This document shows positions 1 to 64,000 of a stretch of DNA of 64,000 bases, piece by piece. The DNA comes from Dichetophora obliterata (Eukaryota > Arthropoda > Insecta > Diptera > Sciomyzidae). Numbering within the stretch: the first letter of the stretch is position 1; every line of letters begins with the position of its first letter. A model generated the notes under the pieces. That model worked only from the letters and a program-made list of their open reading frames with translations. It did not search any database and was not told the origin of the DNA. The DNA lies in contig OY986437.1 in NCBI GenBank assembly GCA_963920525.1, forward strand, positions 28,212,863 through 28,276,862. The letters are read 5' to 3'. The translations under genes were made by a program, and so were the position numbers.

Positions 1-74
1 TGAGCGGTGGTCCTCCCTAGGCTTAAAATAGGTTGTGCGTCGGGTTTGAAGCCCACCCGTAAAAACCCATTTCA

Positions 75-884
75 ATGAAAACACAAAAGAATAGAAGAAA
101 ACTGATCCCCAAATCTGATGACGACTACCGCAAACGAAAAACTGATAATGATTTACGGATATGCACCTGGAATGTCCGAACCCTTAATTGGGAAGGTGCC
201 TCTATCCAACTGACTGATGTCTTGGGAAGATACAAAGCTGATATCACTGCTATCCAAGAAATGCGATGGAAGGGACAGGGTTGCATTCGGCATGCACCCT
301 GTGATATCTACTACAGCGGCCATGCGGAGAAGCACGAGTTTGGATGCGGATTTGTAGTTGGCAAGAGACTACGGCCCCACGTCCTGCGATTCACACCTGT
401 GAATGAACGACTTGCCATAATCCGCATCAAGGTTAGATTTTTCAATATAAGCCTAATATGTGCGCACGCTCCGACAGAAGACAAGGACGATGAGATCAAG
501 GAAATTTTCTACGAGCGCCTTGAAAATGCTTACGAGCGCTGCCCCCGCCACGACGTTAAAATCGTGCTTGGTGACTTCAACGCTAAGGTGGGCAAGGAAA
601 ATATTTTTGGTCCAACAGTCGGAAAGTTCAGCCTCCACGACAACACCTCCGATAACGGAATGAGGCTGATTGACTTCGCCGCAGCACGAAACATGGTCGT
701 AAGTAGCACTAGATTCAAGCATCTCAATATTCATAAAGCCACCTGGATGTCCCCTGATCAAAAAACAAAAAATCAAATTGATCACGTTTTGATCGACGGA
801 AGGCACTCTTCCAGTGTATTGGATGTACGCACGATCCGTGGTGCAAACATTGACTCGGATCACTACACGTCTGTGCGCAGCTAA
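75..884 (+). pseudogene. LINE endonuclease domain (EEP fold), frame-shifted at its end
   Basis: This 269-codon frame is the N-terminal half of the LINE polyprotein. It would nick target DNA to prime reverse transcription. Visible motifs in order are TWNVRT (Asn about residue 33), IQEMRW (Glu 62), LGDFNAKVG in the middle, IDHVLID, and a terminal SDHY. These are the usual endonuclease/exonuclease/phosphatase catalytic positions. After SDHY the frame runs into a stop at 882-884, whereas the linker to RT (LCAAKNTRN and onward) continues in the frame that starts at 814. The break is therefore a small indel near 865-877. The ATG at 75 is chosen as the first in-frame Met; the element's true start could differ. 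Confidence 0.85.
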
Positions 885-3045
885 GAATACACGCAACCCT
901 ACACAGAGAAAGCTAGACGTCGACAAGCTGCAATCGAAACAGACAGCCGATGCTTTCGCCACTCGACTCTCACTCCTGCTTCAAAGCACTCCTCCAATCG
1001 ATGATATATGCGCGCAGTGGACACACATTTCCAACTCCATGCGTGCGGCTGCTGAAGAGGTGATTGGCTACCAACGCCCTCGCCGAAACCAGTGGTACGA
1101 CCAGGAGTGTCGCGACGCCACTGCAGAGAAAGACGCCGCCTACAAAGCCACCCTGCAGTCGGTTGTAACGCGCGCTGCTAAGGAGCGATACAAAGAAAAG
1201 AGGAGGGAAGAGAGACATATTTTCAGGCGGAAAAAAAGAGAGGCAGAAAAGCGCGAGCAGGAGAAGATTGAGATGTATGGTGACAGGAATGAGGCCCGAA
1301 AATTTTTCGAAAAAATAAGACGCCTTGCCGATGGTTTTAAAACCGGGGCCTCTTCCTGCAAGGATGAAAACGGGAATCTAGTGACAGATGTCCAGAGTAC
1401 ACTGACGTCATGGAGGGAACACTTCTCTAAACTTCTAAATGGCGACGCTGACAACAATCCCGCCAATAGAGATGATATTCCGGAAACCCCAATTGCGGAT
1501 GACAGCGTCGAGGTTCCGCTGCCCGACTATGATGAAGTTCTGACAGCTATAGCTCGGCTTAAAAATAACAAAGCCGCGGGAGCTGATGGCTTACCTGCTG
1601 AGCTGTTTAAGAACGGAGGTGAAGCTCTACTTAAATGCATTCACGAGCTTCTATGCAGAATATGGTCGGAAGAATGCATTCCGAACGATTGGAATCTCAG
1701 TGTGCTCTGCCCAATCCACAAGAAAGGCGATCCCACTATCTGTGCCAATTACCGTGGGATAAGCCTTCTTAATATCGCATATAAGGTCCTGTCGAGCGTT
1801 TTATGTGAAAGATTGAAGCCCATTGTAAACGAACTGATCGGACCTTATCAGTGTGGCTTCAGACCTGGAAAGTCCACCATCGACCAGATTTTCACGCTAC
1901 GACAAATCTTGGAGAAGACTCAAGAAAAACAAGTCGACACCCACCATCTTTTTGTCGACTACAAAGCCGCCTTCGACAGCCCAATAAGGAAGCACCTGTA
2001 CTCCACCATGTCTGAATTTGGTATTCCTGCAAAACTAATACGACTTTGCAGGATGACACTGAGCAACACCAGCAGCGCAGTTAAAATCGGGAAGGACCTC
2101 TCCCCACCATTTATTACCAAACGAGGTTTCAGACAAGGTGATTCCTTATCGTGCGACTTTTTCAACCTAATGATGGAAAAGATCATCCGAGCTGCTGATC
2201 TGAGACGTAGTGGCACAATATTCTACAAGAGTGTTATGCTGCTTGCGTATGCTGATGACATAGATATCATTGGCCATAATATGCGCGAAGTCAGCTCAGC
2301 ATTTTCCAGATTAGAAAGAGAGTCAAGTCGAATGGGTCTGTCAGTGAATGCAGATAAGACTAAATACTTAGTGTCAACAAACAAACAGTCCCAGCGTCTT
2401 GGAACCCACGTTACCGTTGACAATACCTCCTTCGAGGTTGTGAAGAACTTCGTTTATCTGGGATCCAGCATTAATTCTACCAACGACATCAGCATTGAGA
2501 TCAAACGAAGAATAACTCTTGCCAACAGGTGTTACTTTGGGCTCAGTAGGCAATTGAGAAGCAGAGCCCTCTCTCGACGAACGAAAATCACGCTCTATAA
2601 ATCGCTCATCATGCCCGTCCTACTTTACGCATCACAAACCTGGACGCTGAGCAGTTTAGATGAAAAGACTTTAGGAGCATTCGAGAGAAAGATTCTTCGT
2701 AAGATCTACGGACCAATCTGCGTCAATGGCGAGTACCGAATACGGTGGAATGATGAACTGTATGAGCTGTACGCTGACATCGACATAGTCAAGCGCATTA
2801 AAATCGAGCGGCTTCGCTGGCTTGGTCATGTTCAGCGCATGAAAGACGATGCTCCAGTGAAGAAAACATTCGATTCGGTACCCAGCGGCGGTCAACGCAG
2901 AAGAGGACGACCGCATCTTCGTTGGAAAGACCAAGTAGAGGACAACCTGACGAAGCTTGGAATTTCCAACTGGCGCCAGCAAGCGAAAGACAGAAATGGC
3001 TGGCGCAAATTCTTAGATGAGGCCAAGACCGACATACGGTTGTAG
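814..3045 (+). pseudogene. LINE reverse transcriptase domain, C-terminal part of the same polyprotein
   Basis: The frame is 743 codons long, but the first 20 or so residues are shadow sequence over the endonuclease end; the real protein enters near 873. The order is a basic coiled-coil-like linker rich in Lys, Arg and Glu (about residues 95-160), then the RT fingers and palm. Visible RT motifs are the first palm Asp in FVDYKAAFD (about 380-388), GFRQGDSLS, and the catalytic YADD at 479-482. After it come a thumb and a C-terminal tail ending shortly before the repeat tail. All RT motifs are open, so only the upstream frameshift visibly disables this copy. No RNase H or zinc knuckle is evident. 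Confidence 0.9.
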
Positions 3046-3052
3046 CGCCAAC

Positions 3053-3070
3053 TAAGTAAGTAAGTAAGTA
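3053..3070 (+). repeat. (TAAG)n 3' tail of the LINE
   Basis: Four and a half TAAG units lie directly after the RT stop codon. A short tandem tail of this kind marks the 3' terminus of RTE-type LINEs, so it fixes the right end of the element. Confidence 0.85.
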
Positions 3071-3454
3071 ACGACCGAATTAATAGTAAAATTTGTTCAA
3101 GAGATGTTATTTAGCTTCACAAATAACTGGTTTTTATTCAAACGGTACTTTAACTACTTATTGTTGTTACTTATTGTTAGAAATGAAGTCAAACTCTGAG
3201 TGACTGAGAACATGTGCTTTAGTTTTGTCGCCCCAAATTTCCGTGTGTTGTAACATTCTTGTAAAAAAAATTTTATTTGCATTAAATAATTGCTTTTTGA
3301 CGGTTTTTATGAACCAATCGGATATTTTTACATAAGTAATAATATAAAAAAAACATGGAAATACTACAATATTTTAACTCTTATGGAATAAAATGCTCAC
3401 TACATGGGTTCGTGCTTTAGTTATGTCCGACACTGTATATACGCAAAGTACAAA
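3071..3454. other. Intergenic stretch with a possible lone Tc1-type end
   Basis: No coding potential is visible. The stretch ends near 3437 with a CACTG next to TA (positions about 3430-3437), preceded by an imperfect second copy of 'GTGCTTTAGTT' near 3212. It may be a remnant of a short TA-flanked element, but I could not define both ends. Confidence 0.3.
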
Positions 3455-4234
3455 GATTATACCGATTTTGAAACCAAATTGCAGTTACTTTTTTCTAACA
3501 TAAAAAAACTGGTGTGAATACAGCGAAACAAAATTATCTATCCCTAAATCAAAACTTTTACATATATGCAAAAAAATAAATTGTACACAGCAAGATATTG
3601 TCCTATAGATACATTAAAAATAGAAAAAGTAGATAATTTAAAAATCTTAGGAATTATTTTTAACAATAGATACTTATGGAACGAACATGTTAATTACTTA
3701 TGTAACAATTTATTAAACAGACTAAATATTGTAAAGTGCCTAAGTAGCCAAAAACTTCAATCAAACACTAGATCCTTAATTTATATTGTAAAAACTATTA
3801 TTCTCTCAAAAATCGATTATGGTCTTCCTATCTATGGTTCAACGTCGATAAGAAATCTGCAAAAAATAAAATCCAACTACCACTGCGTAATAAGAACTGC
3901 ACTAGGAGCATTCAAGTCTACCCCAATTCGTAACATTTTAGCTGAAAGTGGGTTGCCATCAATAAATGACCGATTCAACTTCTTGACAGGACGGCTGATC
4001 CCAAAAATAATTCTCTCTGAAGGATCTGATGTAGCACTCCTGGCAAAAAACATACTTAAGCGAAAAAAGCACACTAAATTGGAATCAGCTCTACAAAGGA
4101 TTATTAATGTGGCAGCGACTATAAACATTGATCCAACTCCAATCAAAAAAGCTAAGACGCTTGCTCCTCCATGGCTGTTAAAATATGAATCAGTCATGTT
4201 CGACTTGTGTCCATATAGAAAAAATACCACAAAT
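3455..4234 (+). pseudogene. I-clade LINE, C-terminal reverse-transcriptase fragment
   Basis: An open frame from 3566 encodes the thumb and connection region downstream of an RT. It has a LKILGIIFNN-type segment, an RSLIYIV...SKIDYGLPIYG block and an IRTALGAFKSTPIRNIL block, all characteristic of I/Jockey-type LINEs. About 100 bp upstream, further RT-like pieces (KLQLLFSNIKK, then KLLHICKK) occur in shifted frames, so the N-terminal part is missing or scrambled. The fragment stops exactly at the AAAT target duplication of the inserted DNA element. The same protein continues in frame at 13702 with an RNase H domain. Confidence 0.85.
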
Positions 4235-4263
4235 CGTCACCTAAAATGCCCAAAGGCGTAACC
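4235..4263 (+). repeat. Left 29-bp TIR of element 1
   Basis: This starts CGTCACCTAAAATGCCC, ends GGCGTAACC, and is a perfect inverse of 13669-13697. AAAT lies immediately outside. Confidence 0.95.
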
Positions 4264-6090
4264 AAAGATTATATAGTATAAAGATGTGCCACGTAGAACA
4301 TTAAAAAGTAACAAATATTTTTCAGATCAATACGTAAACTTTTGTGAGCGCGATGAAAAAGCTTTCTTGAGAGAAAAGTTTCCAATCCTTGCATGCACAT
4401 TCTCTCTGCAATGCTCTTTCACTCTTCACTCCACAATGCTTCACAACATAGATCACCACTGCATGGTTTCTCATAGCTAGCGAGAGTCGTGAAATTTAAT
4501 GTTGTAATTGTTTTTTCCGTTGTTGTTGTTGTTGGAACCAAGCAGTTGTGATCTCTGCTTGACAGCAACAAATGTTTTTGTTTGCTTGCATTATTTTCAT
4601 GATGATTTCCTTATTTTGTGCGAAGCAGATTTTTCTTATTCACTGCTTGCAATTAATATTGACTATTTTTGATTGACTCAGCCAGAGCAGTAAAATCTGC
4701 TTATATATTCAGAATCTTAAGGAAAACTGAATAACGACATACAAATCCATCCAATGAATTCAAAATTGTTTATAAATAAAATTTTTAATTCACATTGAAT
4801 TTTAAAAAATTGATTAGATATTAATTTAAAATATTTTTTTTCGTTATTCAGAATAATTAATTATTTTTTATTCATATCAATTCTATTTACAAAGAATGCA
4901 ATTCAAAAAGAATTTAAAATTTTTCAATAATTAATTTTTTGTACATTATTTTTTTTTTGATTCATTGCCTATTCATGTGTTATTCATTATTAATTTTATA
5001 GTCATTATTAATTTTTTATTTATTATTATTTGGTTCCATACTCAAAAGTGAATAACAAGATTTTTTTTTCATTTTATTTATTATTCAAAAGTGAATGAAA
5101 AATTAGAAATGAATACGAAATTTATAAGGAATAAAAAATTAATAATGAATAAAAAATTAATAGCGAACATTTAATTCATAAAATAGTAGTGAATAACTAA
5201 ATTTTTTATTCATTGTATTTTTTATTTAAAAGTGAATAACAAATTAATAACAGTGGTAAACAATTTAAAAAAAGTTTGCGCGACAAAAACGATATTGCTA
5301 GTTCGATTGAGTATTTTTTCTAGATAATAAAAATTATTAAGACCAGGTTGGTTCGAATTTTTTTAGAAGAATTTTTCAATTTTTTTGAGTTTTGAAAAAT
5401 ACTACCCAGTTATGATCCTATAACTCCAAAAGTATTCATTTATTTTACAAGTTTTATAAATATTTACAAATGTGACATTTATACCTTTTATTTAATTTTT
5501 TATTTACATTTGTGAAAGAGTTTAAAATATACCATTTATTTAACATATCCCATTTTTAAACATTGTTAAAAAAATATTTCAACGAATATATTAGGTAAAA
5601 AGTATGATTGTAGTAGGTTGGATATTAACGTATTTCGGTTTTAGTAAAAATACTCAAAACTACCTGCATCAAAGTCGACGTGGTGAGTTCGTACTAAATA
5701 AAGTCTGCTGACTTTAAAAACCAAATTATCATATATTTAACTAAAGATTTTGTTTACAAACAATGTTCTTAGCGTTTTTAGCTAAATTTAAAAATCCCTA
5801 AACCGCAATTTTACATTATAATAGGATTTGCAACACTGCAAACTCTTTGAAATGAGTCATAGCAGAATTTTTTTACAACATTCATGATTTTAAATTTTTA
5901 TTTGTTTTCTTGATATAATCAGTTTTCAACACTACCTGGATTATTTTGAATTGCCATGGACATGAGTAAAATAACAGAAATAACGTAAACAAAGATACGT
6001 CAAAAATAAATCAAAACAAAACAACGAAATCTTCGCGCCGGTATAAATAACTAGCTGAAACACTGTGTGTTGCTGCTACGTCCCCGTTGC
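4264..6090. other. AT-rich left flank of element 1
   Basis: No gene is supported here. About 4740-5260 is a low-complexity tract built from degenerate 'GAATAAAAAATTAAT' and 'TTATTCATTATTAATTT' words on both strands, probably a decayed minisatellite. A (GTT)n run sits at about 4519-4535. The rest is AT-rich with no recognisable domain. Confidence 0.6.
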
Positions 6091-6094
6091 CAAA

Positions 6095-6385
6095 CGCCCA
6101 TAACATGCTATCAGTGAAACGGCACGAGTAAATTGTGGTCGAGTACCGAATTGCGAGGCTGTGCAGCGACCTATAACTCCAAAGCTATTCAATATCAAAA
6201 AATTTCAGTTGTGTGGGAGGGGTAACGCCCATAAAATTTTATCAGTGAAACGTGTAAATTGTAGTCGAATACCGAGTTTCGAGTCTATGCGACCAATAAC
6301 TCCAAAGCAATTTGATATCGCAAATTTGGGTGGTGTAGGAGGTGCCACGCCTACTTTCCCAACGCCCATTACATGTTATCAGGGA
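6095..6385 (+). repeat. Tandem duplication of a ~130-bp unit inside element 1
   Basis: Two and a part copies of a unit follow each other near 6095, 6227 and 6358. Each opens with AACGCCCATAACATG- or AACGCCCATAAAATT-like sequence, then ATCAGTGAAAC, GTCGAGTACCGA-like sequence and TAACTCCAAAGC. The unit is GC-richer than its surroundings. The overlapping 81-codon open frame at 6161-6406 follows the repeat and is not considered a gene. Confidence 0.7.
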
Positions 6386-6389
6386 AGCC

Positions 6390-8298
6390 TGATAAAAAAT
6401 CTTTGAAAATTCTTTAATTCTTTTCGAATTGCATTCGTTCTATAATACTCATACAATTTAACACAAAGCTTATATTAATATAACTTATTTTCTGGTTTGT
6501 TTGTTTAATTGACATTTGTACAAATCTAAATGACTTAACGGACTTCGCTCAATTTGAGTACACATATTGTGTGCATCCTAGATGAGATTGTAACATACTT
6601 AGTTTTGATCACGCTCATTCCACCCATTTCCACTTACGTAAATTTTGATATTGAAAATCTTTTTTTAAAAAATTTTTTTGCAAATTAAATTTAAAAAATT
6701 TCAGTAATTTTAATACCAAAAACATTCACATATCTTTAGAATTTCAGAAATTTTTGGTACAACGACTTTTTTATAAAACATCGTTCCCAAGAATGAGAAA
6801 AAACGACATGAAAATCAAAACTTTGACTTTCGATGCAAATATGTCCGCTATTTTAAATATATTTAATTCAAATTTTTTGATCAAAGTTTTAATAAAAGCA
6901 CTTTACAAAAATGGTTTCTACTGTAGCGTTAGGTCAGTGAATATATTCTTTAATTTTTTTTTTTCAAAAAACTGTCTAAAATATTGAATTTTTACTCAAA
7001 AAATTATTAAAAAAATGTCTTTGTTGTATAAATAAGAATTATAAGTATAAATAAGAATATAAATAAGAATTGCAAATTGCATATCTGAGTACTTTTCATA
7101 AAGTAAAGCATGTATTTGCAATAATATAATAAAAATATATAAAAGTAGTTAAATAAAAAAAATTTCCGCAAAAAAAAAACTTAAAAAATATTGCATGAAA
7201 AGTTAATGATGGCATATTTTAATTACAATATTGTTTTTAATAATTGTAAAAAAATAATATTTTTTAGAATTATATATAAGCTTAATGCCAATTAAGTTCA
7301 TGAAGCAACAGGTTGCAACAACAATAAGTTCTTTGCAGAACAAACCACCAAGCAGACTAGACAGCTGTTTTGTTGATAGCTACATCAACTCATTGCTTAC
7401 AACATTATTCGCTGCTAAGCTTCAACTAATCAACACACAAAATATACCTAGATTATGATATTATATTCTTTATGATATTATATTCTTGAAATTATATAAC
7501 AAAAAGATAAGAGATAATGCAGCAAATATAATAACTTTAAATAATATAATGTTCGTAGGGTAGCTAAGTAAAAAAATTGCCTACATTTTCTAAGTAAAAC
7601 CTAATGAAATTCTGCTACATTTTGTTGGCAGCTATATCGTCTATTCAGATGTTTCGTGCATCAAATCTATACTATCATTTCTATTGCTTTTCAATATTAT
7701 GCTCACATTTGCTCACATTGCCGCTTACTTATTCTCTCGCTCTCAAAAGCTTTAAATCGTTCGCTCGCTGACTCTCATAAAGCTTTTATGTGGATTTATG
7801 ATAAATCCACATTCAAATTTTACTGTGCCACTTGCTTGTATGGCGGTGGCACATCTTCCTATTATATTATCTGTGGCGTAACCCTCAAAAAGCAAAATTC
7901 GTTTTTTGATTGAATCTGGTGCACAAGGCTAAAATACATGGTCCTACAAAATTTTAGGCTCCTACCTTCAAAAACAACGATTTTATTTAAGAAATGGAAA
8001 AAGACGTAACATCATTTGAAAGTTTCCATAAAACACAAAAGACGTAACCCACATTATTTTAAATAGAGCAAACAGTATTGATTCATGCAGGCATTGATTT
8101 TTGTTCAAATTTTTTTGTTTTGTTTATCTTTCTTAATTTGTTTCATTGTTTTTCCGCCATTTTGATTTCCGCCATTTTGAGCGTGTGACAGTTGCTCTTT
8201 CCTAGATTAGTTTTCTTTCTGTTATTAATCAGTGAACATTGGCGATTTTGGCTATATTTGTGCAGATTAATTAAAAAAAGTGAATTGGAGTGTTAAAA
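6390..8298. other. Non-coding left arm and presumed promoter region of element 1
   Basis: This is AT-rich sequence without a gene. A short hairpin at about 7788-7812 has arms ATGTGGATTTA and TAAATCCACAT with a 3-base loop. TIR-like words recur: GGCGTAACCC near 7872, GACGTAAC near 8006, and GACGTAACCCACAT near 8041. A matching GACGTAACCCACAT lies near 13504 on the right side. The last 200 bp before the gene contain two CCGCCATTTTGA copies and an initiator-like ATCAGTGAAC near 8229; promoter function is an inference. Confidence 0.55.
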
Positions 8299-9143
8299 AT
8301 GATATCAAGCGATGAATATAACTTAAATGAAGCTATAAAGCTTCAAAATATAAAATATCTTGAAATATATATAAATGGAAATATATAAAGTATCTATAGT
8401 AAGCCCCCTAAAAGAAATAAAAGAGTTGAAAGCAAAACTAATCGCATGTATGGAAAAAAATATGAGAGACGGTCAAATGGAAATGATTATTCGGAAAGCA
8501 TGGCAAGAGAAATGAAACCGGGATGCACATCGTCATTTTGTGCAAGCAACTCGTCTCGACATTGTTCTTTTTTTCAAGAAATGGAGCGAATGGAAATATT
8601 CGACAGTTTCTGGCAAATGTCTTGGAACCAAAAGAAAATTTACGTAACCAGTCTTATTGAGACAATAAGCAGAAAACGAATATATGCAGTAGATTCTCGT
8701 CGCTCAGTTACAAAGATATATTTTTTAAAGACAAATACAATGCGTCTCCAAGTTTGCCAGAAAATGTTTCTGTCAACGCTAGGAATAACAGAAAAAATGG
8801 CAAGAAACTGGGTGAATTTAGCTGAGTTAAACGGTAGTCATATAGGTCCCGAAAAACACACCACTTTAAAAACTCAACAACGAAAAGTTACAAAGAATGG
8901 AAAACAGTATGAACAAAGATTGGAATTTTTAAATAAATGGTTAGAAGATGTGCCCAAATTGGAATCACACTATCGACGTCAGTACACTAACAGATTGTAT
9001 CTACAATCGGATTTTAAAAGCTATAGACACATGTATGACGTTTATTGTGATGAAAGCAAATTACATAAAGAAAATGGGATATTGCCTGTATCTTTTCCCA
9101 AATTTAGAAACATTTTAGAGCAAAATAAAGTATCTATATTTAA

Positions 9144-9613
9144 GGCCCAGTTATAATAGACGTAATGTAAAGTAACGTAATGTTGTCAACTGTCATCGTG
9201 ATGGGACGTAATGTAAGAAAACGTTGTAGCAATTATAATAGGCAGTAGCCAGGCAGTTGTTTGTCGTAAATAATTGCACGTTCCTGTACAAATACAATTA
9301 AATCTTCGTCATCCACAGCTGTGGATACATAAAACTATCACATGAATAACGAAAACTCAACAAAAAGCATAGTTCAACAACATAAAATAGCGCAATAATC
9401 GAATCTAACCTCAATGTTTAGTTGTTCTTTGAACAGACGTAATGTAAAGTAACGTAGAAATCGAAATCCAACGGATCTTTACGTCCCGTTACATTACGTT
9501 ACTTCTATAATAATCACTTGTATAAGAAAAGTATTGATTGAAACAGTAAGTGACAGAACACACTGCTGCAGTGGCATTTCACTACATTACGTTACGTCTA
9601 TTATAACTGGGCC
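9144..9613. mobile_element. 470-bp MITE with GGCCCAGTTATAATAGACG TIRs
   Basis: The two ends are inverted copies of GGCCCAGTTATAATAGACGT and extend into related internal repeats (ACGTAATGTAAAGTAACGTA). TTTAA flanks both sides (9139-9143 and 9614-9618). The same junction can be read as a 3-bp TTA duplication with an extra A in the TIR, which would fit PIF/Harbinger. Removing the MITE and one flank restores the element 1 gene frame. No coding capacity. Confidence 0.88.
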
Positions 9614-9904
9614 TTTAAGCCGAAGAATGACATGTGTGATATTTGCACATCGTATGAAGCTAAGAACTTATCAGAAGCTCAGTATGACCTCCACAGAGAG
9701 GACATAAAAAACATGAGAGAAGAGAAGTTGAATGATATAGAAAACGCAAAATCTGAACATATATTATTATTATGTATGGATATGCAAGCCGTAAAGCTGA
9801 TTCCACAATCAAATACAAATGCTTCGTACTACAAAATGAAGTTACAGGTACACAATTTTACCATATACGATATTAAAAGTCACGAATCTGACAACTTTGT
9901 CTGC

Positions 9905-11003
9905 ACTCAGGGAATTATTGAATTTCGTACACGGCTGCCATGAAAAAGATGAGGCTGTAGTAGCCATACTAGCGTTATAATATATGAAATGAAGTCACCT
10001 TAGCTGAAAGTTTATTGCAAGCACTTCATTAAAGCTCTCATAGCCCTAATTGAATCTGCAATAATCATAAAAAAAAAACAAAAATTATGTTGAGCGTCTA
10101 TTTAAAATAAGAGCTGTGGTTACAGTTGTGATACATTCAGTATTGTGCCTACTGCAACCAACTTTTAAATCTTGCGTGTAGAGAAACTCCAATACGGCTA
10201 TTGTAGCCTCAATACGGTTTTCACGCTTTTACTGATGATACTTAAACCACAAAAGACAAATTTCTCCATTTTAGTTTTGGCTTTGCAGCGTGCTTGTTGG
10301 CAAATATTAAAAAAAAATGTTTTTAAAGTTAATCGGTATTTTCTTTGATAATCGCTATAATTTGATAATATATATTATGCCTATTGTACTGAAAAAGGCA
10401 TGGACTATCTTACAATTCCATTGTCTAGGTCTATTTGTAAGCATGTTTCAGATGCATGCTAATGGTTTGTCGTTTATAACATGCGATTTTTAAAGTTAAA
10501 TAAAAAAAAATTTTTAAAAAAATAGTTTGTAAAGTTCTATGAACAATTAAAATTTTATATTTATTTGATCAAAAAAGTAATATTTTTCAAATGATTTGAA
10601 ATAAAAATTTAAAAAATATTTAAAAAAAACACTTTTATTAAACAAACGGCATTAAGAAATTGGTGATAACAATTTCGGCTGTCAAAACTGAATTCCTCTC
10701 ACCATCGCAAAAGGCGCTGTTATGACCTCGCCAACAATTCGGCTGTCAAAACCGAATTCCTCTCACCATAGCAAAAGGCGCTGTTATGACCTCTCCACAA
10801 TTCGGCTATCAAAACCGAATTCCTCTCACCATTAAAAGTTCTTACAACTTTCTGTGAGGTTGTCAAAACCGGCAGAGAATCTCTTAAACAGGAATTTAAC
10901 AGCCCTTATGGAAGTTGTCAGAGCCTCGCATATAAAATTTTTTGAGAACCGTAATATTACGGCTAGAAGAAGCGAAGTTTTGATAGCATCGCCAGTTCTG
11001 TGA
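9905..11003. mobile_element. Unclassified 1.1-kb insertion in the element 1 gene
   Basis: The coding sequence leaves off after the codon at 9902-9904 and resumes at 11004, judged by the element 2 protein. The inserted DNA has no coding frame. It contains a short tandem array at 10669-10835. Short CACTCA words occur at both ends in opposite orientation, but no convincing TIR or target duplication was found, so the exact ends and class are open. Confidence 0.55.
10669..10835 (+). repeat. 2.6 copies of a ~64-bp tandem repeat
   Basis: Units begin near 10669, 10733 and 10797. Each contains the imperfect palindrome TTCGGCTGTCAAAACCGAA, then TTCCTCTCACCAT and AAAAGGCGCTGTTATGACC. The copies differ at only a few bases, so the array is young relative to the surrounding sequence. 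Confidence 0.8.
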
Positions 11004-11445
11004 GTGTGGGACGAGTCCGAAGGAAATCTTGTTGCATCAACTTTTGCAACCTGCATTATAAAATATATAAGAAACGTAATTGATCAATTGCCGAGTATAA
11101 ACCATATTATTATATATTCTGATGGCTGTTACTGTCAGAATCACAATGAAGTACTATCTAATGCCTTACTTTCTATATGTGTCGAGACAAATATTACAGT
11201 GGAATACAAATATTTAGTCGTTGGCCATACACAAATGGAATGTGATTCGACACATTCAATTATTCAAAGAAAAATTAACAAAAAACAGATCAATTTACCA
11301 TCACAGCTTGTCGATTTAATGAAAACTTCACGAACAAAGCCAGCACCTCTTAAGGTTCATCACCTGGATCATAAATACTTCCTTGACTACGACTCTATTC
11401 CTAAGCGGTATTCTTCTATTCGACCAGGTAAGATAAATATTAATA

Positions 11446-12751
11446 AAGGGTGATCTTTTAAGAGCTTGATAATTTTTTTTTTTAAAAAAACGCATAAAAT
11501 TTGCAAAATCTCATCGGTTCTTTATTTGAAACGTTAGATTGGTCCATGACATTTACTTTTTGAAGATAATTTCATTTAAATGTTGACCGCGGCTGCGTCT
11601 TAGGTGGTCCATTCGGAAAGTCCAATTTTGGGCAACTTTTTCGAGCATTTCGGCCGGAATAGCCCGAATTTCTTCGGAAATGTTGTCTTCCAAAGCTGGA
11701 ATAGTTGCTGGCTTATTTCTGTAGACTTTAGACTTGACGTAGCCCCACAAAAAATAGTCTAAAGGCGTCAAATCGCATGATCTTGGTGGCCAACTTACCG
11801 GTCCATTTCTTGAGATTAATTGTTCTCCGAAGTTTTCCCTCAAAATGGCCATAGAATCGCGAGCTGTGTGGCATGTAGCGCCATCTTGTTGAAACCACAT
11901 GTCAACCAAGTTCAGTTCTTCCATTTTTGGCAACAAAAAGTTTGTTAGCATCGAACGATAGCGATCGCCATTCACCGTAACGTTGCGTCCAACAGCATCT
12001 TTGAAAAAATACGGTCCAATGATTCCACCAGCGTACAAACCACACCAAACAGTGCATTTTTCGGGATGCATGGCCAGTTCTTGAACGGCTTCTGGTTGCT
12101 CTTCACTCCAAATGCGGTAATTTTGCTTATTTACGTAGCCATTCAACCAGAAATGAGCCTCATCGCTGAACAAAATTTGTCGATAAAAAAGCGGATTTTC
12201 TGCCAACTTTTCTACTGTCCATTCACTGAAAATTCGACGTTGTGGCAGATCGTTCGGCTTCAGTTCTTGCACGAGCTGTATTTTATACGGTTTTACACCA
12301 AGATCTTTGCGTAAAACCTTCCATGTGGTCGAATAACACAAACCCAATTGCTGCGAACGGCGACGAATCGACATTTCACGGTCTTCAGCAACACTCTCAG
12401 AAACAGACGCAATATTCTCTTCTGTACGCACTGTACGCATTCGTGTGGTTGGTTTAATGTCCAATAAAGTAAACTGAGTGCGAAACTTGGTCACAATCGC
12501 ATTAATTGTTTGCTCACTTGGTCGATTATGTAGACCATAAATCGGACGTAAAGCGCGAAACACATTTCGAACCGAACACTGATTTTGGTAATAAAATTCA
12601 ATGATTTGCAAGCGTTGCTCGTTAGTAAGTCTATTCATGATGAAATGTCAAAGCATACTGAGCATCTTTCTCTTTGACACCATGTCTGAAATCCCACGTG
12701 ATCTGTCAAATACTAATGCATGAAAATCATAACCTCAAAAAAATCACCCTT
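11446..12751 (-). mobile_element. DD41D ('rosa'-type) Tc1/mariner element, intact
   Basis: A 1306-bp element is flanked by TA at 11444-11445 and 12752-12753. Its ends are short inverted repeats starting AAGGGTGAT. It carries one full-length antisense transposase. It sits inside the intron of the element 1 gene, so it did not break that gene's coding sequence. Confidence 0.93.
11553..12638 (-). CDS. DD41D mariner-family transposase, 361 aa
   Basis: This full-length transposase cuts and pastes its own element. The N-terminal part (residues about 1-120) is a bipartite helix-turn-helix DNA-binding region. The catalytic domain shows FSDEAHFWLNG (Asp 159), WFQQDGATCHTA (Asp 252) and SCDLTPLDYF (Asp 294). 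The last spacing is 41 residues, the signature of the DD41D group first described from a tephritid as rosa. No stop or frameshift is visible, and both TIRs are present, so the copy may be competent. It is antisense to the host transposon gene. Confidence 0.95.
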   Translation of the reverse strand: MNRLTNEQRLQIIEFYYQNQCSVRNVFRALRPIYGLHNRPSEQTINAIVTKFRTQFTLLDIKPTTRMRTVRTEENIASVSESVAEDREMSIRRRSQQLGLCYSTTWKVLRKDLGVKPYKIQLVQELKPNDLPQRRIFSEWTVEKLAENPLFYRQILFSDEAHFWLNGYVNKQNYRIWSEEQPEAVQELAMHPEKCTVWCGLYAGGIIGPYFFKDAVGRNVTVNGDRYRSMLTNFLLPKMEELNLVDMWFQQDGATCHTARDSMAILRENFGEQLISRNGPVSWPPRSCDLTPLDYFLWGYVKSKVYRNKPATIPALEDNISEEIRAIPAEMLEKVAQNWTFRMDHLRRSRGQHLNEIIFKK

Positions 12752-13080
12752 TATTACAACAAAGCTGAATTTTTTTGTAATATTGAAAAAATTTTGTTTT
12801 CGTTATACTTAGGCAAAAAAAAGGAGATCGAACAGTCAATAAGCTCCGAGCCTTGGGATACGATCCGTGTGGAATTATTTATTTTAAAATCAATATTAAA
12901 GACGACTACCAGATTCTTCCACAGCGAATTGCGCAAAAATACGAAGTAGTGGATCCTCCTGAAATGTACTCCCAAAGAATAAAAATTTCAAAAAAGAAAT
13001 ATCAACACCTACAAGACCTAAAACACTTACTTCCAAGAGATTGTCATTATTTTTATGACCACAATCCTTATGAGAATTAA

Positions 13081-13668
13081 AAAAATATAATTAAAATGTT
13101 ATAATATGTTACTTCACTTCTACCCTACCTTACTACTTGTATTAGCATTTTTTTTCGTCAATGAATTTTTTTTATTTTGTTTTATTCCACCTTATCTTTT
13201 GAATACTTTAAGCCATTTTTCAGCGAATTTAATAATAAACTACAATAAATATTTTAAAAATATGAACCATTCAATTTAACAGATATCCTAATGTTCCGCC
13301 TTTAGATTGTAGAAAAACAGTATCCGTAATTCAGAAAACCAATGTTTTTTTTTTATAAGTATATCGCCGTCGTTTAAGCAAGCTGTTAAAAATTCATCGT
13401 TTGAAACATAAATATTTTTCATATTAAAACATATTATTTCAACTACAAACTCACGAAACTGTGGGTTACACCTTTAGGCATTTCAGAGAAAAACAATAAC
13501 AAAAGACGTAACCCACATAACTTCCGAAATTCTGAAAAAAATATATTTTTTTACAGAAATAAGTTTGCCGTCTATCTTAAGACAAGATGTGAAGATATCG
13601 CGATTTAAAATTAAACAGTTTTCATTTTATAACGTTTTTTGCTTCTCCTGTAAAATTATGATAATGAG
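13081..13668. other. Right non-coding flank of element 1 with TIR-like repeats
   Basis: No gene. It contains an imperfect copy of the right TIR near 13462-13484 and a GACGTAACCCACAT word near 13504 that matches the left flank near 8041. These spaced copies look like transposase-binding repeats, an inference from position. Confidence 0.6.
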
Positions 13669-13697
13669 GGTTACGCCTTTGGGCATTTTAGGTGACG
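13669..13697 (-). repeat. Right 29-bp TIR of element 1
   Basis: This is the perfect inverse of 4235-4263, followed by AAAT at 13698-13701. An imperfect extra copy in the same orientation (GGGTTACACCTTTAGGCATTT) lies about 200 bp inside, near 13462. Confidence 0.95.
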
Positions 13698-13701
13698 AAA
13701 T

Positions 13702-14558
13702 ACTATTGTTTATCATCAGCTATATGCAAACATAAGAAAGCAACACAGCAATTGGAAGGCCTTCTACACAGACGGGACTAAAAAAAAACATTGCACAGCA
13801 TATAGCGTCGTCGATGATAGCAACGAGGTTATACGCATGATTGTACTCCCAAACCATTCCTAAATTTTCACTGCTGAAGCCGAAGGTATTCTATATGCAA
13901 CACGATATGCAAAAAAGTCGAACTCAAACTACATAATCTTCACTGATTCACTTTCTACCCTTAAAGCCGTAACAAACTGCAACTACAAAAATGATACAGT
14001 TTCAGCAATAAGAGACGTAGTCATAAATAACAACAAAATTAAACTTTGCTGGATCCCAAGCCACATAGGCATAAGTGGAAATACCGCTGCCGACCATTTC
14101 GCTGACCTTGCTACAAGATCACCATTATGTTCACAACGCACACTCAATGTAATGGATATAAAATGAGCCATAAACAACTCATGCTCCGAAACAAACCTCC
14201 AAAACTGGAACACTTACGAACACCACTATAAGCTCTTTAACAGAGACTACATCACACCACACTTCCCAATTACACCCACGAGAAAACAAACAGTAAACTA
14301 CATCCGTTTCCGCCTCGGGCACACCAGACTCACACACCAACATATCTTCTCTAGAGGTTTAACCCTGATCTGTCGATTCTGCAGTATGGAAGAATTAAAC
14401 TTAACGCATATCCTTGAACCTTGTCCAGCAATTGTAGAGAAATTGAGACAAAATAGTTTTAACCACAATATTGTTAACTTACTTACCAACGTAACTGAAG
14501 GAAATATTATTATGTTCAATAAATTTTTAAATATTCTAGGTATATTTTATGAAATTTA
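13702..14558 (+). pseudogene. I-clade LINE, RNase H and zinc-knuckle 3' part (continues 3455-4234)
   Basis: Removing element 1 and one AAAT copy joins this segment to the codon ending at 4234 without a frame change. The reading gives an RNase H domain with the four acidic positions visible: YTDGT, TAEAEG, FTDS and a final AADHFAD. A C-terminal region follows with a C-x2-C-x8-H-x4-C knuckle (CRFC...H...C). Two in-frame stops, before IFTAEAE and before AINNSC, show the LINE was already decayed or has decayed since. The frame ends at a stop near 14558, and the following bases look like its 3' UTR. Confidence 0.88.
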
Positions 14559-16346
14559 GTATTAATTACATTGAAGCGGAAGGCCTTAGTCGCTAATGCT
14601 TAGTTATTTAAGTTCCTTAATGTACTTTTACTTTAAGAAATGTTAAAAAAAAAGTCTTAAAATTCCCAAAAAGTTTTACCACAACGGTTTTTGCTACAAA
14701 AGGCAGCAGTTTGACCGTTGTTCATTCGCAGTTCGTCTGTTGCTTAGCCGCTTTTGGGGCTTAGTTAAAAAATGTTTTTACCTTCAGCTAGGACTTGTTT
14801 TAATATTTTTTCTTAAATGTCTAACACTTAAGAATTGAAACTAAGAATTGAGCTCAACATTTATATTCAAAAGATTTGTGATAGATAAAGATTGTCACAA
14901 TAATCAGTTTACTGATTCAAAAATAAGTATCTAAATTTTGCCAAATAAAAAGATTTATCTGTTTTCCTCACCGAATAGATTTCTGTGGATTAAATAACAA
15001 TAGCTACAAGTTTGAGTTGTGTTAGACTTGTGTGTTTGCATTTTTTTATGTGTGTATTGTGTCTGCGTTTATGAATGTGCGTTCTTGCGATAACATGACA
15101 AAAGGATAATTGAACTGTAACGTTGTGGCATGCACAAGAACAAAGCCCCATTCACAAGCAAGACATCAGATGTATAGTAGACACACATACAAGCACTAAA
15201 ATACAAACATACATACAAAATTCACACGCACACCAACAAAGAACTAGCTCAATCAAAGCTCAATCAAGCATTAACCAAAAAAGCCAATTAGTACGGTTTT
15301 GATACGACTAACAATGAGATTGACAACAATTAACGTTGTCTTGTCTACGTCTGTGTATGTGTGTTTTTGATGGAATCACCGGATTAATAAATACAACATA
15401 GTATTGCTTATTGCTGCCATTAAAAACACATTTATCAGGCCATCAATTTTTTAAGTCCACCAAGTACAGAAATTGAGCGTAAAGCTATTAAAGTTTACAA
15501 CATGACGTAAACTTAATTTTTACGTGAATTGCACGTTACTCATACGCCACGTTAAATAACACACATTGTTTGTACCGTGGCCATTAAAAAGAAAAAGAAC
15601 TTCAAATAAATCCATATATTTTACTGCCTGTTGCCTGAAAAGGATGAAGTTTGAATTGCCATTGAAGAAGAAAAAGAAGCAGAAGAAGGAACAAGAGAAA
15701 GAGAAGAAAATTCTCGATGTCATGATGCTTGCACACGCACGCTGGCACAAGTCATTTCCAAAGTGCATCACTTTTGCTGCTTCCATCTGAAAATGGGCAA
15801 AAAAGTTTCTCAATCCAACATCGTAAATTAAAAACATAACATGGCAGCATATCCAATAAATCCATGCTAACGTAACTGTAATAGCCTTTAGAGTACTTTG
15901 AAGATATTGATGGAAGTTGAAACGCAGCTGTACTCAGTCATGCAGCGCCACCGGAAGTGCAACTATTGTGCTGACTGCTATGCGTGTTTATTCTTTTCTA
16001 GTGGTTTTAAGTAACTGTTAATGGTTCATGTTCACAATGACGTAACGTGGTCATGACTTGGAACAAAAACTGCAAACTAAAAACATCAACGACAATAAAT
16101 GACCAAAAGTCGCTTCCTTTTATGTGGTCGTAGTTTGCGTGATGCATAAAAAAAACACCGCGTCATGTTTGCTACGTAAGGCGTGGTTCATGGCACACAA
16201 TTTTTTTCTCTCTGAGGGCTGAGCTGTGATTCTATCGGAGTTGGTTTTTTGTTTCTGCTTTTAACCAAAATACATAGGCTTTTTTCCCACCATATATACC
16301 ATTTATATTTTCATAGTGCACAATTAATCAAATAAAGTATGCTAGG
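14559..16346. other. Non-coding interval between the I-type LINE and the hAT-type element
   Basis: No supported gene. It is moderately AT-rich with TG/CA-rich stretches near 15030-15080 and 15175-15240, typical of fly intronic or intergenic DNA. The Lys-rich open frame at 15566-15790 is simple-sequence driven and not called. Confidence 0.5.
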
Positions 16347-16429
16347 CAGGCCCGTAGAGAGCCCAGTTCGGGCCCGGGGGGTTACAGCATACGAGCCCCT
16401 CTGAAAATGTTTTTAACACAAAAAAAAAA

Positions 16430-18926
16430 ATTAATAAGAAAATAAAACATGGCGAAAATTATTATTTAGTTCTAAGCTATTATTTATTTTCCATAGTAAT
16501 CTTTAAGCTATGCACCATGACAAGTGAAACATATTCTATTGTCGTTGTTGTTGTATTAATTGTCTCTATCTAACGGCAACTTTTCTATGTGACACTCCAA
16601 ATAATTTAAATCTACTGATGATTTGTGTTATTATAACAATATTTTTATTCTGCGTTTTTAATCTTTTTATTTATTCAAATTTATTTTTCTTGCTTTGGCA
16701 GAGGCAAAACAATCAATAATTACATTAAAATTTATTTTTTTTTGCTAACTCGGACTCTATACATAAAATTTTCTGTAACTTTTATAAAATTTTTAAAATT
16801 AGTTGATGATCGAATAATTTTACCTTCAAACGATTTAAATTTTTTGTAAAAATACAAAATGTATTTTATATTTTTAATTTGAACTATTTAAATGTACTCG
16901 TATTGCGGATTTTAAGAAACTGCTCTTTTACAGTAATGAAATTACCAAAAAAAAATTAAACACTTTAAAATGCTACACCTATTTGTCAAAAAATTTAAGA
17001 AATTTTAAAAATATGAAAAAATGTAAATTTGGGTAATTATATAGAAACTTGTCACTAAAACAAATGGATTTATTTATTGGAATTTTATTTTTCAAAAAAA
17101 TTTACATTTAGTTTCTACGCTATAGAGAATTTAACCATAAAAAAATTATTTTTACAATAGTGTCATTTTTATCATTAACAAATTTCTATGATTATATGCA
17201 TAAATATCTTCATTACTTTCAAACTAAGCAAAATTTTTACGATCAGAAATATTTAAGGAATTTTCTAAAAATTTTATACCATAAAGAATACTATGTACTA
17301 GACATCTTTAACGTTTAGAAAAAAACGTAGCTTTTATTATTTCAAAATTAAACTAATGCCAATATTTTTGTCGAATAAATAAAGAAAAAACTTACCTCTA
17401 AATAAACGAAAGTTGGTTTTGTATTGAACTTATTTTTTCGACAAATATTCTTGTCAGCACAGCACGAATAGTAAACTTCTACTAGATTTTCGAGTCGAAT
17501 AACTCAATTTTTTAAGCCACTCAAAATTACAATTAACTGCAGTCCTTTTCTCGAACATTTTTGATTTCTGGGATCTGTTTTTTCTTGCATATTGTAATAT
17601 TCACTCGCAATATTACATACCCGGCAGAAATTAAGGCCTTGATGAAACTTAAAGCTGACAACAATAATGAAACATGCGAGACTTGTGTTTTTAGCCAAAA
17701 ACAAAAACGTTTATTTTTGATGAGATAGTTAAGAATGACAAGAAATAAGGTAGACATTTTGAAATTAATTTTTTGAAGAGTTTGCTACTTTAATAAAAAA
17801 TGGTTGCATGAGCAGTAGATTTGCAAATTTTTTAAGTAATTTAACAAGGATATATTATTTTTGTATCTTATAATAATTATATAGCTTATCTATCAGTGAA
17901 ATCCTTAATTTATTCGTAAGTTAAAGAGGAATGTTTTAAATAAAACATGGCAACTCTATTTAAAAATAACTCAACTGATGCAATGGTATTTTATTGGATG
18001 AGTCGTTTTAAAGTTAACCTTGAACGCAATATACAGTGTGTCAAACTTGCAGATACTAGAATAAAAGTTCTACGTATAAAATTTATCCATACATGGTAAA
18101 ATGTACTCATACGTTTTCAATGTTTAATTGAATAAGGATAACAGACACATTTTCATTATCTTCATAACATATCGCAATAGAATATTTTGAATAATTTTTA
18201 TTTGTAAAAACTACGAAGTGGATAGTAAATTTTTTTAAAATATTAGCTATTTGATATGAATAATTTCGGATAGCTAATATTTTATATTAGTTTAAAATAA
18301 ACTTTATATATTATATAATGGATAACTTTTCAAACTTTCACATAAAAAATATACGCATTTTATTTGTCAAATATTCCACTGTGATCAGCTTTGAGCTTTA
18401 AATGTATTAAGTTTTTATAAATGTTTTCATTACTTTTAACGTTGTGCCCTAATAGGAAATGAAAACATATTTCTAAAATGAAATGAAGCATGCAATTTTG
18501 AAATTCGAGCAAAGGAAGGTGTTCAAGATTAAACAAAAATAAATAGAAAAGTATACATGTTGCCAACTCGCTCGGTAGAAGTAAAATCTTCAGAGAAATT
18601 TAGCAATTCAACGACGATATATATTTTTTATATATTTTTCAAAAAAAAAGTCAAAACTATTGAACTTTTTTAAAAACATAACTAAATCTTGATTTTGTGG
18701 TAAAAATAAAAACAAGTAAAAATTGCATTTCTTACCACCATAAATAATTTCCCTAACCTCCTTTGCAAAATTTCTTCCATTTGGTTTGCATAAATTGTTA
18801 AACTGCTTTTGTCATCCAAATATCAAGATGTCTCGGCCAAATATATTTATTCCAAAATCTTGTTTATATATTTTTATAAAATAACCAAGTCTCAAAAATA
18901 ATATATGTGAAAAAATTAACCCAATA
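16430..18926. other. AT-rich interior of the hAT-type element
   Basis: No gene is supported. Short minus-strand frames near 17504-17757 and 18360-18566 have no recognisable motif. The sequence is A/T-rich without clear repeats. Confidence 0.5.
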
Positions 18927-19475
18927 CCCAGCAAAAAAAGTGCTTCCAAAAGAAGCTTAAGAGGAAAGCAAAGTCTTGAATTCCATCCCTTCCACTTTCA
19001 TACCCAGAAGGCATTCTTTTAACATATGCATGTAATTGGAAGGAATGCTATCCTTAGTCTTCTCTAGAAGCGCTTCTAGGACTTTTTCAATGGAAGCTTT
19101 CTTTGAGCCCTTCAATCAAAGAATTCTAGTAGGTGTTTTTCAGGAGAACTTTAAGAAGGCATTCGACAAGAAGGCTTTTTGTGGTTTGAGGTTTAAAAAA
19201 TCCCTTGGAAAATATCCCTTTTCCCGACATTCTAGCGATTTTGGTGCTGGAAATGAATAGTGTTTGGTTTTTGTTGGGGAATTTAAAAAAATTCCAAGGT
19301 AAAATATCCTTTTTTCTGAACTTCAAATAATTGAATGTCTTCCAGTTTATAAAAATGCCTCTCGAAAGAACTGCTTTATAAGGCTAAGAAAAAGCAGAGT
19401 TTGATCAATAGAATGTCTTCTGGAAGCAGTGCTGCTAAGAATGCATGTCACATTTGCATCAAAAATTTTGCTGGG
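18927..19475. mobile_element. 549-bp TA-flanked MITE with CCCAGCAAAA ends
   Basis: CCCAGCAAAAAAAG at the left and its inverse (TTTTGCTGGG) at the right are flanked by TA at 18925-18926 and 19476-19477. Internal GAAGGCATTC- and GAAGC-type words recur. TA duplication suggests mobilisation by a Tc1/mariner transposase. The open frame at 19036-19260 lies inside and is not called. Confidence 0.8.
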
Positions 19476-19675
19476 TATCTCTTTCTAATAAAAATGTGTG
19501 ACTAACATTTATTCTTTCATACCATCGATTATATCTAGATAGACAGCTTTCTTTATTATATGAATTAAACTCTTTTTTTTTGTTTGCTTTGTTTTAATAA
19601 TGTTTCTAAGAAATTTTCTTTATGATACATACAAAGGAAAGTAAGAAATATGAAGAATAATTAACAAAAACACTT

Positions 19676-20171
19676 CTCTCTTTCAACAACAAATCAGCTT
19701 TTTAGTATGTTGACATCTATGTGGGCTATTTTGGTCAAACAGTTTTTTGAAAAAAATATTGTGTAATAATCAAAAATCAGCTTTTTGTTTCTTTACTAAT
19801 CCACCAATGCGGGCCCCCTTAAAACTCTCTTCTTTAACAACCAACCAGCTTTACAGGATGTTGTCATCTATGCTATTTTGATCAAGCCATTTTTTGAAAA
19901 AAAATTTTAATAATTAAAAATCAGCTTTTTGTTACTTTACTAATCCACCAATCCGGGCCCCCTTAAAACTTTCTTCTTTAACAACCAATAAGCTCTTCAG
20001 TATGTTTGTCATCTATGTGGGCTATTTTGGTCAAGCAATTTTTTAAACAAATAAAGGTTTTTTGTAATCAAAAATCAGCTTTTTGTTACTTTACTAGTCC
20101 ACCAATCCGGGCCCTCTTATAACTCTCTTCTTTAACAACCAATCAAGCTTTTCAGTATGGAGTCATCTAAG
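19676..20171 (+). repeat. Subterminal tandem repeats (145-155 bp) of the hAT-type element
   Basis: Units start at about 19676, 19825, 19969 and 20123 with CTCTCTTCTTTAACAACC. They continue through ATCTATGTGGGCTATTTTGG, AATCAGCTTTTTGTT and a GGGCCCCCTTAAAAC box. The array is cut by the insertion at 20174 and resumes at 25361, ending in the right hAT terminus. Confidence 0.88.
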
Positions 20172-20289
20172 TACACAGAAAAAAATTTATTCATAAATTT
20201 TATGAATTTGTCCTAAAATATTATGAATTGTTCATAAAGTTTCACCAGAGAACAGATTCATAGTAGCAGTGAACAGCGTTCCTATCACT

Positions 20290-20588
20290 TCATGTTATGA
20301 ACGAAATCATAATATTTGTGAATATTTACCTAAGTTTTAAGAATGTATTCATAATATATATGAACGAATTCATAATATCTGTGAATTTTTACCAATGTTT
20401 TAAGAATTCATTCATAATATTTATGAACGAAATCATAATATCTGTAAATATTTACCAAAACTTTAAGAACTATTTCATAATATTTACGAACTAAATCATA
20501 ATATCCGTGAATGCTTCCCTAAAGTTCAAGAATTTATTCATAATATTTGGGAACGACATCGTAATGTTCCTGAATACTTACCTAAATT
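20290..20588 (+). repeat. ~64-bp degenerate tandem repeats next to the left end
   Basis: About five units carry the pattern GAACGAAATCATAATAT, GTGAATATTTACC, TTTAAGAAT. Related words recur in the right subterminal region near 25150-25340. A TTAA-flanked foldback cuts the array at 20592. Confidence 0.75.
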
Positions 20589-20591
20589 TAA

Positions 20592-21343
20592 GGTATAATA
20601 TACGTGTAAAAAATTTTTACTTAAAAAAAAACGGTGGCTTGTTTTCAAACGTTTTTTTGAGATACAAGGAGTTGTTGTATTTTTTTGAAATTTATACAGG
20701 GGCCGAATTACAGCATCCGTGATTGAGCAAAATTGAACTAGATTGATAAGCACTTGTATCGTCGTGCCGTTCGTAATTTTGCTCGATCACGGATGCTGTA
20801 ATTCGGCCCCAGCTTATTGTACATAAAAAATACTTTATAAAAATATTTTTCTTTTTTTTAGCAATTTTCTAGCTTTTTATAGAATTCGATAAAAATAAAA
20901 TTGGAAAAGACATCCAAAACGGTTCGATGGACAACTCATAATCTATTACTTCAATTTCAATGAATCTTATTGCATTTTGTTTGTAATTTTGTCCTTTAAG
21001 TATCCCACCTAAATTTTAGTACCAATATCCTTTTATTTTTTTAATTGACATTTTTAAGAAAACTTGTTCGTAAGTGGGATTCTCAATTATTGACCTGTAC
21101 TTTAAAATGACATTTTATTTGTTTGTGTGAGATACATGGGAAAGGATATATCCATCGAACTATTATTTTTAGCGACCTCTATAAAAAGCCAGAAAATTGC
21201 TAAAAAAAAAATATTTTTTTATAAAGTATTTTTTATGTACAATAACCTGTATAAATTTCAAAAAAATACTACAACTCCTTGTACTTTAAAAAATGTTTGA
21301 AAACAAGCGATAGTTTTTCCTCTTTTTACACGTATATTATACC
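20592..21343. mobile_element. TTAA-flanked foldback MITE with ~170-bp arms
   Basis: Long arms starting GGTATAATATACGTGTAAA are inverted copies over roughly 170 bp each, once the inner MITE is removed. TTAA flanks both sides (20588-20591 and 21344-21347). TTAA duplications are typical of piggyBac- and Kolobok-mobilised DNA. The arms also contain a conserved ATTTTCTAGCTTTTTATAGA-type segment near 20866-20882 and its inverse near 21180-21200. Non-coding. Confidence 0.85.
20700..20809. mobile_element. 110-bp hairpin MITE nested in the foldback arm
   Basis: Near-perfect 36-bp inverted repeats begin GGGCCGAATTACAGCATCCG and surround a short loop. CAG is duplicated at 20697-20699 and 20810-20812. 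Deleting the MITE and one CAG restores a match with the opposite foldback arm (one mismatch). The 3-bp duplication and GGGCC start suggest a PIF/Harbinger-type origin. Confidence 0.88.
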
Positions 21344-21347
21344 TTAA

Positions 21348-21793
21348 AGAATTTATTCATTTTTCATTCAATCATTATTCAACGAAATCATAGTATACTT
21401 ATGTAAATATGTACGTAAATTTAAGAATCCAAATTTATCTCAGAACAAATTCGAAAATTGAATGTATTTTTTCATAAAAACTTTGTTCATAATACTTACG
21501 CGCATATACACTTTCTCTTCCTGAAATGAAAAATTAAATACATGTTTCTTTTGACTTTTTATTAAAGTCTGTATATAATTATAAAACAGCAAGGTTAAGG
21601 TTAGTTAAGGCTAAAAGTAATTAACGCTTATTATTATTTTCAAGTTAGATATTTTCAAATAGAATGCTGTAAAGCATTCACTTATGTAATTAAGTGAAAT
21701 GTGGTGTTTTCGGATATTTAGTAACACTGCGCAAATAAGTTGCAGAGTTTAGTTGTATTTACGAAATCTTCTTTAATTTTCAAACTTATTAAG
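21348..21793. other. Non-coding DNA downstream of the C2H2 gene
   Basis: No gene. Residual ATTCATTTTTCATTCA-type repeat continues the array cut by the foldback; the rest is AT-rich and probably includes the 3' end of the minus-strand gene. Confidence 0.45.
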
Positions 21794-22936
21794 TTACATT
21801 GTATTCAATTCATTACAAAGTGTTGCAACCTTTGTATTAATTTTTGAAGAGTTTAACTGATAAAAGAAATATTCAATGAAAGTCCAACATAAATTAGCAG
21901 CTTCAGGATATTTAAAATTAAAAAGGAAAAAAATCTTAAAACATATATCTGTAGCTCTTTGTGAGCTTACCATGGGAAAGCGAACTCCATCAAAATACAC
22001 AAATATTTCCTTAATGTCGTGAAGTTTGCCAATCACCAGCAGACATGGTTGAATTTGGTTATTTTTACTCTTGAGATGAAATAACGAGTCTTCCATTTCG
22101 ACATGTGATTCTGCTATGATTACAAATGCTTTTTGGGAATCAGATATTGTATGACGCTGAGGGTCACTTTTTCCCTTTTCATCCTTTCTCGCTACTTTGC
22201 ATGACTCAAGCAAACTGTGCAAACACCACAAGGTTATAAGATCTCTCGAATCTAAAACAAAACAAAAATTATTTATACGTTAGCCCTTATTGAATATCAA
22301 TAAAAATAACGCAGCTTACTTTCAGAAGTGCTGGAGTCAATGGAAACAAGCTCCTTCCCAATTAAGGTTTTGTTGGAAATTTTTTTCCGCACAAGTTGAA
22401 TTAGCTTCTTCGAAGAAACTGCCCATTTAGATAGGAAACAATCGCAGTGCGGATATTTCAATTTATAGTCCATGTCAAAGTCGCGACAAATTGTTTTTGT
22501 TATTAAGATTTAATAACAATGATAATACGCATGCACTTATTTTGCTCACTTCACTTTCAAAATTAAATTGTTCAACAATATTGGATTCTGCTGGACACTT
22601 TTCTGGGAAAGCGCTGTCCTCTTCAACAAAACATTCCATAGGACTTTCTTCCAGAACGACGCTGTTGGAAATACACTGCTCTGGTGTTTCGTGTAGTGGT
22701 TGTTGAATATTGGAGTGTTTACTTAAAATATGCCTTTTATAGGTAAAAAAATTGTTAAAATTTTGAAAACAATTGCTTACCTTGCATACAAATTCACAAT
22801 ACGTTGTTAAATCATGGTTTTCCTTTAAATGTTTAAACAATTGTTCAGCTACCAAAAACTCACTCTCGCACTTACAGCAATTAAAAATCATTTTCATGAA
22901 ATGCAAACGCGACCGTTCACGCGAATATGGCGACAC
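21794..22936 (-). pseudogene. Multi-exon TE-borne gene: two C2H2 fingers plus conserved C-terminal domain
   Basis: Read on the minus strand, the first exon (22936 to about 22475) encodes two C2H2 fingers: CCKCESEF...HLKENH and CKVSNCF...HILSKH. An acidic linker follows. A second piece (about 22464-22320, starting MDYKLKYPHCDCF) is joined by a clear intron (GTAAGC donor at 22319, TTTTGTTTTAG acceptor ending at 22253) to the last exon. That exon ends in a conserved domain with QPCLLVIGKL, FVYFDGVRF and KYPEAANLCWTFIE, and stops at 21794. I recognise this architecture from multicopy TE-like proteins of animals whose C-terminus resembles SAMD3-like proteins. The large central region of that family is absent between exons 1 and 2, so the copy is probably internally deleted. 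Function is unknown. Confidence 0.6.
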
Positions 22937-23469
22937 AAATGAATATTTTTGCCAGTTCTCGCAAAAAAGCTGTACGAAAAAACAAACTGTATATTTGCGA
23001 AAGAAAACAAAGAAAACAGTTTCCCTATATCCTTATGTTTGGTTCTTTGCTGCAAACAGAAATGCGAACCAAAGCGAGCAGAAAAAAAAGAGAGAAAGAA
23101 AACTATTGCGTTGTGTTATACGAACACAACATTTATTTGGTTTTTTTAGATTTTGTTGTCACGATGGCAAGCCCAAATGTTGTGATCTTAGGAAGAAACA
23201 AACAGAACGAAAAGAAACGCTTCCTTCGAGTTTGTTTGCGAGCCCTGATTTTTGCTAAACTTGCAATTGCATGGCAATAAAAAGTGATGCTTTCTCAAAA
23301 GGGGATTTTTTTATATTTTAATATCTAAAAAAGGGGTTATTTTTTGTTTCTAAAAGTAACTCTATGCAAGCAAGTACTTGATGCGTGTACTTGACCTTGC
23401 ATGTGAAATAGGCGCGAATACGCAAGATTTTTTAGCACTGTTTATGAAGCCTGGTAAAAATAAAATTAC
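22937..23469. other. Upstream region of the C2H2 gene
   Basis: Overlapping plus-strand frames (about 22773-23280) are rich in Lys, Arg and Glu and have no recognisable domain. They run antisense to the gene start, so I treat them as chance. The stretch likely holds the gene's promoter, but no element was identified. Confidence 0.4.
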
Positions 23470-23692
23470 GGCCCCTATTATGAATTACAACTCAACTAAG
23501 TTCACTATTTTCAACTAATTTTTTTTTCGTATAACTAATTACATACATTTTAGTTGAACCATGTAGTTTGACAATTCTTAAAAGGTTATGTCAAACTACA
23601 TGGTTCGACTTAAATATAAGTAATTAGTTATACGAAAAAAAAATTAGTTGAAAACAGTCAACTTAGTTGAGTTGTAATTCATAATAGGGGCC
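23470..23692. mobile_element. 223-bp near-perfect foldback MITE
   Basis: Arms of about 100 bp beginning GGCCCCTATTATGAATTACA are inverted and separated by a loop near 23575-23585. TAC is duplicated at 23467-23469 and 23693-23695. The 3-bp duplication and GGCCC start again suggest PIF/Harbinger-type mobilisation. The arm identity implies recent insertion or strong hairpin constraint. Confidence 0.88.
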
Positions 23693-23695
23693 TAC

Positions 23696-25358
23696 ATTTT
23701 CAGGTCGAGGGAAATAATGCACAATAAAATAACGCCCAAAATAATAAATTAAATAAAGTAAATAAATATTTTAGGCGATTTTTCATTGATTTTTGGAACT
23801 TTTTTTACTTGGGAGATCTTTTGTTTTTGTGTAATGTTTTGTTGGCCGATTTTGCGGAGAGCCAAAGTTAATTTTAAACTCTTTAAAATGTTCGAAATTA
23901 TATTAAATTTAATATTTTGCAAGCAGGTTTCTTGTAAGAAAAAACCAAAATCGAATGCCAATATTGGGGTAGATTTAACTTCAGAAATAAACTAGAATTT
24001 AAAACACTTAACAACATAATGCTCTTTAAAGAGTTGTGCGTCGAATGCAATGAATCTCATTATATCTGGTCAGCAAAAAAACTATTTTAAGTTATTTATT
24101 ATTTTGTTAATAGCATATAAAACGTTTAATATTTTTGCAATGCGTACACTAAAAAAACATAATTATTATAATAAATTTTATAAAATCGTTTTATTAAAAA
24201 AATTGTTACAGTTTTTTTCTATTTGGTACATTTTTTTGATGAATTTGGTACAAACAAAAATAGCAAGTGACTTATTGCCATTAACATTTGCAATATTACT
24301 TATATAGTTTTTTTTTAAATTAAATCAATGCACACTGAGAAAACGAAAAAATTTGCTACTAATTTCGTGTTATTTAACATACATTTCAGACTCAAATAAA
24401 AGATCGTTGATAAAATCATCATTATTTTGACTTTTTTCTGAGCAAAACAAAATAAAATCAGTTAATAGGCTATCATAAAAATCTGCCAAGAGTCGAAAGT
24501 TAAGTAAAAACACTCATAATAAACGCATATATAAGACACTTTCTGGATCCAAAGAACGCAGTTTCATCATAACTAAAATACTTAAAGCTATAAAAAATAA
24601 TTCCTCATATGTTCGTCATGTAAAATAAACTTTTTGGAGTCGTATTTATAAAAAATATATTCATATTTACTGATGTCTATTCACATGTCTTACTGAGGTA
24701 AAGCGAAGTTAAAATTAAAACGCCCTATTTCATTTTTGCGTGTGCAACATTGATTTTGGCTTACTCCACATTTTACAGTTATTGCTAATTTCAAGGTTTT
24801 TTCTAGCATCTGCGTTGCCTTTGCGCTTATGAAAACAAACACATGTACAAACAACAACAAGACAAGCTTCTGTCGTCGGGCACCAAATTTTTGACGATCT
24901 ACATAAAAGCAAATGCAACAAAAGCAACTTTCACTTGATTTGAATAAAGAATGGTTTAAGCTGTAAGCATCTATCGTATTTTGTTTGTGATCTAGAAATT
25001 CAGGTGCATTGAATGTTAACCATTTCGACCCCAACTTTTTTCCTGTGGCACAATGTTTTTTATTTTTAATCATATTGTATTTGTTCAAGAAGTGTATTAC
25101 CAAAATTTCTAACTGACACGCCCATCAGTTTGAGATTTAATCTAAAATTATAAAAAAATTTTTAAGAACACAATTCATAATATTTATGTACGCGTTCTTC
25201 AAGAATATTAAGACAGCGAACGAGTTCACAAGAATTCTGAATTGTATTCACACATAATATGAAAGGTTTCTTAAATTTTATGAATCCGTTCTTAGGTTTT
25301 ATGAATCAAGGTTTTATGAACGAAATTCAGAAATATTGTGTACAGATTTTTTTCTGTG
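23696..25358. other. Non-coding right half of the TA-flanked element
   Basis: No supported gene. A 137-codon minus frame (24690-25103) is unusually Cys-rich but has no recognisable motif and no splice context. The last 200 bp repeat the ATTCATAATAT words of the left end. Confidence 0.45.
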
Positions 25359-25360
25359 TA

Positions 25361-25470
25361 AGCTATTTTGGTCAAACAATTTTTCAAAAAACATTTTTTA
25401 ATAATCAAAAATCAGCTTTTTGTTGCTTTACTTACCCGCCAATCCGGGCCCCCTCAAAACTCCGGGCCCG
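25361..25470 (+). repeat. Continuation of the hAT subterminal repeat
   Basis: AGCTATTTTGGTCAAAC, AAAAATCAGCTTTTTGTT and GGGCCCCCTCAAAAC match the array at 19676-20171, from which it was separated by the TA-flanked element. Confidence 0.85.
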
Positions 25471-25516
25471 GGGGAAACACCCCGTTCCCCCCCCTCTCGG
25501 CGGGCCTGATGCTAGG

Positions 25517-26004
25517 TGATAGAATTCCATCACGAAATTAGCTACGAAAATTTGTTAACATTTTTTAATTTAACATGCTGCCTAAAGCAAAATTGCAGTA
25601 CCAGCATATGACCTGGCTGGTCTGGGCTTAGAGCTATGGGGCCTGAGAGACCCAATTGAATTCTTTTTTTTGGCAGACATTTACAGGAAAATGGTCAATC
25701 CTACGCATACGAAGTCTTTGAATGAATTGAAGTTAAACTATGAGAAATATTTTTACTCGATTTTTAGAACTTGTTTCTCCTTAAATATATTGTAGTTTTG
25801 GGAGTTTAAGATAAGTTGATCTTAATGTCAGGAAAGAGAAATAAAATGCCGAAAATTAATTATCAATCAACAAATTTAACAATTTTTTTTTTGCTTTAAG
25901 GTTATGGAAACGCTTTTGTGCATACAGATTTTAAGTGAAGGAAGCTTTACTTAGGTTAATTGTTAAATTTATGGGGATTTTAATGGTTATTTGTTTAATT
26001 AGGT
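25517..26004. other. Non-coding flank right of the hAT-type element
   Basis: No gene or repeat recognised. Confidence 0.4.
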
Positions 26005-26405
26005 GGCCTCGATAGTTCAGTGGTAGCGTGCTTGACTGTTGCTCAGGGGTCTCGGGTTCAAATCCTGGCCAGGCCATGGTTCTGCGCTATAACCATTCTT
26101 TCCTTATTTCTATTCAAAGTAACTTTAAAACAAATTTATTTACGACGAAAAGTCGTAGTTGGTGGTGGTAGGAAAAGTTTGTGAAAAGGAACGCTTAGTA
26201 ACTTGATTTGACTGAGGTCAAGGCATAACACTTGCCTCAGATTTGATATCACATGTTTCTACAGCTTTTGCCACATTAAGAAAATACTACACAAAAGTTT
26301 CACTTGACTACTCCCTTCTTCCATTCTGAGATATCACAACGGGCCAATAATTTTGACTAAGTGGACCGGTCAAAAAACCTGCTCCCTCCTTAGCTTAACC
26401 TAACC
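26005..26405 (+). mobile_element. Probable tRNA-derived SINE
   Basis: The first 72 bases (26005-26076) resemble a tRNA, with a pol III A box (TAGTTCAGTGG) and B box (GGTTCAAATCC). Acceptor arms pair with one mismatch, and the anticodon arm (CTTGA/TCAGG) closes a 7-base loop reading GTT. The D arm pairs poorly and the sequence does not look like a canonical tRNA-Asn. Together with about 330 bp of non-tRNA body, this suggests a SINE rather than a functional tRNA. The right end near 26405 is approximate. Confidence 0.55.
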
Positions 26406-27185
26406 TTTTTTCATCAATTTTGTTATTTTTCATCGAATTGAAATAGATTATTCTTAGATTACCGTAGAGAGACTTAAAATTAATAGCAATAAGGAGATAT
26501 TTATTATTAAATTGACATGAAGGATTGGATATGAAGCGTTTTAATTCTGAAAGTTTGCTCCAAATAAATTGTAATTTTTACAGTTGTCTGCAATTTTGTT
26601 CAAGTCGCAGTTTATCGAGCTAAATAGCATAATTTAGGCTGAAGTGCAATACAAAATATTTTTGTATGAAAATCAGAATTCCATACACCAAAACTCATCC
26701 TTGGAAGTAAATCCAGAAGTAAAATACTCAGTTCAGATAAAAATTTTATTTTAAAAGAAAAAAATTATGGAAGGTATATATGTACATTTCATGTGAAAAT
26801 GTATTTTAATGTAAAAAATCCACTGGCAAAATACTCAACTCTCACTTTTTCGTCCTTGGTACCTAAGTTAGGGCTGAAGTGCAAAAAATCGTGATCTTCG
26901 TATGAAAATCATAGTTCCACATCCCAAAACTTATCCCAAAGCAAAAGTTTCAGTCGTGAATTTTTTGATATGCGATAGCTGACTGCAAACTAATGAATCC
27001 AAAAATTGATATCTATCGTTTTTCATAGCGTAAAATGTTTAAGAATAAAATACTAAGTTAAAAAAATTGTTATTTTTAAAAATGAGAAAACGATCTTGCC
27101 AAACTAGAGACCAGCAAGAACCTTAACTTTACCTGACTTAATAAAGAAAGTTTTAAAAAACCACAGATTGGAAACAATGTTCGTA
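26406..27185. other. Non-coding DNA with two diverged ~230-bp repeats
   Basis: Two related blocks near 26635-26730 and 26868-26960 each read GCTGAAGTGCAA, GTATGAAAATCA, TTCCA and AAAACT-ATCC in order. No coding potential. Confidence 0.5.
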
Positions 27186-28429
27186 AAACTATCCCGTAAC
27201 GCTAATAGCCACCTTGACGTGGAAGCGCAAGATTCTGGCAAGGTCACCCTTGCCATTCAGGCCATTGTGGAGTAGTGTACAAAGTGCTATACACTCCGTC
27301 TATATCCCATATCTCTCCCCCCACCTATCTATGCTTTTACCTACCTTTTTCCAACCTCTCTAATGGACTGAATCATGGTGACATGGACCTGTGGTGAGGA
27401 TTGAATAGGCTGGAGGACCATTTTAAAAACTAATCCAGTCGCTTACAGAGCCATCCGGATACCTGGTATGCGGATCTCTGCACAGACGGATATCCCCTTC
27501 TCCACTACTCGTGGGTCCAATTATGGAAGTATCAAAGAAAATTAAAAAAAAGGAAACCGGCTCTCCTCAGAAACCGGAACGTAGTAGTGCTGGAGGAGAT
27601 ACCAGCCCATGCGGCGAAATAGTAGAAGGATGCTGGTGACTTTTCTGGCCGACTCCTCAGCTATGTTGCCAGAAGAGCTGAGATGATGGCTATCCTAAAT
27701 ATGGAGGGGGGGTGAAGGGTTTTGGAATCTTGACCACAAACAGTAGAGGCCATGCTTGACGCCGATTACCTCAGGATTAGGTTGAAGTTCCGAGGTCTCC
27801 TTTTGACTGATTTGTGATGGCCTGACAACGGGTGATTAGGTTGGTATAGTGTGCCGATGCCAGATCTGTCACTATTTATATAGCGGCTATTGCCAAAGTA
27901 GGTGAAGTGTGGCCATTCAGACGTTTAGAAGCGGTCTCAAAGCAGAAAATGCCAAGAAAACGAGTCTGGTTTCCTCTGGAACTAACAAGACTAGGAAACT
28001 CTAAGAGTTTTCAACCACCACCGTCCAGTTTAGAACTTGAGGGTCACCAAAGTGGAGGATCCCAAAAATGGCTCAAGGAAGGTGGTCATAACTTTGGACA
28101 AGGCATCTATTGGTCATTTCAGAAATCGCTTCGGGGTGTTTGTTTACAAGAAAAGTGAAAAGCTTACAAGAAAGATAAGCTAGCGTCTACCGCTAGTGGA
28201 GAGTAAAGCACTCTTCTAAGTGAAGATGCGGTAGAAGAGTCTGCTGTTAATGCAACGATAGATGCAGACCAAGCATCGGCAAGCACTCCTCTGAAGAAGG
28301 GTGCGATAAAAGATACATTGACCGGATGTCGGTAGGATCGTCGGAGTATGGTATTGTCAACATATTCGATGAGGATTCAGAGAAGCAGTTTCTTGAATGT
28401 GATTCGGATATTGGAGACAGAAAGCCTCT

Positions 28430-29640
28430 ATGTATTTAACGTAGACCCCTGCCGTGAAGGCTTAATTCTACGGTGCTCCAAAGCTTGGGACAAATATGAA
28501 GCGTCGGCCAACGCCCCTTCGGAATTCAAAAGATCCACCAGAAAAGTTCCCCTAATTCCACAGCACAAACCAACCTTTAACCATCAATTGACTATACATG
28601 ACCGTGACACATTCGGCAACTAAAATTGTATATGACTTGGTTATAAAATAACCAAAGGTCATTATTGGTATACATACCGATAATTTAACCCATTTTTTGG
28701 CACGCAACTTTGCTCACACGATCAAAGAGGGTAGTCTTTGTCATGAAAACTAGGAAGCGTTACCTACATAAGACCTATGGTACTGTTGCTATTTCATAAG
28801 GTTCCCAAATAATTTGTGGACACACCTCAGACTGCTTAGGCTTAACCGTTGCCTGTTCTCAAATTCCAAAGGTAACAGTATATTGATCCGGTAGTTGCAT
28901 ACCTTCCTAACGAAGGACCCAGCCCACGAGAGTCAATACCGGGCTCAAGGTTCCACCAGACAAGGTTCTTCAACATTCCGTCTACAGACCAAAAGTTCTT
29001 AGAACAACTATATTTGACTGTGACACCTTCAGTCACTAGAATTGTACATGACTAGGTTATAAATAACCATTGGTTTCCCAGTAATATACCGAGAGAACCA
29101 CAATCCTAGTTACGCAACCTCGTTAGCTTAATTAAGGCTTAATTAAAAGCCTCTTTCGGAAAACTAGGAAGCGTGAACCACAGTATACCAATTGGCTTAT
29201 ACTCGGTCGAAGGATTCAGTGCTTCTTACATAGAACCCTCATTCTAAAACAAGGTCTGCAGAACAACGATAGATCAGGTCTCCTCATCATTGATGAATGA
29301 CTGCCCCCACTCTTCAAGTTATATTGGATTGATCGTCCATCGAAAGCATATTAAAATAACAATGTTATGATAACTTAATATCAAACCCATGCTTTCTCCA
29401 AGATTTGGCGCCAACAACCAAGGCTCAAGGTAAACCTTTTTAGTTTACGGAAATCAGATGAACATTCAAGAGCCGTGTCTCAAGAATGAACTTATTTTGA
29501 GATCAATTCATGGGCCGTGCCCCATAAATTGTCCACCCAATAACCAACCATCACCCTTTTCCCTGGCTTTGGACAGGCAAATTCCCCTAAGGGCATTTGG
29601 AGGGTTTGGATATTGGAGACAGTACCATAATAGAGGGCGA
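28430..29640 (+). repeat. 5' region of the LOA-type LINE, ~400-bp tandem units
   Basis: Two related blocks contain the same landmarks: AAATTGTATATGACTTGG near 28624 and AGAATTGTACATGACTAGG near 29038, then an A-T-ATACCGA word, TTACGCAACCTCGTT-like sequence and AAACTAGGAAGCGT. The region also occurs inverted at 42370-45261. A fragment of its beginning (CTGCCGT-AGGCTTAATTCTACGG) is repeated at about 30788. Whether this is 5' UTR/promoter monomers or ORF1 is not clear. Confidence 0.65.
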
Positions 29641-29689
29641 GGAGAGTAAACTCCGAACTTGTTAGATTGCTGCAGATAAACCTACATTT

Positions 29690-30480
29690 AAGGCAGCCAG
29701 CGCCGAATTATTAATCCGCCTTAGGAGGGGCGGAAAATATGAAGTCCTCATTCAAGAGCCTCGTACTCATGGAGGCAAAATTTGTTGCTTGAAAGCGGAC
29801 GGATATAAATTTTTCTTCCCTAGCGACGCAGGTACTCCCAGATCGTGAATACTAGCGAAAAACTGTATTAAATATTTTTTGCTATCTAATTTCAGTGATC
29901 AAGATTTAGTGGCAGTTAGTCTTGAGCTAGGATCACGTAGCTGCTGGGTTGCGTCTGTATACCTAGCTCATGACCATCCTCACCGTCATCGAGCGGAAAG
30001 GAAGAAGCGTGGCGCCTGTTAATCAGAGCCGACGCAAATGCACACCCTACAGTATGGGGGAGTACAGACGTAAATGAAAGAGGTGAGTTCTTGTTTAAAT
30101 ATTTACTCAAAAGTTATTTATGTGTTTATAACGTTAGGAACGAGCTAACTCTTGTTACTCGCAGCAGGCGTGAAGTCGTAAACGTTTCCCTGGTCTCGGA
30201 ATTTTTTAATGATAGGATAACGAGCTGAAAAAGGCTTCAAGAGCACTCCTTCTTTGATCATAGGTATATTTCATTCGGTTCAAAGGGCCACTTCAATAGC
30301 AAAACTGTCTTTAGGAATCTGAAGAAAACAAATTAGTGTGACTTCAGGGAGGTAGTTGAAGCATCGTTACCTCCTCTCTCAGATGTTTACCCTTCGACGC
30401 CACATGAACTCAAATTAATGATCAAGCAACTGACGGGACCTTTGAATGAGACTAGAAATCTCATGCCGTAAGGGCGCCCC
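29690..30480 (+). pseudogene. LOA-type LINE endonuclease remnant
   Basis: Stop- and shift-ridden frames read as an EEP-type endonuclease of LOA LINEs. Recognisable pieces are SNFSDQDLVAVSLELGS with VASVYLAHD (29890-29975), an SRREVVNVSLVSEFFNDRI piece (30160-30215), and a SFFDHRYISFGSKGHF piece with NSKTVFRNLKKTN (30250-30335). The domain precedes the RT by the usual distance. It cannot be active. Confidence 0.65.
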
Positions 30481-30999
30481 AAGAGGTAAACCAAAACCTC
30501 CTTGGTGGTCAAGGGAAATTGATAATCTAAGGCCGCAGTGAAGGAAGCTATTTAATAATTCTATAAAATCAGGTAGAACTCAATGCTGGGATGAGTATAA
30601 ATTCAGTTCAAAAATTTTTTAGAAAGCAAAATTTTTTAGTAAAATAGACGAATCTTCCGAAGCATAAAGATACTCAAGCTACTCAAGGATCAGACCATAC
30701 CTGGACATCCTCTAGCGAGAGGGATCTCCTCATCGAGGGGCTTTGGCGATGAGTAAGCCTACAGAAAATCCAAAGTGTTTTACGTAGACACCTGCCGTGT
30801 AGGCTTAATTCTACGGTGCTCCATAGCGTGGGACCGAAATATTGCGTCGGCCAACGCCCCTTTGAGGGTTCAAAGGTACCAAATTAGCTAAATGTTGTGA
30901 TGACATTCGCAACCCTTGGTAGGGGTGGAGTAATCCTACAATAATCTTATCAGAGAACAGGATCAAACAGGCTCTGTTTAGTTTCAAACTGTGTAAGTC

Positions 31000-31950
31000 T
31001 GCTGGGTATGATGGTATATTTCCGGCCGCTTTACAGCAGACGGCGTCTGATATCCTTCCATGGCTTCTTGTCATTTTCAAAGGTTGCTTTGTAATGACAT
31101 ACATACCATCCAAAAGGAGTATTCAAAGGTAGTATTTATCCGTAAGGTAGATAGGATATCGCGAACGAGCCCGAAAGACCTTAACTCTATTAATTTATCA
31201 TCTTTTCTACTTGAAACACTCGAAAGATTGATTATCGCTCATAGTCGTTGTAACATCGACTCAAATTTGCTTTTAGTTTCACAACATGCTTTCATGAAAG
31301 GTAAGTCTATGTAAATGGCTCTGCACTCCCTAGTAGGCTTTATAGAAAATTTCTTTCTTCACAAGAAATACACAATAATAGCTTTTCTAGATATCGAAGG
31401 TGCCTTTAACAATGTTTTTCAGGAGGCAATATTGGCGCACTCATGAAGCTTCGGGTGGATGAGCCACTTTGTGCACTGATAAGCAACCTGCTTATCAGCA
31501 GAGTCGTCAGTGCATCTCTAGGTTACTCAAAAGCCAGGATATTTGTGAGAAGAGGCACTCCTTATGTCTTAAGGTTTGATCTTTGACCTGAAAGGAAAGG
31601 AATAGATTATTTAGAGGAATTGATTGGAACCATACGTGAATTATTGACTAGGCGAAACAACCATGAAAGACAATTTGGACTGCTTTTAACCGAGGCTAGT
31701 GTTATGCATTAACCACGGCAAGCATTTCCAGCAACTTCGTGGAAGAGGCAACAACTTTGGAGTTATTTTGGATAGAAAGTTCAGATTTAAACCGAGCATT
31801 CTTGTGCGAATTAATAAAGCCAATGTTTCTTTATATGCCTGTAAGAAAGCTATAGGTAAAACATGGGTACTTACCCCGAATATTGCACATTGGATGTATA
31901 TAGCTATTGTTAGGACAACCTTGCTATACAGTGAATCTGTGTGGTAGACA
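31000..31950 (+). pseudogene. LOA-type LINE reverse transcriptase remnant
   Basis: Fragments in several frames cover an RT. They are SAGYDGIFPAALQ (31000-31040), KVVFIRKVDRISRTSPKDL with INLSSFLLETLERLI (31120-31240), ASQHAF-like SQHAFMKGKSM (31275-31314), AFLDIEGAFNN (31381-31413, containing the first palm Asp), and the downstream GVILDRKFRFKPSI...YACKKAIGKTW block (31761-31870). The catalytic YADD segment is not recognisable, so part of the palm seems deleted. Confidence 0.75.
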
Positions 31951-32829
31951 GCACTAAATACACAGTCTTATTGCAAATTGCTATGGAAAGTACAAAGAAC
32001 GGCGGCTGTATGTATCAGCAGAGTACTATCAAGGTTCACTTCATCTGAGGTGCTAAATGCAGTTTATTAAGGAAATGGGTGAGGAAGGAAAACCTGTTAG
32101 AATAAGTACCCAGTAGCGGATGGAATATATTCCGAATATATGAAGCATCAATTACCTTGTAATGACCACTACTTCCGACTATATTACCTTACTATGCATA
32201 AAAGGCCTTACATTTAACATTGAATGAGACAGGAGGTAAGAGATCGCCTCCCTTCAGCATTACCTAGAAGTTATGGAGTAACATACTACTTGTATAAAGT
32301 TATTCGGATATTTGCAAAATCACTGCATTACTTTTCCTTGTATGCTACATTATAGGTAATGAGGTATGAGTTAATTACTTCTGCTATATGCAGACGCATT
32401 ACTTTTTGAAAAAAGTAATGCTTCCTTACCTGGTAATTTATTCTGTATTAGTTCTATGGTAGCCACTGGCAAATCCGCTGCTGGGTATATGGCCTTGCTC
32501 GGACCAATTAATTGCATAAATAAATCAATTACATATACCCCTCGATGTTATGGGAAAAAGGATGGCATAGGAAATAGCCATGACCCTTAAAGCAATCTCG
32601 TAGTAACTGGACTAACACTCTATTATCGATCTTGTAGGAGTAGCCTCTAGTAACATCGACTACACTATTGCCACTACCTCATTCGAGAATGTAACAATAA
32701 TCCCTACCAGGGTAGAATGGAATGGGTTACTACCGCTTTGATGGTAAATTTGACGGAAAAGTCGGGGAGGCATTTTTTCCACGAATCTGGACATCAGATC
32801 CTCATTTAGATAATCAAAGCATCTAGATA

Positions 32830-33170
32830 ATTTCACCACTTTCCAAGCTGGAATAATGGCAATTTATAGATTTGTGGAATCGCTGAGGTATGGTAAGATA
32901 TCAACTAGAGATATCTACATATTTACAGACAGCCAAGCAACGATAAAATCTCTTGGAGGTGTGTTTCTTACACCACCAAAAGTCCCTAAATGTCTCTCGT
33001 CTTTGAATGAGATGACAGTTCGACATCCATCTAGTCTGGATACCGGGGCATAGGGACATTTCTGGAAATTTTAGAGCAGATGAGCTCGCAAGAGAAGGTA
33101 CAACGGTAACGTTGCTGCCTAACATGGAAACATTAGGCATGCTATTTGTGTCTTGCAAAATTACTCTCAG
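32830..33170 (+). pseudogene. LOA-type LINE RNase H remnant
   Basis: A frame from 32856 gives AGIMAIYRFVE and IYIFTDSQATIKSL, the usual RNase H acidic strand. A shifted frame then gives an ISGNFRADELAREG-like C-terminal segment (33058-33100). The domain is broken by at least one frameshift near 33045. Downstream (33420-33490) a CRYEEKEETVSHLIC-like segment suggests the usual terminal zinc motif. Confidence 0.7.
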
Positions 33171-33890
33171 ATAACATGTTACAGAAATGGCTAATTTCAG
33201 GTGAAATCATAGCACCACCTCAAATACAGCCAGACAGTTATGGCCCAGTTAAGCTGAAAAACGCATGAGAAAGCTCATTCAAATGGCGAGAGAAGATCTC
33301 TCCAATCCGATTGGGGAGTGTCTACTTATACTATCCGAATGCCTACTTATAAGACAGTGTCCTGGTATGAGACACTGTCATATAAGTAGGCATGCCCTTA
33401 GCATGGGGGATCCATGCGAATGACTTCTGTAGGAGTTGCAGGTATGAGGAAAAGGAAGAGACGGTATCGCATCTCATTTGTTCATTTGTTCATCTCCTTT
33501 GCTGGGTTGTGAACCTGGTTTTGTTTTTGGGCTCTAACTTTTCACAGAATAAGGGTATCAAATAATCCGAGATATCGTTGGAAAGGTTAACATAAAGACC
33601 AACTTTTTATGAAGAATAATTAGCGTTTCGATTAAAATTTAACTCCTTTTGGCCAATTTTCCAAAGACGTGATTTTTGGCTCTTTCAAAAAAGTGGCTGG
33701 GTTGTGAACAAACTGAAAAATCCCAATGAAAGTCTGAAAATACGAATTAAAACACTCATAATTTTGTAATAAGTAACAACTTTATTTATTCAGAAGGGCA
33801 CAGGAGGCAAAACAAGTTTTAATGAAGACTCTAAGTCTAAAAAAATCGAAATGAATTGAAGTGTTAATTTTTTTTCCATTTTCTTTATCT

Positions 33891-34271
33891 TCATCCAAAT
33901 CGGTGACGCAATGTTTGCACGATCACTTTCCCATATTGGCGCACTTCAAGTGAACATGCCGGCCACATTTGTTGAACTCGGTGTTGTTTTTGCGGGCCAG
34001 TTTTTTGCCAGAAACCGATGGTGCAAAAATCAATATCCTCATCAGATGGTTTTGACGCTTCTTTTGCCTTAGGATGCTTGGTTGGTGCTAGTTGTGCTTT
34101 CTTCGGAGCTGATTTTCTGAAAATTTTTACTTTTCTGCTTTTTTTCAGCTTTAGATTATTCATTTTGTCTGGAGAAGTCAGCTCGCAGTTCTCCATTGCC
34201 TTTCGGCCAAGTTTCAATGCTTTCGTTGGGGTGGCTGCTTGTAATAGTAAAGTTTTATCCAACAATGACAA
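33891..34271 (-). pseudogene. C-terminal gene fragment: basic linker and Cys/His-rich tail
   Basis: The minus frame is 126 codons. It starts mid-protein, with a LLQAATPTKALKLGRKAM segment, and runs through a strongly basic stretch (Lys/Arg-rich, residues about 45-80), then DEDIDFCTI. Shifting frames after that point recovers KKLARKNNTEFN, CGRHVHLKCANMGK and CKHC. Together these look like a C-x2-C...C...H-x2-C...C-x2-C zinc module of the kind that ends several insect transposases. The two frame changes, and the lack of an upstream catalytic domain in this element, make it a remnant. The family is not named. Confidence 0.5.
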
Positions 34272-34878
34272 AACACTGGTGCTTCCTGACGATATTTGAC
34301 AGTTCTAGCAGAAATCTACTATGAACAACGGATGGTTCATAGCCCAGCCACCACAGTGGTTCACAACCCAGCCAAGACACTATTTTGGAAACATCAAAAA
34401 CAAAAACACTTTCAATCATATTTCGACATAACCAAATATTGGATCATAAAAAAGAATCAAAACACTAAATTAATATGCACTACACTCATCTTCTTGGAGC
34501 AACTTCACTCACTTGGAGAGCACTTTAAAAAAGTTTGCAAAAAATTTTCAAACACGATGTCTGTAGCTGCCACAATCATAACGTCTGTGCACTTAGGTGT
34601 CACATGATGGCAGAATAATGAGGTAGGGTAAGTAGCTTTGACAAGACCTATCGTTAATGTCAAAATCATAAAATATAGTGCTGCCATATCACAAATTAAA
34701 ATTCATTGAAAAATCCATACTTTGTCTTGGCGTTTCTGATGAAATCTTTTACTAGCAATACTTCAAAACGGGGAAGTACAGGTTTTTGATTTTAGGCAAG
34801 CTTGAAGCGGACTTATTCTGAGAAATATTGTTGCATGTTATAATCCAGCTTAAGCTTTCCACTTCGAATTTATTCTTA

Positions 34879-36120
34879 GGGCGCGCTTATAGTGCCAGCT
34901 GGTTGCTGGGCCGGACCGAGCTGGAAACGCGTCCTGCTAAAAGCAGCTGGAAGTGCGTATAGTGCGCGCTTGTCGCTGGTGACTTGTTTCAGCTGGTTTT
35001 TGAGTATTTTGGGTTTGTTTGTTAGTCAAATCAGCGGACAACAAGTTCAGAGACGAAAGTGCGAAAAACGCTGCTGAAACGCACTTCCTGCAACTGCAAG
35101 TCGTTTCAAGTCACTTGAGGTAACAGCTTGTTTCAACTTTTTTCGCAAGTGTTTTCTGCTAGTTTTTGTTGCCATCTTGTTGTGTTTTTATTTAAAACTT
35201 TTTTTTGCAAAAAAGTAGATCGTAGAAAGAATACACATTGAAAAAACGTACATCAGCTGCTGGCCCAAGATTTTTTGATGCTATGACTCAGCTAAAACGC
35301 ACTTCAAGCCGCATGAAGCCACATGATCATCCAACTAGTTTAAATTTTTTACATTTTTCTTTAGGTTTTGTTTTTGTGATATTATTTTTGATTTTGCAAC
35401 AAAGCAATAGAAAACTAATCTATACAAAGTTGTTATCTTGTTGCTGCTGTTTTTGTTTGTTTACTTCTGTGCACAAAATCAAATGGAAAGGAAGAGCGCA
35501 CCTAAAAAAATTTGATAATCTTCGATTCTCTGTTTTAGATGAAACGCACTTGCAGCCGCTGGTTTAGCTTTTTTCACTATTTCCCTTTTTGTTTTCTGTG
35601 TGCAACAGTTGATAGAAATTGATCTTCGTTGCTTCTTTATAATGCTGTTTCTGTGCGTATTTTTTAAGGGCAAGAAAATGCAACATAGCAACTGAGCGCA
35701 ATTTCGTGTTCTTGTGTACTTATTACTTTTCTTGTTAGTCTTCTTTGTTGCTATCATGTGTTCTTTGTTTCCTTGAATGAATGAATTCAACGAAATACAG
35801 AATCGATCACTACGCTGGCAGTCAAGTATGCTCACGGTTGCAAATTGTTTTCCTTGTTTCTCTTTCCATTTCATGTTATTTAACGAAAGTAATAAGCAAG
35901 CAACGCGTAAAATGAATCAAAACACATGCAAACCGTGCGAGCGAGCGAGAAAGCAACATTCGGGAAGATGGAAACCAGCGCACAAGTCACTTGAAGTTGC
36001 CAGCTCGGCTGGCGCTATACGCACTCTGAGCTTGTTCATATGATTGTATGTGCAGCGTTTTTCAGCTTTCCTTCTCGGTTCGGTTCGGTCCAGCAACAAG
36101 TCGCCACTATAAACGCGCCC
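34879..36120. mobile_element. MITE dimer, first unit (1.24 kb)
   Basis: TIRs start GGGCGCGCTTATAGTG (left) and, inverted, GGGCGCGTTTATAGTG (right), and extend through GTTGCTGGGCCGGACCGAG-like sequence. TTA precedes the unit at 34876-34878. Subterminal GTGCGTATAGTGCGC at the left mirrors GGCGCTATACGCACT at the right. Several GAAACGCACTT words occur inside. Open frames in this region are repeat-driven. The 3-bp TTA duplication around the dimer suggests PIF/Harbinger. Confidence 0.82.
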
Positions 36121-36123
36121 TAA

Positions 36124-37191
36124 GTGGCCGGACCGAGCTGGAAACACGTCCTGCCAAAAGCAGCTGGAAGTGCGTATAGTGCGCGCTTGTCGCTGGTGAC
36201 TTGTTTCAGCTGGTTTTTGACTATTTTGGGTTTGTTTGTGTATATTCGTTTTTTGTTTGTTTATTTTTGCAACCGAAGCATCAAAAAAGCCACATAATTT
36301 CGTTCATTCATTTTAATTTCCTGAAACCAACAAGTGCAGAGACGAAAATGCGAAAAACGCTGCTGAAACGCACTTCCTGCAAATGCAAGTCGTTTCAAGT
36401 CACTTGAGGTACCAGCTTGTTTCGAATTTTTTCGCAAGTGTTTTCTGCTGGTTTTTTTTGCCTTCTTGTTGTGTTTTTATTTGAAATTTTTTTTGACAAA
36501 AAAGAAGATCGTAGAAAGAACGCACATTAAAGAAACGTACATCAGCTGCTGGCCCAAGATTTTTTGATGCTATGACTCAGCGAAAACGCACTTCAAGCCG
36601 CATGAAGCCACTTGATCACCCAACTGGTTTTAACTTTTTTCTTTAGGTCTTGTTTTTGTTGTATTATTTTTGATATTGCAACAAAGCAATACAAAACGAA
36701 TCTAAACAAAGTTGCTATATCTTGTTGCTGCTATTTTTGTTTGTTTACTTTTGTGCTTAAAATCAAATGGAAAGGAAGAGCGCACATAAGAAAATTTGAT
36801 AATCTTCGATTCTCTGTTTTAGATGAAACGCACTTTCAGCCGCTAATCGACGAATTGCTTCACCGGCTGGTTTAGCTTTTTTCACTATTTCTCTTTTTCT
36901 TTTCTGTGTGCAACGTTGTTTCCTTGTTTCCTTTTCCATTTCATGTTATTTAACGAAAGTAATAAGCAAGCAACGTGTAAAATGAATCAAAACACAAGCA
37001 AACCATGCGAGCGAGCGAGAAAGCAACAATCGGGACGATGGAAACCAGCGCACAAGTCACTTGAAGTTGCAAACTCGGCTGGCACTATACGCACTTTGAG
37101 CTTGTTTCATATAATTGTATGTGCAGCGTTTTCCAGCTTTCCTTTTCGGTTCGGTCCGGTCCAGCAACAAGTCGCCACTATGAATGCACCC
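36124..37191. mobile_element. MITE dimer, second unit (1.07 kb, left TIR truncated)
   Basis: This is a direct copy of the preceding unit, joined by TAA at 36121-36123. It lacks the outer part of the left TIR and starts at GTGGCCGGACCGAGCTGG. It also lacks about 240 bp near the right side that the first unit has. It ends with GCACCC followed by TTA at 37192-37194, the partner of the TTA at 34876-34878. The outer TTA pair therefore flanks the dimer as one insertion. Confidence 0.8.
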
Positions 37192-37545
37192 TTAGTGTTA
37201 TAAGCGTGTATTTGTGGTTTTCATAAGAATTTTGTGTGAAGTTATTTGAATAAAGACATTTAATTTTATTTACCCTCCATAAAATTCCTTTTGCAAGTGT
37301 TTATCCCAGAAATAACATTAATAAAGAAAACTGGCATCTCTACAACATACTTTCACATTAACGATAGGTCTTGTCAAAGCAACTTACCCTACCTGATGGA
37401 GGGTAAGTTATGTTTCGTATAATATTCGCCAAGGGTGAACCTACAAAAACTGAGTCATGTAATAAGACAAACTTGACAGTTGAAAAAATGGCGATATGTC
37501 AATTAGGGAAAGAAAAATAAGCAATGGTTCACTACCCAGCCCTTT

Positions 37546-38089
37546 CCCCTACCTAGGAGAATAGGATTGGAGGAGTAGATTCTCTATGGTATCACAATGG
37601 ACCAAGTGTAGAGTCTATGTGGCCATCCTAAGCTAACCAATCTCCTTTTAGTACTTTTTGTACTGAATTAAAAAAAGGATTGTTTTAAGGTATATTTGCT
37701 TTGGACGAAAAATTCCAAAAGAGTTCTGAATGCCGAAAATCGACTTTTCTATTCAAAAGGGTTGATACATAAATTCAGCATAGATAGCTTTGATTCACTG
37801 ATCTTTTAATTGAATAGATTTTAGTCAAATCTAGAATCTGGTGATATATACTTTTCACTCAAAGAAAAGAGAGAACTCACTAAAACTTACCTCATAAAGC
37901 ATTGACGAGTTGTTTCCAAGGAAAAACATTAAAATTCAAACCATAGAAATGTGCGTTTTTTTCAACTACTTTATTTTTATTTCTTTTTGCCTTAGTTTTT
38001 CTTTTTCTTTTACTGTTTCTCATTTGCTTTATTATATAACTATATATATTCATTTCTGTCTGTCTTAACTATATGCTAATTTAAAACAC
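37546..38089. other. LOA LINE 3' end, then non-coding flank
   Basis: The first ~115 bp resemble the 3' end of the interrupted LINE (GGTATCACAATGGACC, CTAAGCTAACC). The rest is AT-rich without recognisable features. Confidence 0.5.
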
Positions 38090-38092
38090 TTA

Positions 38093-38672
38093 GGCCCGTT
38101 TTCTCAATGTCCGGTTAGCAAAGCTCTTAACCGGTAGTTAGCTAACCGTACGATAACTAAAAGAACAATTTCGTTTTCACCAAGTGTCGGTTAAGTAACT
38201 GTCGGTTAAGTCATTAATTGTGAATTTTTCCAATTGTGAATACGCTAAACTGCTCATCAGTTGTTTACGCTTGTTTGTTATTTTATTTTTGATGTGCAAG
38301 TTGTAAATACCTAACAAGGATTAATTAATAAACAATTTAAAAATGCAACAGAGTGCCGAACATCAGTGCATATGAAGAAAGTGCATTATTCTTCGAATAC
38401 ACGCCTATGCGCATATGTCCTTTTTATATTTTGAATCGAATTCAAGTAAGAAAAAACGAAATCCTCAAAATTCTATCCATTTTTAATTATAAAATATATA
38501 ATTATTTTTTACACTACCCAGCTGTTCTTCCGATTAGCAACTAACCGGAACCTCAACTTGCCGTTAACTTAACCGGCACTTAAGACCTAACCGAACATTG
38601 AGAAAATGCTTTTTTGCTAACCGTCAGTTAAAGATCCGATTAGTGCTTAACCGGACATTGAGAAAACGGCCC
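38093..38672. mobile_element. 580-bp MITE with TTA TSD and GGCCCGTTTTCTCAATG ends
   Basis: Ends GGCCCGTTTTCTCAATGTCC (left) and its near-inverse (right) are flanked by TTA at 38090-38092 and 38673-38675. The CCGGTTA and TAACCG words and the GAACATTGAGAAAA word are repeated subterminally on both sides. A TTA duplication and a GGCCC start fit PIF/Harbinger. The frame at 38353-38544 is not called. Confidence 0.9.
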
Positions 38673-38675
38673 TTA

Positions 38676-39786
38676 AAATAACAGTTTTATTAAGAAACAA
38701 ACTTAAAATTTTCCTCTGCTTAAGTAGCGAAAATAATGCACATCGAGCACATGTTAACAAGATACACGGTGAAAAATAAATTGATTACTCAAAGTATCTA
38801 AATAAGAATTTTACACTAACACTAAGAAAAGTACAGTTATTTTTGCAAGGTGGCAATATTTTTGATGAAATATTTCTTTTTGTTAATTTTTTAAGCTACA
38901 TTAAAAACAATTAATTGTACACTAAAATTTAAAAGTTGTTACTTTTAATGCTATATAGTACAAGGTTTGAGTTTTGATAGGTTTTTTTTTTTTCAATAGA
39001 AAAATAGTGATTTCATTTACGCAAGCTTTTAAATGTAAAGAAATAAAAGAAGTTTCTTAGTTTGATTGTCTTTTTGTTTTTAACAAGGATTTGTATTTTT
39101 ATCAGTGTAGTTAAAAAAGATTAAACAAATTTTAAAAAATAGATGTGACTCTTATTTGACGGTGTAAAAAAGGTGCACCAACAAGTGTGTGTGAGTGTGT
39201 GTTTGTGTATGTAATTTTGTGAGTGTAACACTCAAACATCATGAATTGTTTTGGCAGCTGTGCGCGCATGTTTGACTATTTTAAGTTTTTTATATGTTTT
39301 TTTTTTGAAGTTGTTCACTAATTTTACTTAATTAAGTTTTTCAAAATTTGCATTAAATTAAATTATTTATAGAAATTTTTTTTGTTCTTGTTATAATCTT
39401 AAGCATTTAAGCATAGTTCAGCTTTTAACCCCTTTTCTAGTTATTTTTTTTTGTGAGTTTTGGTGTGTGTGTGTGTGTGAGTGTAAATAACAGCTACTTA
39501 CATACATACAGATAGCTACTTATTTTACATTATATTAGTTTTTCTTATTCAATGACAAAATCTCTATATTTATTTTGTTTTCTAATTTTATGCTTACAAT
39601 AAATGTACTATTAACTAAGTTTTTGGTTCAAAAGTTGAAATGCTCTTATATCCGTTTATCTGTTGTTGCCCAGTGTTGCTATAAAGTTGCTATTGCTTAC
39701 TTGGTATTGACTTAATTTTATCACTTAATTTGATTCATAATTTCTGCTAGTGTAAAATCAGTTGCCAGGGTTGCAACGCGCAGCCA
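38676..39786. other. AT-rich non-coding DNA with GT repeats
   Basis: No gene. (GT)-rich runs occur near 39185-39220 and 39459-39482. If the exon proposed at 39787-39828 is real, this would be its 3' UTR and downstream DNA (minus strand). Confidence 0.4.
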
Positions 39787-39828
39787 CTACTTAGTAGTAT
39801 CCTCCTGCTCCTCTTGCAGCGAAATGAT
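39787..39828 (-). other. Possible terminal host exon (13 codons plus stop)
   Basis: On the minus strand a pyrimidine-rich run (CTCTTTTCCTTCACGC) precedes CATTCAG, then ATC-ATT-TCG and onward. The open stretch reads IISLQEEQEDTTK and ends in TAG. The codons are GC-richer than the surroundings. This is the only sequence in the window that looks like a splice-bounded host exon. No protein is recognised, and a stretch this short can arise by chance. Confidence 0.25.
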
Positions 39829-40880
39829 CTGAATGTGCGTGAAGGAAAAGAGTAGTTTTTAATGAGATGTATTTTGAAAATCATCATAATGAATTTTCAG
39901 AATGTTTATTATTTAATAGTTTTGACATAATATGATTTCGTTCCTAATTAAAAAAAACTACTTCTCTATTTAGTTAGAAATGCATGACTTGAAATGAATT
40001 TAAGAATTAGTACATTCAAAAAGTAGGAAAGAAGTCAAGAAAAACTAAATGGAACAATTAATTTAAGTAAAAAATATAATAATTGTCAGTTATTCGAGCC
40101 AAAATGTGAGTTAAGTTTGAGTTTTTATTAAAAATTAATTAATTTTTTAGTTTATGGCTAAATAAATATGTGTCTTTGATGAATAGAATTTTCTAATTAT
40201 GTTTTTTTTTCTGTTAATTTTGATCGCTATCTTCTCGCCAAATTAAGGAAAATTTGAGAAACTAAATTTTAGAAAAGAAGTATTTTTCAGTTTTATTTAT
40301 ATTACTTTTTTTAAGACACATTTTATGTTACAAAATGATGCAATTTCGTCATAGATATTCTAAAAAATGTGAATATATTTCTTGTTCTATTGTTTGGCAT
40401 TGTAAAGTTTGGTGCGTCAAAAATTTTGTCTGATTTTTGTCAAATCTGTTCTGACAAAAAAGGAAAACATTTTATCATTTATTTATATTAAAACATTAAA
40501 TTTTAACACAAATTTATTTATCAGTTGAGGGTATGTTATTTAAAATTCTAGTCCGTATTTTGATATGACAACGGCACGTGCACCTAACAGTTTTTTCAAA
40601 AAAGTTGAAAGCGGAAAATGTCCCGCCGTTGCATGCTATACAAGAGCTACGATACAAGTTGATTCTTTGACTTTGTGATAAAAAAAAAAAATTACGACGT
40701 CATCAGAACGCAGAAGGTGACTTTTATGCAACAAAAATGAAAAATTGTTGCATGAAAAAAATTACTCACTGAGTGTAATTGTTAAGACAAAAATTGTCAC
40801 ACTCCAGTAAAGGCTTTCTTCCTCACTAAAATGTGCAAAATAACTTCAAGTCGCTGCGTAGAGAGCCGCTGCTCACCATT
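39829..40880. other. Non-coding interval
   Basis: AT-rich, with no recognised gene, TIR or tandem repeat. Confidence 0.4.
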
Positions 40881-40899
40881 TATAATTGTGTTATGAAAG

Positions 40900-41960
40900 C
40901 ACAAACAATTCAGAAAAGATCAATTGAAATTTAGAAATCAGAATTCTGAAATTTGAGATGGAATTCTGAATTAATGTTGATCTATTTTTTAATTTTAATA
41001 ATTTCAATTGATTTAAACTAATCTTCTCTAAATTTGAATATATCTTTAATGAATTTTTAATGAAATTTCTGAACTTCAATTGATCTATTCCGAATTCATA
41101 ATTAGTTTTTCTGAACTCCCAATGATTTTTACCTTATTTCAAATGGAAGCAGAATATTACTTAATCTATTTTGATAATCAATTGTTGATCTTATCTGAAT
41201 TCAAATTTTTCTTTTCTGAACATTTATTGATCTATTCTGACTCTTAAATGAAATTTCTGAATTAAGATTGCTTTTTTTCTGAATATCAATTTATCTTTTC
41301 TGAATTCCAATTGATCTGTTCTGAATTTCAATATATTTTTTTTTAATTTCTATTGACTTTTTTTAATTTCATTCGATCTTTTCTGAACTTTAATTGATCT
41401 ATTTCGATTTTTAAAGATTTTTGCTAAATTAAAATGATTTTTTCTTAATTTCAAATTTAATTCTGAATTTTCATTGATCTAGATCAATTTAATTCTCTTC
41501 AGACTAGATCTATAGATTTATTTAATTTGATATATTATAAATTTCATTTGATCTGTTCTGAGTTTCAGTTGATCCTTTCTAAATTTCAAATAATTTTTCC
41601 AAATTTCAATTGATCGTGTCTAAATTTTTGTTGATCTGTTCTGAAATTTAAATGTAATTCTGTTTTCAAAATGCAAATGTTTTTTTCTGAATTTCAATTG
41701 GTCGTGTCTAAATTTTGATTAATCTTTTCTTAAACTCAAATGTTATTCTGAATTTCCATTCACCTAGTATCAAAAGTTGAATTTCATTGACCTAGTTTTG
41801 AAATTCAAAATTTAAATAGGAAATTTAAATTAAATGGAATTTTAAAATTTCAATAGACCTATACACAATTGTAAATTATCTATTCTAAATTTTAAATGGA
41901 ATTTCAAATTTCCATTGATCTTTTCTTAATTTGAAGTATAAATCTAAAAGACATTTTTAA
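40900..41960 (+). repeat. Degenerate minisatellite, unit like TCTGAATTTCAATTGATCTT
   Basis: Roughly 1.1 kb is built from variants of a 22-32-base unit containing CTGAATTTCAATTGATC, with many single-base changes and variable spacers. The same unit occurs at 54985-55185. The small minus frame at 40891-41079 is an artefact of the repeat. Confidence 0.8.
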
Positions 41961-42049
41961 CCTTGTCTGTCGATCAATAGAATTTTAGGGGCCACAAATA
42001 AAAGATATTTTGCGCGTCAAGCTTAAAGCGAATACTCAAACCCTGTAGT

Positions 42050-42360
42050 AATCGTCAAATTGTACACCGATTGCAACCGTGTACTGAAAGCTTTTGGTGA
42101 TTATCGCAGGCGTACAAAGAAGGCGATTCATCTGAGAGACGCTGGGCTTGAAGTAGACAGCAATGTTTTTATGCACGAAAGCCTTGCAGTGGAGACAAGA
42201 AAATTTTATCAAGCAGTGATCTCTTACAAGCGGCAATCAAATGATTTTCAACGCTTTCACACTTTGTGGTTCTGTCTTTATTAGATTGTATAAAGGCGCA
42301 GATATTGTTAAAATCAACAATGAAGATGAACTCCAGAATATCGTATGCGATTCAGTTGCT
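42050..42360 (+). pseudogene. Possible LINE ORF1-type fragment
   Basis: An open frame (42060-42284) reads RTKKAIHLRDAGLEVDS, FMHESLAVETRKFYQA and YKRQ. The next frame continues with RLYKGADIVKINNEDELQ. The spacing resembles nucleic-acid-chaperone ORF1 proteins of insect LINEs, but the match is from memory and weak. It abuts the inverted LOA fragment, with no defined boundary. Confidence 0.35.
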
Positions 42361-42771
42361 CATGGAAATAATTAGTATGGCTGTCCCTCTCTTTAAGCCC
42401 GCCAGATTACCTTCGGGATGTCTGCATGTCCAAAGCCAAGAATAAGGGTGATGGTTGGATACTGGGTCGAGAATTCATGGGGAGCGGCCTATGAATTGAA
42501 CTCAAAAAGAGTTCATTCTTGAGGCAGGCCTCTTGAATGATTCATCTGATTTCTGTAAAACAAAAGGTCCACCTTGAACCTTCGTTGTTGTTGCCAAATC
42601 TTGGAGAAGGCATGATTCTGGTATTGAGTTATCATAACATATAGAATTGTAATGCTTTCGATAGACGATCAATCCAATATAACTTGAAGTATGGGGGCAG
42701 TCATCCATCAAGACGAGGAGACCTTTGTCTCCTGCGGACCTGCGGACCTTTGTTTTAGAATTAGGGTTCTA

Positions 42772-44121
42772 AAGGGTGGCTGATGAAAGTCGCTACCAAA
42801 AAAAAAAAATGGAATAACTTTTTTCTATTTAATGAATCTGTTTTTCCTTTTTTTTATTTTGCAGACTGATTTTTAGATTTAACAAAAATGGATAACTGGG
42901 ACATCGAAACAAGAATTTGGATTGTCCGCCGCTATCACGCACTGGAGTCCGTAGTTTCGGTTCAAAGAGAGTATAAGCGCACGTTTGGCGGCAATCCTCC
43001 GAACAGATGGACCATAATGAGACTTGTTAACAATTTTGCCGAGCATGGGATAGTTAACAGAAGACCTTACCATCGAAACAATTCAGTTCGGACGGAGGAA
43101 ACAATCGCTGCTGTAGCTGCTGCCATACAAAACAATCCAAGAGTTTCGACAAGAAGCTTATCTGCCCGAATGGGTGTAAGCAGACAGTCATTGCAGTCAA
43201 TTGTGCACAAAGATTTGGACTTATTCCTATATAAAATTCAAATGGCCAACAAACTGAACGCAGCAGACTTCCTAATTCGGTTGGAATTTTGCCAGAAGAT
43301 GCTTGGTGGAAATGGTGGAAGAGGACGGAAACATGTTGAACTGTCCTGACGACCCATTTTGATTATGTTGACGAATGGGTCTGACGAGGCCCATTTTGAT
43401 TTAAACGGCAACATAAACAAACAAATTGTCGAATATGGAGTGCTTCCAACCCACAGATGCTCCAGAAGACGGAATTGCATCCAAATCTTGTCACAGTGTG
43501 GTGTGCAGTTTCATCACGCTACATTGTCGGGCCCTACTTCTTCGAAGAAAACGGTCACACCATTACGGTTACTGGAGACCGTTACTTCCGCATGTTGAGA
43601 GAGTTTTTTTATCCATAATTACGCCAAATGAGAATTTATTTTTAAACTCTGTGTGGTTTCAGCAAGATGGTGCAACTCCTCACATAGCCCGGCCTGTTAT
43701 GACAGAACTGCGACAAAAATTTCCCAATAAGCTGATATCCAGAATCTCCACATTCCGTTGGCCCCCCAGGTCGCCTGACCTTACTGCATCTGACTTTTTC
43801 TTGTGGGGTTATTGCAAGCAGGAAGTCTACAAAGCAAAACCAACAAATTTGAATGAACTAAAGCAATCCATTCGAGAAACAATTGCGGCTATTCCTGTCT
43901 CAACTCTCTAAGCAGTAATGAACAACTTTTTGGTAAGATGCCGTACATGCATTAACGAGCGGGGGGGGGGGTATTTAAATTGCATAATTTTTAAAACTAA
44001 TTAAGCTTTATTTAATAAATCTGTATGAGCTTTAACACGAATAAAAGAAAAATGAGTTCCATACACTGAAAAAAAAAGTTACTTGAGTTTCTTAATGCAG
44101 CAATATTCATCAGCCACACTG
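42772..44121 (+). mobile_element. Dead DD41D mariner-family element
   Basis: TIRs AAGGGTGGCTGATGAA (left) and, inverted, CAGTGTGGCTGATGAA (right) are flanked by TA at 42770-42771 and 44122-44123. A frame-shifted transposase lies between them. A G-run at about 43962-43972 sits in the 3' part. Confidence 0.88.
42888..43911 (+). pseudogene. DD41D transposase pseudogene
   Basis: The N-terminal 153 codons (42888-43349) hold the helix-turn-helix region up to FCQKML. The frame then shifts for GSDEAHFDLNGNINKQ (first catalytic Asp), and shifts again for VWFQQDGATPHIA and SPDLTASDFFLWG. The second-to-third Asp spacing is 41 residues. At least two frameshifts are present and the C-terminus ends early at IPVSTL. 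It is clearly inactive and differs considerably from the intact copy at 11553-12638, so it is a separate subfamily. Confidence 0.88.
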
Positions 44122-44668
44122 TATGTAAGAGACATAGTAATCCCTGACCTAGTATAGTGCCAATTATTTACTATGGCACGCTTCCCAGTTTTCCGAAAGG
44201 AAATTTTAAGAATCCTAAATTAAGCAAACGAAGTTGCGTAAATAGGATTGTGATTCTCTTGCGATATTAAATTATGGGGAAACCAATAGTTATTTTAACC
44301 TAGGCATGAACAATTCTTCGGGGTTTCATTCGTACTGGTTGTGGTTTGAGACCAAAAAGATCGGTGCGAGTTACACCTTGTTTCAAACAGTAAATGTTAG
44401 GAAGGTAAGCAACTACCGGATCAATATACTGTTACCTTTGGAATTTGAGGACAGGTGACGGTAAAACCTTAACAATCTGAGTAGTCTCCATCAATTGGTG
44501 GGGAAATCTGGTTACATAAGTAACAGTACCATAGGTCTAGTGGTATGGTATCGCCTCCTAGTTTTCATAGCAAAGATCTGCCAAATCCTTGAACATGCAA
44601 CCGAAGTTGCGTGCCAAAAAAATAATGGGTTAAATGGGTATTTATACTCGATATGTCATATGAATCAT

Positions 44669-44950
44669 GGGCGACCGTAGCCTAGTGGGTAGAGTGTGTG
44701 GCTCCTAAGTTAAAGAACCGCGGTAGCCCGGGTTCAATTCCAGCACAGACAGAAAGTTTTTTCTATTGATTTAATTTTTCTGTTCAGTCGTCACCTCTCC
44801 GCAGACAATGGCAAACCTCAGAGAGTAAAAATGGCCATGTAAAGCTTCTTGAGAGAATAAGCCGTTCGGAGTCGGCATAAAACACGTAGGTCCAGTTCTC
44901 GGTCGTTTGTGATCAAACATTTAATTACACGCACAACACAATTGATCAAT
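44669..44950 (+). mobile_element. tRNA-derived SINE
   Basis: The head GGGCGACCGTAGCCTAGTGG contains an A box and GGGTTCAATTCCAGC a B box. It is followed by a body with AAGCCGTTCGGAGTCGGC and AAAACACGTAGGTCC, words I associate with abundant SINEs of higher flies. The right limit is approximate and no target duplication was resolved. It interrupts the inverted LOA fragment. Confidence 0.75.
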
Positions 44951-45263
44951 AGAAGCTAGGTCAAAGTCCTTCCAAGGTTATGACCCATAGTTTGACCCAT
45001 GGTTATTGTTTAAATGACCTAAATAGTCATGTACAATTTTAGTGGCTGAAGTTGTCACGGTCTTGTACATAGCTCAAAAGAACTTTTAATGTTGGTTTGT
45101 TGCTGTGAAATTAGGGGAACTCTTCTGGTGGATCCTTTGAATTCCGAAGGGGCGTTGGCCGACGCTAAATATTGGTCCCATGCGATGGAGCACCGTAGAA
45201 TTAAGCCTACATGGCAAGGGGTCTTCGTTAAACACAAAGTGGATGTCTCTCCCTCTCTTTGTA

Positions 45264-46528
45264 AAGGGTGGTTAAATTTTAAGGACCAATGTTGAATGTG
45301 AACCACACCTACACGTCAAGTTTTTTTCTGCATTTCATTTAACATTTCTCAATTTCAGACTAATTCAACTTGAATCATGGAAAGATACACAAGCGAGCAA
45401 ACGCGTAAAAGTTATTCAGGCTTATTATGAAAATGGACGTTCAGATCAAAATGCATATCGTGCACTTCGTGATTTTTTTTGGCCATTTTAATCATCCAAA
45501 TGTGCGTACAATCGGAAAAATCGTGCTAAAATTTGAACAAACCGGCTCTGTAGGAGATGTGAAAACACCAGTGCATGCTCGTTCAGCTCGTACTGCAGAA
45601 AATATTGCTGCTCTTCGCGATAGTGTGGCTGAAGAGCCGTCCACCTCAAGTCGCCGTCGTTGATGAACATTATGCATAAAGACTTGCATTTACACGCTTA
45701 CAAGGTGCAATTGACTCAAGAACTAAAGCCTCTTGACTATTTCAAGCGTCGTCAATGGCCAGAATGGTGGCAAGAAATGGCAACAGTGGATGATCAATTT
45801 TCGAAGAAAATCATCTACAGTGATAAGGCACATTTTCCCCTCAGTGGATTCGTCAATAAGCAGAATTACCGTATTTGGCCGAATGATAATCCAAGAGTGA
45901 TTGTCGAATAACCAATACCCCCACAAAGAGTGCGGTTTACGGGCTGGCGGCATCATCGGGCTGTATTTTTTCTAAAATGAGGCCGGTCAGGCAGTTACTG
46001 TGAATGGTGATCGCTATCGTGAAATGATAACGAACTTTTTATGGCCCGAATTGAAAGATATGGATGTGGACGATATGTGGTTTCAACAGGAAGGTGCCAC
46101 TTGCCACACAGCTAACGAAACAATGGCTCTTTTGCGCGACAAATTCAATGGCCGTGTTATCTCACGTGGTGGCAATGTCAATTGGCCGCCAAGATCATGT
46201 GATTTGACACCGTCGGACTTCTTTCTTTGGGGTTATTTCAAAGAAAAGGTGTACGTCGATAAGCCAGCAACAATTTAAGAGCTAAAGGATGAGATAATTC
46301 GGCATATTAACGGCATACAACCTCATGTGTGCCTCAGCGTCATCGAAAATTTGGACCATCGGATGGAGGTGTGTCGCCGAGGTCGCGGCGGCTATTTGGC
46401 CGATATTTTGTTCTATACATAATTGAACCATACCAATATTATCATAATAAAAAGATATGACAATAATTTTCTAAAAAATTTGTGTTTTATTCAAAATCAA
46501 CATCGGCCCTTAACATTTAACCACCCTG
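45264..46528 (+). mobile_element. Dead 'rosa'-type DD41D element
   Basis: TIRs AAGGGTGGTTAAATTTTAAG and, inverted, CAGGGTGGTTAAATGTTAAG are flanked by TA at 45262-45263 and 46529-46530. The element is 1265 bp and carries a transposase pseudogene. Confidence 0.9.
45377..46420 (+). pseudogene. DD41D transposase pseudogene with Asp-to-Glu catalytic change
   Basis: Protein pieces run from MERYTSEQTRK through RTAENIAALRDSV, LHAYKVQLTQELKPLDYF, YSDKAHFPLSGFVNKQNYRIW (the Glu after the first Asp is Lys), MWFQQEGATCHTA (second catalytic Asp replaced by Glu), and CDLTPSDFFLWG. They end DILFYT. Several stops and shifts occur (near 45415-45425, 45661, 45909, 45975 and 46276). It is closest in wording to the intact rosa-type copy in this window. 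Confidence 0.88.
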
Positions 46529-46530
46529 TA

Positions 46531-47437
46531 TTATTTGTAAATATTTGTACTCTTAATTTTCTTATCTTCAATACTTATACCTTACTTTTCTATATGTCTG
46601 TGAATCAACGTAGCTGAAAACTACAAATAAAATTCCTAGAATGGACGCAGTTATTAGTAATATTTACACACAAATGGTCTTAAATGGTAATATTTACACA
46701 CGGTCTCAAGAAGTTTGATCATATATCATCCTTTTCTTATAAAATATTTGGTCGAAGTTTTCCCAACTACCTTGATGCAAGAACGTGATTTTTTTTTTGC
46801 ATTGTCCTACAATTCTGTCCATCGAGCAGAGGCATGATCGTCGTTAAATTTTAAAAATTCTAGTAGATTGTTTTTCGCTAGTTCAATAAGATTTTGGAAT
46901 TCACTGTCTAATAATTTAAAAAGTGTCTCAAATATTAAGTACTTTAAGCATTTAATTTTCGAATACTTGTTTTAAATCTCTTCTATTCGCTCTTCTGAAT
47001 TTCTGGTCTCTGCTAAACTTTATTTAACATCTCTTTTTATTTCTATTTTTTAGTAATATAGTGTTTAAGTTTAATTTTACAGTTGTCATATCCTTATAAT
47101 TTTCTTTCAATTTGCAATGTAATTCTTAATTATTTTCAATTTAATTTATATAACTAGTAAGCCCGTGTGGGGTTTGGTGTAAACGCTAAAATCAAGCATA
47201 CCTAGATTTCATTTTAAGCAATCGAATAGACTTTTAACTGATCAAAATTTAAATGAAATTAATTTTGGCCTATTTGCAATAAACGCGGTATTGAACGCAC
47301 AACGACGATATAATTTTAGCATATTTAATTTCCAAATTCAAATTTATTTTAAATGTACAGGAGTAAGAATATTTCTTGATTTCCAGTTGAAAAATGCTTG
47401 AACAAAAATGTTCCCCTATCAATCAATTCATAGTTTT
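46531..47437. other. AT-rich non-coding interval
   Basis: No gene or defined repeat. It includes AGTAAGCCCGTGTGGGG near 47158, which looks like the edge of an unidentified element. Confidence 0.4.
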
Positions 47438-47967
47438 AGCTGAGTGATTCCATTGCTTTTTGACAAAAAAAAATTAAATTCTAAACCTGACCCATTCCGA
47501 TTTGGTTTAAACTTTGTATACACGTAGTGTTGGCTACAATTTAGAAAATAAATTTGTAATTTTAATTTTTTTCCAGTGGTTACTGAGTTACGGGTACTCA
47601 AGAATTGAAAAATTCGGTTTATTTTCTTTAGGATTTATTTTCATTTGATTTCATTTCACTTCGGTTAAGTTTGAGATAGATCAACGATTTTAGATTCATA
47701 TTAAAGATATTTTCAAAAAGCTTATTTTGTATAATAAAACTTTAAAATTTTTCAAATATTTACGTTATTTTTTTGCATAAGAGTTTAACAAAATAATATT
47801 TTTGTGAAGTTATTGGGGGTTGGAATTAGTTTTAAAGGTTTTCTAAGAGATGGCGTAACTATCAATAGATCGCATCGGGCACACCTGTGACTATATTCAT
47901 TTCAAAGCACATTGTGTAAGCTTCATTTTTCAGTATGTGTCATTCCACTGAAGTGTAAACAACATAT

Positions 47968-50900
47968 CGCTCATTTCGTGCAAGACTGTCACAACTCAAA
48001 ATCTGAGATTTTTGAGTTGAGTATACAGGAATATCCGTTATAAGAATCTCTGTAATATATTCCAAAGTCAGAAAGATTTTCGCTCAAATAACGGTTTTAT
48101 GGAGACTTTTGTCGTTTTTGCTCTTTGCACTCAGGCAGTTTTATTAGTTACAACAACGTCACATTTTAGTCTGTGCGTGATCTTCTTTGAATTCGTTCAA
48201 CATTTTTTTAGTAAAAACGCTGTATTTTATCTTATAACGATTTAATTTATAAAGTGTGAGTTAAAATTCATATGGTTTTAACAACAAAAGTGGCCTATTT
48301 CGAAATGTGACGGTTTTGATGTTTTGTGTTTGATTTTTTGATTACATTTTTTATAAATATAAATGTAATAAGACAAGATGTTATGTTGTTGTTGCTAATT
48401 TTTTTTTGTTTTATAAATCATTTCGACTTAAACCGTTATTGTCAGCAAACTTAACTCTTTAAATTTCAACCACAACTTGGAATAATTGAAGTTATCACAT
48501 TCTTGCTGTTAATATATAGTTAACAATTTTAAAGAAACTTGTCACATTTCAAATTGTGCCGTTATTCCTGATAATTTTTATGAATACATAGGAGAACTTT
48601 TCATTTTTCTTTAAAGGCTCTTCTTATATTAAAAACTCATGGAACACCAACAACAAGCTTCTTGTTCACTTTCTTTTACCTCGAGTGATTCTACTTGTTG
48701 CTATGAGTTCGATTCAGACGACTCTCAGAAAGATTTAACATATAAACCAGCCGACAACACTGCAATAGAAAGTGATACCATAAGCAACAACTCCGTTGTA
48801 GACGAAGTTTATGAATCTGTTGTAGTAGGTGATGTCGCTATCGCTGCGAATTCAAGTAGTACGACTAAGAAAGGTAAGAAGCGACACAACAATCCAGAAA
48901 AATGGCGTCGCAATATAAAAAAAAAATTGAGAAATTCAGGCAAAGAATATGAAATGTGGACGAAGGAGAAGAGAATTCAACGATGTAGAAGTATTAAGCC
49001 TCCTTGTACTGAGAAATGTAGACTACAGTGCTCTAAGAATTTTAGTGATAATGATCGCTTAAACATTTTTAATTTATATTGGTCTCTAGGAAATATTGAG
49101 AAGCAAAGGCAATTTTTGTTAAACTGCATCGCTGAAAACGAGCCTCGATATCGATATATTAGACAAGGGGGAACGCGACCACCAAGACAAAAAAACATGA
49201 AATACTTTTTTAAGAGAAATGAAAACATAACACAAGTTTGCAAAAAATTTCTAATGAGTACACTCGACATAAACAATAGACCAATTCGAACAGCATTAGA
49301 GAAGAGCAAAAAAAAATACTCAAAATTTGTTAGAAGAAGACAAACGAGGCAGACATAGCAAGCAACCAAGAGTGAATCCTGGAATTAGAGAGGGAATTAA
49401 AACATTCATAGACTCCATACCTAAAATTGAGAGCCATTATACACGAGCGCATACAACAAAACTGTATATTGATGGTAGCAAAACTGTTGCAGAACTTCAT
49501 AGAGATTATATAATTCGCTGCCGAGAACAAAGCATTGATTATGGAAATTACCCATTATTTTATCGCATATTCAATACGGAATTTAACGTTTCATTTTTTG
49601 TACCCAAAAAAGATCAATGCGAGCTCTGTGTTGCTTATGAGAACTTAGAAGGGGATAAGAAAGGAGAGCTGCAAGAGAAATATGACCAACACATTTTGGA
49701 AAAAGAGATTTCAAGAATTGAGAAAAAGTCTGACAAAGAGAATAATTCCCCAGATACGTTGGTAGCTGTTTATGATATGCAAGCAGTTATGCAGCTCCCA
49801 AAAGGGGATGTTTCAGTTTTTTATTACAAGTCAAAATTAAACGTTTTGAATTTTACAATTTTTAACATGAAAGACAACACCTGCGAGTGTTATGTGTGGG
49901 ATGAAAGTAATGCAAATAGAGGTGGAAATGAATTGGGAACATGCATCCTTCGCTATATGAGGGAAAAGTCTCTTCAAAACAACACGAAACACTTTATTTT
50001 TTATTCAGATAACTGCGCAGGCCAACAAAAAAATAAATTTATGATTTCAGTTTATTTTTATGCAGTACAGTTTTTAAATATTGAAAGTATAACTCATAAA
50101 TACTTAACTAAGGGGCATACACAAAACGAGGGAGACTCCGTGCATTCTCTTATTGAAAGGAACGTGAAGCGTCAGCTTAGATGTGGTCCAATTTATACTC
50201 CTGAAACTTTTATTTCCATTATAAGAAGTGCAAAAAAATGTGGCAAACCATACAAAGTGACAGAATTATGCTTCGATGATGTTTACGATATGAAACAGTT
50301 ACATGCTGATATAGGCCCTCTGAATATGGCTAATGCAAAACTATCGGATATTAAAATCGTAAAAGTAAGTAAGGAGTCACCAACTTCCTTATTTTACAAG
50401 ACATCATACTCTCATGAACGATTTGAAGAAGCAAAAGTCTTAAGGCGAGTTTCTAAAAAAGACATTCATTTTATACAAGCTTTCTCGTCCAAGCCTGGTA
50501 TAACCGAGAGAAAGAAAATTGATCTCTTAGATTTAATAAATAAGGGTATCATACCTAAATACTACAAAACTTTTTATGATTCGTTATAAAAATTAATTTT
50601 AATTTATGTTATTTAAAAACAAAAATCCATTATACATGCGAAATTATATCTTATTTAATTATCTTTTATGTTAATAAGATTACATATTTTTTTGTCAAAT
50701 GAATAAATGAAATGTTAATTGAAAATTCCAATTGAATTATTTATTTTTTTTTTAGCAATACCGTCACAACACTGCATATAACATTTTATTCTTTGCATTT
50801 TTGCAGCAATAACGTCATAAAACTAACAGTGTGAAAAAAAATATTTTTTAAAATACTAATAGTTATCATAAAAGCTATTTAACTTCAGAATAATGTTTAT

Positions 50901-51040
50901 AAAATATTATTCTACCAGAATGTGCAAAAATATAAATGAAACATCTACATTTATGGAAGAAATATGATTTTCAAATGTTTAAAGTGGCCTCCTGAAAATT
51001 CGCAAATTTTAAGTTGTGACAGTCTTGCACGAAATGAGCG
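47968..51040 (+). mobile_element. Element 2: 3.07-kb DNA transposon, relative of element 1
   Basis: Perfect 29-bp TIRs (47968-47996 and 51012-51040) begin CGCTCATTTCGTGCAAG. They are flanked by ATAT at 47964-47967 and 51041-51044. Like element 1, the TIR starts with CG, is 29 bp long and has a 4-bp AT-only duplication; the TIR sequences themselves differ. One gene (48639-50589) fills most of it. Subterminal words such as ACGTCACATTT (48155), ATGTGACGGTTT (48305), TGCCGTTATTCC (48557), ACCGTCACAAC (50760) and ACGTCATAAAAC (50811) recur on both sides. Confidence 0.93.
48639..50589 (+). pseudogene. Transposase-like gene of element 2, one frameshift from complete
   Basis: Two overlapping frames (48639-49358, 239 codons; 49327-50589, 420 codons) join into one protein of about 645 residues if one A is dropped from the A9 run at 49308-49316. 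N-terminal features are a Ser/Asp-rich leader, a basic stretch, and C-x3-C-x3-C at residues 123-131 of the first frame (PCTEKCRLQC). The second frame has CELC (98-101), VYDMQAV (Asp 150), YVWDES (189-194), YSDNCAGQQKN (Asp 228) and HTQNEGDSVHS (Asp 270). The order and spacing of the three Asp blocks suggest an RNase-H-like transposase core, an inference. The family is common in arthropods and may be what Pfam calls DUF7869, a name recalled and not checked. Being the only gene between two TIRs supports a transposase role. Confidence 0.85.
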
Positions 51041-51062
51041 ATATATTTTTTTCTCTGTGAAC

Positions 51063-52100
51063 ATGTCGACTTTTGTTCCAACAAAACGCAATTTGCGGGA
51101 AGGTTTACTTTTGTGCTTCCATTTGAAGAAAAAAGCGGTTGAAGCACAACGCACGCTTACTGAGGCCTACGGGGACTATGCTCCATCGATTTCTACTTGT
51201 GAGTACTGGTTCCGTCGGTTTAAAAGTGGTGATTTTGATACGGAAGACAAAGAGCGTCCGGGCCAGCCGAAAAAGTTTGAAGATGAGGAATTGGAGGCTT
51301 TGCTCGATGAAGACCCGTGTCAAACCCTTCAAGAATTGTCAGAATCATTGGGAGTCGACTTATCAACGGTCGGCAAACGCTTGAAGGCCATGGGAATGAT
51401 TCAAAAGCAAGGAAATTGGGTGCCGTACCAGTTGAAGCCGAGAGACGTTGAACGGCGATTTTGCATGTGCGAACAACTGCTTCAACGGCATAAAAGGAAG
51501 AGTTTTTTGCATCGTATTGCCACTGGCGATGAAAAGTGGATCCATTACGATAATCCTAAGCGAAAAAAATCGTGGGGACCACCCGGCCATGCATCAACAT
51601 CGAGGGCCAAGCCGAATATTCATGGCGCCAAGCTTATGCTGTGTATTTGGTGGGATCAGAAGGGTGTCGTGTACTATGAGCTGCTAAAACCTAACGAAAC
51701 CATCACTGGGGAACGCTACCAACAACAATTGATGCAATTGAGCCGAGCATTAAAGGTTAAACGGCCGGAATATGCCAAAAGACACGACAAAGTGGTTTTT
51801 CAACATGACAACGCACGGCCACATGTTGCAAGAACCGTCAAGGAAACGTTGGAGGCGCTGAATTGGGATGTGCTACCCCACCCGCCTTATAGCCTAGACA
51901 TAGCCCCTTCGGACTACCACCTATTCAGATCGCTGACGCATGGCTTGGCTGAGCAGCGCTTCACTTCTTACGAGGATACCAAAAAATGGGTCGATTCGTG
52001 GATTGCCTCAAAAGACGAATCGTTCTTCCGGCGCGGAATCCATATGCTGCCAGAAACATGGGAAAATGTTGTAGCTAACGATGGACAATACTTTGAATAA
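51063..52100 (+). CDS. Mariner transposase, 345 aa, apparently intact
   Basis: The ATG at 51063 is chosen because it gives exactly the 345 residues usual for mariner and starts MSTFVPTKRNLR like other family members; the upstream 33 in-frame codons lie in UTR and element 2. The N-terminal half has two helix-turn-helix motifs. The linker WVPYQL is at 119-124. Catalytic residues are Asp 156 (TGDEKWI), Asp 249 (QHDNARPH) and Asp 284 (APSDYHLF), giving DD34D. The wording is closest to the mauritiana subfamily. Its native promoter region is split by element 2, so expression may depend on sequences in that element. Confidence 0.95.
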   Translation: MSTFVPTKRNLREGLLLCFHLKKKAVEAQRTLTEAYGDYAPSISTCEYWFRRFKSGDFDTEDKERPGQPKKFEDEELEALLDEDPCQTLQELSESLGVDLSTVGKRLKAMGMIQKQGNWVPYQLKPRDVERRFCMCEQLLQRHKRKSFLHRIATGDEKWIHYDNPKRKKSWGPPGHASTSRAKPNIHGAKLMLCIWWDQKGVVYYELLKPNETITGERYQQQLMQLSRALKVKRPEYAKRHDKVVFQHDNARPHVARTVKETLEALNWDVLPHPPYSLDIAPSDYHLFRSLTHGLAEQRFTSYEDTKKWVDSWIASKDESFFRRGIHMLPETWENVVANDGQYFE

Positions 52101-52176
52101 TATATATTGTACCGTTGTTTCTAAATAAATGCTCAAAAACCGAAAAAAAACCTTCAAAATTAATTCCAACCCCCTA

Positions 52177-53000
52177 TTTTAAAATTTTGAAAAAAATATA
52201 TATTAATTAATGATAATACCAGACAACAATTTTTTGCAAATGAAATTTAAACACACTTTTTGCATCGATTTTGACCTTCTAAACACGAAAATGAATTTTA
52301 AAAAATTTAGAATGATGCCGTTTTTGAAATAAAAATCTTTGAAATTTTTTTTTTATTTTTTGGAGGTGCACCTACTATTTTGGTTATATTTTGGGTCTGT
52401 CTTATTCGATCTTCATATATGATGACTCAAATTAAAGATAATAAAACTCTCTACAACTTATTTCTTAAAAGTTTTCAAATAAGTAATGTCGTGTCGATAC
52501 TACCGATTTAAATAACTGGAAAAACGGACATTTTTCTGTAAAACTTGGGGTGAAAATTTTATTTATTGTCGTTGGAACAATAGAAAACGTAGTGCAAACC
52601 AATATTTTGCATTTTGTACAAATAGTTCACCCTTTTCCAAAGAAAACAAGACCCCAGCCGTAAAAATCCATGGACAATTTAAAGAGTTATTAATTTTTTG
52701 GTGAAAGACTAAAAATTAGGTTTTTAACGATTTTAATTTTACTTGTGGTAGATTCGATTTCATGATGAAATATTTCTATATGTAGGTAGTTAAATTATAA
52801 TTATAATAAATATTTCGAAGTAAACTTACTTTAAAATTTATTCTCAACACAGCAGCTTGCGAGAAAGCAACAAGAACTGAACACACTAAAGAATATTATA
52901 TGTGTGTGTATGTGCACAGTGCGTCATCGGTGCTTCGGTATAAGCTAAGCAGAGTTGATAACATTCTTCGAAATAAACTCTTCTAATAACAATTAAAATT
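52177..53000. other. Non-coding part of the long-inverted-repeat element
   Basis: AT-rich. A block at about 52813-52992 (CTCAACACAGCAGCTTGCG, ACAGTG, CATCGGTGCTTCGGTATAAG) is a third copy of the arm sequence of the palindrome at 53360-54263. No coding potential. Confidence 0.55.
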
Positions 53001-53179
53001 GAATTTAACACAACACATTCATGCAGCACATTCAGGAAAAAACCTACATAAATAAAAATCCTAACAAAAATTCCCGAACGTCCTTAAATCCCAACAATCG
53101 CCAGCTCTGTGAGTGCAAGTGAAGTGCTTCAATATTAAACTTTGACGTCAGTGTTTTCTTCAATTTCAATTTACATCAA

Positions 53180-53362
53180 ATGTCTAATTTCAAAGTTTTG
53201 TGTTGTAATCCTTTTAATGAGAAAGATCACAAATTTCAAAGGCGCAATTTATGCTCGGTTTCTCAATGGAAGGTAGAAAAAGTGCCCTTCATAACACTTG
53301 AACATAAGATATGTGACAAATGTAGAAAAAAAATTTCAAAAATGGAGCTTTTTCAATTTTAA
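53180..53362 (+). CDS. Small Cys-rich frame, possible first exon of a TE gene
   Basis: Sixty codons encode a compact motif: CCNPFNEKDHKF near the start and ICDKCRKKISKM near the end, a CC...C-x2-C zinc-type module. I recall this module at the N-terminus of multi-copy arthropod TE-like proteins. The partial gene at 63054-64000 has the same spacing (KCC...ICETCRNTLRK). The frame stops right before the palindrome, so the rest of the gene is missing or lies in an exon not found. An upstream TGACGTCAGTG word lies near 53144. Confidence 0.4.
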   Translation: MSNFKVLCCNPFNEKDHKFQRRNLCSVSQWKVEKVPFITLEHKICDKCRKKISKMELFQF

Positions 53363-54263
53363 TTGTTATAAGATGAGTTTATTTCGAAGAATTTTATCAA
53401 CTTTGCTTAGCTTACACCGAAGCACCGATGTTGCACTGTGCACATAAACACACATATAATATTCTTTAATGTGTTCAGTTCTTGTTGCTTTCTCGCAAGC
53501 TGCTGTGTTGAGCATACATTTTAAAGTAAGTTTTCTTCGAAAATTATTTTAATAGTGTTCTCATTGTCGTCCCAGGCTGAAATTTTGAGAGAACTTAGAT
53601 AAATTATCATTAATTAAAATATATTTTTTTCAAAATTTTTAAAAATGACTTTCACAAAAATATTTTTTTTTAAACTTTTATGCAAAAAAAAAAAAAATAT
53701 TTTTGTGAAAGTCATTTTTAAAAATTTTGAAAAAAAAAATATTTTAATTAATGATAATTTATCTAAGTTCTCTCAAAATTTCAGCCTGGGACGACAATGG
53801 GCATTGGCGTCAGAAGCGGGGGGCAAGGTGGGCAGTTGCCCCCACTTTTTTAGCTAGATAAACAATTTAAAAGGAAAAGTTATTCAAAATATCAGTTTTT
53901 TTAAAACGATAATATTTTTGTATTATATATTTTCCTCTTCTTTCTCTCTTCTTCATGTTTCATGTGAAGATATTTTGGTGAACTTTTTTGCACCACCATT
54001 TGTACTGCCCCCCATTTGTACTGCTCCCCCCAGATGAAATTCGCTTCCGACGCGATTGACAATGGGAACACTATTAAAATAATTTTCGAAGTAAACTTAC
54101 TTTAAAATTTATGCTCAACACAGCAGCTTGCGAGAAAGCAACAAGAACTGAACACATTAAAGAATATTATATGTGTGTTTATGTGCACAGTGCAACATCG
54201 GTGCTTCGGTGTAAGCTAAGCAAAGTTGATAAAATTCTTCGAAATAAACTCATCTTATAACAA
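53360..54263. repeat. Large palindrome (arms ~310 bp) with a MITE in one arm
   Basis: The arms are near-exact inverses (GTTATAAGATGAGTTTATTT at the left; its inverse at the right end) meeting at an A/T-rich centre near 53685. The right arm is 265 bp longer because of the hAT MITE and its duplication; removing these restores symmetry. Arm landmarks include ACCGAAGCACCGATG, CTCAACACAGCAGC (inverse) and TCGTCCCAGGCTGAAATTTT. Confidence 0.88.
53802..54058 (+). mobile_element. 257-bp hAT-type MITE, copy 1
   Basis: The ends CATTGGCGTC-GAAGCGGGG and, inverted, CAATCGCGTCGGAAGCG are flanked by the 8-bp duplication ACAATGGG (53794-53801 and 54059-54066). Internal words are AGTTGCCCCC, CTCTTTCTTCTCTT-like runs and TTTGTACTGCCCCCC. 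Copy 2 is at 55387-55643. Confidence 0.92.
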
Positions 54264-54592
54264 AAAAAAAAAAAATAACGTAAATATTTGAGAAATTTTA
54301 ATGTTTTATTTTACAAAATAAGCCTTTTGAAAATGTCTTTAATATGAATTTAAAATCGTTGCTCTATCTCCAACTGAACCGAAGTTATGATCAAATGAAA
54401 CTCAGTCCTCAAGAAAAAAACCGAATTTTTTCAATTTTCGAGTATCCATAACTCAGTAACCACTCGAAAAAAAATAAAAATTACAAATTGATTTTTTAAA
54501 TTGTAATCAACACTACGTGTAAACAAAGTTTAAACCAAATCGGATAGGGTCGAATTGAGAGTGTTGTTGAAAATCAATGTAATCACCCAGCT

Positions 54593-54984
54593 GTGAAATT
54601 ATAAAAGATTATTCGTCAGTATAACAGTTTCATAGCTATTAGTCGATAAGTGGCGCTAAATACCTCATATATTTTAAGGCATATACTAAAATTAAGAAGA
54701 GAAAAAGTAACATAACAGTAACAATTATATGCAAATTTTAGCTCGCTATTACTTAAAAAATATAAATGTTTAAGAAATAAAAAGTCCAGTTTGCACGTCT
54801 ACAGGTCTAAACCTGCCAAACCATACCAAATTTATTAAGATTGGACTTGTACTTAAAAAGCCTTACGCCGTACAAAATTTGCGTTTGCGTTATATGTATA
54901 AGATGTTTTTCTTTTTATTAGTTTATTGAATGTCGAATTTAAAAAATGTTCATGCGGCATGTAAATGATTATTCTTAAATGTCA
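54593..54984. other. Non-coding interval
   Basis: No gene or repeat recognised. Confidence 0.4.
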
Positions 54985-55185
54985 ACATAATTGATTTAAT
55001 AAATACAAGTACAAAAATAATTTTGAATTTCCATTGATCTATGTTCAATTTCAATTCATCAATGCTGAATTTCAACTGATCTTTTCTGATTTTCAAATAT
55101 AATTTTTGAACTTTAATTAATTTTCGCTGAATATCATTTGATATTTTCTGAATTTCAATAGATCCATTTTGATTTTCCAATTTCA
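54985..55185 (+). repeat. Second locus of the TGAATTTCAATTGATC minisatellite
   Basis: Variants such as TGAATTTCCATTGATCTATG, TGAATTTCAACTGATCTTTT and TGAATTTCAATAGATCCATT follow each other, matching 40900-41960 fourteen kb away. Confidence 0.78.
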
Positions 55186-55214
55186 CTCTACTAAATTGCT
55201 ATTGTTTTCTGAAT

Positions 55215-55700
55215 CGTCATTGTGTTTATTGTCATTAGTCTTCCTTACTCTTTGTTGTCCTGATTGCCTTTGTTGTCTTTTTATTATATTCAGTGGCTTT
55301 ATTGCTTTCATTATCTTTATTATTTTCTTTAGTTTTTATTGTCTTTACTGTCCTTATTGTATTAAATTTATTTGTTGTCTTTATGGCAAGCGCGTCGGAA
55401 GCGAATTTCATCTGGGGGGCAGTACAAATGGGGGGGCAGTACAAATGGTGGTGCAAAAAAAGTTCACCAAAATTTCTTCACATGAAACATGAAGAAGAGA
55501 GAAAGAAGAGGAAAATATATGATACAAAAATAGTATCGTTGTAAAAAAACTGATATTTTGAATAACTTTTCCTTTTAAATTGATAATCTAGCTAAAAAAG
55601 TGGGGGACAACTGCCCCCTTTCCCCCCGCTTCCGACGCCAATGCTTTATGGTTTTTATTGTCATCAGTGTCTTTTTTGTGTTTACTCTCTTTATTGCCTT
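55215..55700 (+). repeat. Pyrimidine-rich minisatellite (TTTATTGTC-like), split by a MITE
   Basis: Repeats of TTTATTGTCTTTA/TCCTTATTGT type run at 55215-55386 and resume at 55652-55700 after the hAT MITE. The 55169-55544 frames are products of this low-complexity sequence. Confidence 0.65.
55387..55643 (-). mobile_element. 257-bp hAT-type MITE, copy 2 (inverted)
   Basis: Same length as copy 1 and opposite orientation, flanked by the 8-bp duplication CTTTATGG (55379-55386 and 55644-55651). The ends read CAAGCGCGTCGGAAGCG and, inverted, CATTGGCGTCGGAAGCG. It inserted in a minisatellite. Confidence 0.92.
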
Positions 55701-58700
55701 AATACAATAGAGGTATTGTCTTATAAATTTTGTATTTAGGAAAGCTTTGTTTTGCTCAAAAACTGATTCAATACTCTTTTCTATTTAACTAAAAAGATTT
55801 AGGAAAGCCAATAGTTAATACTTAAAAGCTTTAAAAAATCTTGGTAGAAAAAATTTCTTAAGCCGATCAAAATAAATACATATTGAAATAATATAAAATA
55901 TTTAATTATATAAATTTTTATTGTAATTCAATAGATAATGTCGGTATTATAGTAAGTTATTAAAAGAAACTTTCACTAAAGTTGACAAATATAAAGCAGG
56001 TTTGAAAAATTCTTGAAAATACAAAAAAAAGCTGAAATTTTAGAATAGTTTTTTTATGCATAGCAAATCACTAATACAACAGCTAAGTTGTGTTATTTTT
56101 CCACTTTCTACCATAAAAAGCATTGCTACTAAATATTGTATAAAGCTACTACTAAAAAAGCGTGTTCTATGAGGAAGTAAGCGATTGGGCTAAAATAATA
56201 CTTAACTATTTACTATTGAGATATATGGTTTTTGGCAATACTTACACAGCAATATCCAGCAGACTCGTGATAACAGTGCTCCTCAAACTGTGTTTGACAC
56301 TTCGTTTGAACAACAAAGCTGATAGGATTTTTATTTTCAACCATTTCTTTTATTTTGATTTTTTAAAAGCTATTTAATGCTTTTAGTTCTAAATTAACCA
56401 AGAGTTTTGCTTAGTTTAGAGGTATTTTTTTAGACTAGAAATTATTTTTTTTTTATATAGATAGTGTTTCATGTATGTTATATTTTTAACTTAATTATAG
56501 TGTTTTTGGTTTTCTGCTTGCAAATAGTTCAGCTTTTAGAAAAAATCATCGAATTCGTCTGCAAATTAAATAAGTTTTTTGTTGTTGTTTGAAAATTTTT
56601 GTTAAATATTAAAAAGTAACGGCAAATGCATGCGTTTTTGTTTGTGCGCTGCAGAAGATTGACAACATTGAGATTCTTTTGTTTTACGCTTCATAACATT
56701 TAGGTTTGAAGTGGGAAATCAACGCAATTTTGCACTAAAGTACTTAAGATGCTAAAATTTTAAAATTTTTTGTTTGCTTTACTTTTGATAGATTCAATTA
56801 AATTAACTTTGTTTTAAGGGGTGTTGTTGTCTTTCAGGGGGGTGGGTACTCTTTGTTCGATACGATAACTGGTTAGGTGTTTGACTCTTTAGGCAATCGG
56901 CTGTTGCAGTGAACTTCTGGAGCTGGTTTTGGAATGCACTGTGTGTTGGGGTTATTTTTGTGATTATTTTTTATTGTTTTTTTTTTGGTTTGTTTGGATT
57001 TGTTGTTGATTTCACAAGCGTTGACATGAAAAATGCAATGAAATTATTTGAAATTAGATAAGTTTTAAGTTTTTTTCTTCAACGATACATAGCATATATA
57101 AAAAAATAACATTGAGAAAATTAGTTTTGTAATGTTGTAAGAAAATTGTATACAAAAACTTTAGATTTTGTTAAAATGTACGGAACAAATTCGAGCAAAA
57201 CATTAAGAACGAATTTACGAGAAAAATATGTAAAGAATACGAATATTTTCTTATGTTGACTAGCTTCAATTTTAAATTTGAGTTAAAATAGTGCTCAGAA
57301 ATTTACAAAATGTATTTTAAGAAAAAATTTACGAAAATATGTTCATTGAAACTTTGTTACTTACCTGTGAAAATCTAAAGGTCAATACCGTAACGTAAAA
57401 AAACTTTTTCACAATTGCTTCAAAATCAATTGACAACTTAAAGCATCGTTCTTGGAGCAATCAGTATTATAATTATTATTTAAAAAATTTTGATTTATTT
57501 GTTTGATTTGCGGAGGATTAACTTTAAAATTATGCTATATCAATTTGCTGTGTATCAGTCACAAGATTAATTTATTATGTATCAATTTGCAGTGGAGCTT
57601 AATTTATCTCTGTCAGCATTTTTGATAAATTTATAAAGTTTTGTTCATATTTCTCTAATAAAAGGATTTTTATAACCTTGAATCTTATTATTCATAGCTA
57701 ACACATTATGAAGAAGAAATAAAGGTAAACGAAAAAAGAAAAACAAACACGCAGAATATTACACCCAGTTAAGCTTAATTTCTCTTTAATATTGCTTTTG
57801 TTGAAAACTTTATTAAAGCACAAATGAACGCTTTTCATAAATTAATCCCACATCTACCGAGTGAAGGAATGATTAATGACTTTTAGCTGGTGGCAACTCT
57901 AGCAAGAGAGCCTAAGAAATTTCATATCAACAACTTCTTTAAATAAGGAAAATATTTTAAGTTATCATTTCTGCTGTTGTATTTATTTACATAATAATTT
58001 ATGCATTTTTTCTGACTTTTACGCACATCGTTTGTTGTGCGTAAATAAATAAATTTTAATTCGAAGTAAAAAAAGCATTTGCTACTCCATTCAATCGTAT
58101 TAATTGCACAAAAACAAAAATGCCCATCAGTTGCAATTTCCACAAACTGGGTAGCAATTAAATGCTTGCAGCGTTAGCATTTTTTTCAGTCACTGGAACC
58201 ATTTAACCATAATGTGTGCGTTTTGAATAAAAAATCAAATTATGTCAGAACTGCGATTTATTTATTGCATTTATTGAAAAATGCATTTAAGCATTCGCTT
58301 GAAGTAGAATATCTTTGAATTTTGTGAATGCAGTGATTAATGATTCTATCCATGCTGATGAAGGTAGTATCAAGTGGAAAGTTAAAATGGTTTGTGTGGA
58401 AATGTAAACATAAAATATGCTAAAATTTATGAAAATCACAAGTGTCACGAAATATGTACATTACGAAAAAATTTAAATAAATGAAAATTATTTCTGGTAG
58501 ACTTTAAGTAATGTTATATTTCAAGCAGTTATAGCCGAATAAGGGTTGAACATTGGCCGAACAAAGGTCGAACAAGGATAAACATGCAAAAAAATTATCT
58601 TTATCCTAATCATGGTAATATTGGTGGGCATTCTCACATTGGTAAGCAAAGAGTATTCTATGCTGCCATGAAAATCACATATTGGCAGAGAAAGCTCTTT

Positions 58701-59996
58701 GTCCACTAGCGGTAGCATGTTTCACAATGCATTAAAAGAGCAATTACTGCAACTGTACTGAATTTCAATGCATAATAATAGCAAAATATTTACGTTATAG
58801 TAATATGTTTCTGGACAATTCTTTTAAATCACTACTTGCAGCTCATTGTTTATGCATAATGGTCCACTCCATCAGTCGAAATCATAAGAAATGAAAGGAA
58901 AGATATTTTTAGTTGATATTTATTAAGTACAAGTATTGAAGAATGATAAGCAAGTGCATTTATCCCAAAGCCGCTCGATCAATGATTCAGTTAACAATTT
59001 TAAAGAACAAACGAATATATTATAATCGGTTGAAAAATAACTAAATTCAAATAAATCGCAAGAGCTTGAAGGTGGAACCAGCTTGAAACAATAAGGCCAA
59101 ATGGAAATTTTATCATCATATCAAAAAATAGTTCATACTAATATGATGAGAATATAGCTACGAAAGCTTATGTGTCGATCAATAGAAAACTTTACCAACA
59201 GATTGTTTTGAAAAAAACATATAAATCAATCGGATAGAAGATAACTTCAAAAGGTGTTCGTTCCAAAAAAGCTATAAACATCCAAAGGAAAAATCTATGC
59301 AACGTGGCGCAAAGAGTTAAAATATCATCAGTAAAAAACCAGTTCAGTCGCTCAGCATTCGTAGAAAAATGAAAAGGTAAGCATACTTTCAGTAAAAACA
59401 TGTAAGGATTCAAGAAAAATAGTTAAGATCAGATCTCCCGTACAACGTTAAAACATAGTATCTCCATTTTCATAGTTGATGAATTTCATTTAAAAATCGA
59501 GATAAAACTGAAATTTTGAACCCGACCACCTCAGAAATCGATGAAATTTTGTTCATAGCTAAATTTGATCAATATAAACAAACTTTCGTTTTTATAAATG
59601 ACTGTTTTGCGATTTTTTGGGCGTGGCACAGTGGGAAAGTTTTCGAAAAAACGCGAAAATGGTCAAAAAGAGCTCCATTTAAACTACAATAACTCAGAAT
59701 CGGCTGAACCGATTTCCATGATCTTGGTTTCATTAAAAAGATATTTTAACAGGCTTTATGACACGTTTTATGACACAAAAAAAATTACACTGTAAAAAAT
59801 TTATAAAAAAAAGAAAATTTTAACTAACGAAAAATCCAAAAAGATCAAGGGTTTTTTACAGTATATTACTTTTTTAGAAAGGTTTATCCTTCAGCTATAC
59901 CATATCAAAAAATTCTTTTCTTTCTTTTAGTTTTTTTTATATAATTTTTTAAGTAGTGTCACTTCTAGTAATTGCCCTTATATTTTATATTTACAG
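55701..59996. other. 4.3 kb of AT-rich DNA without a supported gene
   Basis: Read on both strands, this holds only short chance frames (for example 56162-56377, 57922-58143 and 59192-59413). A GC-richer island at 56820-56950 gives a short minus-strand open stretch (IPKPAPEVHC with downstream NSRLPKESNT and stop) behind a CACACAG acceptor-like site, too weak to call an exon. TG-rich and T-rich runs are frequent. It may be host intronic DNA. Confidence 0.45.
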
Positions 59997-60646
59997 GTAA
60001 AAAACACAGTACAACACATGATTTGCCAACTCAATTCTGAGAACTGTATGTGAAATTAGACCCAAAAAGAAGAATTTCTGCATCATTCGTTTTGTCTTCT
60101 TACCTGCCAAATTTTTAATATCGATTTGAAGTTAGTACTATCGTATTGGGGAATTTATCACGTTTTAGGCCCTGTTGTTTGACATAGCTCGACAACCACT
60201 AGCCCGATTTAGTTGAAATAAATTTTAAAAAATTAAAAATTACGATTTCCTTAATCTGTTCATATATTGTTTTCCTATAAAAGCCACAGTTTCCAAGTTA
60301 AAAATAAGCGCATGAAGAAAAAAATATTTTTTTTTTAAATTCATAAAAAATACAAAACGGAAATAAGTTTCAAGTCTAGTTACTTTTTCGCAAAGTCACA
60401 TAACCTATGAGCAAAATGAGACAAAGATCATGAAAATCGATGCACGAGTTTCGCTTTTATTCGCAATTGAGTAAAGGTATGAATTTCAAAAATCAGTTAT
60501 AGCCACCACCCTTAAAATAAAAAAATTTTGAATTGCTCAGTAAACAAATTTTTTCGATCTGTTTTCTGTATTTTTCGGACGATATGACCACAAACGTAAC
60601 AAAATTCATCCAAATTTGGGCACTTGTTGTTTTCCATATTGATATA

Positions 60647-62320
60647 CAGTGTTGCGCAAAACAATAGCAACAAAATTAGTACGCTGCTACAAAATCGTGT
60701 ATCTTTTTAAATATTAGGGAAACACAAAAATGATTACAAGAATCAAAGCATATATTCATACATCATATATAAAACAAATCAAATTCGAATTTGGTTTGGT
60801 TTTTTTTATTAAATTTAAAATTAATGTGATTACATTCAGAATTTGTCTGAGTGCAAAACAAAAGCAACAAAACTTGAAAAATGTAAAAAGAGAACAGAAG
60901 TTCCAAGAATTACCGGTAAAAGTTCCATTGGTCATTACTGTAAAGCACGTGTTGTCTTAAGTCATAAATTTCAAGTTTAGTTTTGTTTTTGCGAAAGTTG
61001 TGACATTGACTATTCCATTTATAATGGCACGTTTTAAATACTGTGAAGCTCTTAAATTACAAATTATTTCCGAATATAAAAACGGAAATTCGCAAATATC
61101 TAACGTGAAACAGTTTGATATTAATCGGGCAATAGTTTGCAGATTAATAAAGAAATATACCATCACAAAAGACGTAACAACGGTACATTAAAGAGGGTGG
61201 CCGCGGAAGACATCGCTGCGTGATGGCAGGAACATTTGTGGCGTGTTCAAACGAAATGCATTTGCCACATCCAAAGAGATTATTCGGACACTTGATTTAG
61301 ATATCCATCACAGCACTGCTTGAAGACGAGCCGTTGAGAACGATTTAAGAAGTTACAGACCGGCAAATAAACTTTTGCTTACAGCTAAGCATAAAAAACA
61401 AGGTGAGGTGTTATAATTTAAACAATTCTGTCTGAAATTGTAACAACGAGTTGCAATTTATTGTTTTTTAGACTCAGTCTTGCAAAAGAGCACCTAAATT
61501 GGACCGTTCAAAAATTGAAAACCGTTTTTTTAGCGATGAATCAAAGTTCAACTTGATTAGTTCAGATGGGATGTGCACGGTACGGCGCCACCCAGGTACA
61601 CGACTTGAAGCCCGAATCTGCAAAATAAATTTTAAACACGGAGGCGATGGCATTATGGTCTGGACTTGTTTTTCCTATAATGAAGTTGAACCATTTCAAA
61701 AAATCGATGGAATTATGAATCGATTTGTATATAATGACATTTTAGAAAGTAAGATCACACATTCAGAATAGAATATGTCGCTTCAGTGAACGTTTCAGTC
61801 CGATCACGACCCGAAGTACACTTCAAAGCTCATCAAAGATTCCATTAGAGGCAATGGGATTCAAGTCCTTGATTAGCCGGCACAGTCACAGTGACTTGAA
61901 TCCCATTGAAAATCTTTTTGGGATTTTGAAGGTAAAAGTTTCTGTTCAAAGGTTTTCCAATAAGACTGCATTGTATGAAGCGCTGAAACTTAATTGGGAA
62001 CATATACCTAATACCAACATATCTAATTTAATAGAGTCGATGCCGCTCACATGTGCAGCGGTTATCAAAAATAATGAATCTCACACGAAATATTAATTAT
62101 GTTGCTTTTGTTTTGCTCTCAGACAAACTGAATGTAGTGACATTAATTTTAAATTTAATAAAAAAAACAAAACCAAATTTGAATATGATTTGTTTTTAAT
62201 ATGATGTATGAATATATGCTTTTTTTCCTATAATCATTTTTGTGTATCCCTAATATTAAAAAAGATACACGATTTTGTAGCAGCGTACTAATTTTGTTGC
62301 TATTGTTTTGCGCAACACTG
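60647..62320 (+). mobile_element. Tc1-like element with long TIRs
   Basis: Ends starting CAGTGTTGCGCAAAACAATA are inverted and extend for about 150 bp each (through the CAAATTCGAATTTGGTTT region). TA flanks both sides (60645-60646 and 62321-62322). It contains a Tc1-type transposase pseudogene. Confidence 0.92.
61024..62096 (+). pseudogene. Tc1-like (DD34E) transposase pseudogene, possibly with an intron
   Basis: It starts MARFKYCEALKLQII (helix-turn-helix region). A basic GWPRKTSLRDGR stretch and TSKEIIRTLDLD follow in shifted frames. The catalytic part shows FLAMNQS/FSDESKFNLISSDG (first Asp), DGIMVWTCFS, then SDHDPKYTSKLIK (second Asp), a DWPAQSQ segment and the SHSDLNPIENLFG segment (Glu). 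About 34 residues separate the last two, typical of Tc1. A GTGAGG...TTTTTTAG interval at 61402-61471 looks like a short intron. Several stops and shifts make it inactive. Confidence 0.85.
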
Positions 62321-62852
62321 TATTTCATGTTTTGTTGTTATTCACTTTTAAAAAACTGGAGAAAAATCACTTTCACTGTTCGCGTTCGTCGGCACTGCCT
62401 GAATGACAAATATCGATCAATGCACACCTATAAATACTACGTATTTTTCAATATTTTACGGCCAGGTACTTATAAATGGGCGCATATTTTAAGGGTGGCT
62501 GGCTATATACCTGATTCAGCACTTGTACGTTTCAAATTGTGCAAAACTTTCCAAATAATCAGCACCCTTAAATGTGGGTTTATTTATTATTTTGTTTATT
62601 CCTTTTTTTTTTTTAATTTTCAGAATCATAAAAAAGGTGTCAATGTTTTCTCCAAATATTGTTGTGGATAAAACGTGAAAAATTCCCCTATACGATAGTT
62701 ACTAACTTCAAATCGATTTAAAAAATATTTTGGCAGGTAAGAAGACAAAACGAATGATGCAGAAATTCTTCTTTTTGGGTCTAATTTTACATACAGTTCT
62801 CAGAATTGAGTTGGCAATCAATGAACTGAAAAATGTTGTACTGTGTAAATAA

Positions 62853-63053
62853 ACATTGTCCCAGGAAAATTATGAATATGTCTTAACCCCAAAAAGTTCT
62901 TGCTTGCCTTAAAAATTGCTATATAAATGCACCTGATGAACGTACCGAAATTCATAATTATAAACAGTTTCGAGAAGCCAAGATATCCCAGTACAATTTT
63001 TACGCGTATATTTTAAAAATTTGAGTGAATATGAATTCAAACAATAAGTACAG
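62853..63053. promoter_or_regulatory. Upstream region of the Cys-rich gene
   Basis: Between the long inverted repeat and the ATG at 63054 there is about 200 bp of AT-rich DNA with an alternative ATG at 63030 in another frame. A promoter is expected here, but no specific element could be identified. Confidence 0.3.
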
Positions 63054-64000
63054 ATGCATAAAATATCTAATAAGTGTTGCGTTTCGCTTCGTAAAATAAG
63101 TGAAAACGAGGTTGCAAATATAATTGAATATTTTCTAGCTGTCGCCAGCATCCATTGTAGCCGTATTTGCGAAACTTGCCGAAATACACTGAGAAAAGCG
63201 CGCAGTCGTAATGAATCCAACGTGGAGCAGAATGAAGTCTCAAATTATTTATCAACAACGCCCAGCGATGAAATTAGGGAAGAGTTGAATGAACTTCCAA
63301 CTTGTACCAGCCGTAATGCAAACATCGAAAGCAACGAACTCATTGAAAATATAAATGATCATATTATTCCTCATCTACCAAACCAAATGTCGCCTCTTAA
63401 GAGGAAATATATCAAACGAGATGCATACAGAAATAGAAAATCACTGCAAATTTTGGAAAATGTAGCAGATTCACTTGGAGCTGATCCATTGTCTGATTAG
63501 TCAGCGCAACTTGAAAACGTCAAAGCCATTTACGAAGAAATTTTGCAAAACATCAAATATCAAATAGAGAACAGCTCAAATCTTTTGGAAAAGCAAAAAC
63601 TTTTATCTCTCTTACCAATCAATATGAGTCACGCAGAAATTAAAGATCGTTTTGGGGATGATATATCTCACGATTGTATCAAAAAAAGTAAAGATATCCA
63701 AAGGAATAAAACGAAGTTTGCAGATATCAATCTTTTAAAAATGAGCACACGTAGTTTAGCAACCGAAACTCTAAGCACAGTCAAGTTATTTTATGAAGAT
63801 GATGAAATTAGCCGAATGATGCCAGTATCGCAAGATTCAATTACTGTTAAACAAGGAATCTTATGTGAAAAAGTTCAAAAAAGACTGATGTTATCTTCAC
63901 TACGCGAATCTTACTACGAATTTAAAAAAAAACATCCCTTGGCCAAAGTGGGTTTTACAAAATTTACAATGTTAAGGCCAAAAAATTTTATGAAACTTGG
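63054..64000 (+). pseudogene. 5' part of a Cys-rich TE-like gene, cut by the window end
   Basis: The frame is open from the ATG at 63054 to the window edge except for one TAG at 63498-63500. The N-terminus has KCC and ICETCRNTLRKARS, a zinc-type module like the one at 53180-53362. An acidic/Asn-rich linker follows, then KRKYIKRDAYRNRKSL. After the stop come KLLSLLPINMSHAEI, STVKLFYEDDEISRMMP, KVQKRLMLSSL and KVGFTKFTMLRPKNF. I recognise the YEDDEISRMMP...KVGFTKF..LRPKN arrangement as a multi-copy protein family of arthropods and cnidarians, without an assigned function. The gene may continue past 64000. The single stop may be real decay or a sequencing error. Confidence 0.6.

Follow-up and report, generated by a model that had tools for sequence, protein, structure and literature searches.

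The Sola superfamily of DNA transposons reportedly goes back to Bao et al. 2009. Merlin elements have 8-bp target site duplications (TSDs), and Ginger and other integrase-derived transposons have TG termini. For Sola elements, PMC10741241 gives a 4-bp TSD, a DDD transposase, terminal inverted repeats (TIRs) of at least 11 bp and, in most cases, a size of 2-9 kb, while Sola2 TSDs are given as AWWT in PMC3627910. Membership in Sola is assigned, according to PMC4455052, by PSI-BLAST convergence with Repbase Sola proteins. The TSDs of other superfamilies are 2-bp TA in Tc1/mariner and 3 bp in Zator (PMC10045372), and a TTAA-specific 4-bp duplication in piggyBac and Kolobok (PMC9587614). Pfam lists DUF7869 (PF25273) simply as a domain of unknown function; the present analysis connects it with TIRs, with TSDs and with a model of RNase H type.

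The window analyzed is a stretch of 64,000 nucleotides from the fly Dichetophora obliterata (contig OY986437.1, positions 28,212,863 to 28,276,862). When the whole window was scanned for perfect inverted repeats (at least 20 bp, arms 100-20,000 bp apart), 23 pairs were found, including those of two elements, henceforth elements 1 and 2. A script run on the raw window confirmed the perfect 29-bp TIRs, beginning with CG, that the initial annotation had reported: CGTCACCTAAAATGCCCAAAGGCGTAACC in element 1, with AAAT on both sides, and CGCTCATTTCGTGCAAGACTGTCACAACT in element 2, with ATAT on both sides. Both are very probably class II cut-and-paste transposons, with the DUF7869 protein as their DDD transposase. 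The relevant features are the following:

4231..4234, no strand: left TSD of element 1, AAAT (raw-sequence script)
4235..13697, plus (gene strand): element 1 with nested insertions (perfect TIRs, AAAT TSD, gene pieces matching profile A1)
4264..7874, no strand: MULE-like element nested in element 1, adjoining the left TIR (9-bp TSD, inverted ends)
8389..9156, plus: frame of the element 1 transposase N-terminal piece (A1, 2.1e-25)
9144..9613, no strand: MITE-like sequence interrupting the gene of element 1 (TTTAA flanks)
9619..9904, ends approximate, plus: element 1 piece with CxxC and the first Asp, 9779-9781 (A1, 1.3e-22)
11004..11453, plus: element 1 frame with the second Asp, 11121-11123, and the third, 11244-11246 (DUF7869, 6.9e-11; A1, 1.8e-29)
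11553..12647, minus: unrelated DUF4817 HTH transposase-like frame inserted in element 1 (Pfam; presumed mariner-like)
13698..13701, no strand: right TSD of element 1, AAAT (raw-sequence script)
47813..52175, ends approximate, plus: mariner copy hosting the element 2 insertion (Transposase_1, 1e-27)
47964..47967, no strand: left TSD of element 2, ATAT (raw-sequence script)
47968..51040, plus: element 2 (perfect TIRs, ATAT TSD, 8 other two-ended genomic copies)
48639..49358, plus: element 2 transposase N-terminal frame with the C-rich motif and IF..YW block (ORFs, A1)
49300..50589, plus: element 2 catalytic frame with CxxC and Asp codons at 49774-49776, 50008-50010 and 50134-50136 (ORFs, Pfam, fold prediction, alignment)
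51041..51044, no strand: right TSD of element 2, ATAT (raw-sequence script)

The MULE-like element is delimited by a 9-bp TSD, GGCGTAACC, at 4255-4263 and 7875-7883, and its terminal 29 bp are inverted at 24/29 positions. Because this nested insertion was recognised, the TIR proper to element 1 is read as 33 bp, perfect, rather than 29 bp. The sequence of element 1 is broken at four places; one interruption runs from about 9904 to about 11003, with approximate ends. The TIR of element 2 extends imperfectly to 49 bp at 90% identity, and the arms of the mariner copy around it (47812-47842 and 52147-52177) match at 28/31 positions.

Both genes matched DUF7869, with values of 1.4e-10 in element 2 and 6.9e-11 in element 1, and scores above the Pfam cut-off were obtained for both elements and for the five bacterial relatives scanned. 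Profile A1, built from relatives of element 2, retrieved the three element 1 pieces listed above in the correct order; it did not match the last piece (12787-13077). The element 2 gene is made of two overlapping frames, 48633-49358 and 49300-50589, and that of element 1 is interrupted. The transposase is about 650-700 aa long. The two DUF7869 pieces are the longest frames of element 2, and other frames of at least 60 aa within its boundaries do not exceed 135 aa.

Copies of the gene across the D. obliterata genome were then considered. TIRs at both ends were found at 26 of the 36 distinct loci examined, and one TIR end or none at the remaining 10. The 26 loci, which include element 2, and element 1 make up a two-ended set of 27. 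Flanks were identical over 4 bp in 23 of these and over 5 bp in none, so that the transposase claim withstood a check for TIRs and 4-bp duplications around genomic copies. When ATAT/ATAT cases were left out, flanks still matched in 8/12 elements, compared with 8/132 cross-element pairs. Diverged relatives of six insertion sites, all unoccupied, agree with a single 4-bp copy, with one of the relatives shorter by a base. Nine near-identical copies of element 2 lie at different sites, as eight other two-ended copies show 98.5-99.2% identity with it.

The ends begin with CG in 52 of 54 cases. The TSD is AT-rich, with AWWT at 40/54 flanks, mainly ATAT, and insertion shows a preference for ATAT in a ACATATGT-like context. 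The departures from AWWT are ACAT, ATGT, AACT, ATAC and ATAA. The first four of these and TIRs of about 27-50 bp in the 26 genomic elements, which measure 2.8-3.8 kb, indicate that AT-only TSDs and 29-bp TIRs, once proposed to define the family, do not do so. In our own grouping, nine TIR subfamilies carry the DUF7869 gene in this genome.

Structure prediction gave the catalytic region the strand and helix order of an RNase H core (pLDDT 90.1), a point named beforehand on which the claim could fail and did not; integrase and mariner cores were on top of the structural matches. In the predicted model, the first strand carries D158 (DMQAV), the fourth strand is immediately followed by D236 (YSDNC), and the later helix has D278 (GDSVHS) in its first turn; these positions fit the RNase H model. 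The three Asp residues are conserved across the bacterial and insect rows aligned, with the exception of one N. D278 was preferred as the third residue since, of the three acidic candidates, it alone is retained in the eight aligned bacterial rows: E276 is replaced by S or A in them, and E285 by K or R, which discards both. The triad suggested in the initial annotation is supported by both the predicted core and Asp conservation. Upstream of the core, H18, H45, C106 and C109 are invariant or nearly so.

From these observations we infer transposase chemistry, end binding, and cutting and pasting rather than copying. The N-terminal Cys-rich and helical domains would bind the CG-starting inverted ends, and a metal-bound Asp-Asp-Asp site (D158, D236 and D278 of the catalytic frame) in the RNase H core would cut and join DNA. 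Joining of the ends to the two strands of the target would occur with a 4-bp stagger, ATAT in the context described being the preferred site, and subsequent repair would generate the 4-bp duplication.

As judged from published Sola descriptions, the DUF7869 elements probably belong to the Sola superfamily, and within it to the Sola2 group. Shared traits, according to PMC3627910 and PMC10741241, are 4-bp duplications rich in A and T (among them ATAT, AAAT and ATTT), TIRs, a DDD transposase (in our case, Asp conservation and model fit, with catalysis predicted), a size in the 2-9 kb range and a distribution that comprises bacteria and metazoans. The amoeba Sola2 elements described there have TIRs of 12-13 or 21 bp and a transposase of 888 aa, shorter and longer, respectively, than those found here. 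The AWWT duplications thus strengthen an early hint at Sola, which falls short of proof. Rather less likely is a superfamily separate from Sola that shares 4-bp AT-rich duplications by chance. Such separateness would agree with the Pfam status of DUF7869, with an NCBIfam scan of four proteins that gave only one insignificant match (E 0.19), and with a full-text search for DUF7869 that found no paper in the library covered; in addition, PMC10045372 (2023) lists transposon links between prokaryotes and eukaryotes, and Sola is absent from its main text. Peptide motifs and two candidate PANTHER ids found no paper in that library either. However, TSD length, mostly AWWT TSDs, the Asp triad, size and bacterial presence all fit the Sola and Sola2 statements.

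Other known groups are set apart by their targets. The 4-bp duplications rule out Zator and Tc1/mariner (Mos1, SETMAR), and no Pfam mariner match was reported for the DUF7869 frames; TTAA occurs in 0/54 flanks, which rules out piggyBac and Kolobok, and the lack of identity over even 5 bp in all 27 elements rules out Merlin. One of the five bacterial relatives showed a sub-threshold Pfam match to ISAzo13/Zator (E 0.018, 14.5 bits against a cut-off of 26.9). Kinship with Ginger or other integrase-derived transposons is very improbable: the best structural matches include retroviral integrase cores, the H18, H45, C106 and C109 residues may resemble an HHCC arrangement and, among 120 relatives listed, P0115 has the Pfam integrase core PF00665 as well, which may reflect a fused gene prediction, but the third acid is Asp rather than Glu and the termini are CG instead of TG. 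For the element 2 frames, Pfam reported no rve domain with E values up to 1; its filters drop weak matches, however, and the predicted fold is integrase-like. We give slightly less credit still to a DUF7869 passenger on elements moved by another transposase. Fanzor1 passengers do exist in Sola2 elements (PMC3627910); however, element 2 offers no other frame of comparable length, the nine TIR subfamilies, element 1 and bacterial elements all carry the DUF7869 gene with the same flank type, and the predicted fold and the triad are of transposase type. Short flank matches do arise by chance, since roughly 1% of the positions in the window begin an ATAT, yet perfect 29-bp TIRs, recurrent copies and matching flanks make chance repeats around a host gene extremely unlikely.

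Bacterial DUF7869 elements share the Asp triad and likewise have flanks of the AWWT type; most have GGGG ends and measure about 2.05-2.1 kb. A search of 98 genomes chosen as related to genome G001 found relatives in 5, one of them G001 (two of the five by 42-43-residue pieces), and a search of 395 genomes of its phylum found them in 1, G001 itself; the group is therefore sparse in these samples. None was found in 14 control genomes, in plasmids (tblastn with the L005 protein), in PDB by sequence or in PADLOC, none was confirmed in the viral contigs scanned, and PHROGs gave only one insignificant match (E 0.31). A possible, if somewhat doubtful, reading is that DUF7869 defines one DDD superfamily across bacterial insertion sequences and animal transposons, with a 4-bp AWWT-type target throughout and two sides previously unjoined. 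The bacterial members would be an unnamed IS group and the animal members a set of families with CG ends. In one version these families stand apart from Sola; in the other, Sola2 has its prokaryotic counterpart in the bacterial group. The shared triad and flanks make this prokaryote-eukaryote link testable. The finding is useful because DUF7869 gains a concrete function and an unnamed bacterial IS-like group is indicated; furthermore, annotation pipelines could mask DUF7869 genes as transposases, and a transposition assay in insects could draw on those genomic copies that combine perfect ends with a long open frame. The source names of the 240 relatives listed are almost all uncharacterised, hypothetical or DUF7869; odd names include a chaperonin (P0138) and a transmembrane/TPR protein (P0039).

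The two DNA transposons proposed in the initial annotation, with their 29-bp terminal inverted repeats (TIRs) and AAAT and ATAT duplications, were borne out in the raw sequence, and the TIR sequences differ between them. Their parts and insertions are listed below.

Elements and insertions in the window
4235-13697: element 1; perfect 29-bp TIR before the nested insertion is set aside; AAAT at both flanks
4264-7874: nested element behind the left TIR of element 1, MULE-like by the length of its target site duplication (TSD); 9-bp repeat GGCGTAACC at both flanks
9144-9613: MITE-like insertion of 470 bp in element 1; GGCCCAGTTATAATAGACG ends, TTTAA flanks
about 9904 to 11003: interruption in element 1, ends approximate
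11553-12647, minus strand: DUF4817 frame in element 1
47968-51040: element 2; perfect 29-bp TIR; ATAT flanking both ends

Because the match between left and right ends resumes past the nested element, the TIR of element 1 itself is 33 bp and perfect. The terminal 29 bp of the nested element match in 24 positions, and no transposase was identified inside it. The extra length of element 1 stems from the MITE-like insertion, the interruption and the DUF4817 frame; the stretch holding this frame has GTAAG and TTAG at its edges and is perhaps an intron. The gene of element 1 is fragmented: frames 8389-9153, 9554-9940 and 11004-11450 matched a profile of element 2 relatives in order, while the C-terminal frame 12787-13077 did not match that profile, its position being the sole ground for counting it as part of the gene. 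The protein of element 2 is split over two overlapping frames (48633-49358 and 49300-50589).

Element 2 is harbored by a mariner copy whose arms (47812-47842 and 52147-52177) are alike at 28 of 31 positions. Without element 2 and one ATAT, the mariner would measure about 1285 bp, close to the usual 1.3 kb of mariners. This copy (about 47813-52175) has a stop-free frame of 386 residues at 50940-52100 (Transposase_1, 1e-27), and element 2 breaks it upstream of its likely ATG.

At least 99 matches were found in the 1.31-Gb host genome, a lower bound because scoring covered 98 of the 1949 first-look candidates. We examined 38 loci (30 supplied with flanks by the genome search and eight hand-picked from the other 69 matches), which represent 36 distinct ones, window element 2 included, as two pairs are the same element. 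TIRs were detected at both ends in 26, at one end in six, and at neither within the available flanks in four. Together with element 1, the two-ended set comprises 27 elements, which we grouped into nine TIR subfamilies plus element 1. Termini are CG at 52 of 54 ends, and 40 of 54 flanks fit AWWT. The 4-bp flanks are identical in 23 of the 27; identity over 5 bp was found in none of them. The four non-identical pairs are:

L020: CTAT/ATAT
L032: ATAT/ATAC
L046: ATTA/ATTT
L055: ACAT/AAAT

As ATAT is palindromic and favored, the test of duplication was restricted to the 12 elements that are not ATAT/ATAT. Identical flanks occur in eight of these (ATTT, ATAA, ACAT, AAAT twice, ATGT, AACT and ATAC), compared with 8 of 132 combinations in which the two flanks were taken from different elements. 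A longer TIR would yield reverse-complementary flanks, a pattern seen in none of the 11 elements tested among those 12. Moving outward from the 4 bp, G is the commonest base at the first position (31/52) and T at the next (29/52), so that the target resembles ACATATGT.

The flanks of all 27 elements were also joined with one TSD copy and compared to the sequences in hand, and diverged relatives were found for six insertion sites:

L021: relative in the window's nested element, near 7680; 84% alike; GATATGTA against GATA-GTA, one base short
L044: relative in L055; 45/52 bases, ungapped; ACGT in place of ACAT
L025: matched three times in L047; 71-87%; single ATAT
L026: relative in L042; 73%; single ATAT
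L046 and L055: local repeats within their own loci; 70-79%; single 4-mer

The junction is gap-free in the last-listed relatives, except for one of five L055 rows, with a 4-base gap alongside. Because these relatives are old, they support rather than prove a 4-bp duplication. L021, a copy of the element 2 family, is inserted in a diverged genomic relative of the nested MULE-like element.

The element 2 family has nine two-ended copies (window copy counted) that are 98.5-100% identical to element 2 over full length; in five of them the catalytic region is still spanned by an open frame of 544-561 residues (starting the count at a Met). Such near-identity and retention of long frames suggest recent movement.

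Both element genes score above the Pfam cut-off for DUF7869 (1.4e-10 and 6.9e-11). With the element 2 catalytic frame as query, 563 matches were obtained among 5.8 billion proteins. Among the best 120 of the 563, the majority are nameless, the organisms given are insects and one isopod, and names are mostly hypothetical, uncharacterized, unnamed or DUF7869; exceptionally, P0039 is named a transmembrane/TPR protein in UniRef, and P0115 additionally bears an integrase domain (PF00665).

Relatives were also found at 10 bacterial loci in a scan of one genome per species across 84,980 prokaryote species; DUF7869 was matched by five of five bacterial proteins scanned (4.8e-14 to 2.7e-22). The loci, in Thiomargarita, Deltaproteobacteria and other bacteria, are unnamed IS-like elements coding DUF7869 proteins. 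Inverted repeats of 36-61 bp bracket the gene in 7 of 10; the right arm of L010 is 1.4 kb past the gene, and in L002 the gene starts at the contig edge, with the left end outside view. With boundaries placed by us at the first G, three of seven have the same 4 bp on both sides (ATTT, AAAT, AATT), and AWWT fits 13 of 14 flanks versus 3.8% of positions in the same contigs. Unequal pairs may have arisen by recombination, or where repeats were joined in assembly. Few of the genomes sampled contain the group (5/98 and 1/395). The L005 protein had 736 matches among 7997 candidates scored; among the 120 of these that were listed, most lie on contigs of about 2-3 kb, a size that would suit a repeated 2.1-kb element, and names are mostly hypothetical protein, with chaperonin once: NCBI gives this name, apparently wrongly, to P0138, a DUF7869 protein from Candidatus Magnetoglobus.

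The bacterial proteins bear on the catalytic residues, numbered here in the element 2 frame. In a 14-row alignment (eight rows bacterial; the element 1 row does not reach D158), D236 and D278 are invariant, and D158 is retained in the rows covering it, except for N in P0039. Among 95 insect-type sequences E285 is invariant and E276 nearly so; however, the bacterial rows carry K or R in place of E285 and S or A in place of E276, and both were rejected as triad members. As the aspartates are kept where the glutamates are not, the alignment favors D158, D236 and D278 (in DMQAV, YSDNC and GDSVHS) as the putative triad, the one originally proposed.

In published descriptions, Sola transposases are of the DDD type, produce 4-bp TSDs and occur in both bacteria and metazoans (PMC10741241), and Sola2 elements of social amoebae have AWWT, ATAT, AAAT and ATTT duplications (PMC3627910). 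By comparison with these descriptions, the present elements are probably Sola2 members, hence of a known kind; what is useful here is that DUF7869 gains an assignment and a link to bacteria. Superfamilies have been defined by PSI-BLAST convergence (PMC4455052), and the main text of PMC10045372 catalogs prokaryote-eukaryote transposon links and does not name Sola.

Other repeats were also detected in the window: a 223-bp element at 23470-23692 with perfect 33-bp inverted ends (GGCCCC...) and TAC at both flanks; perfect 154-bp inverted arms at 53363-54263, overlapping a second inverted pair at 52843-53512; and perfect 65-bp inverted arms at 60644-62323, spaced by about 1.7 kb.
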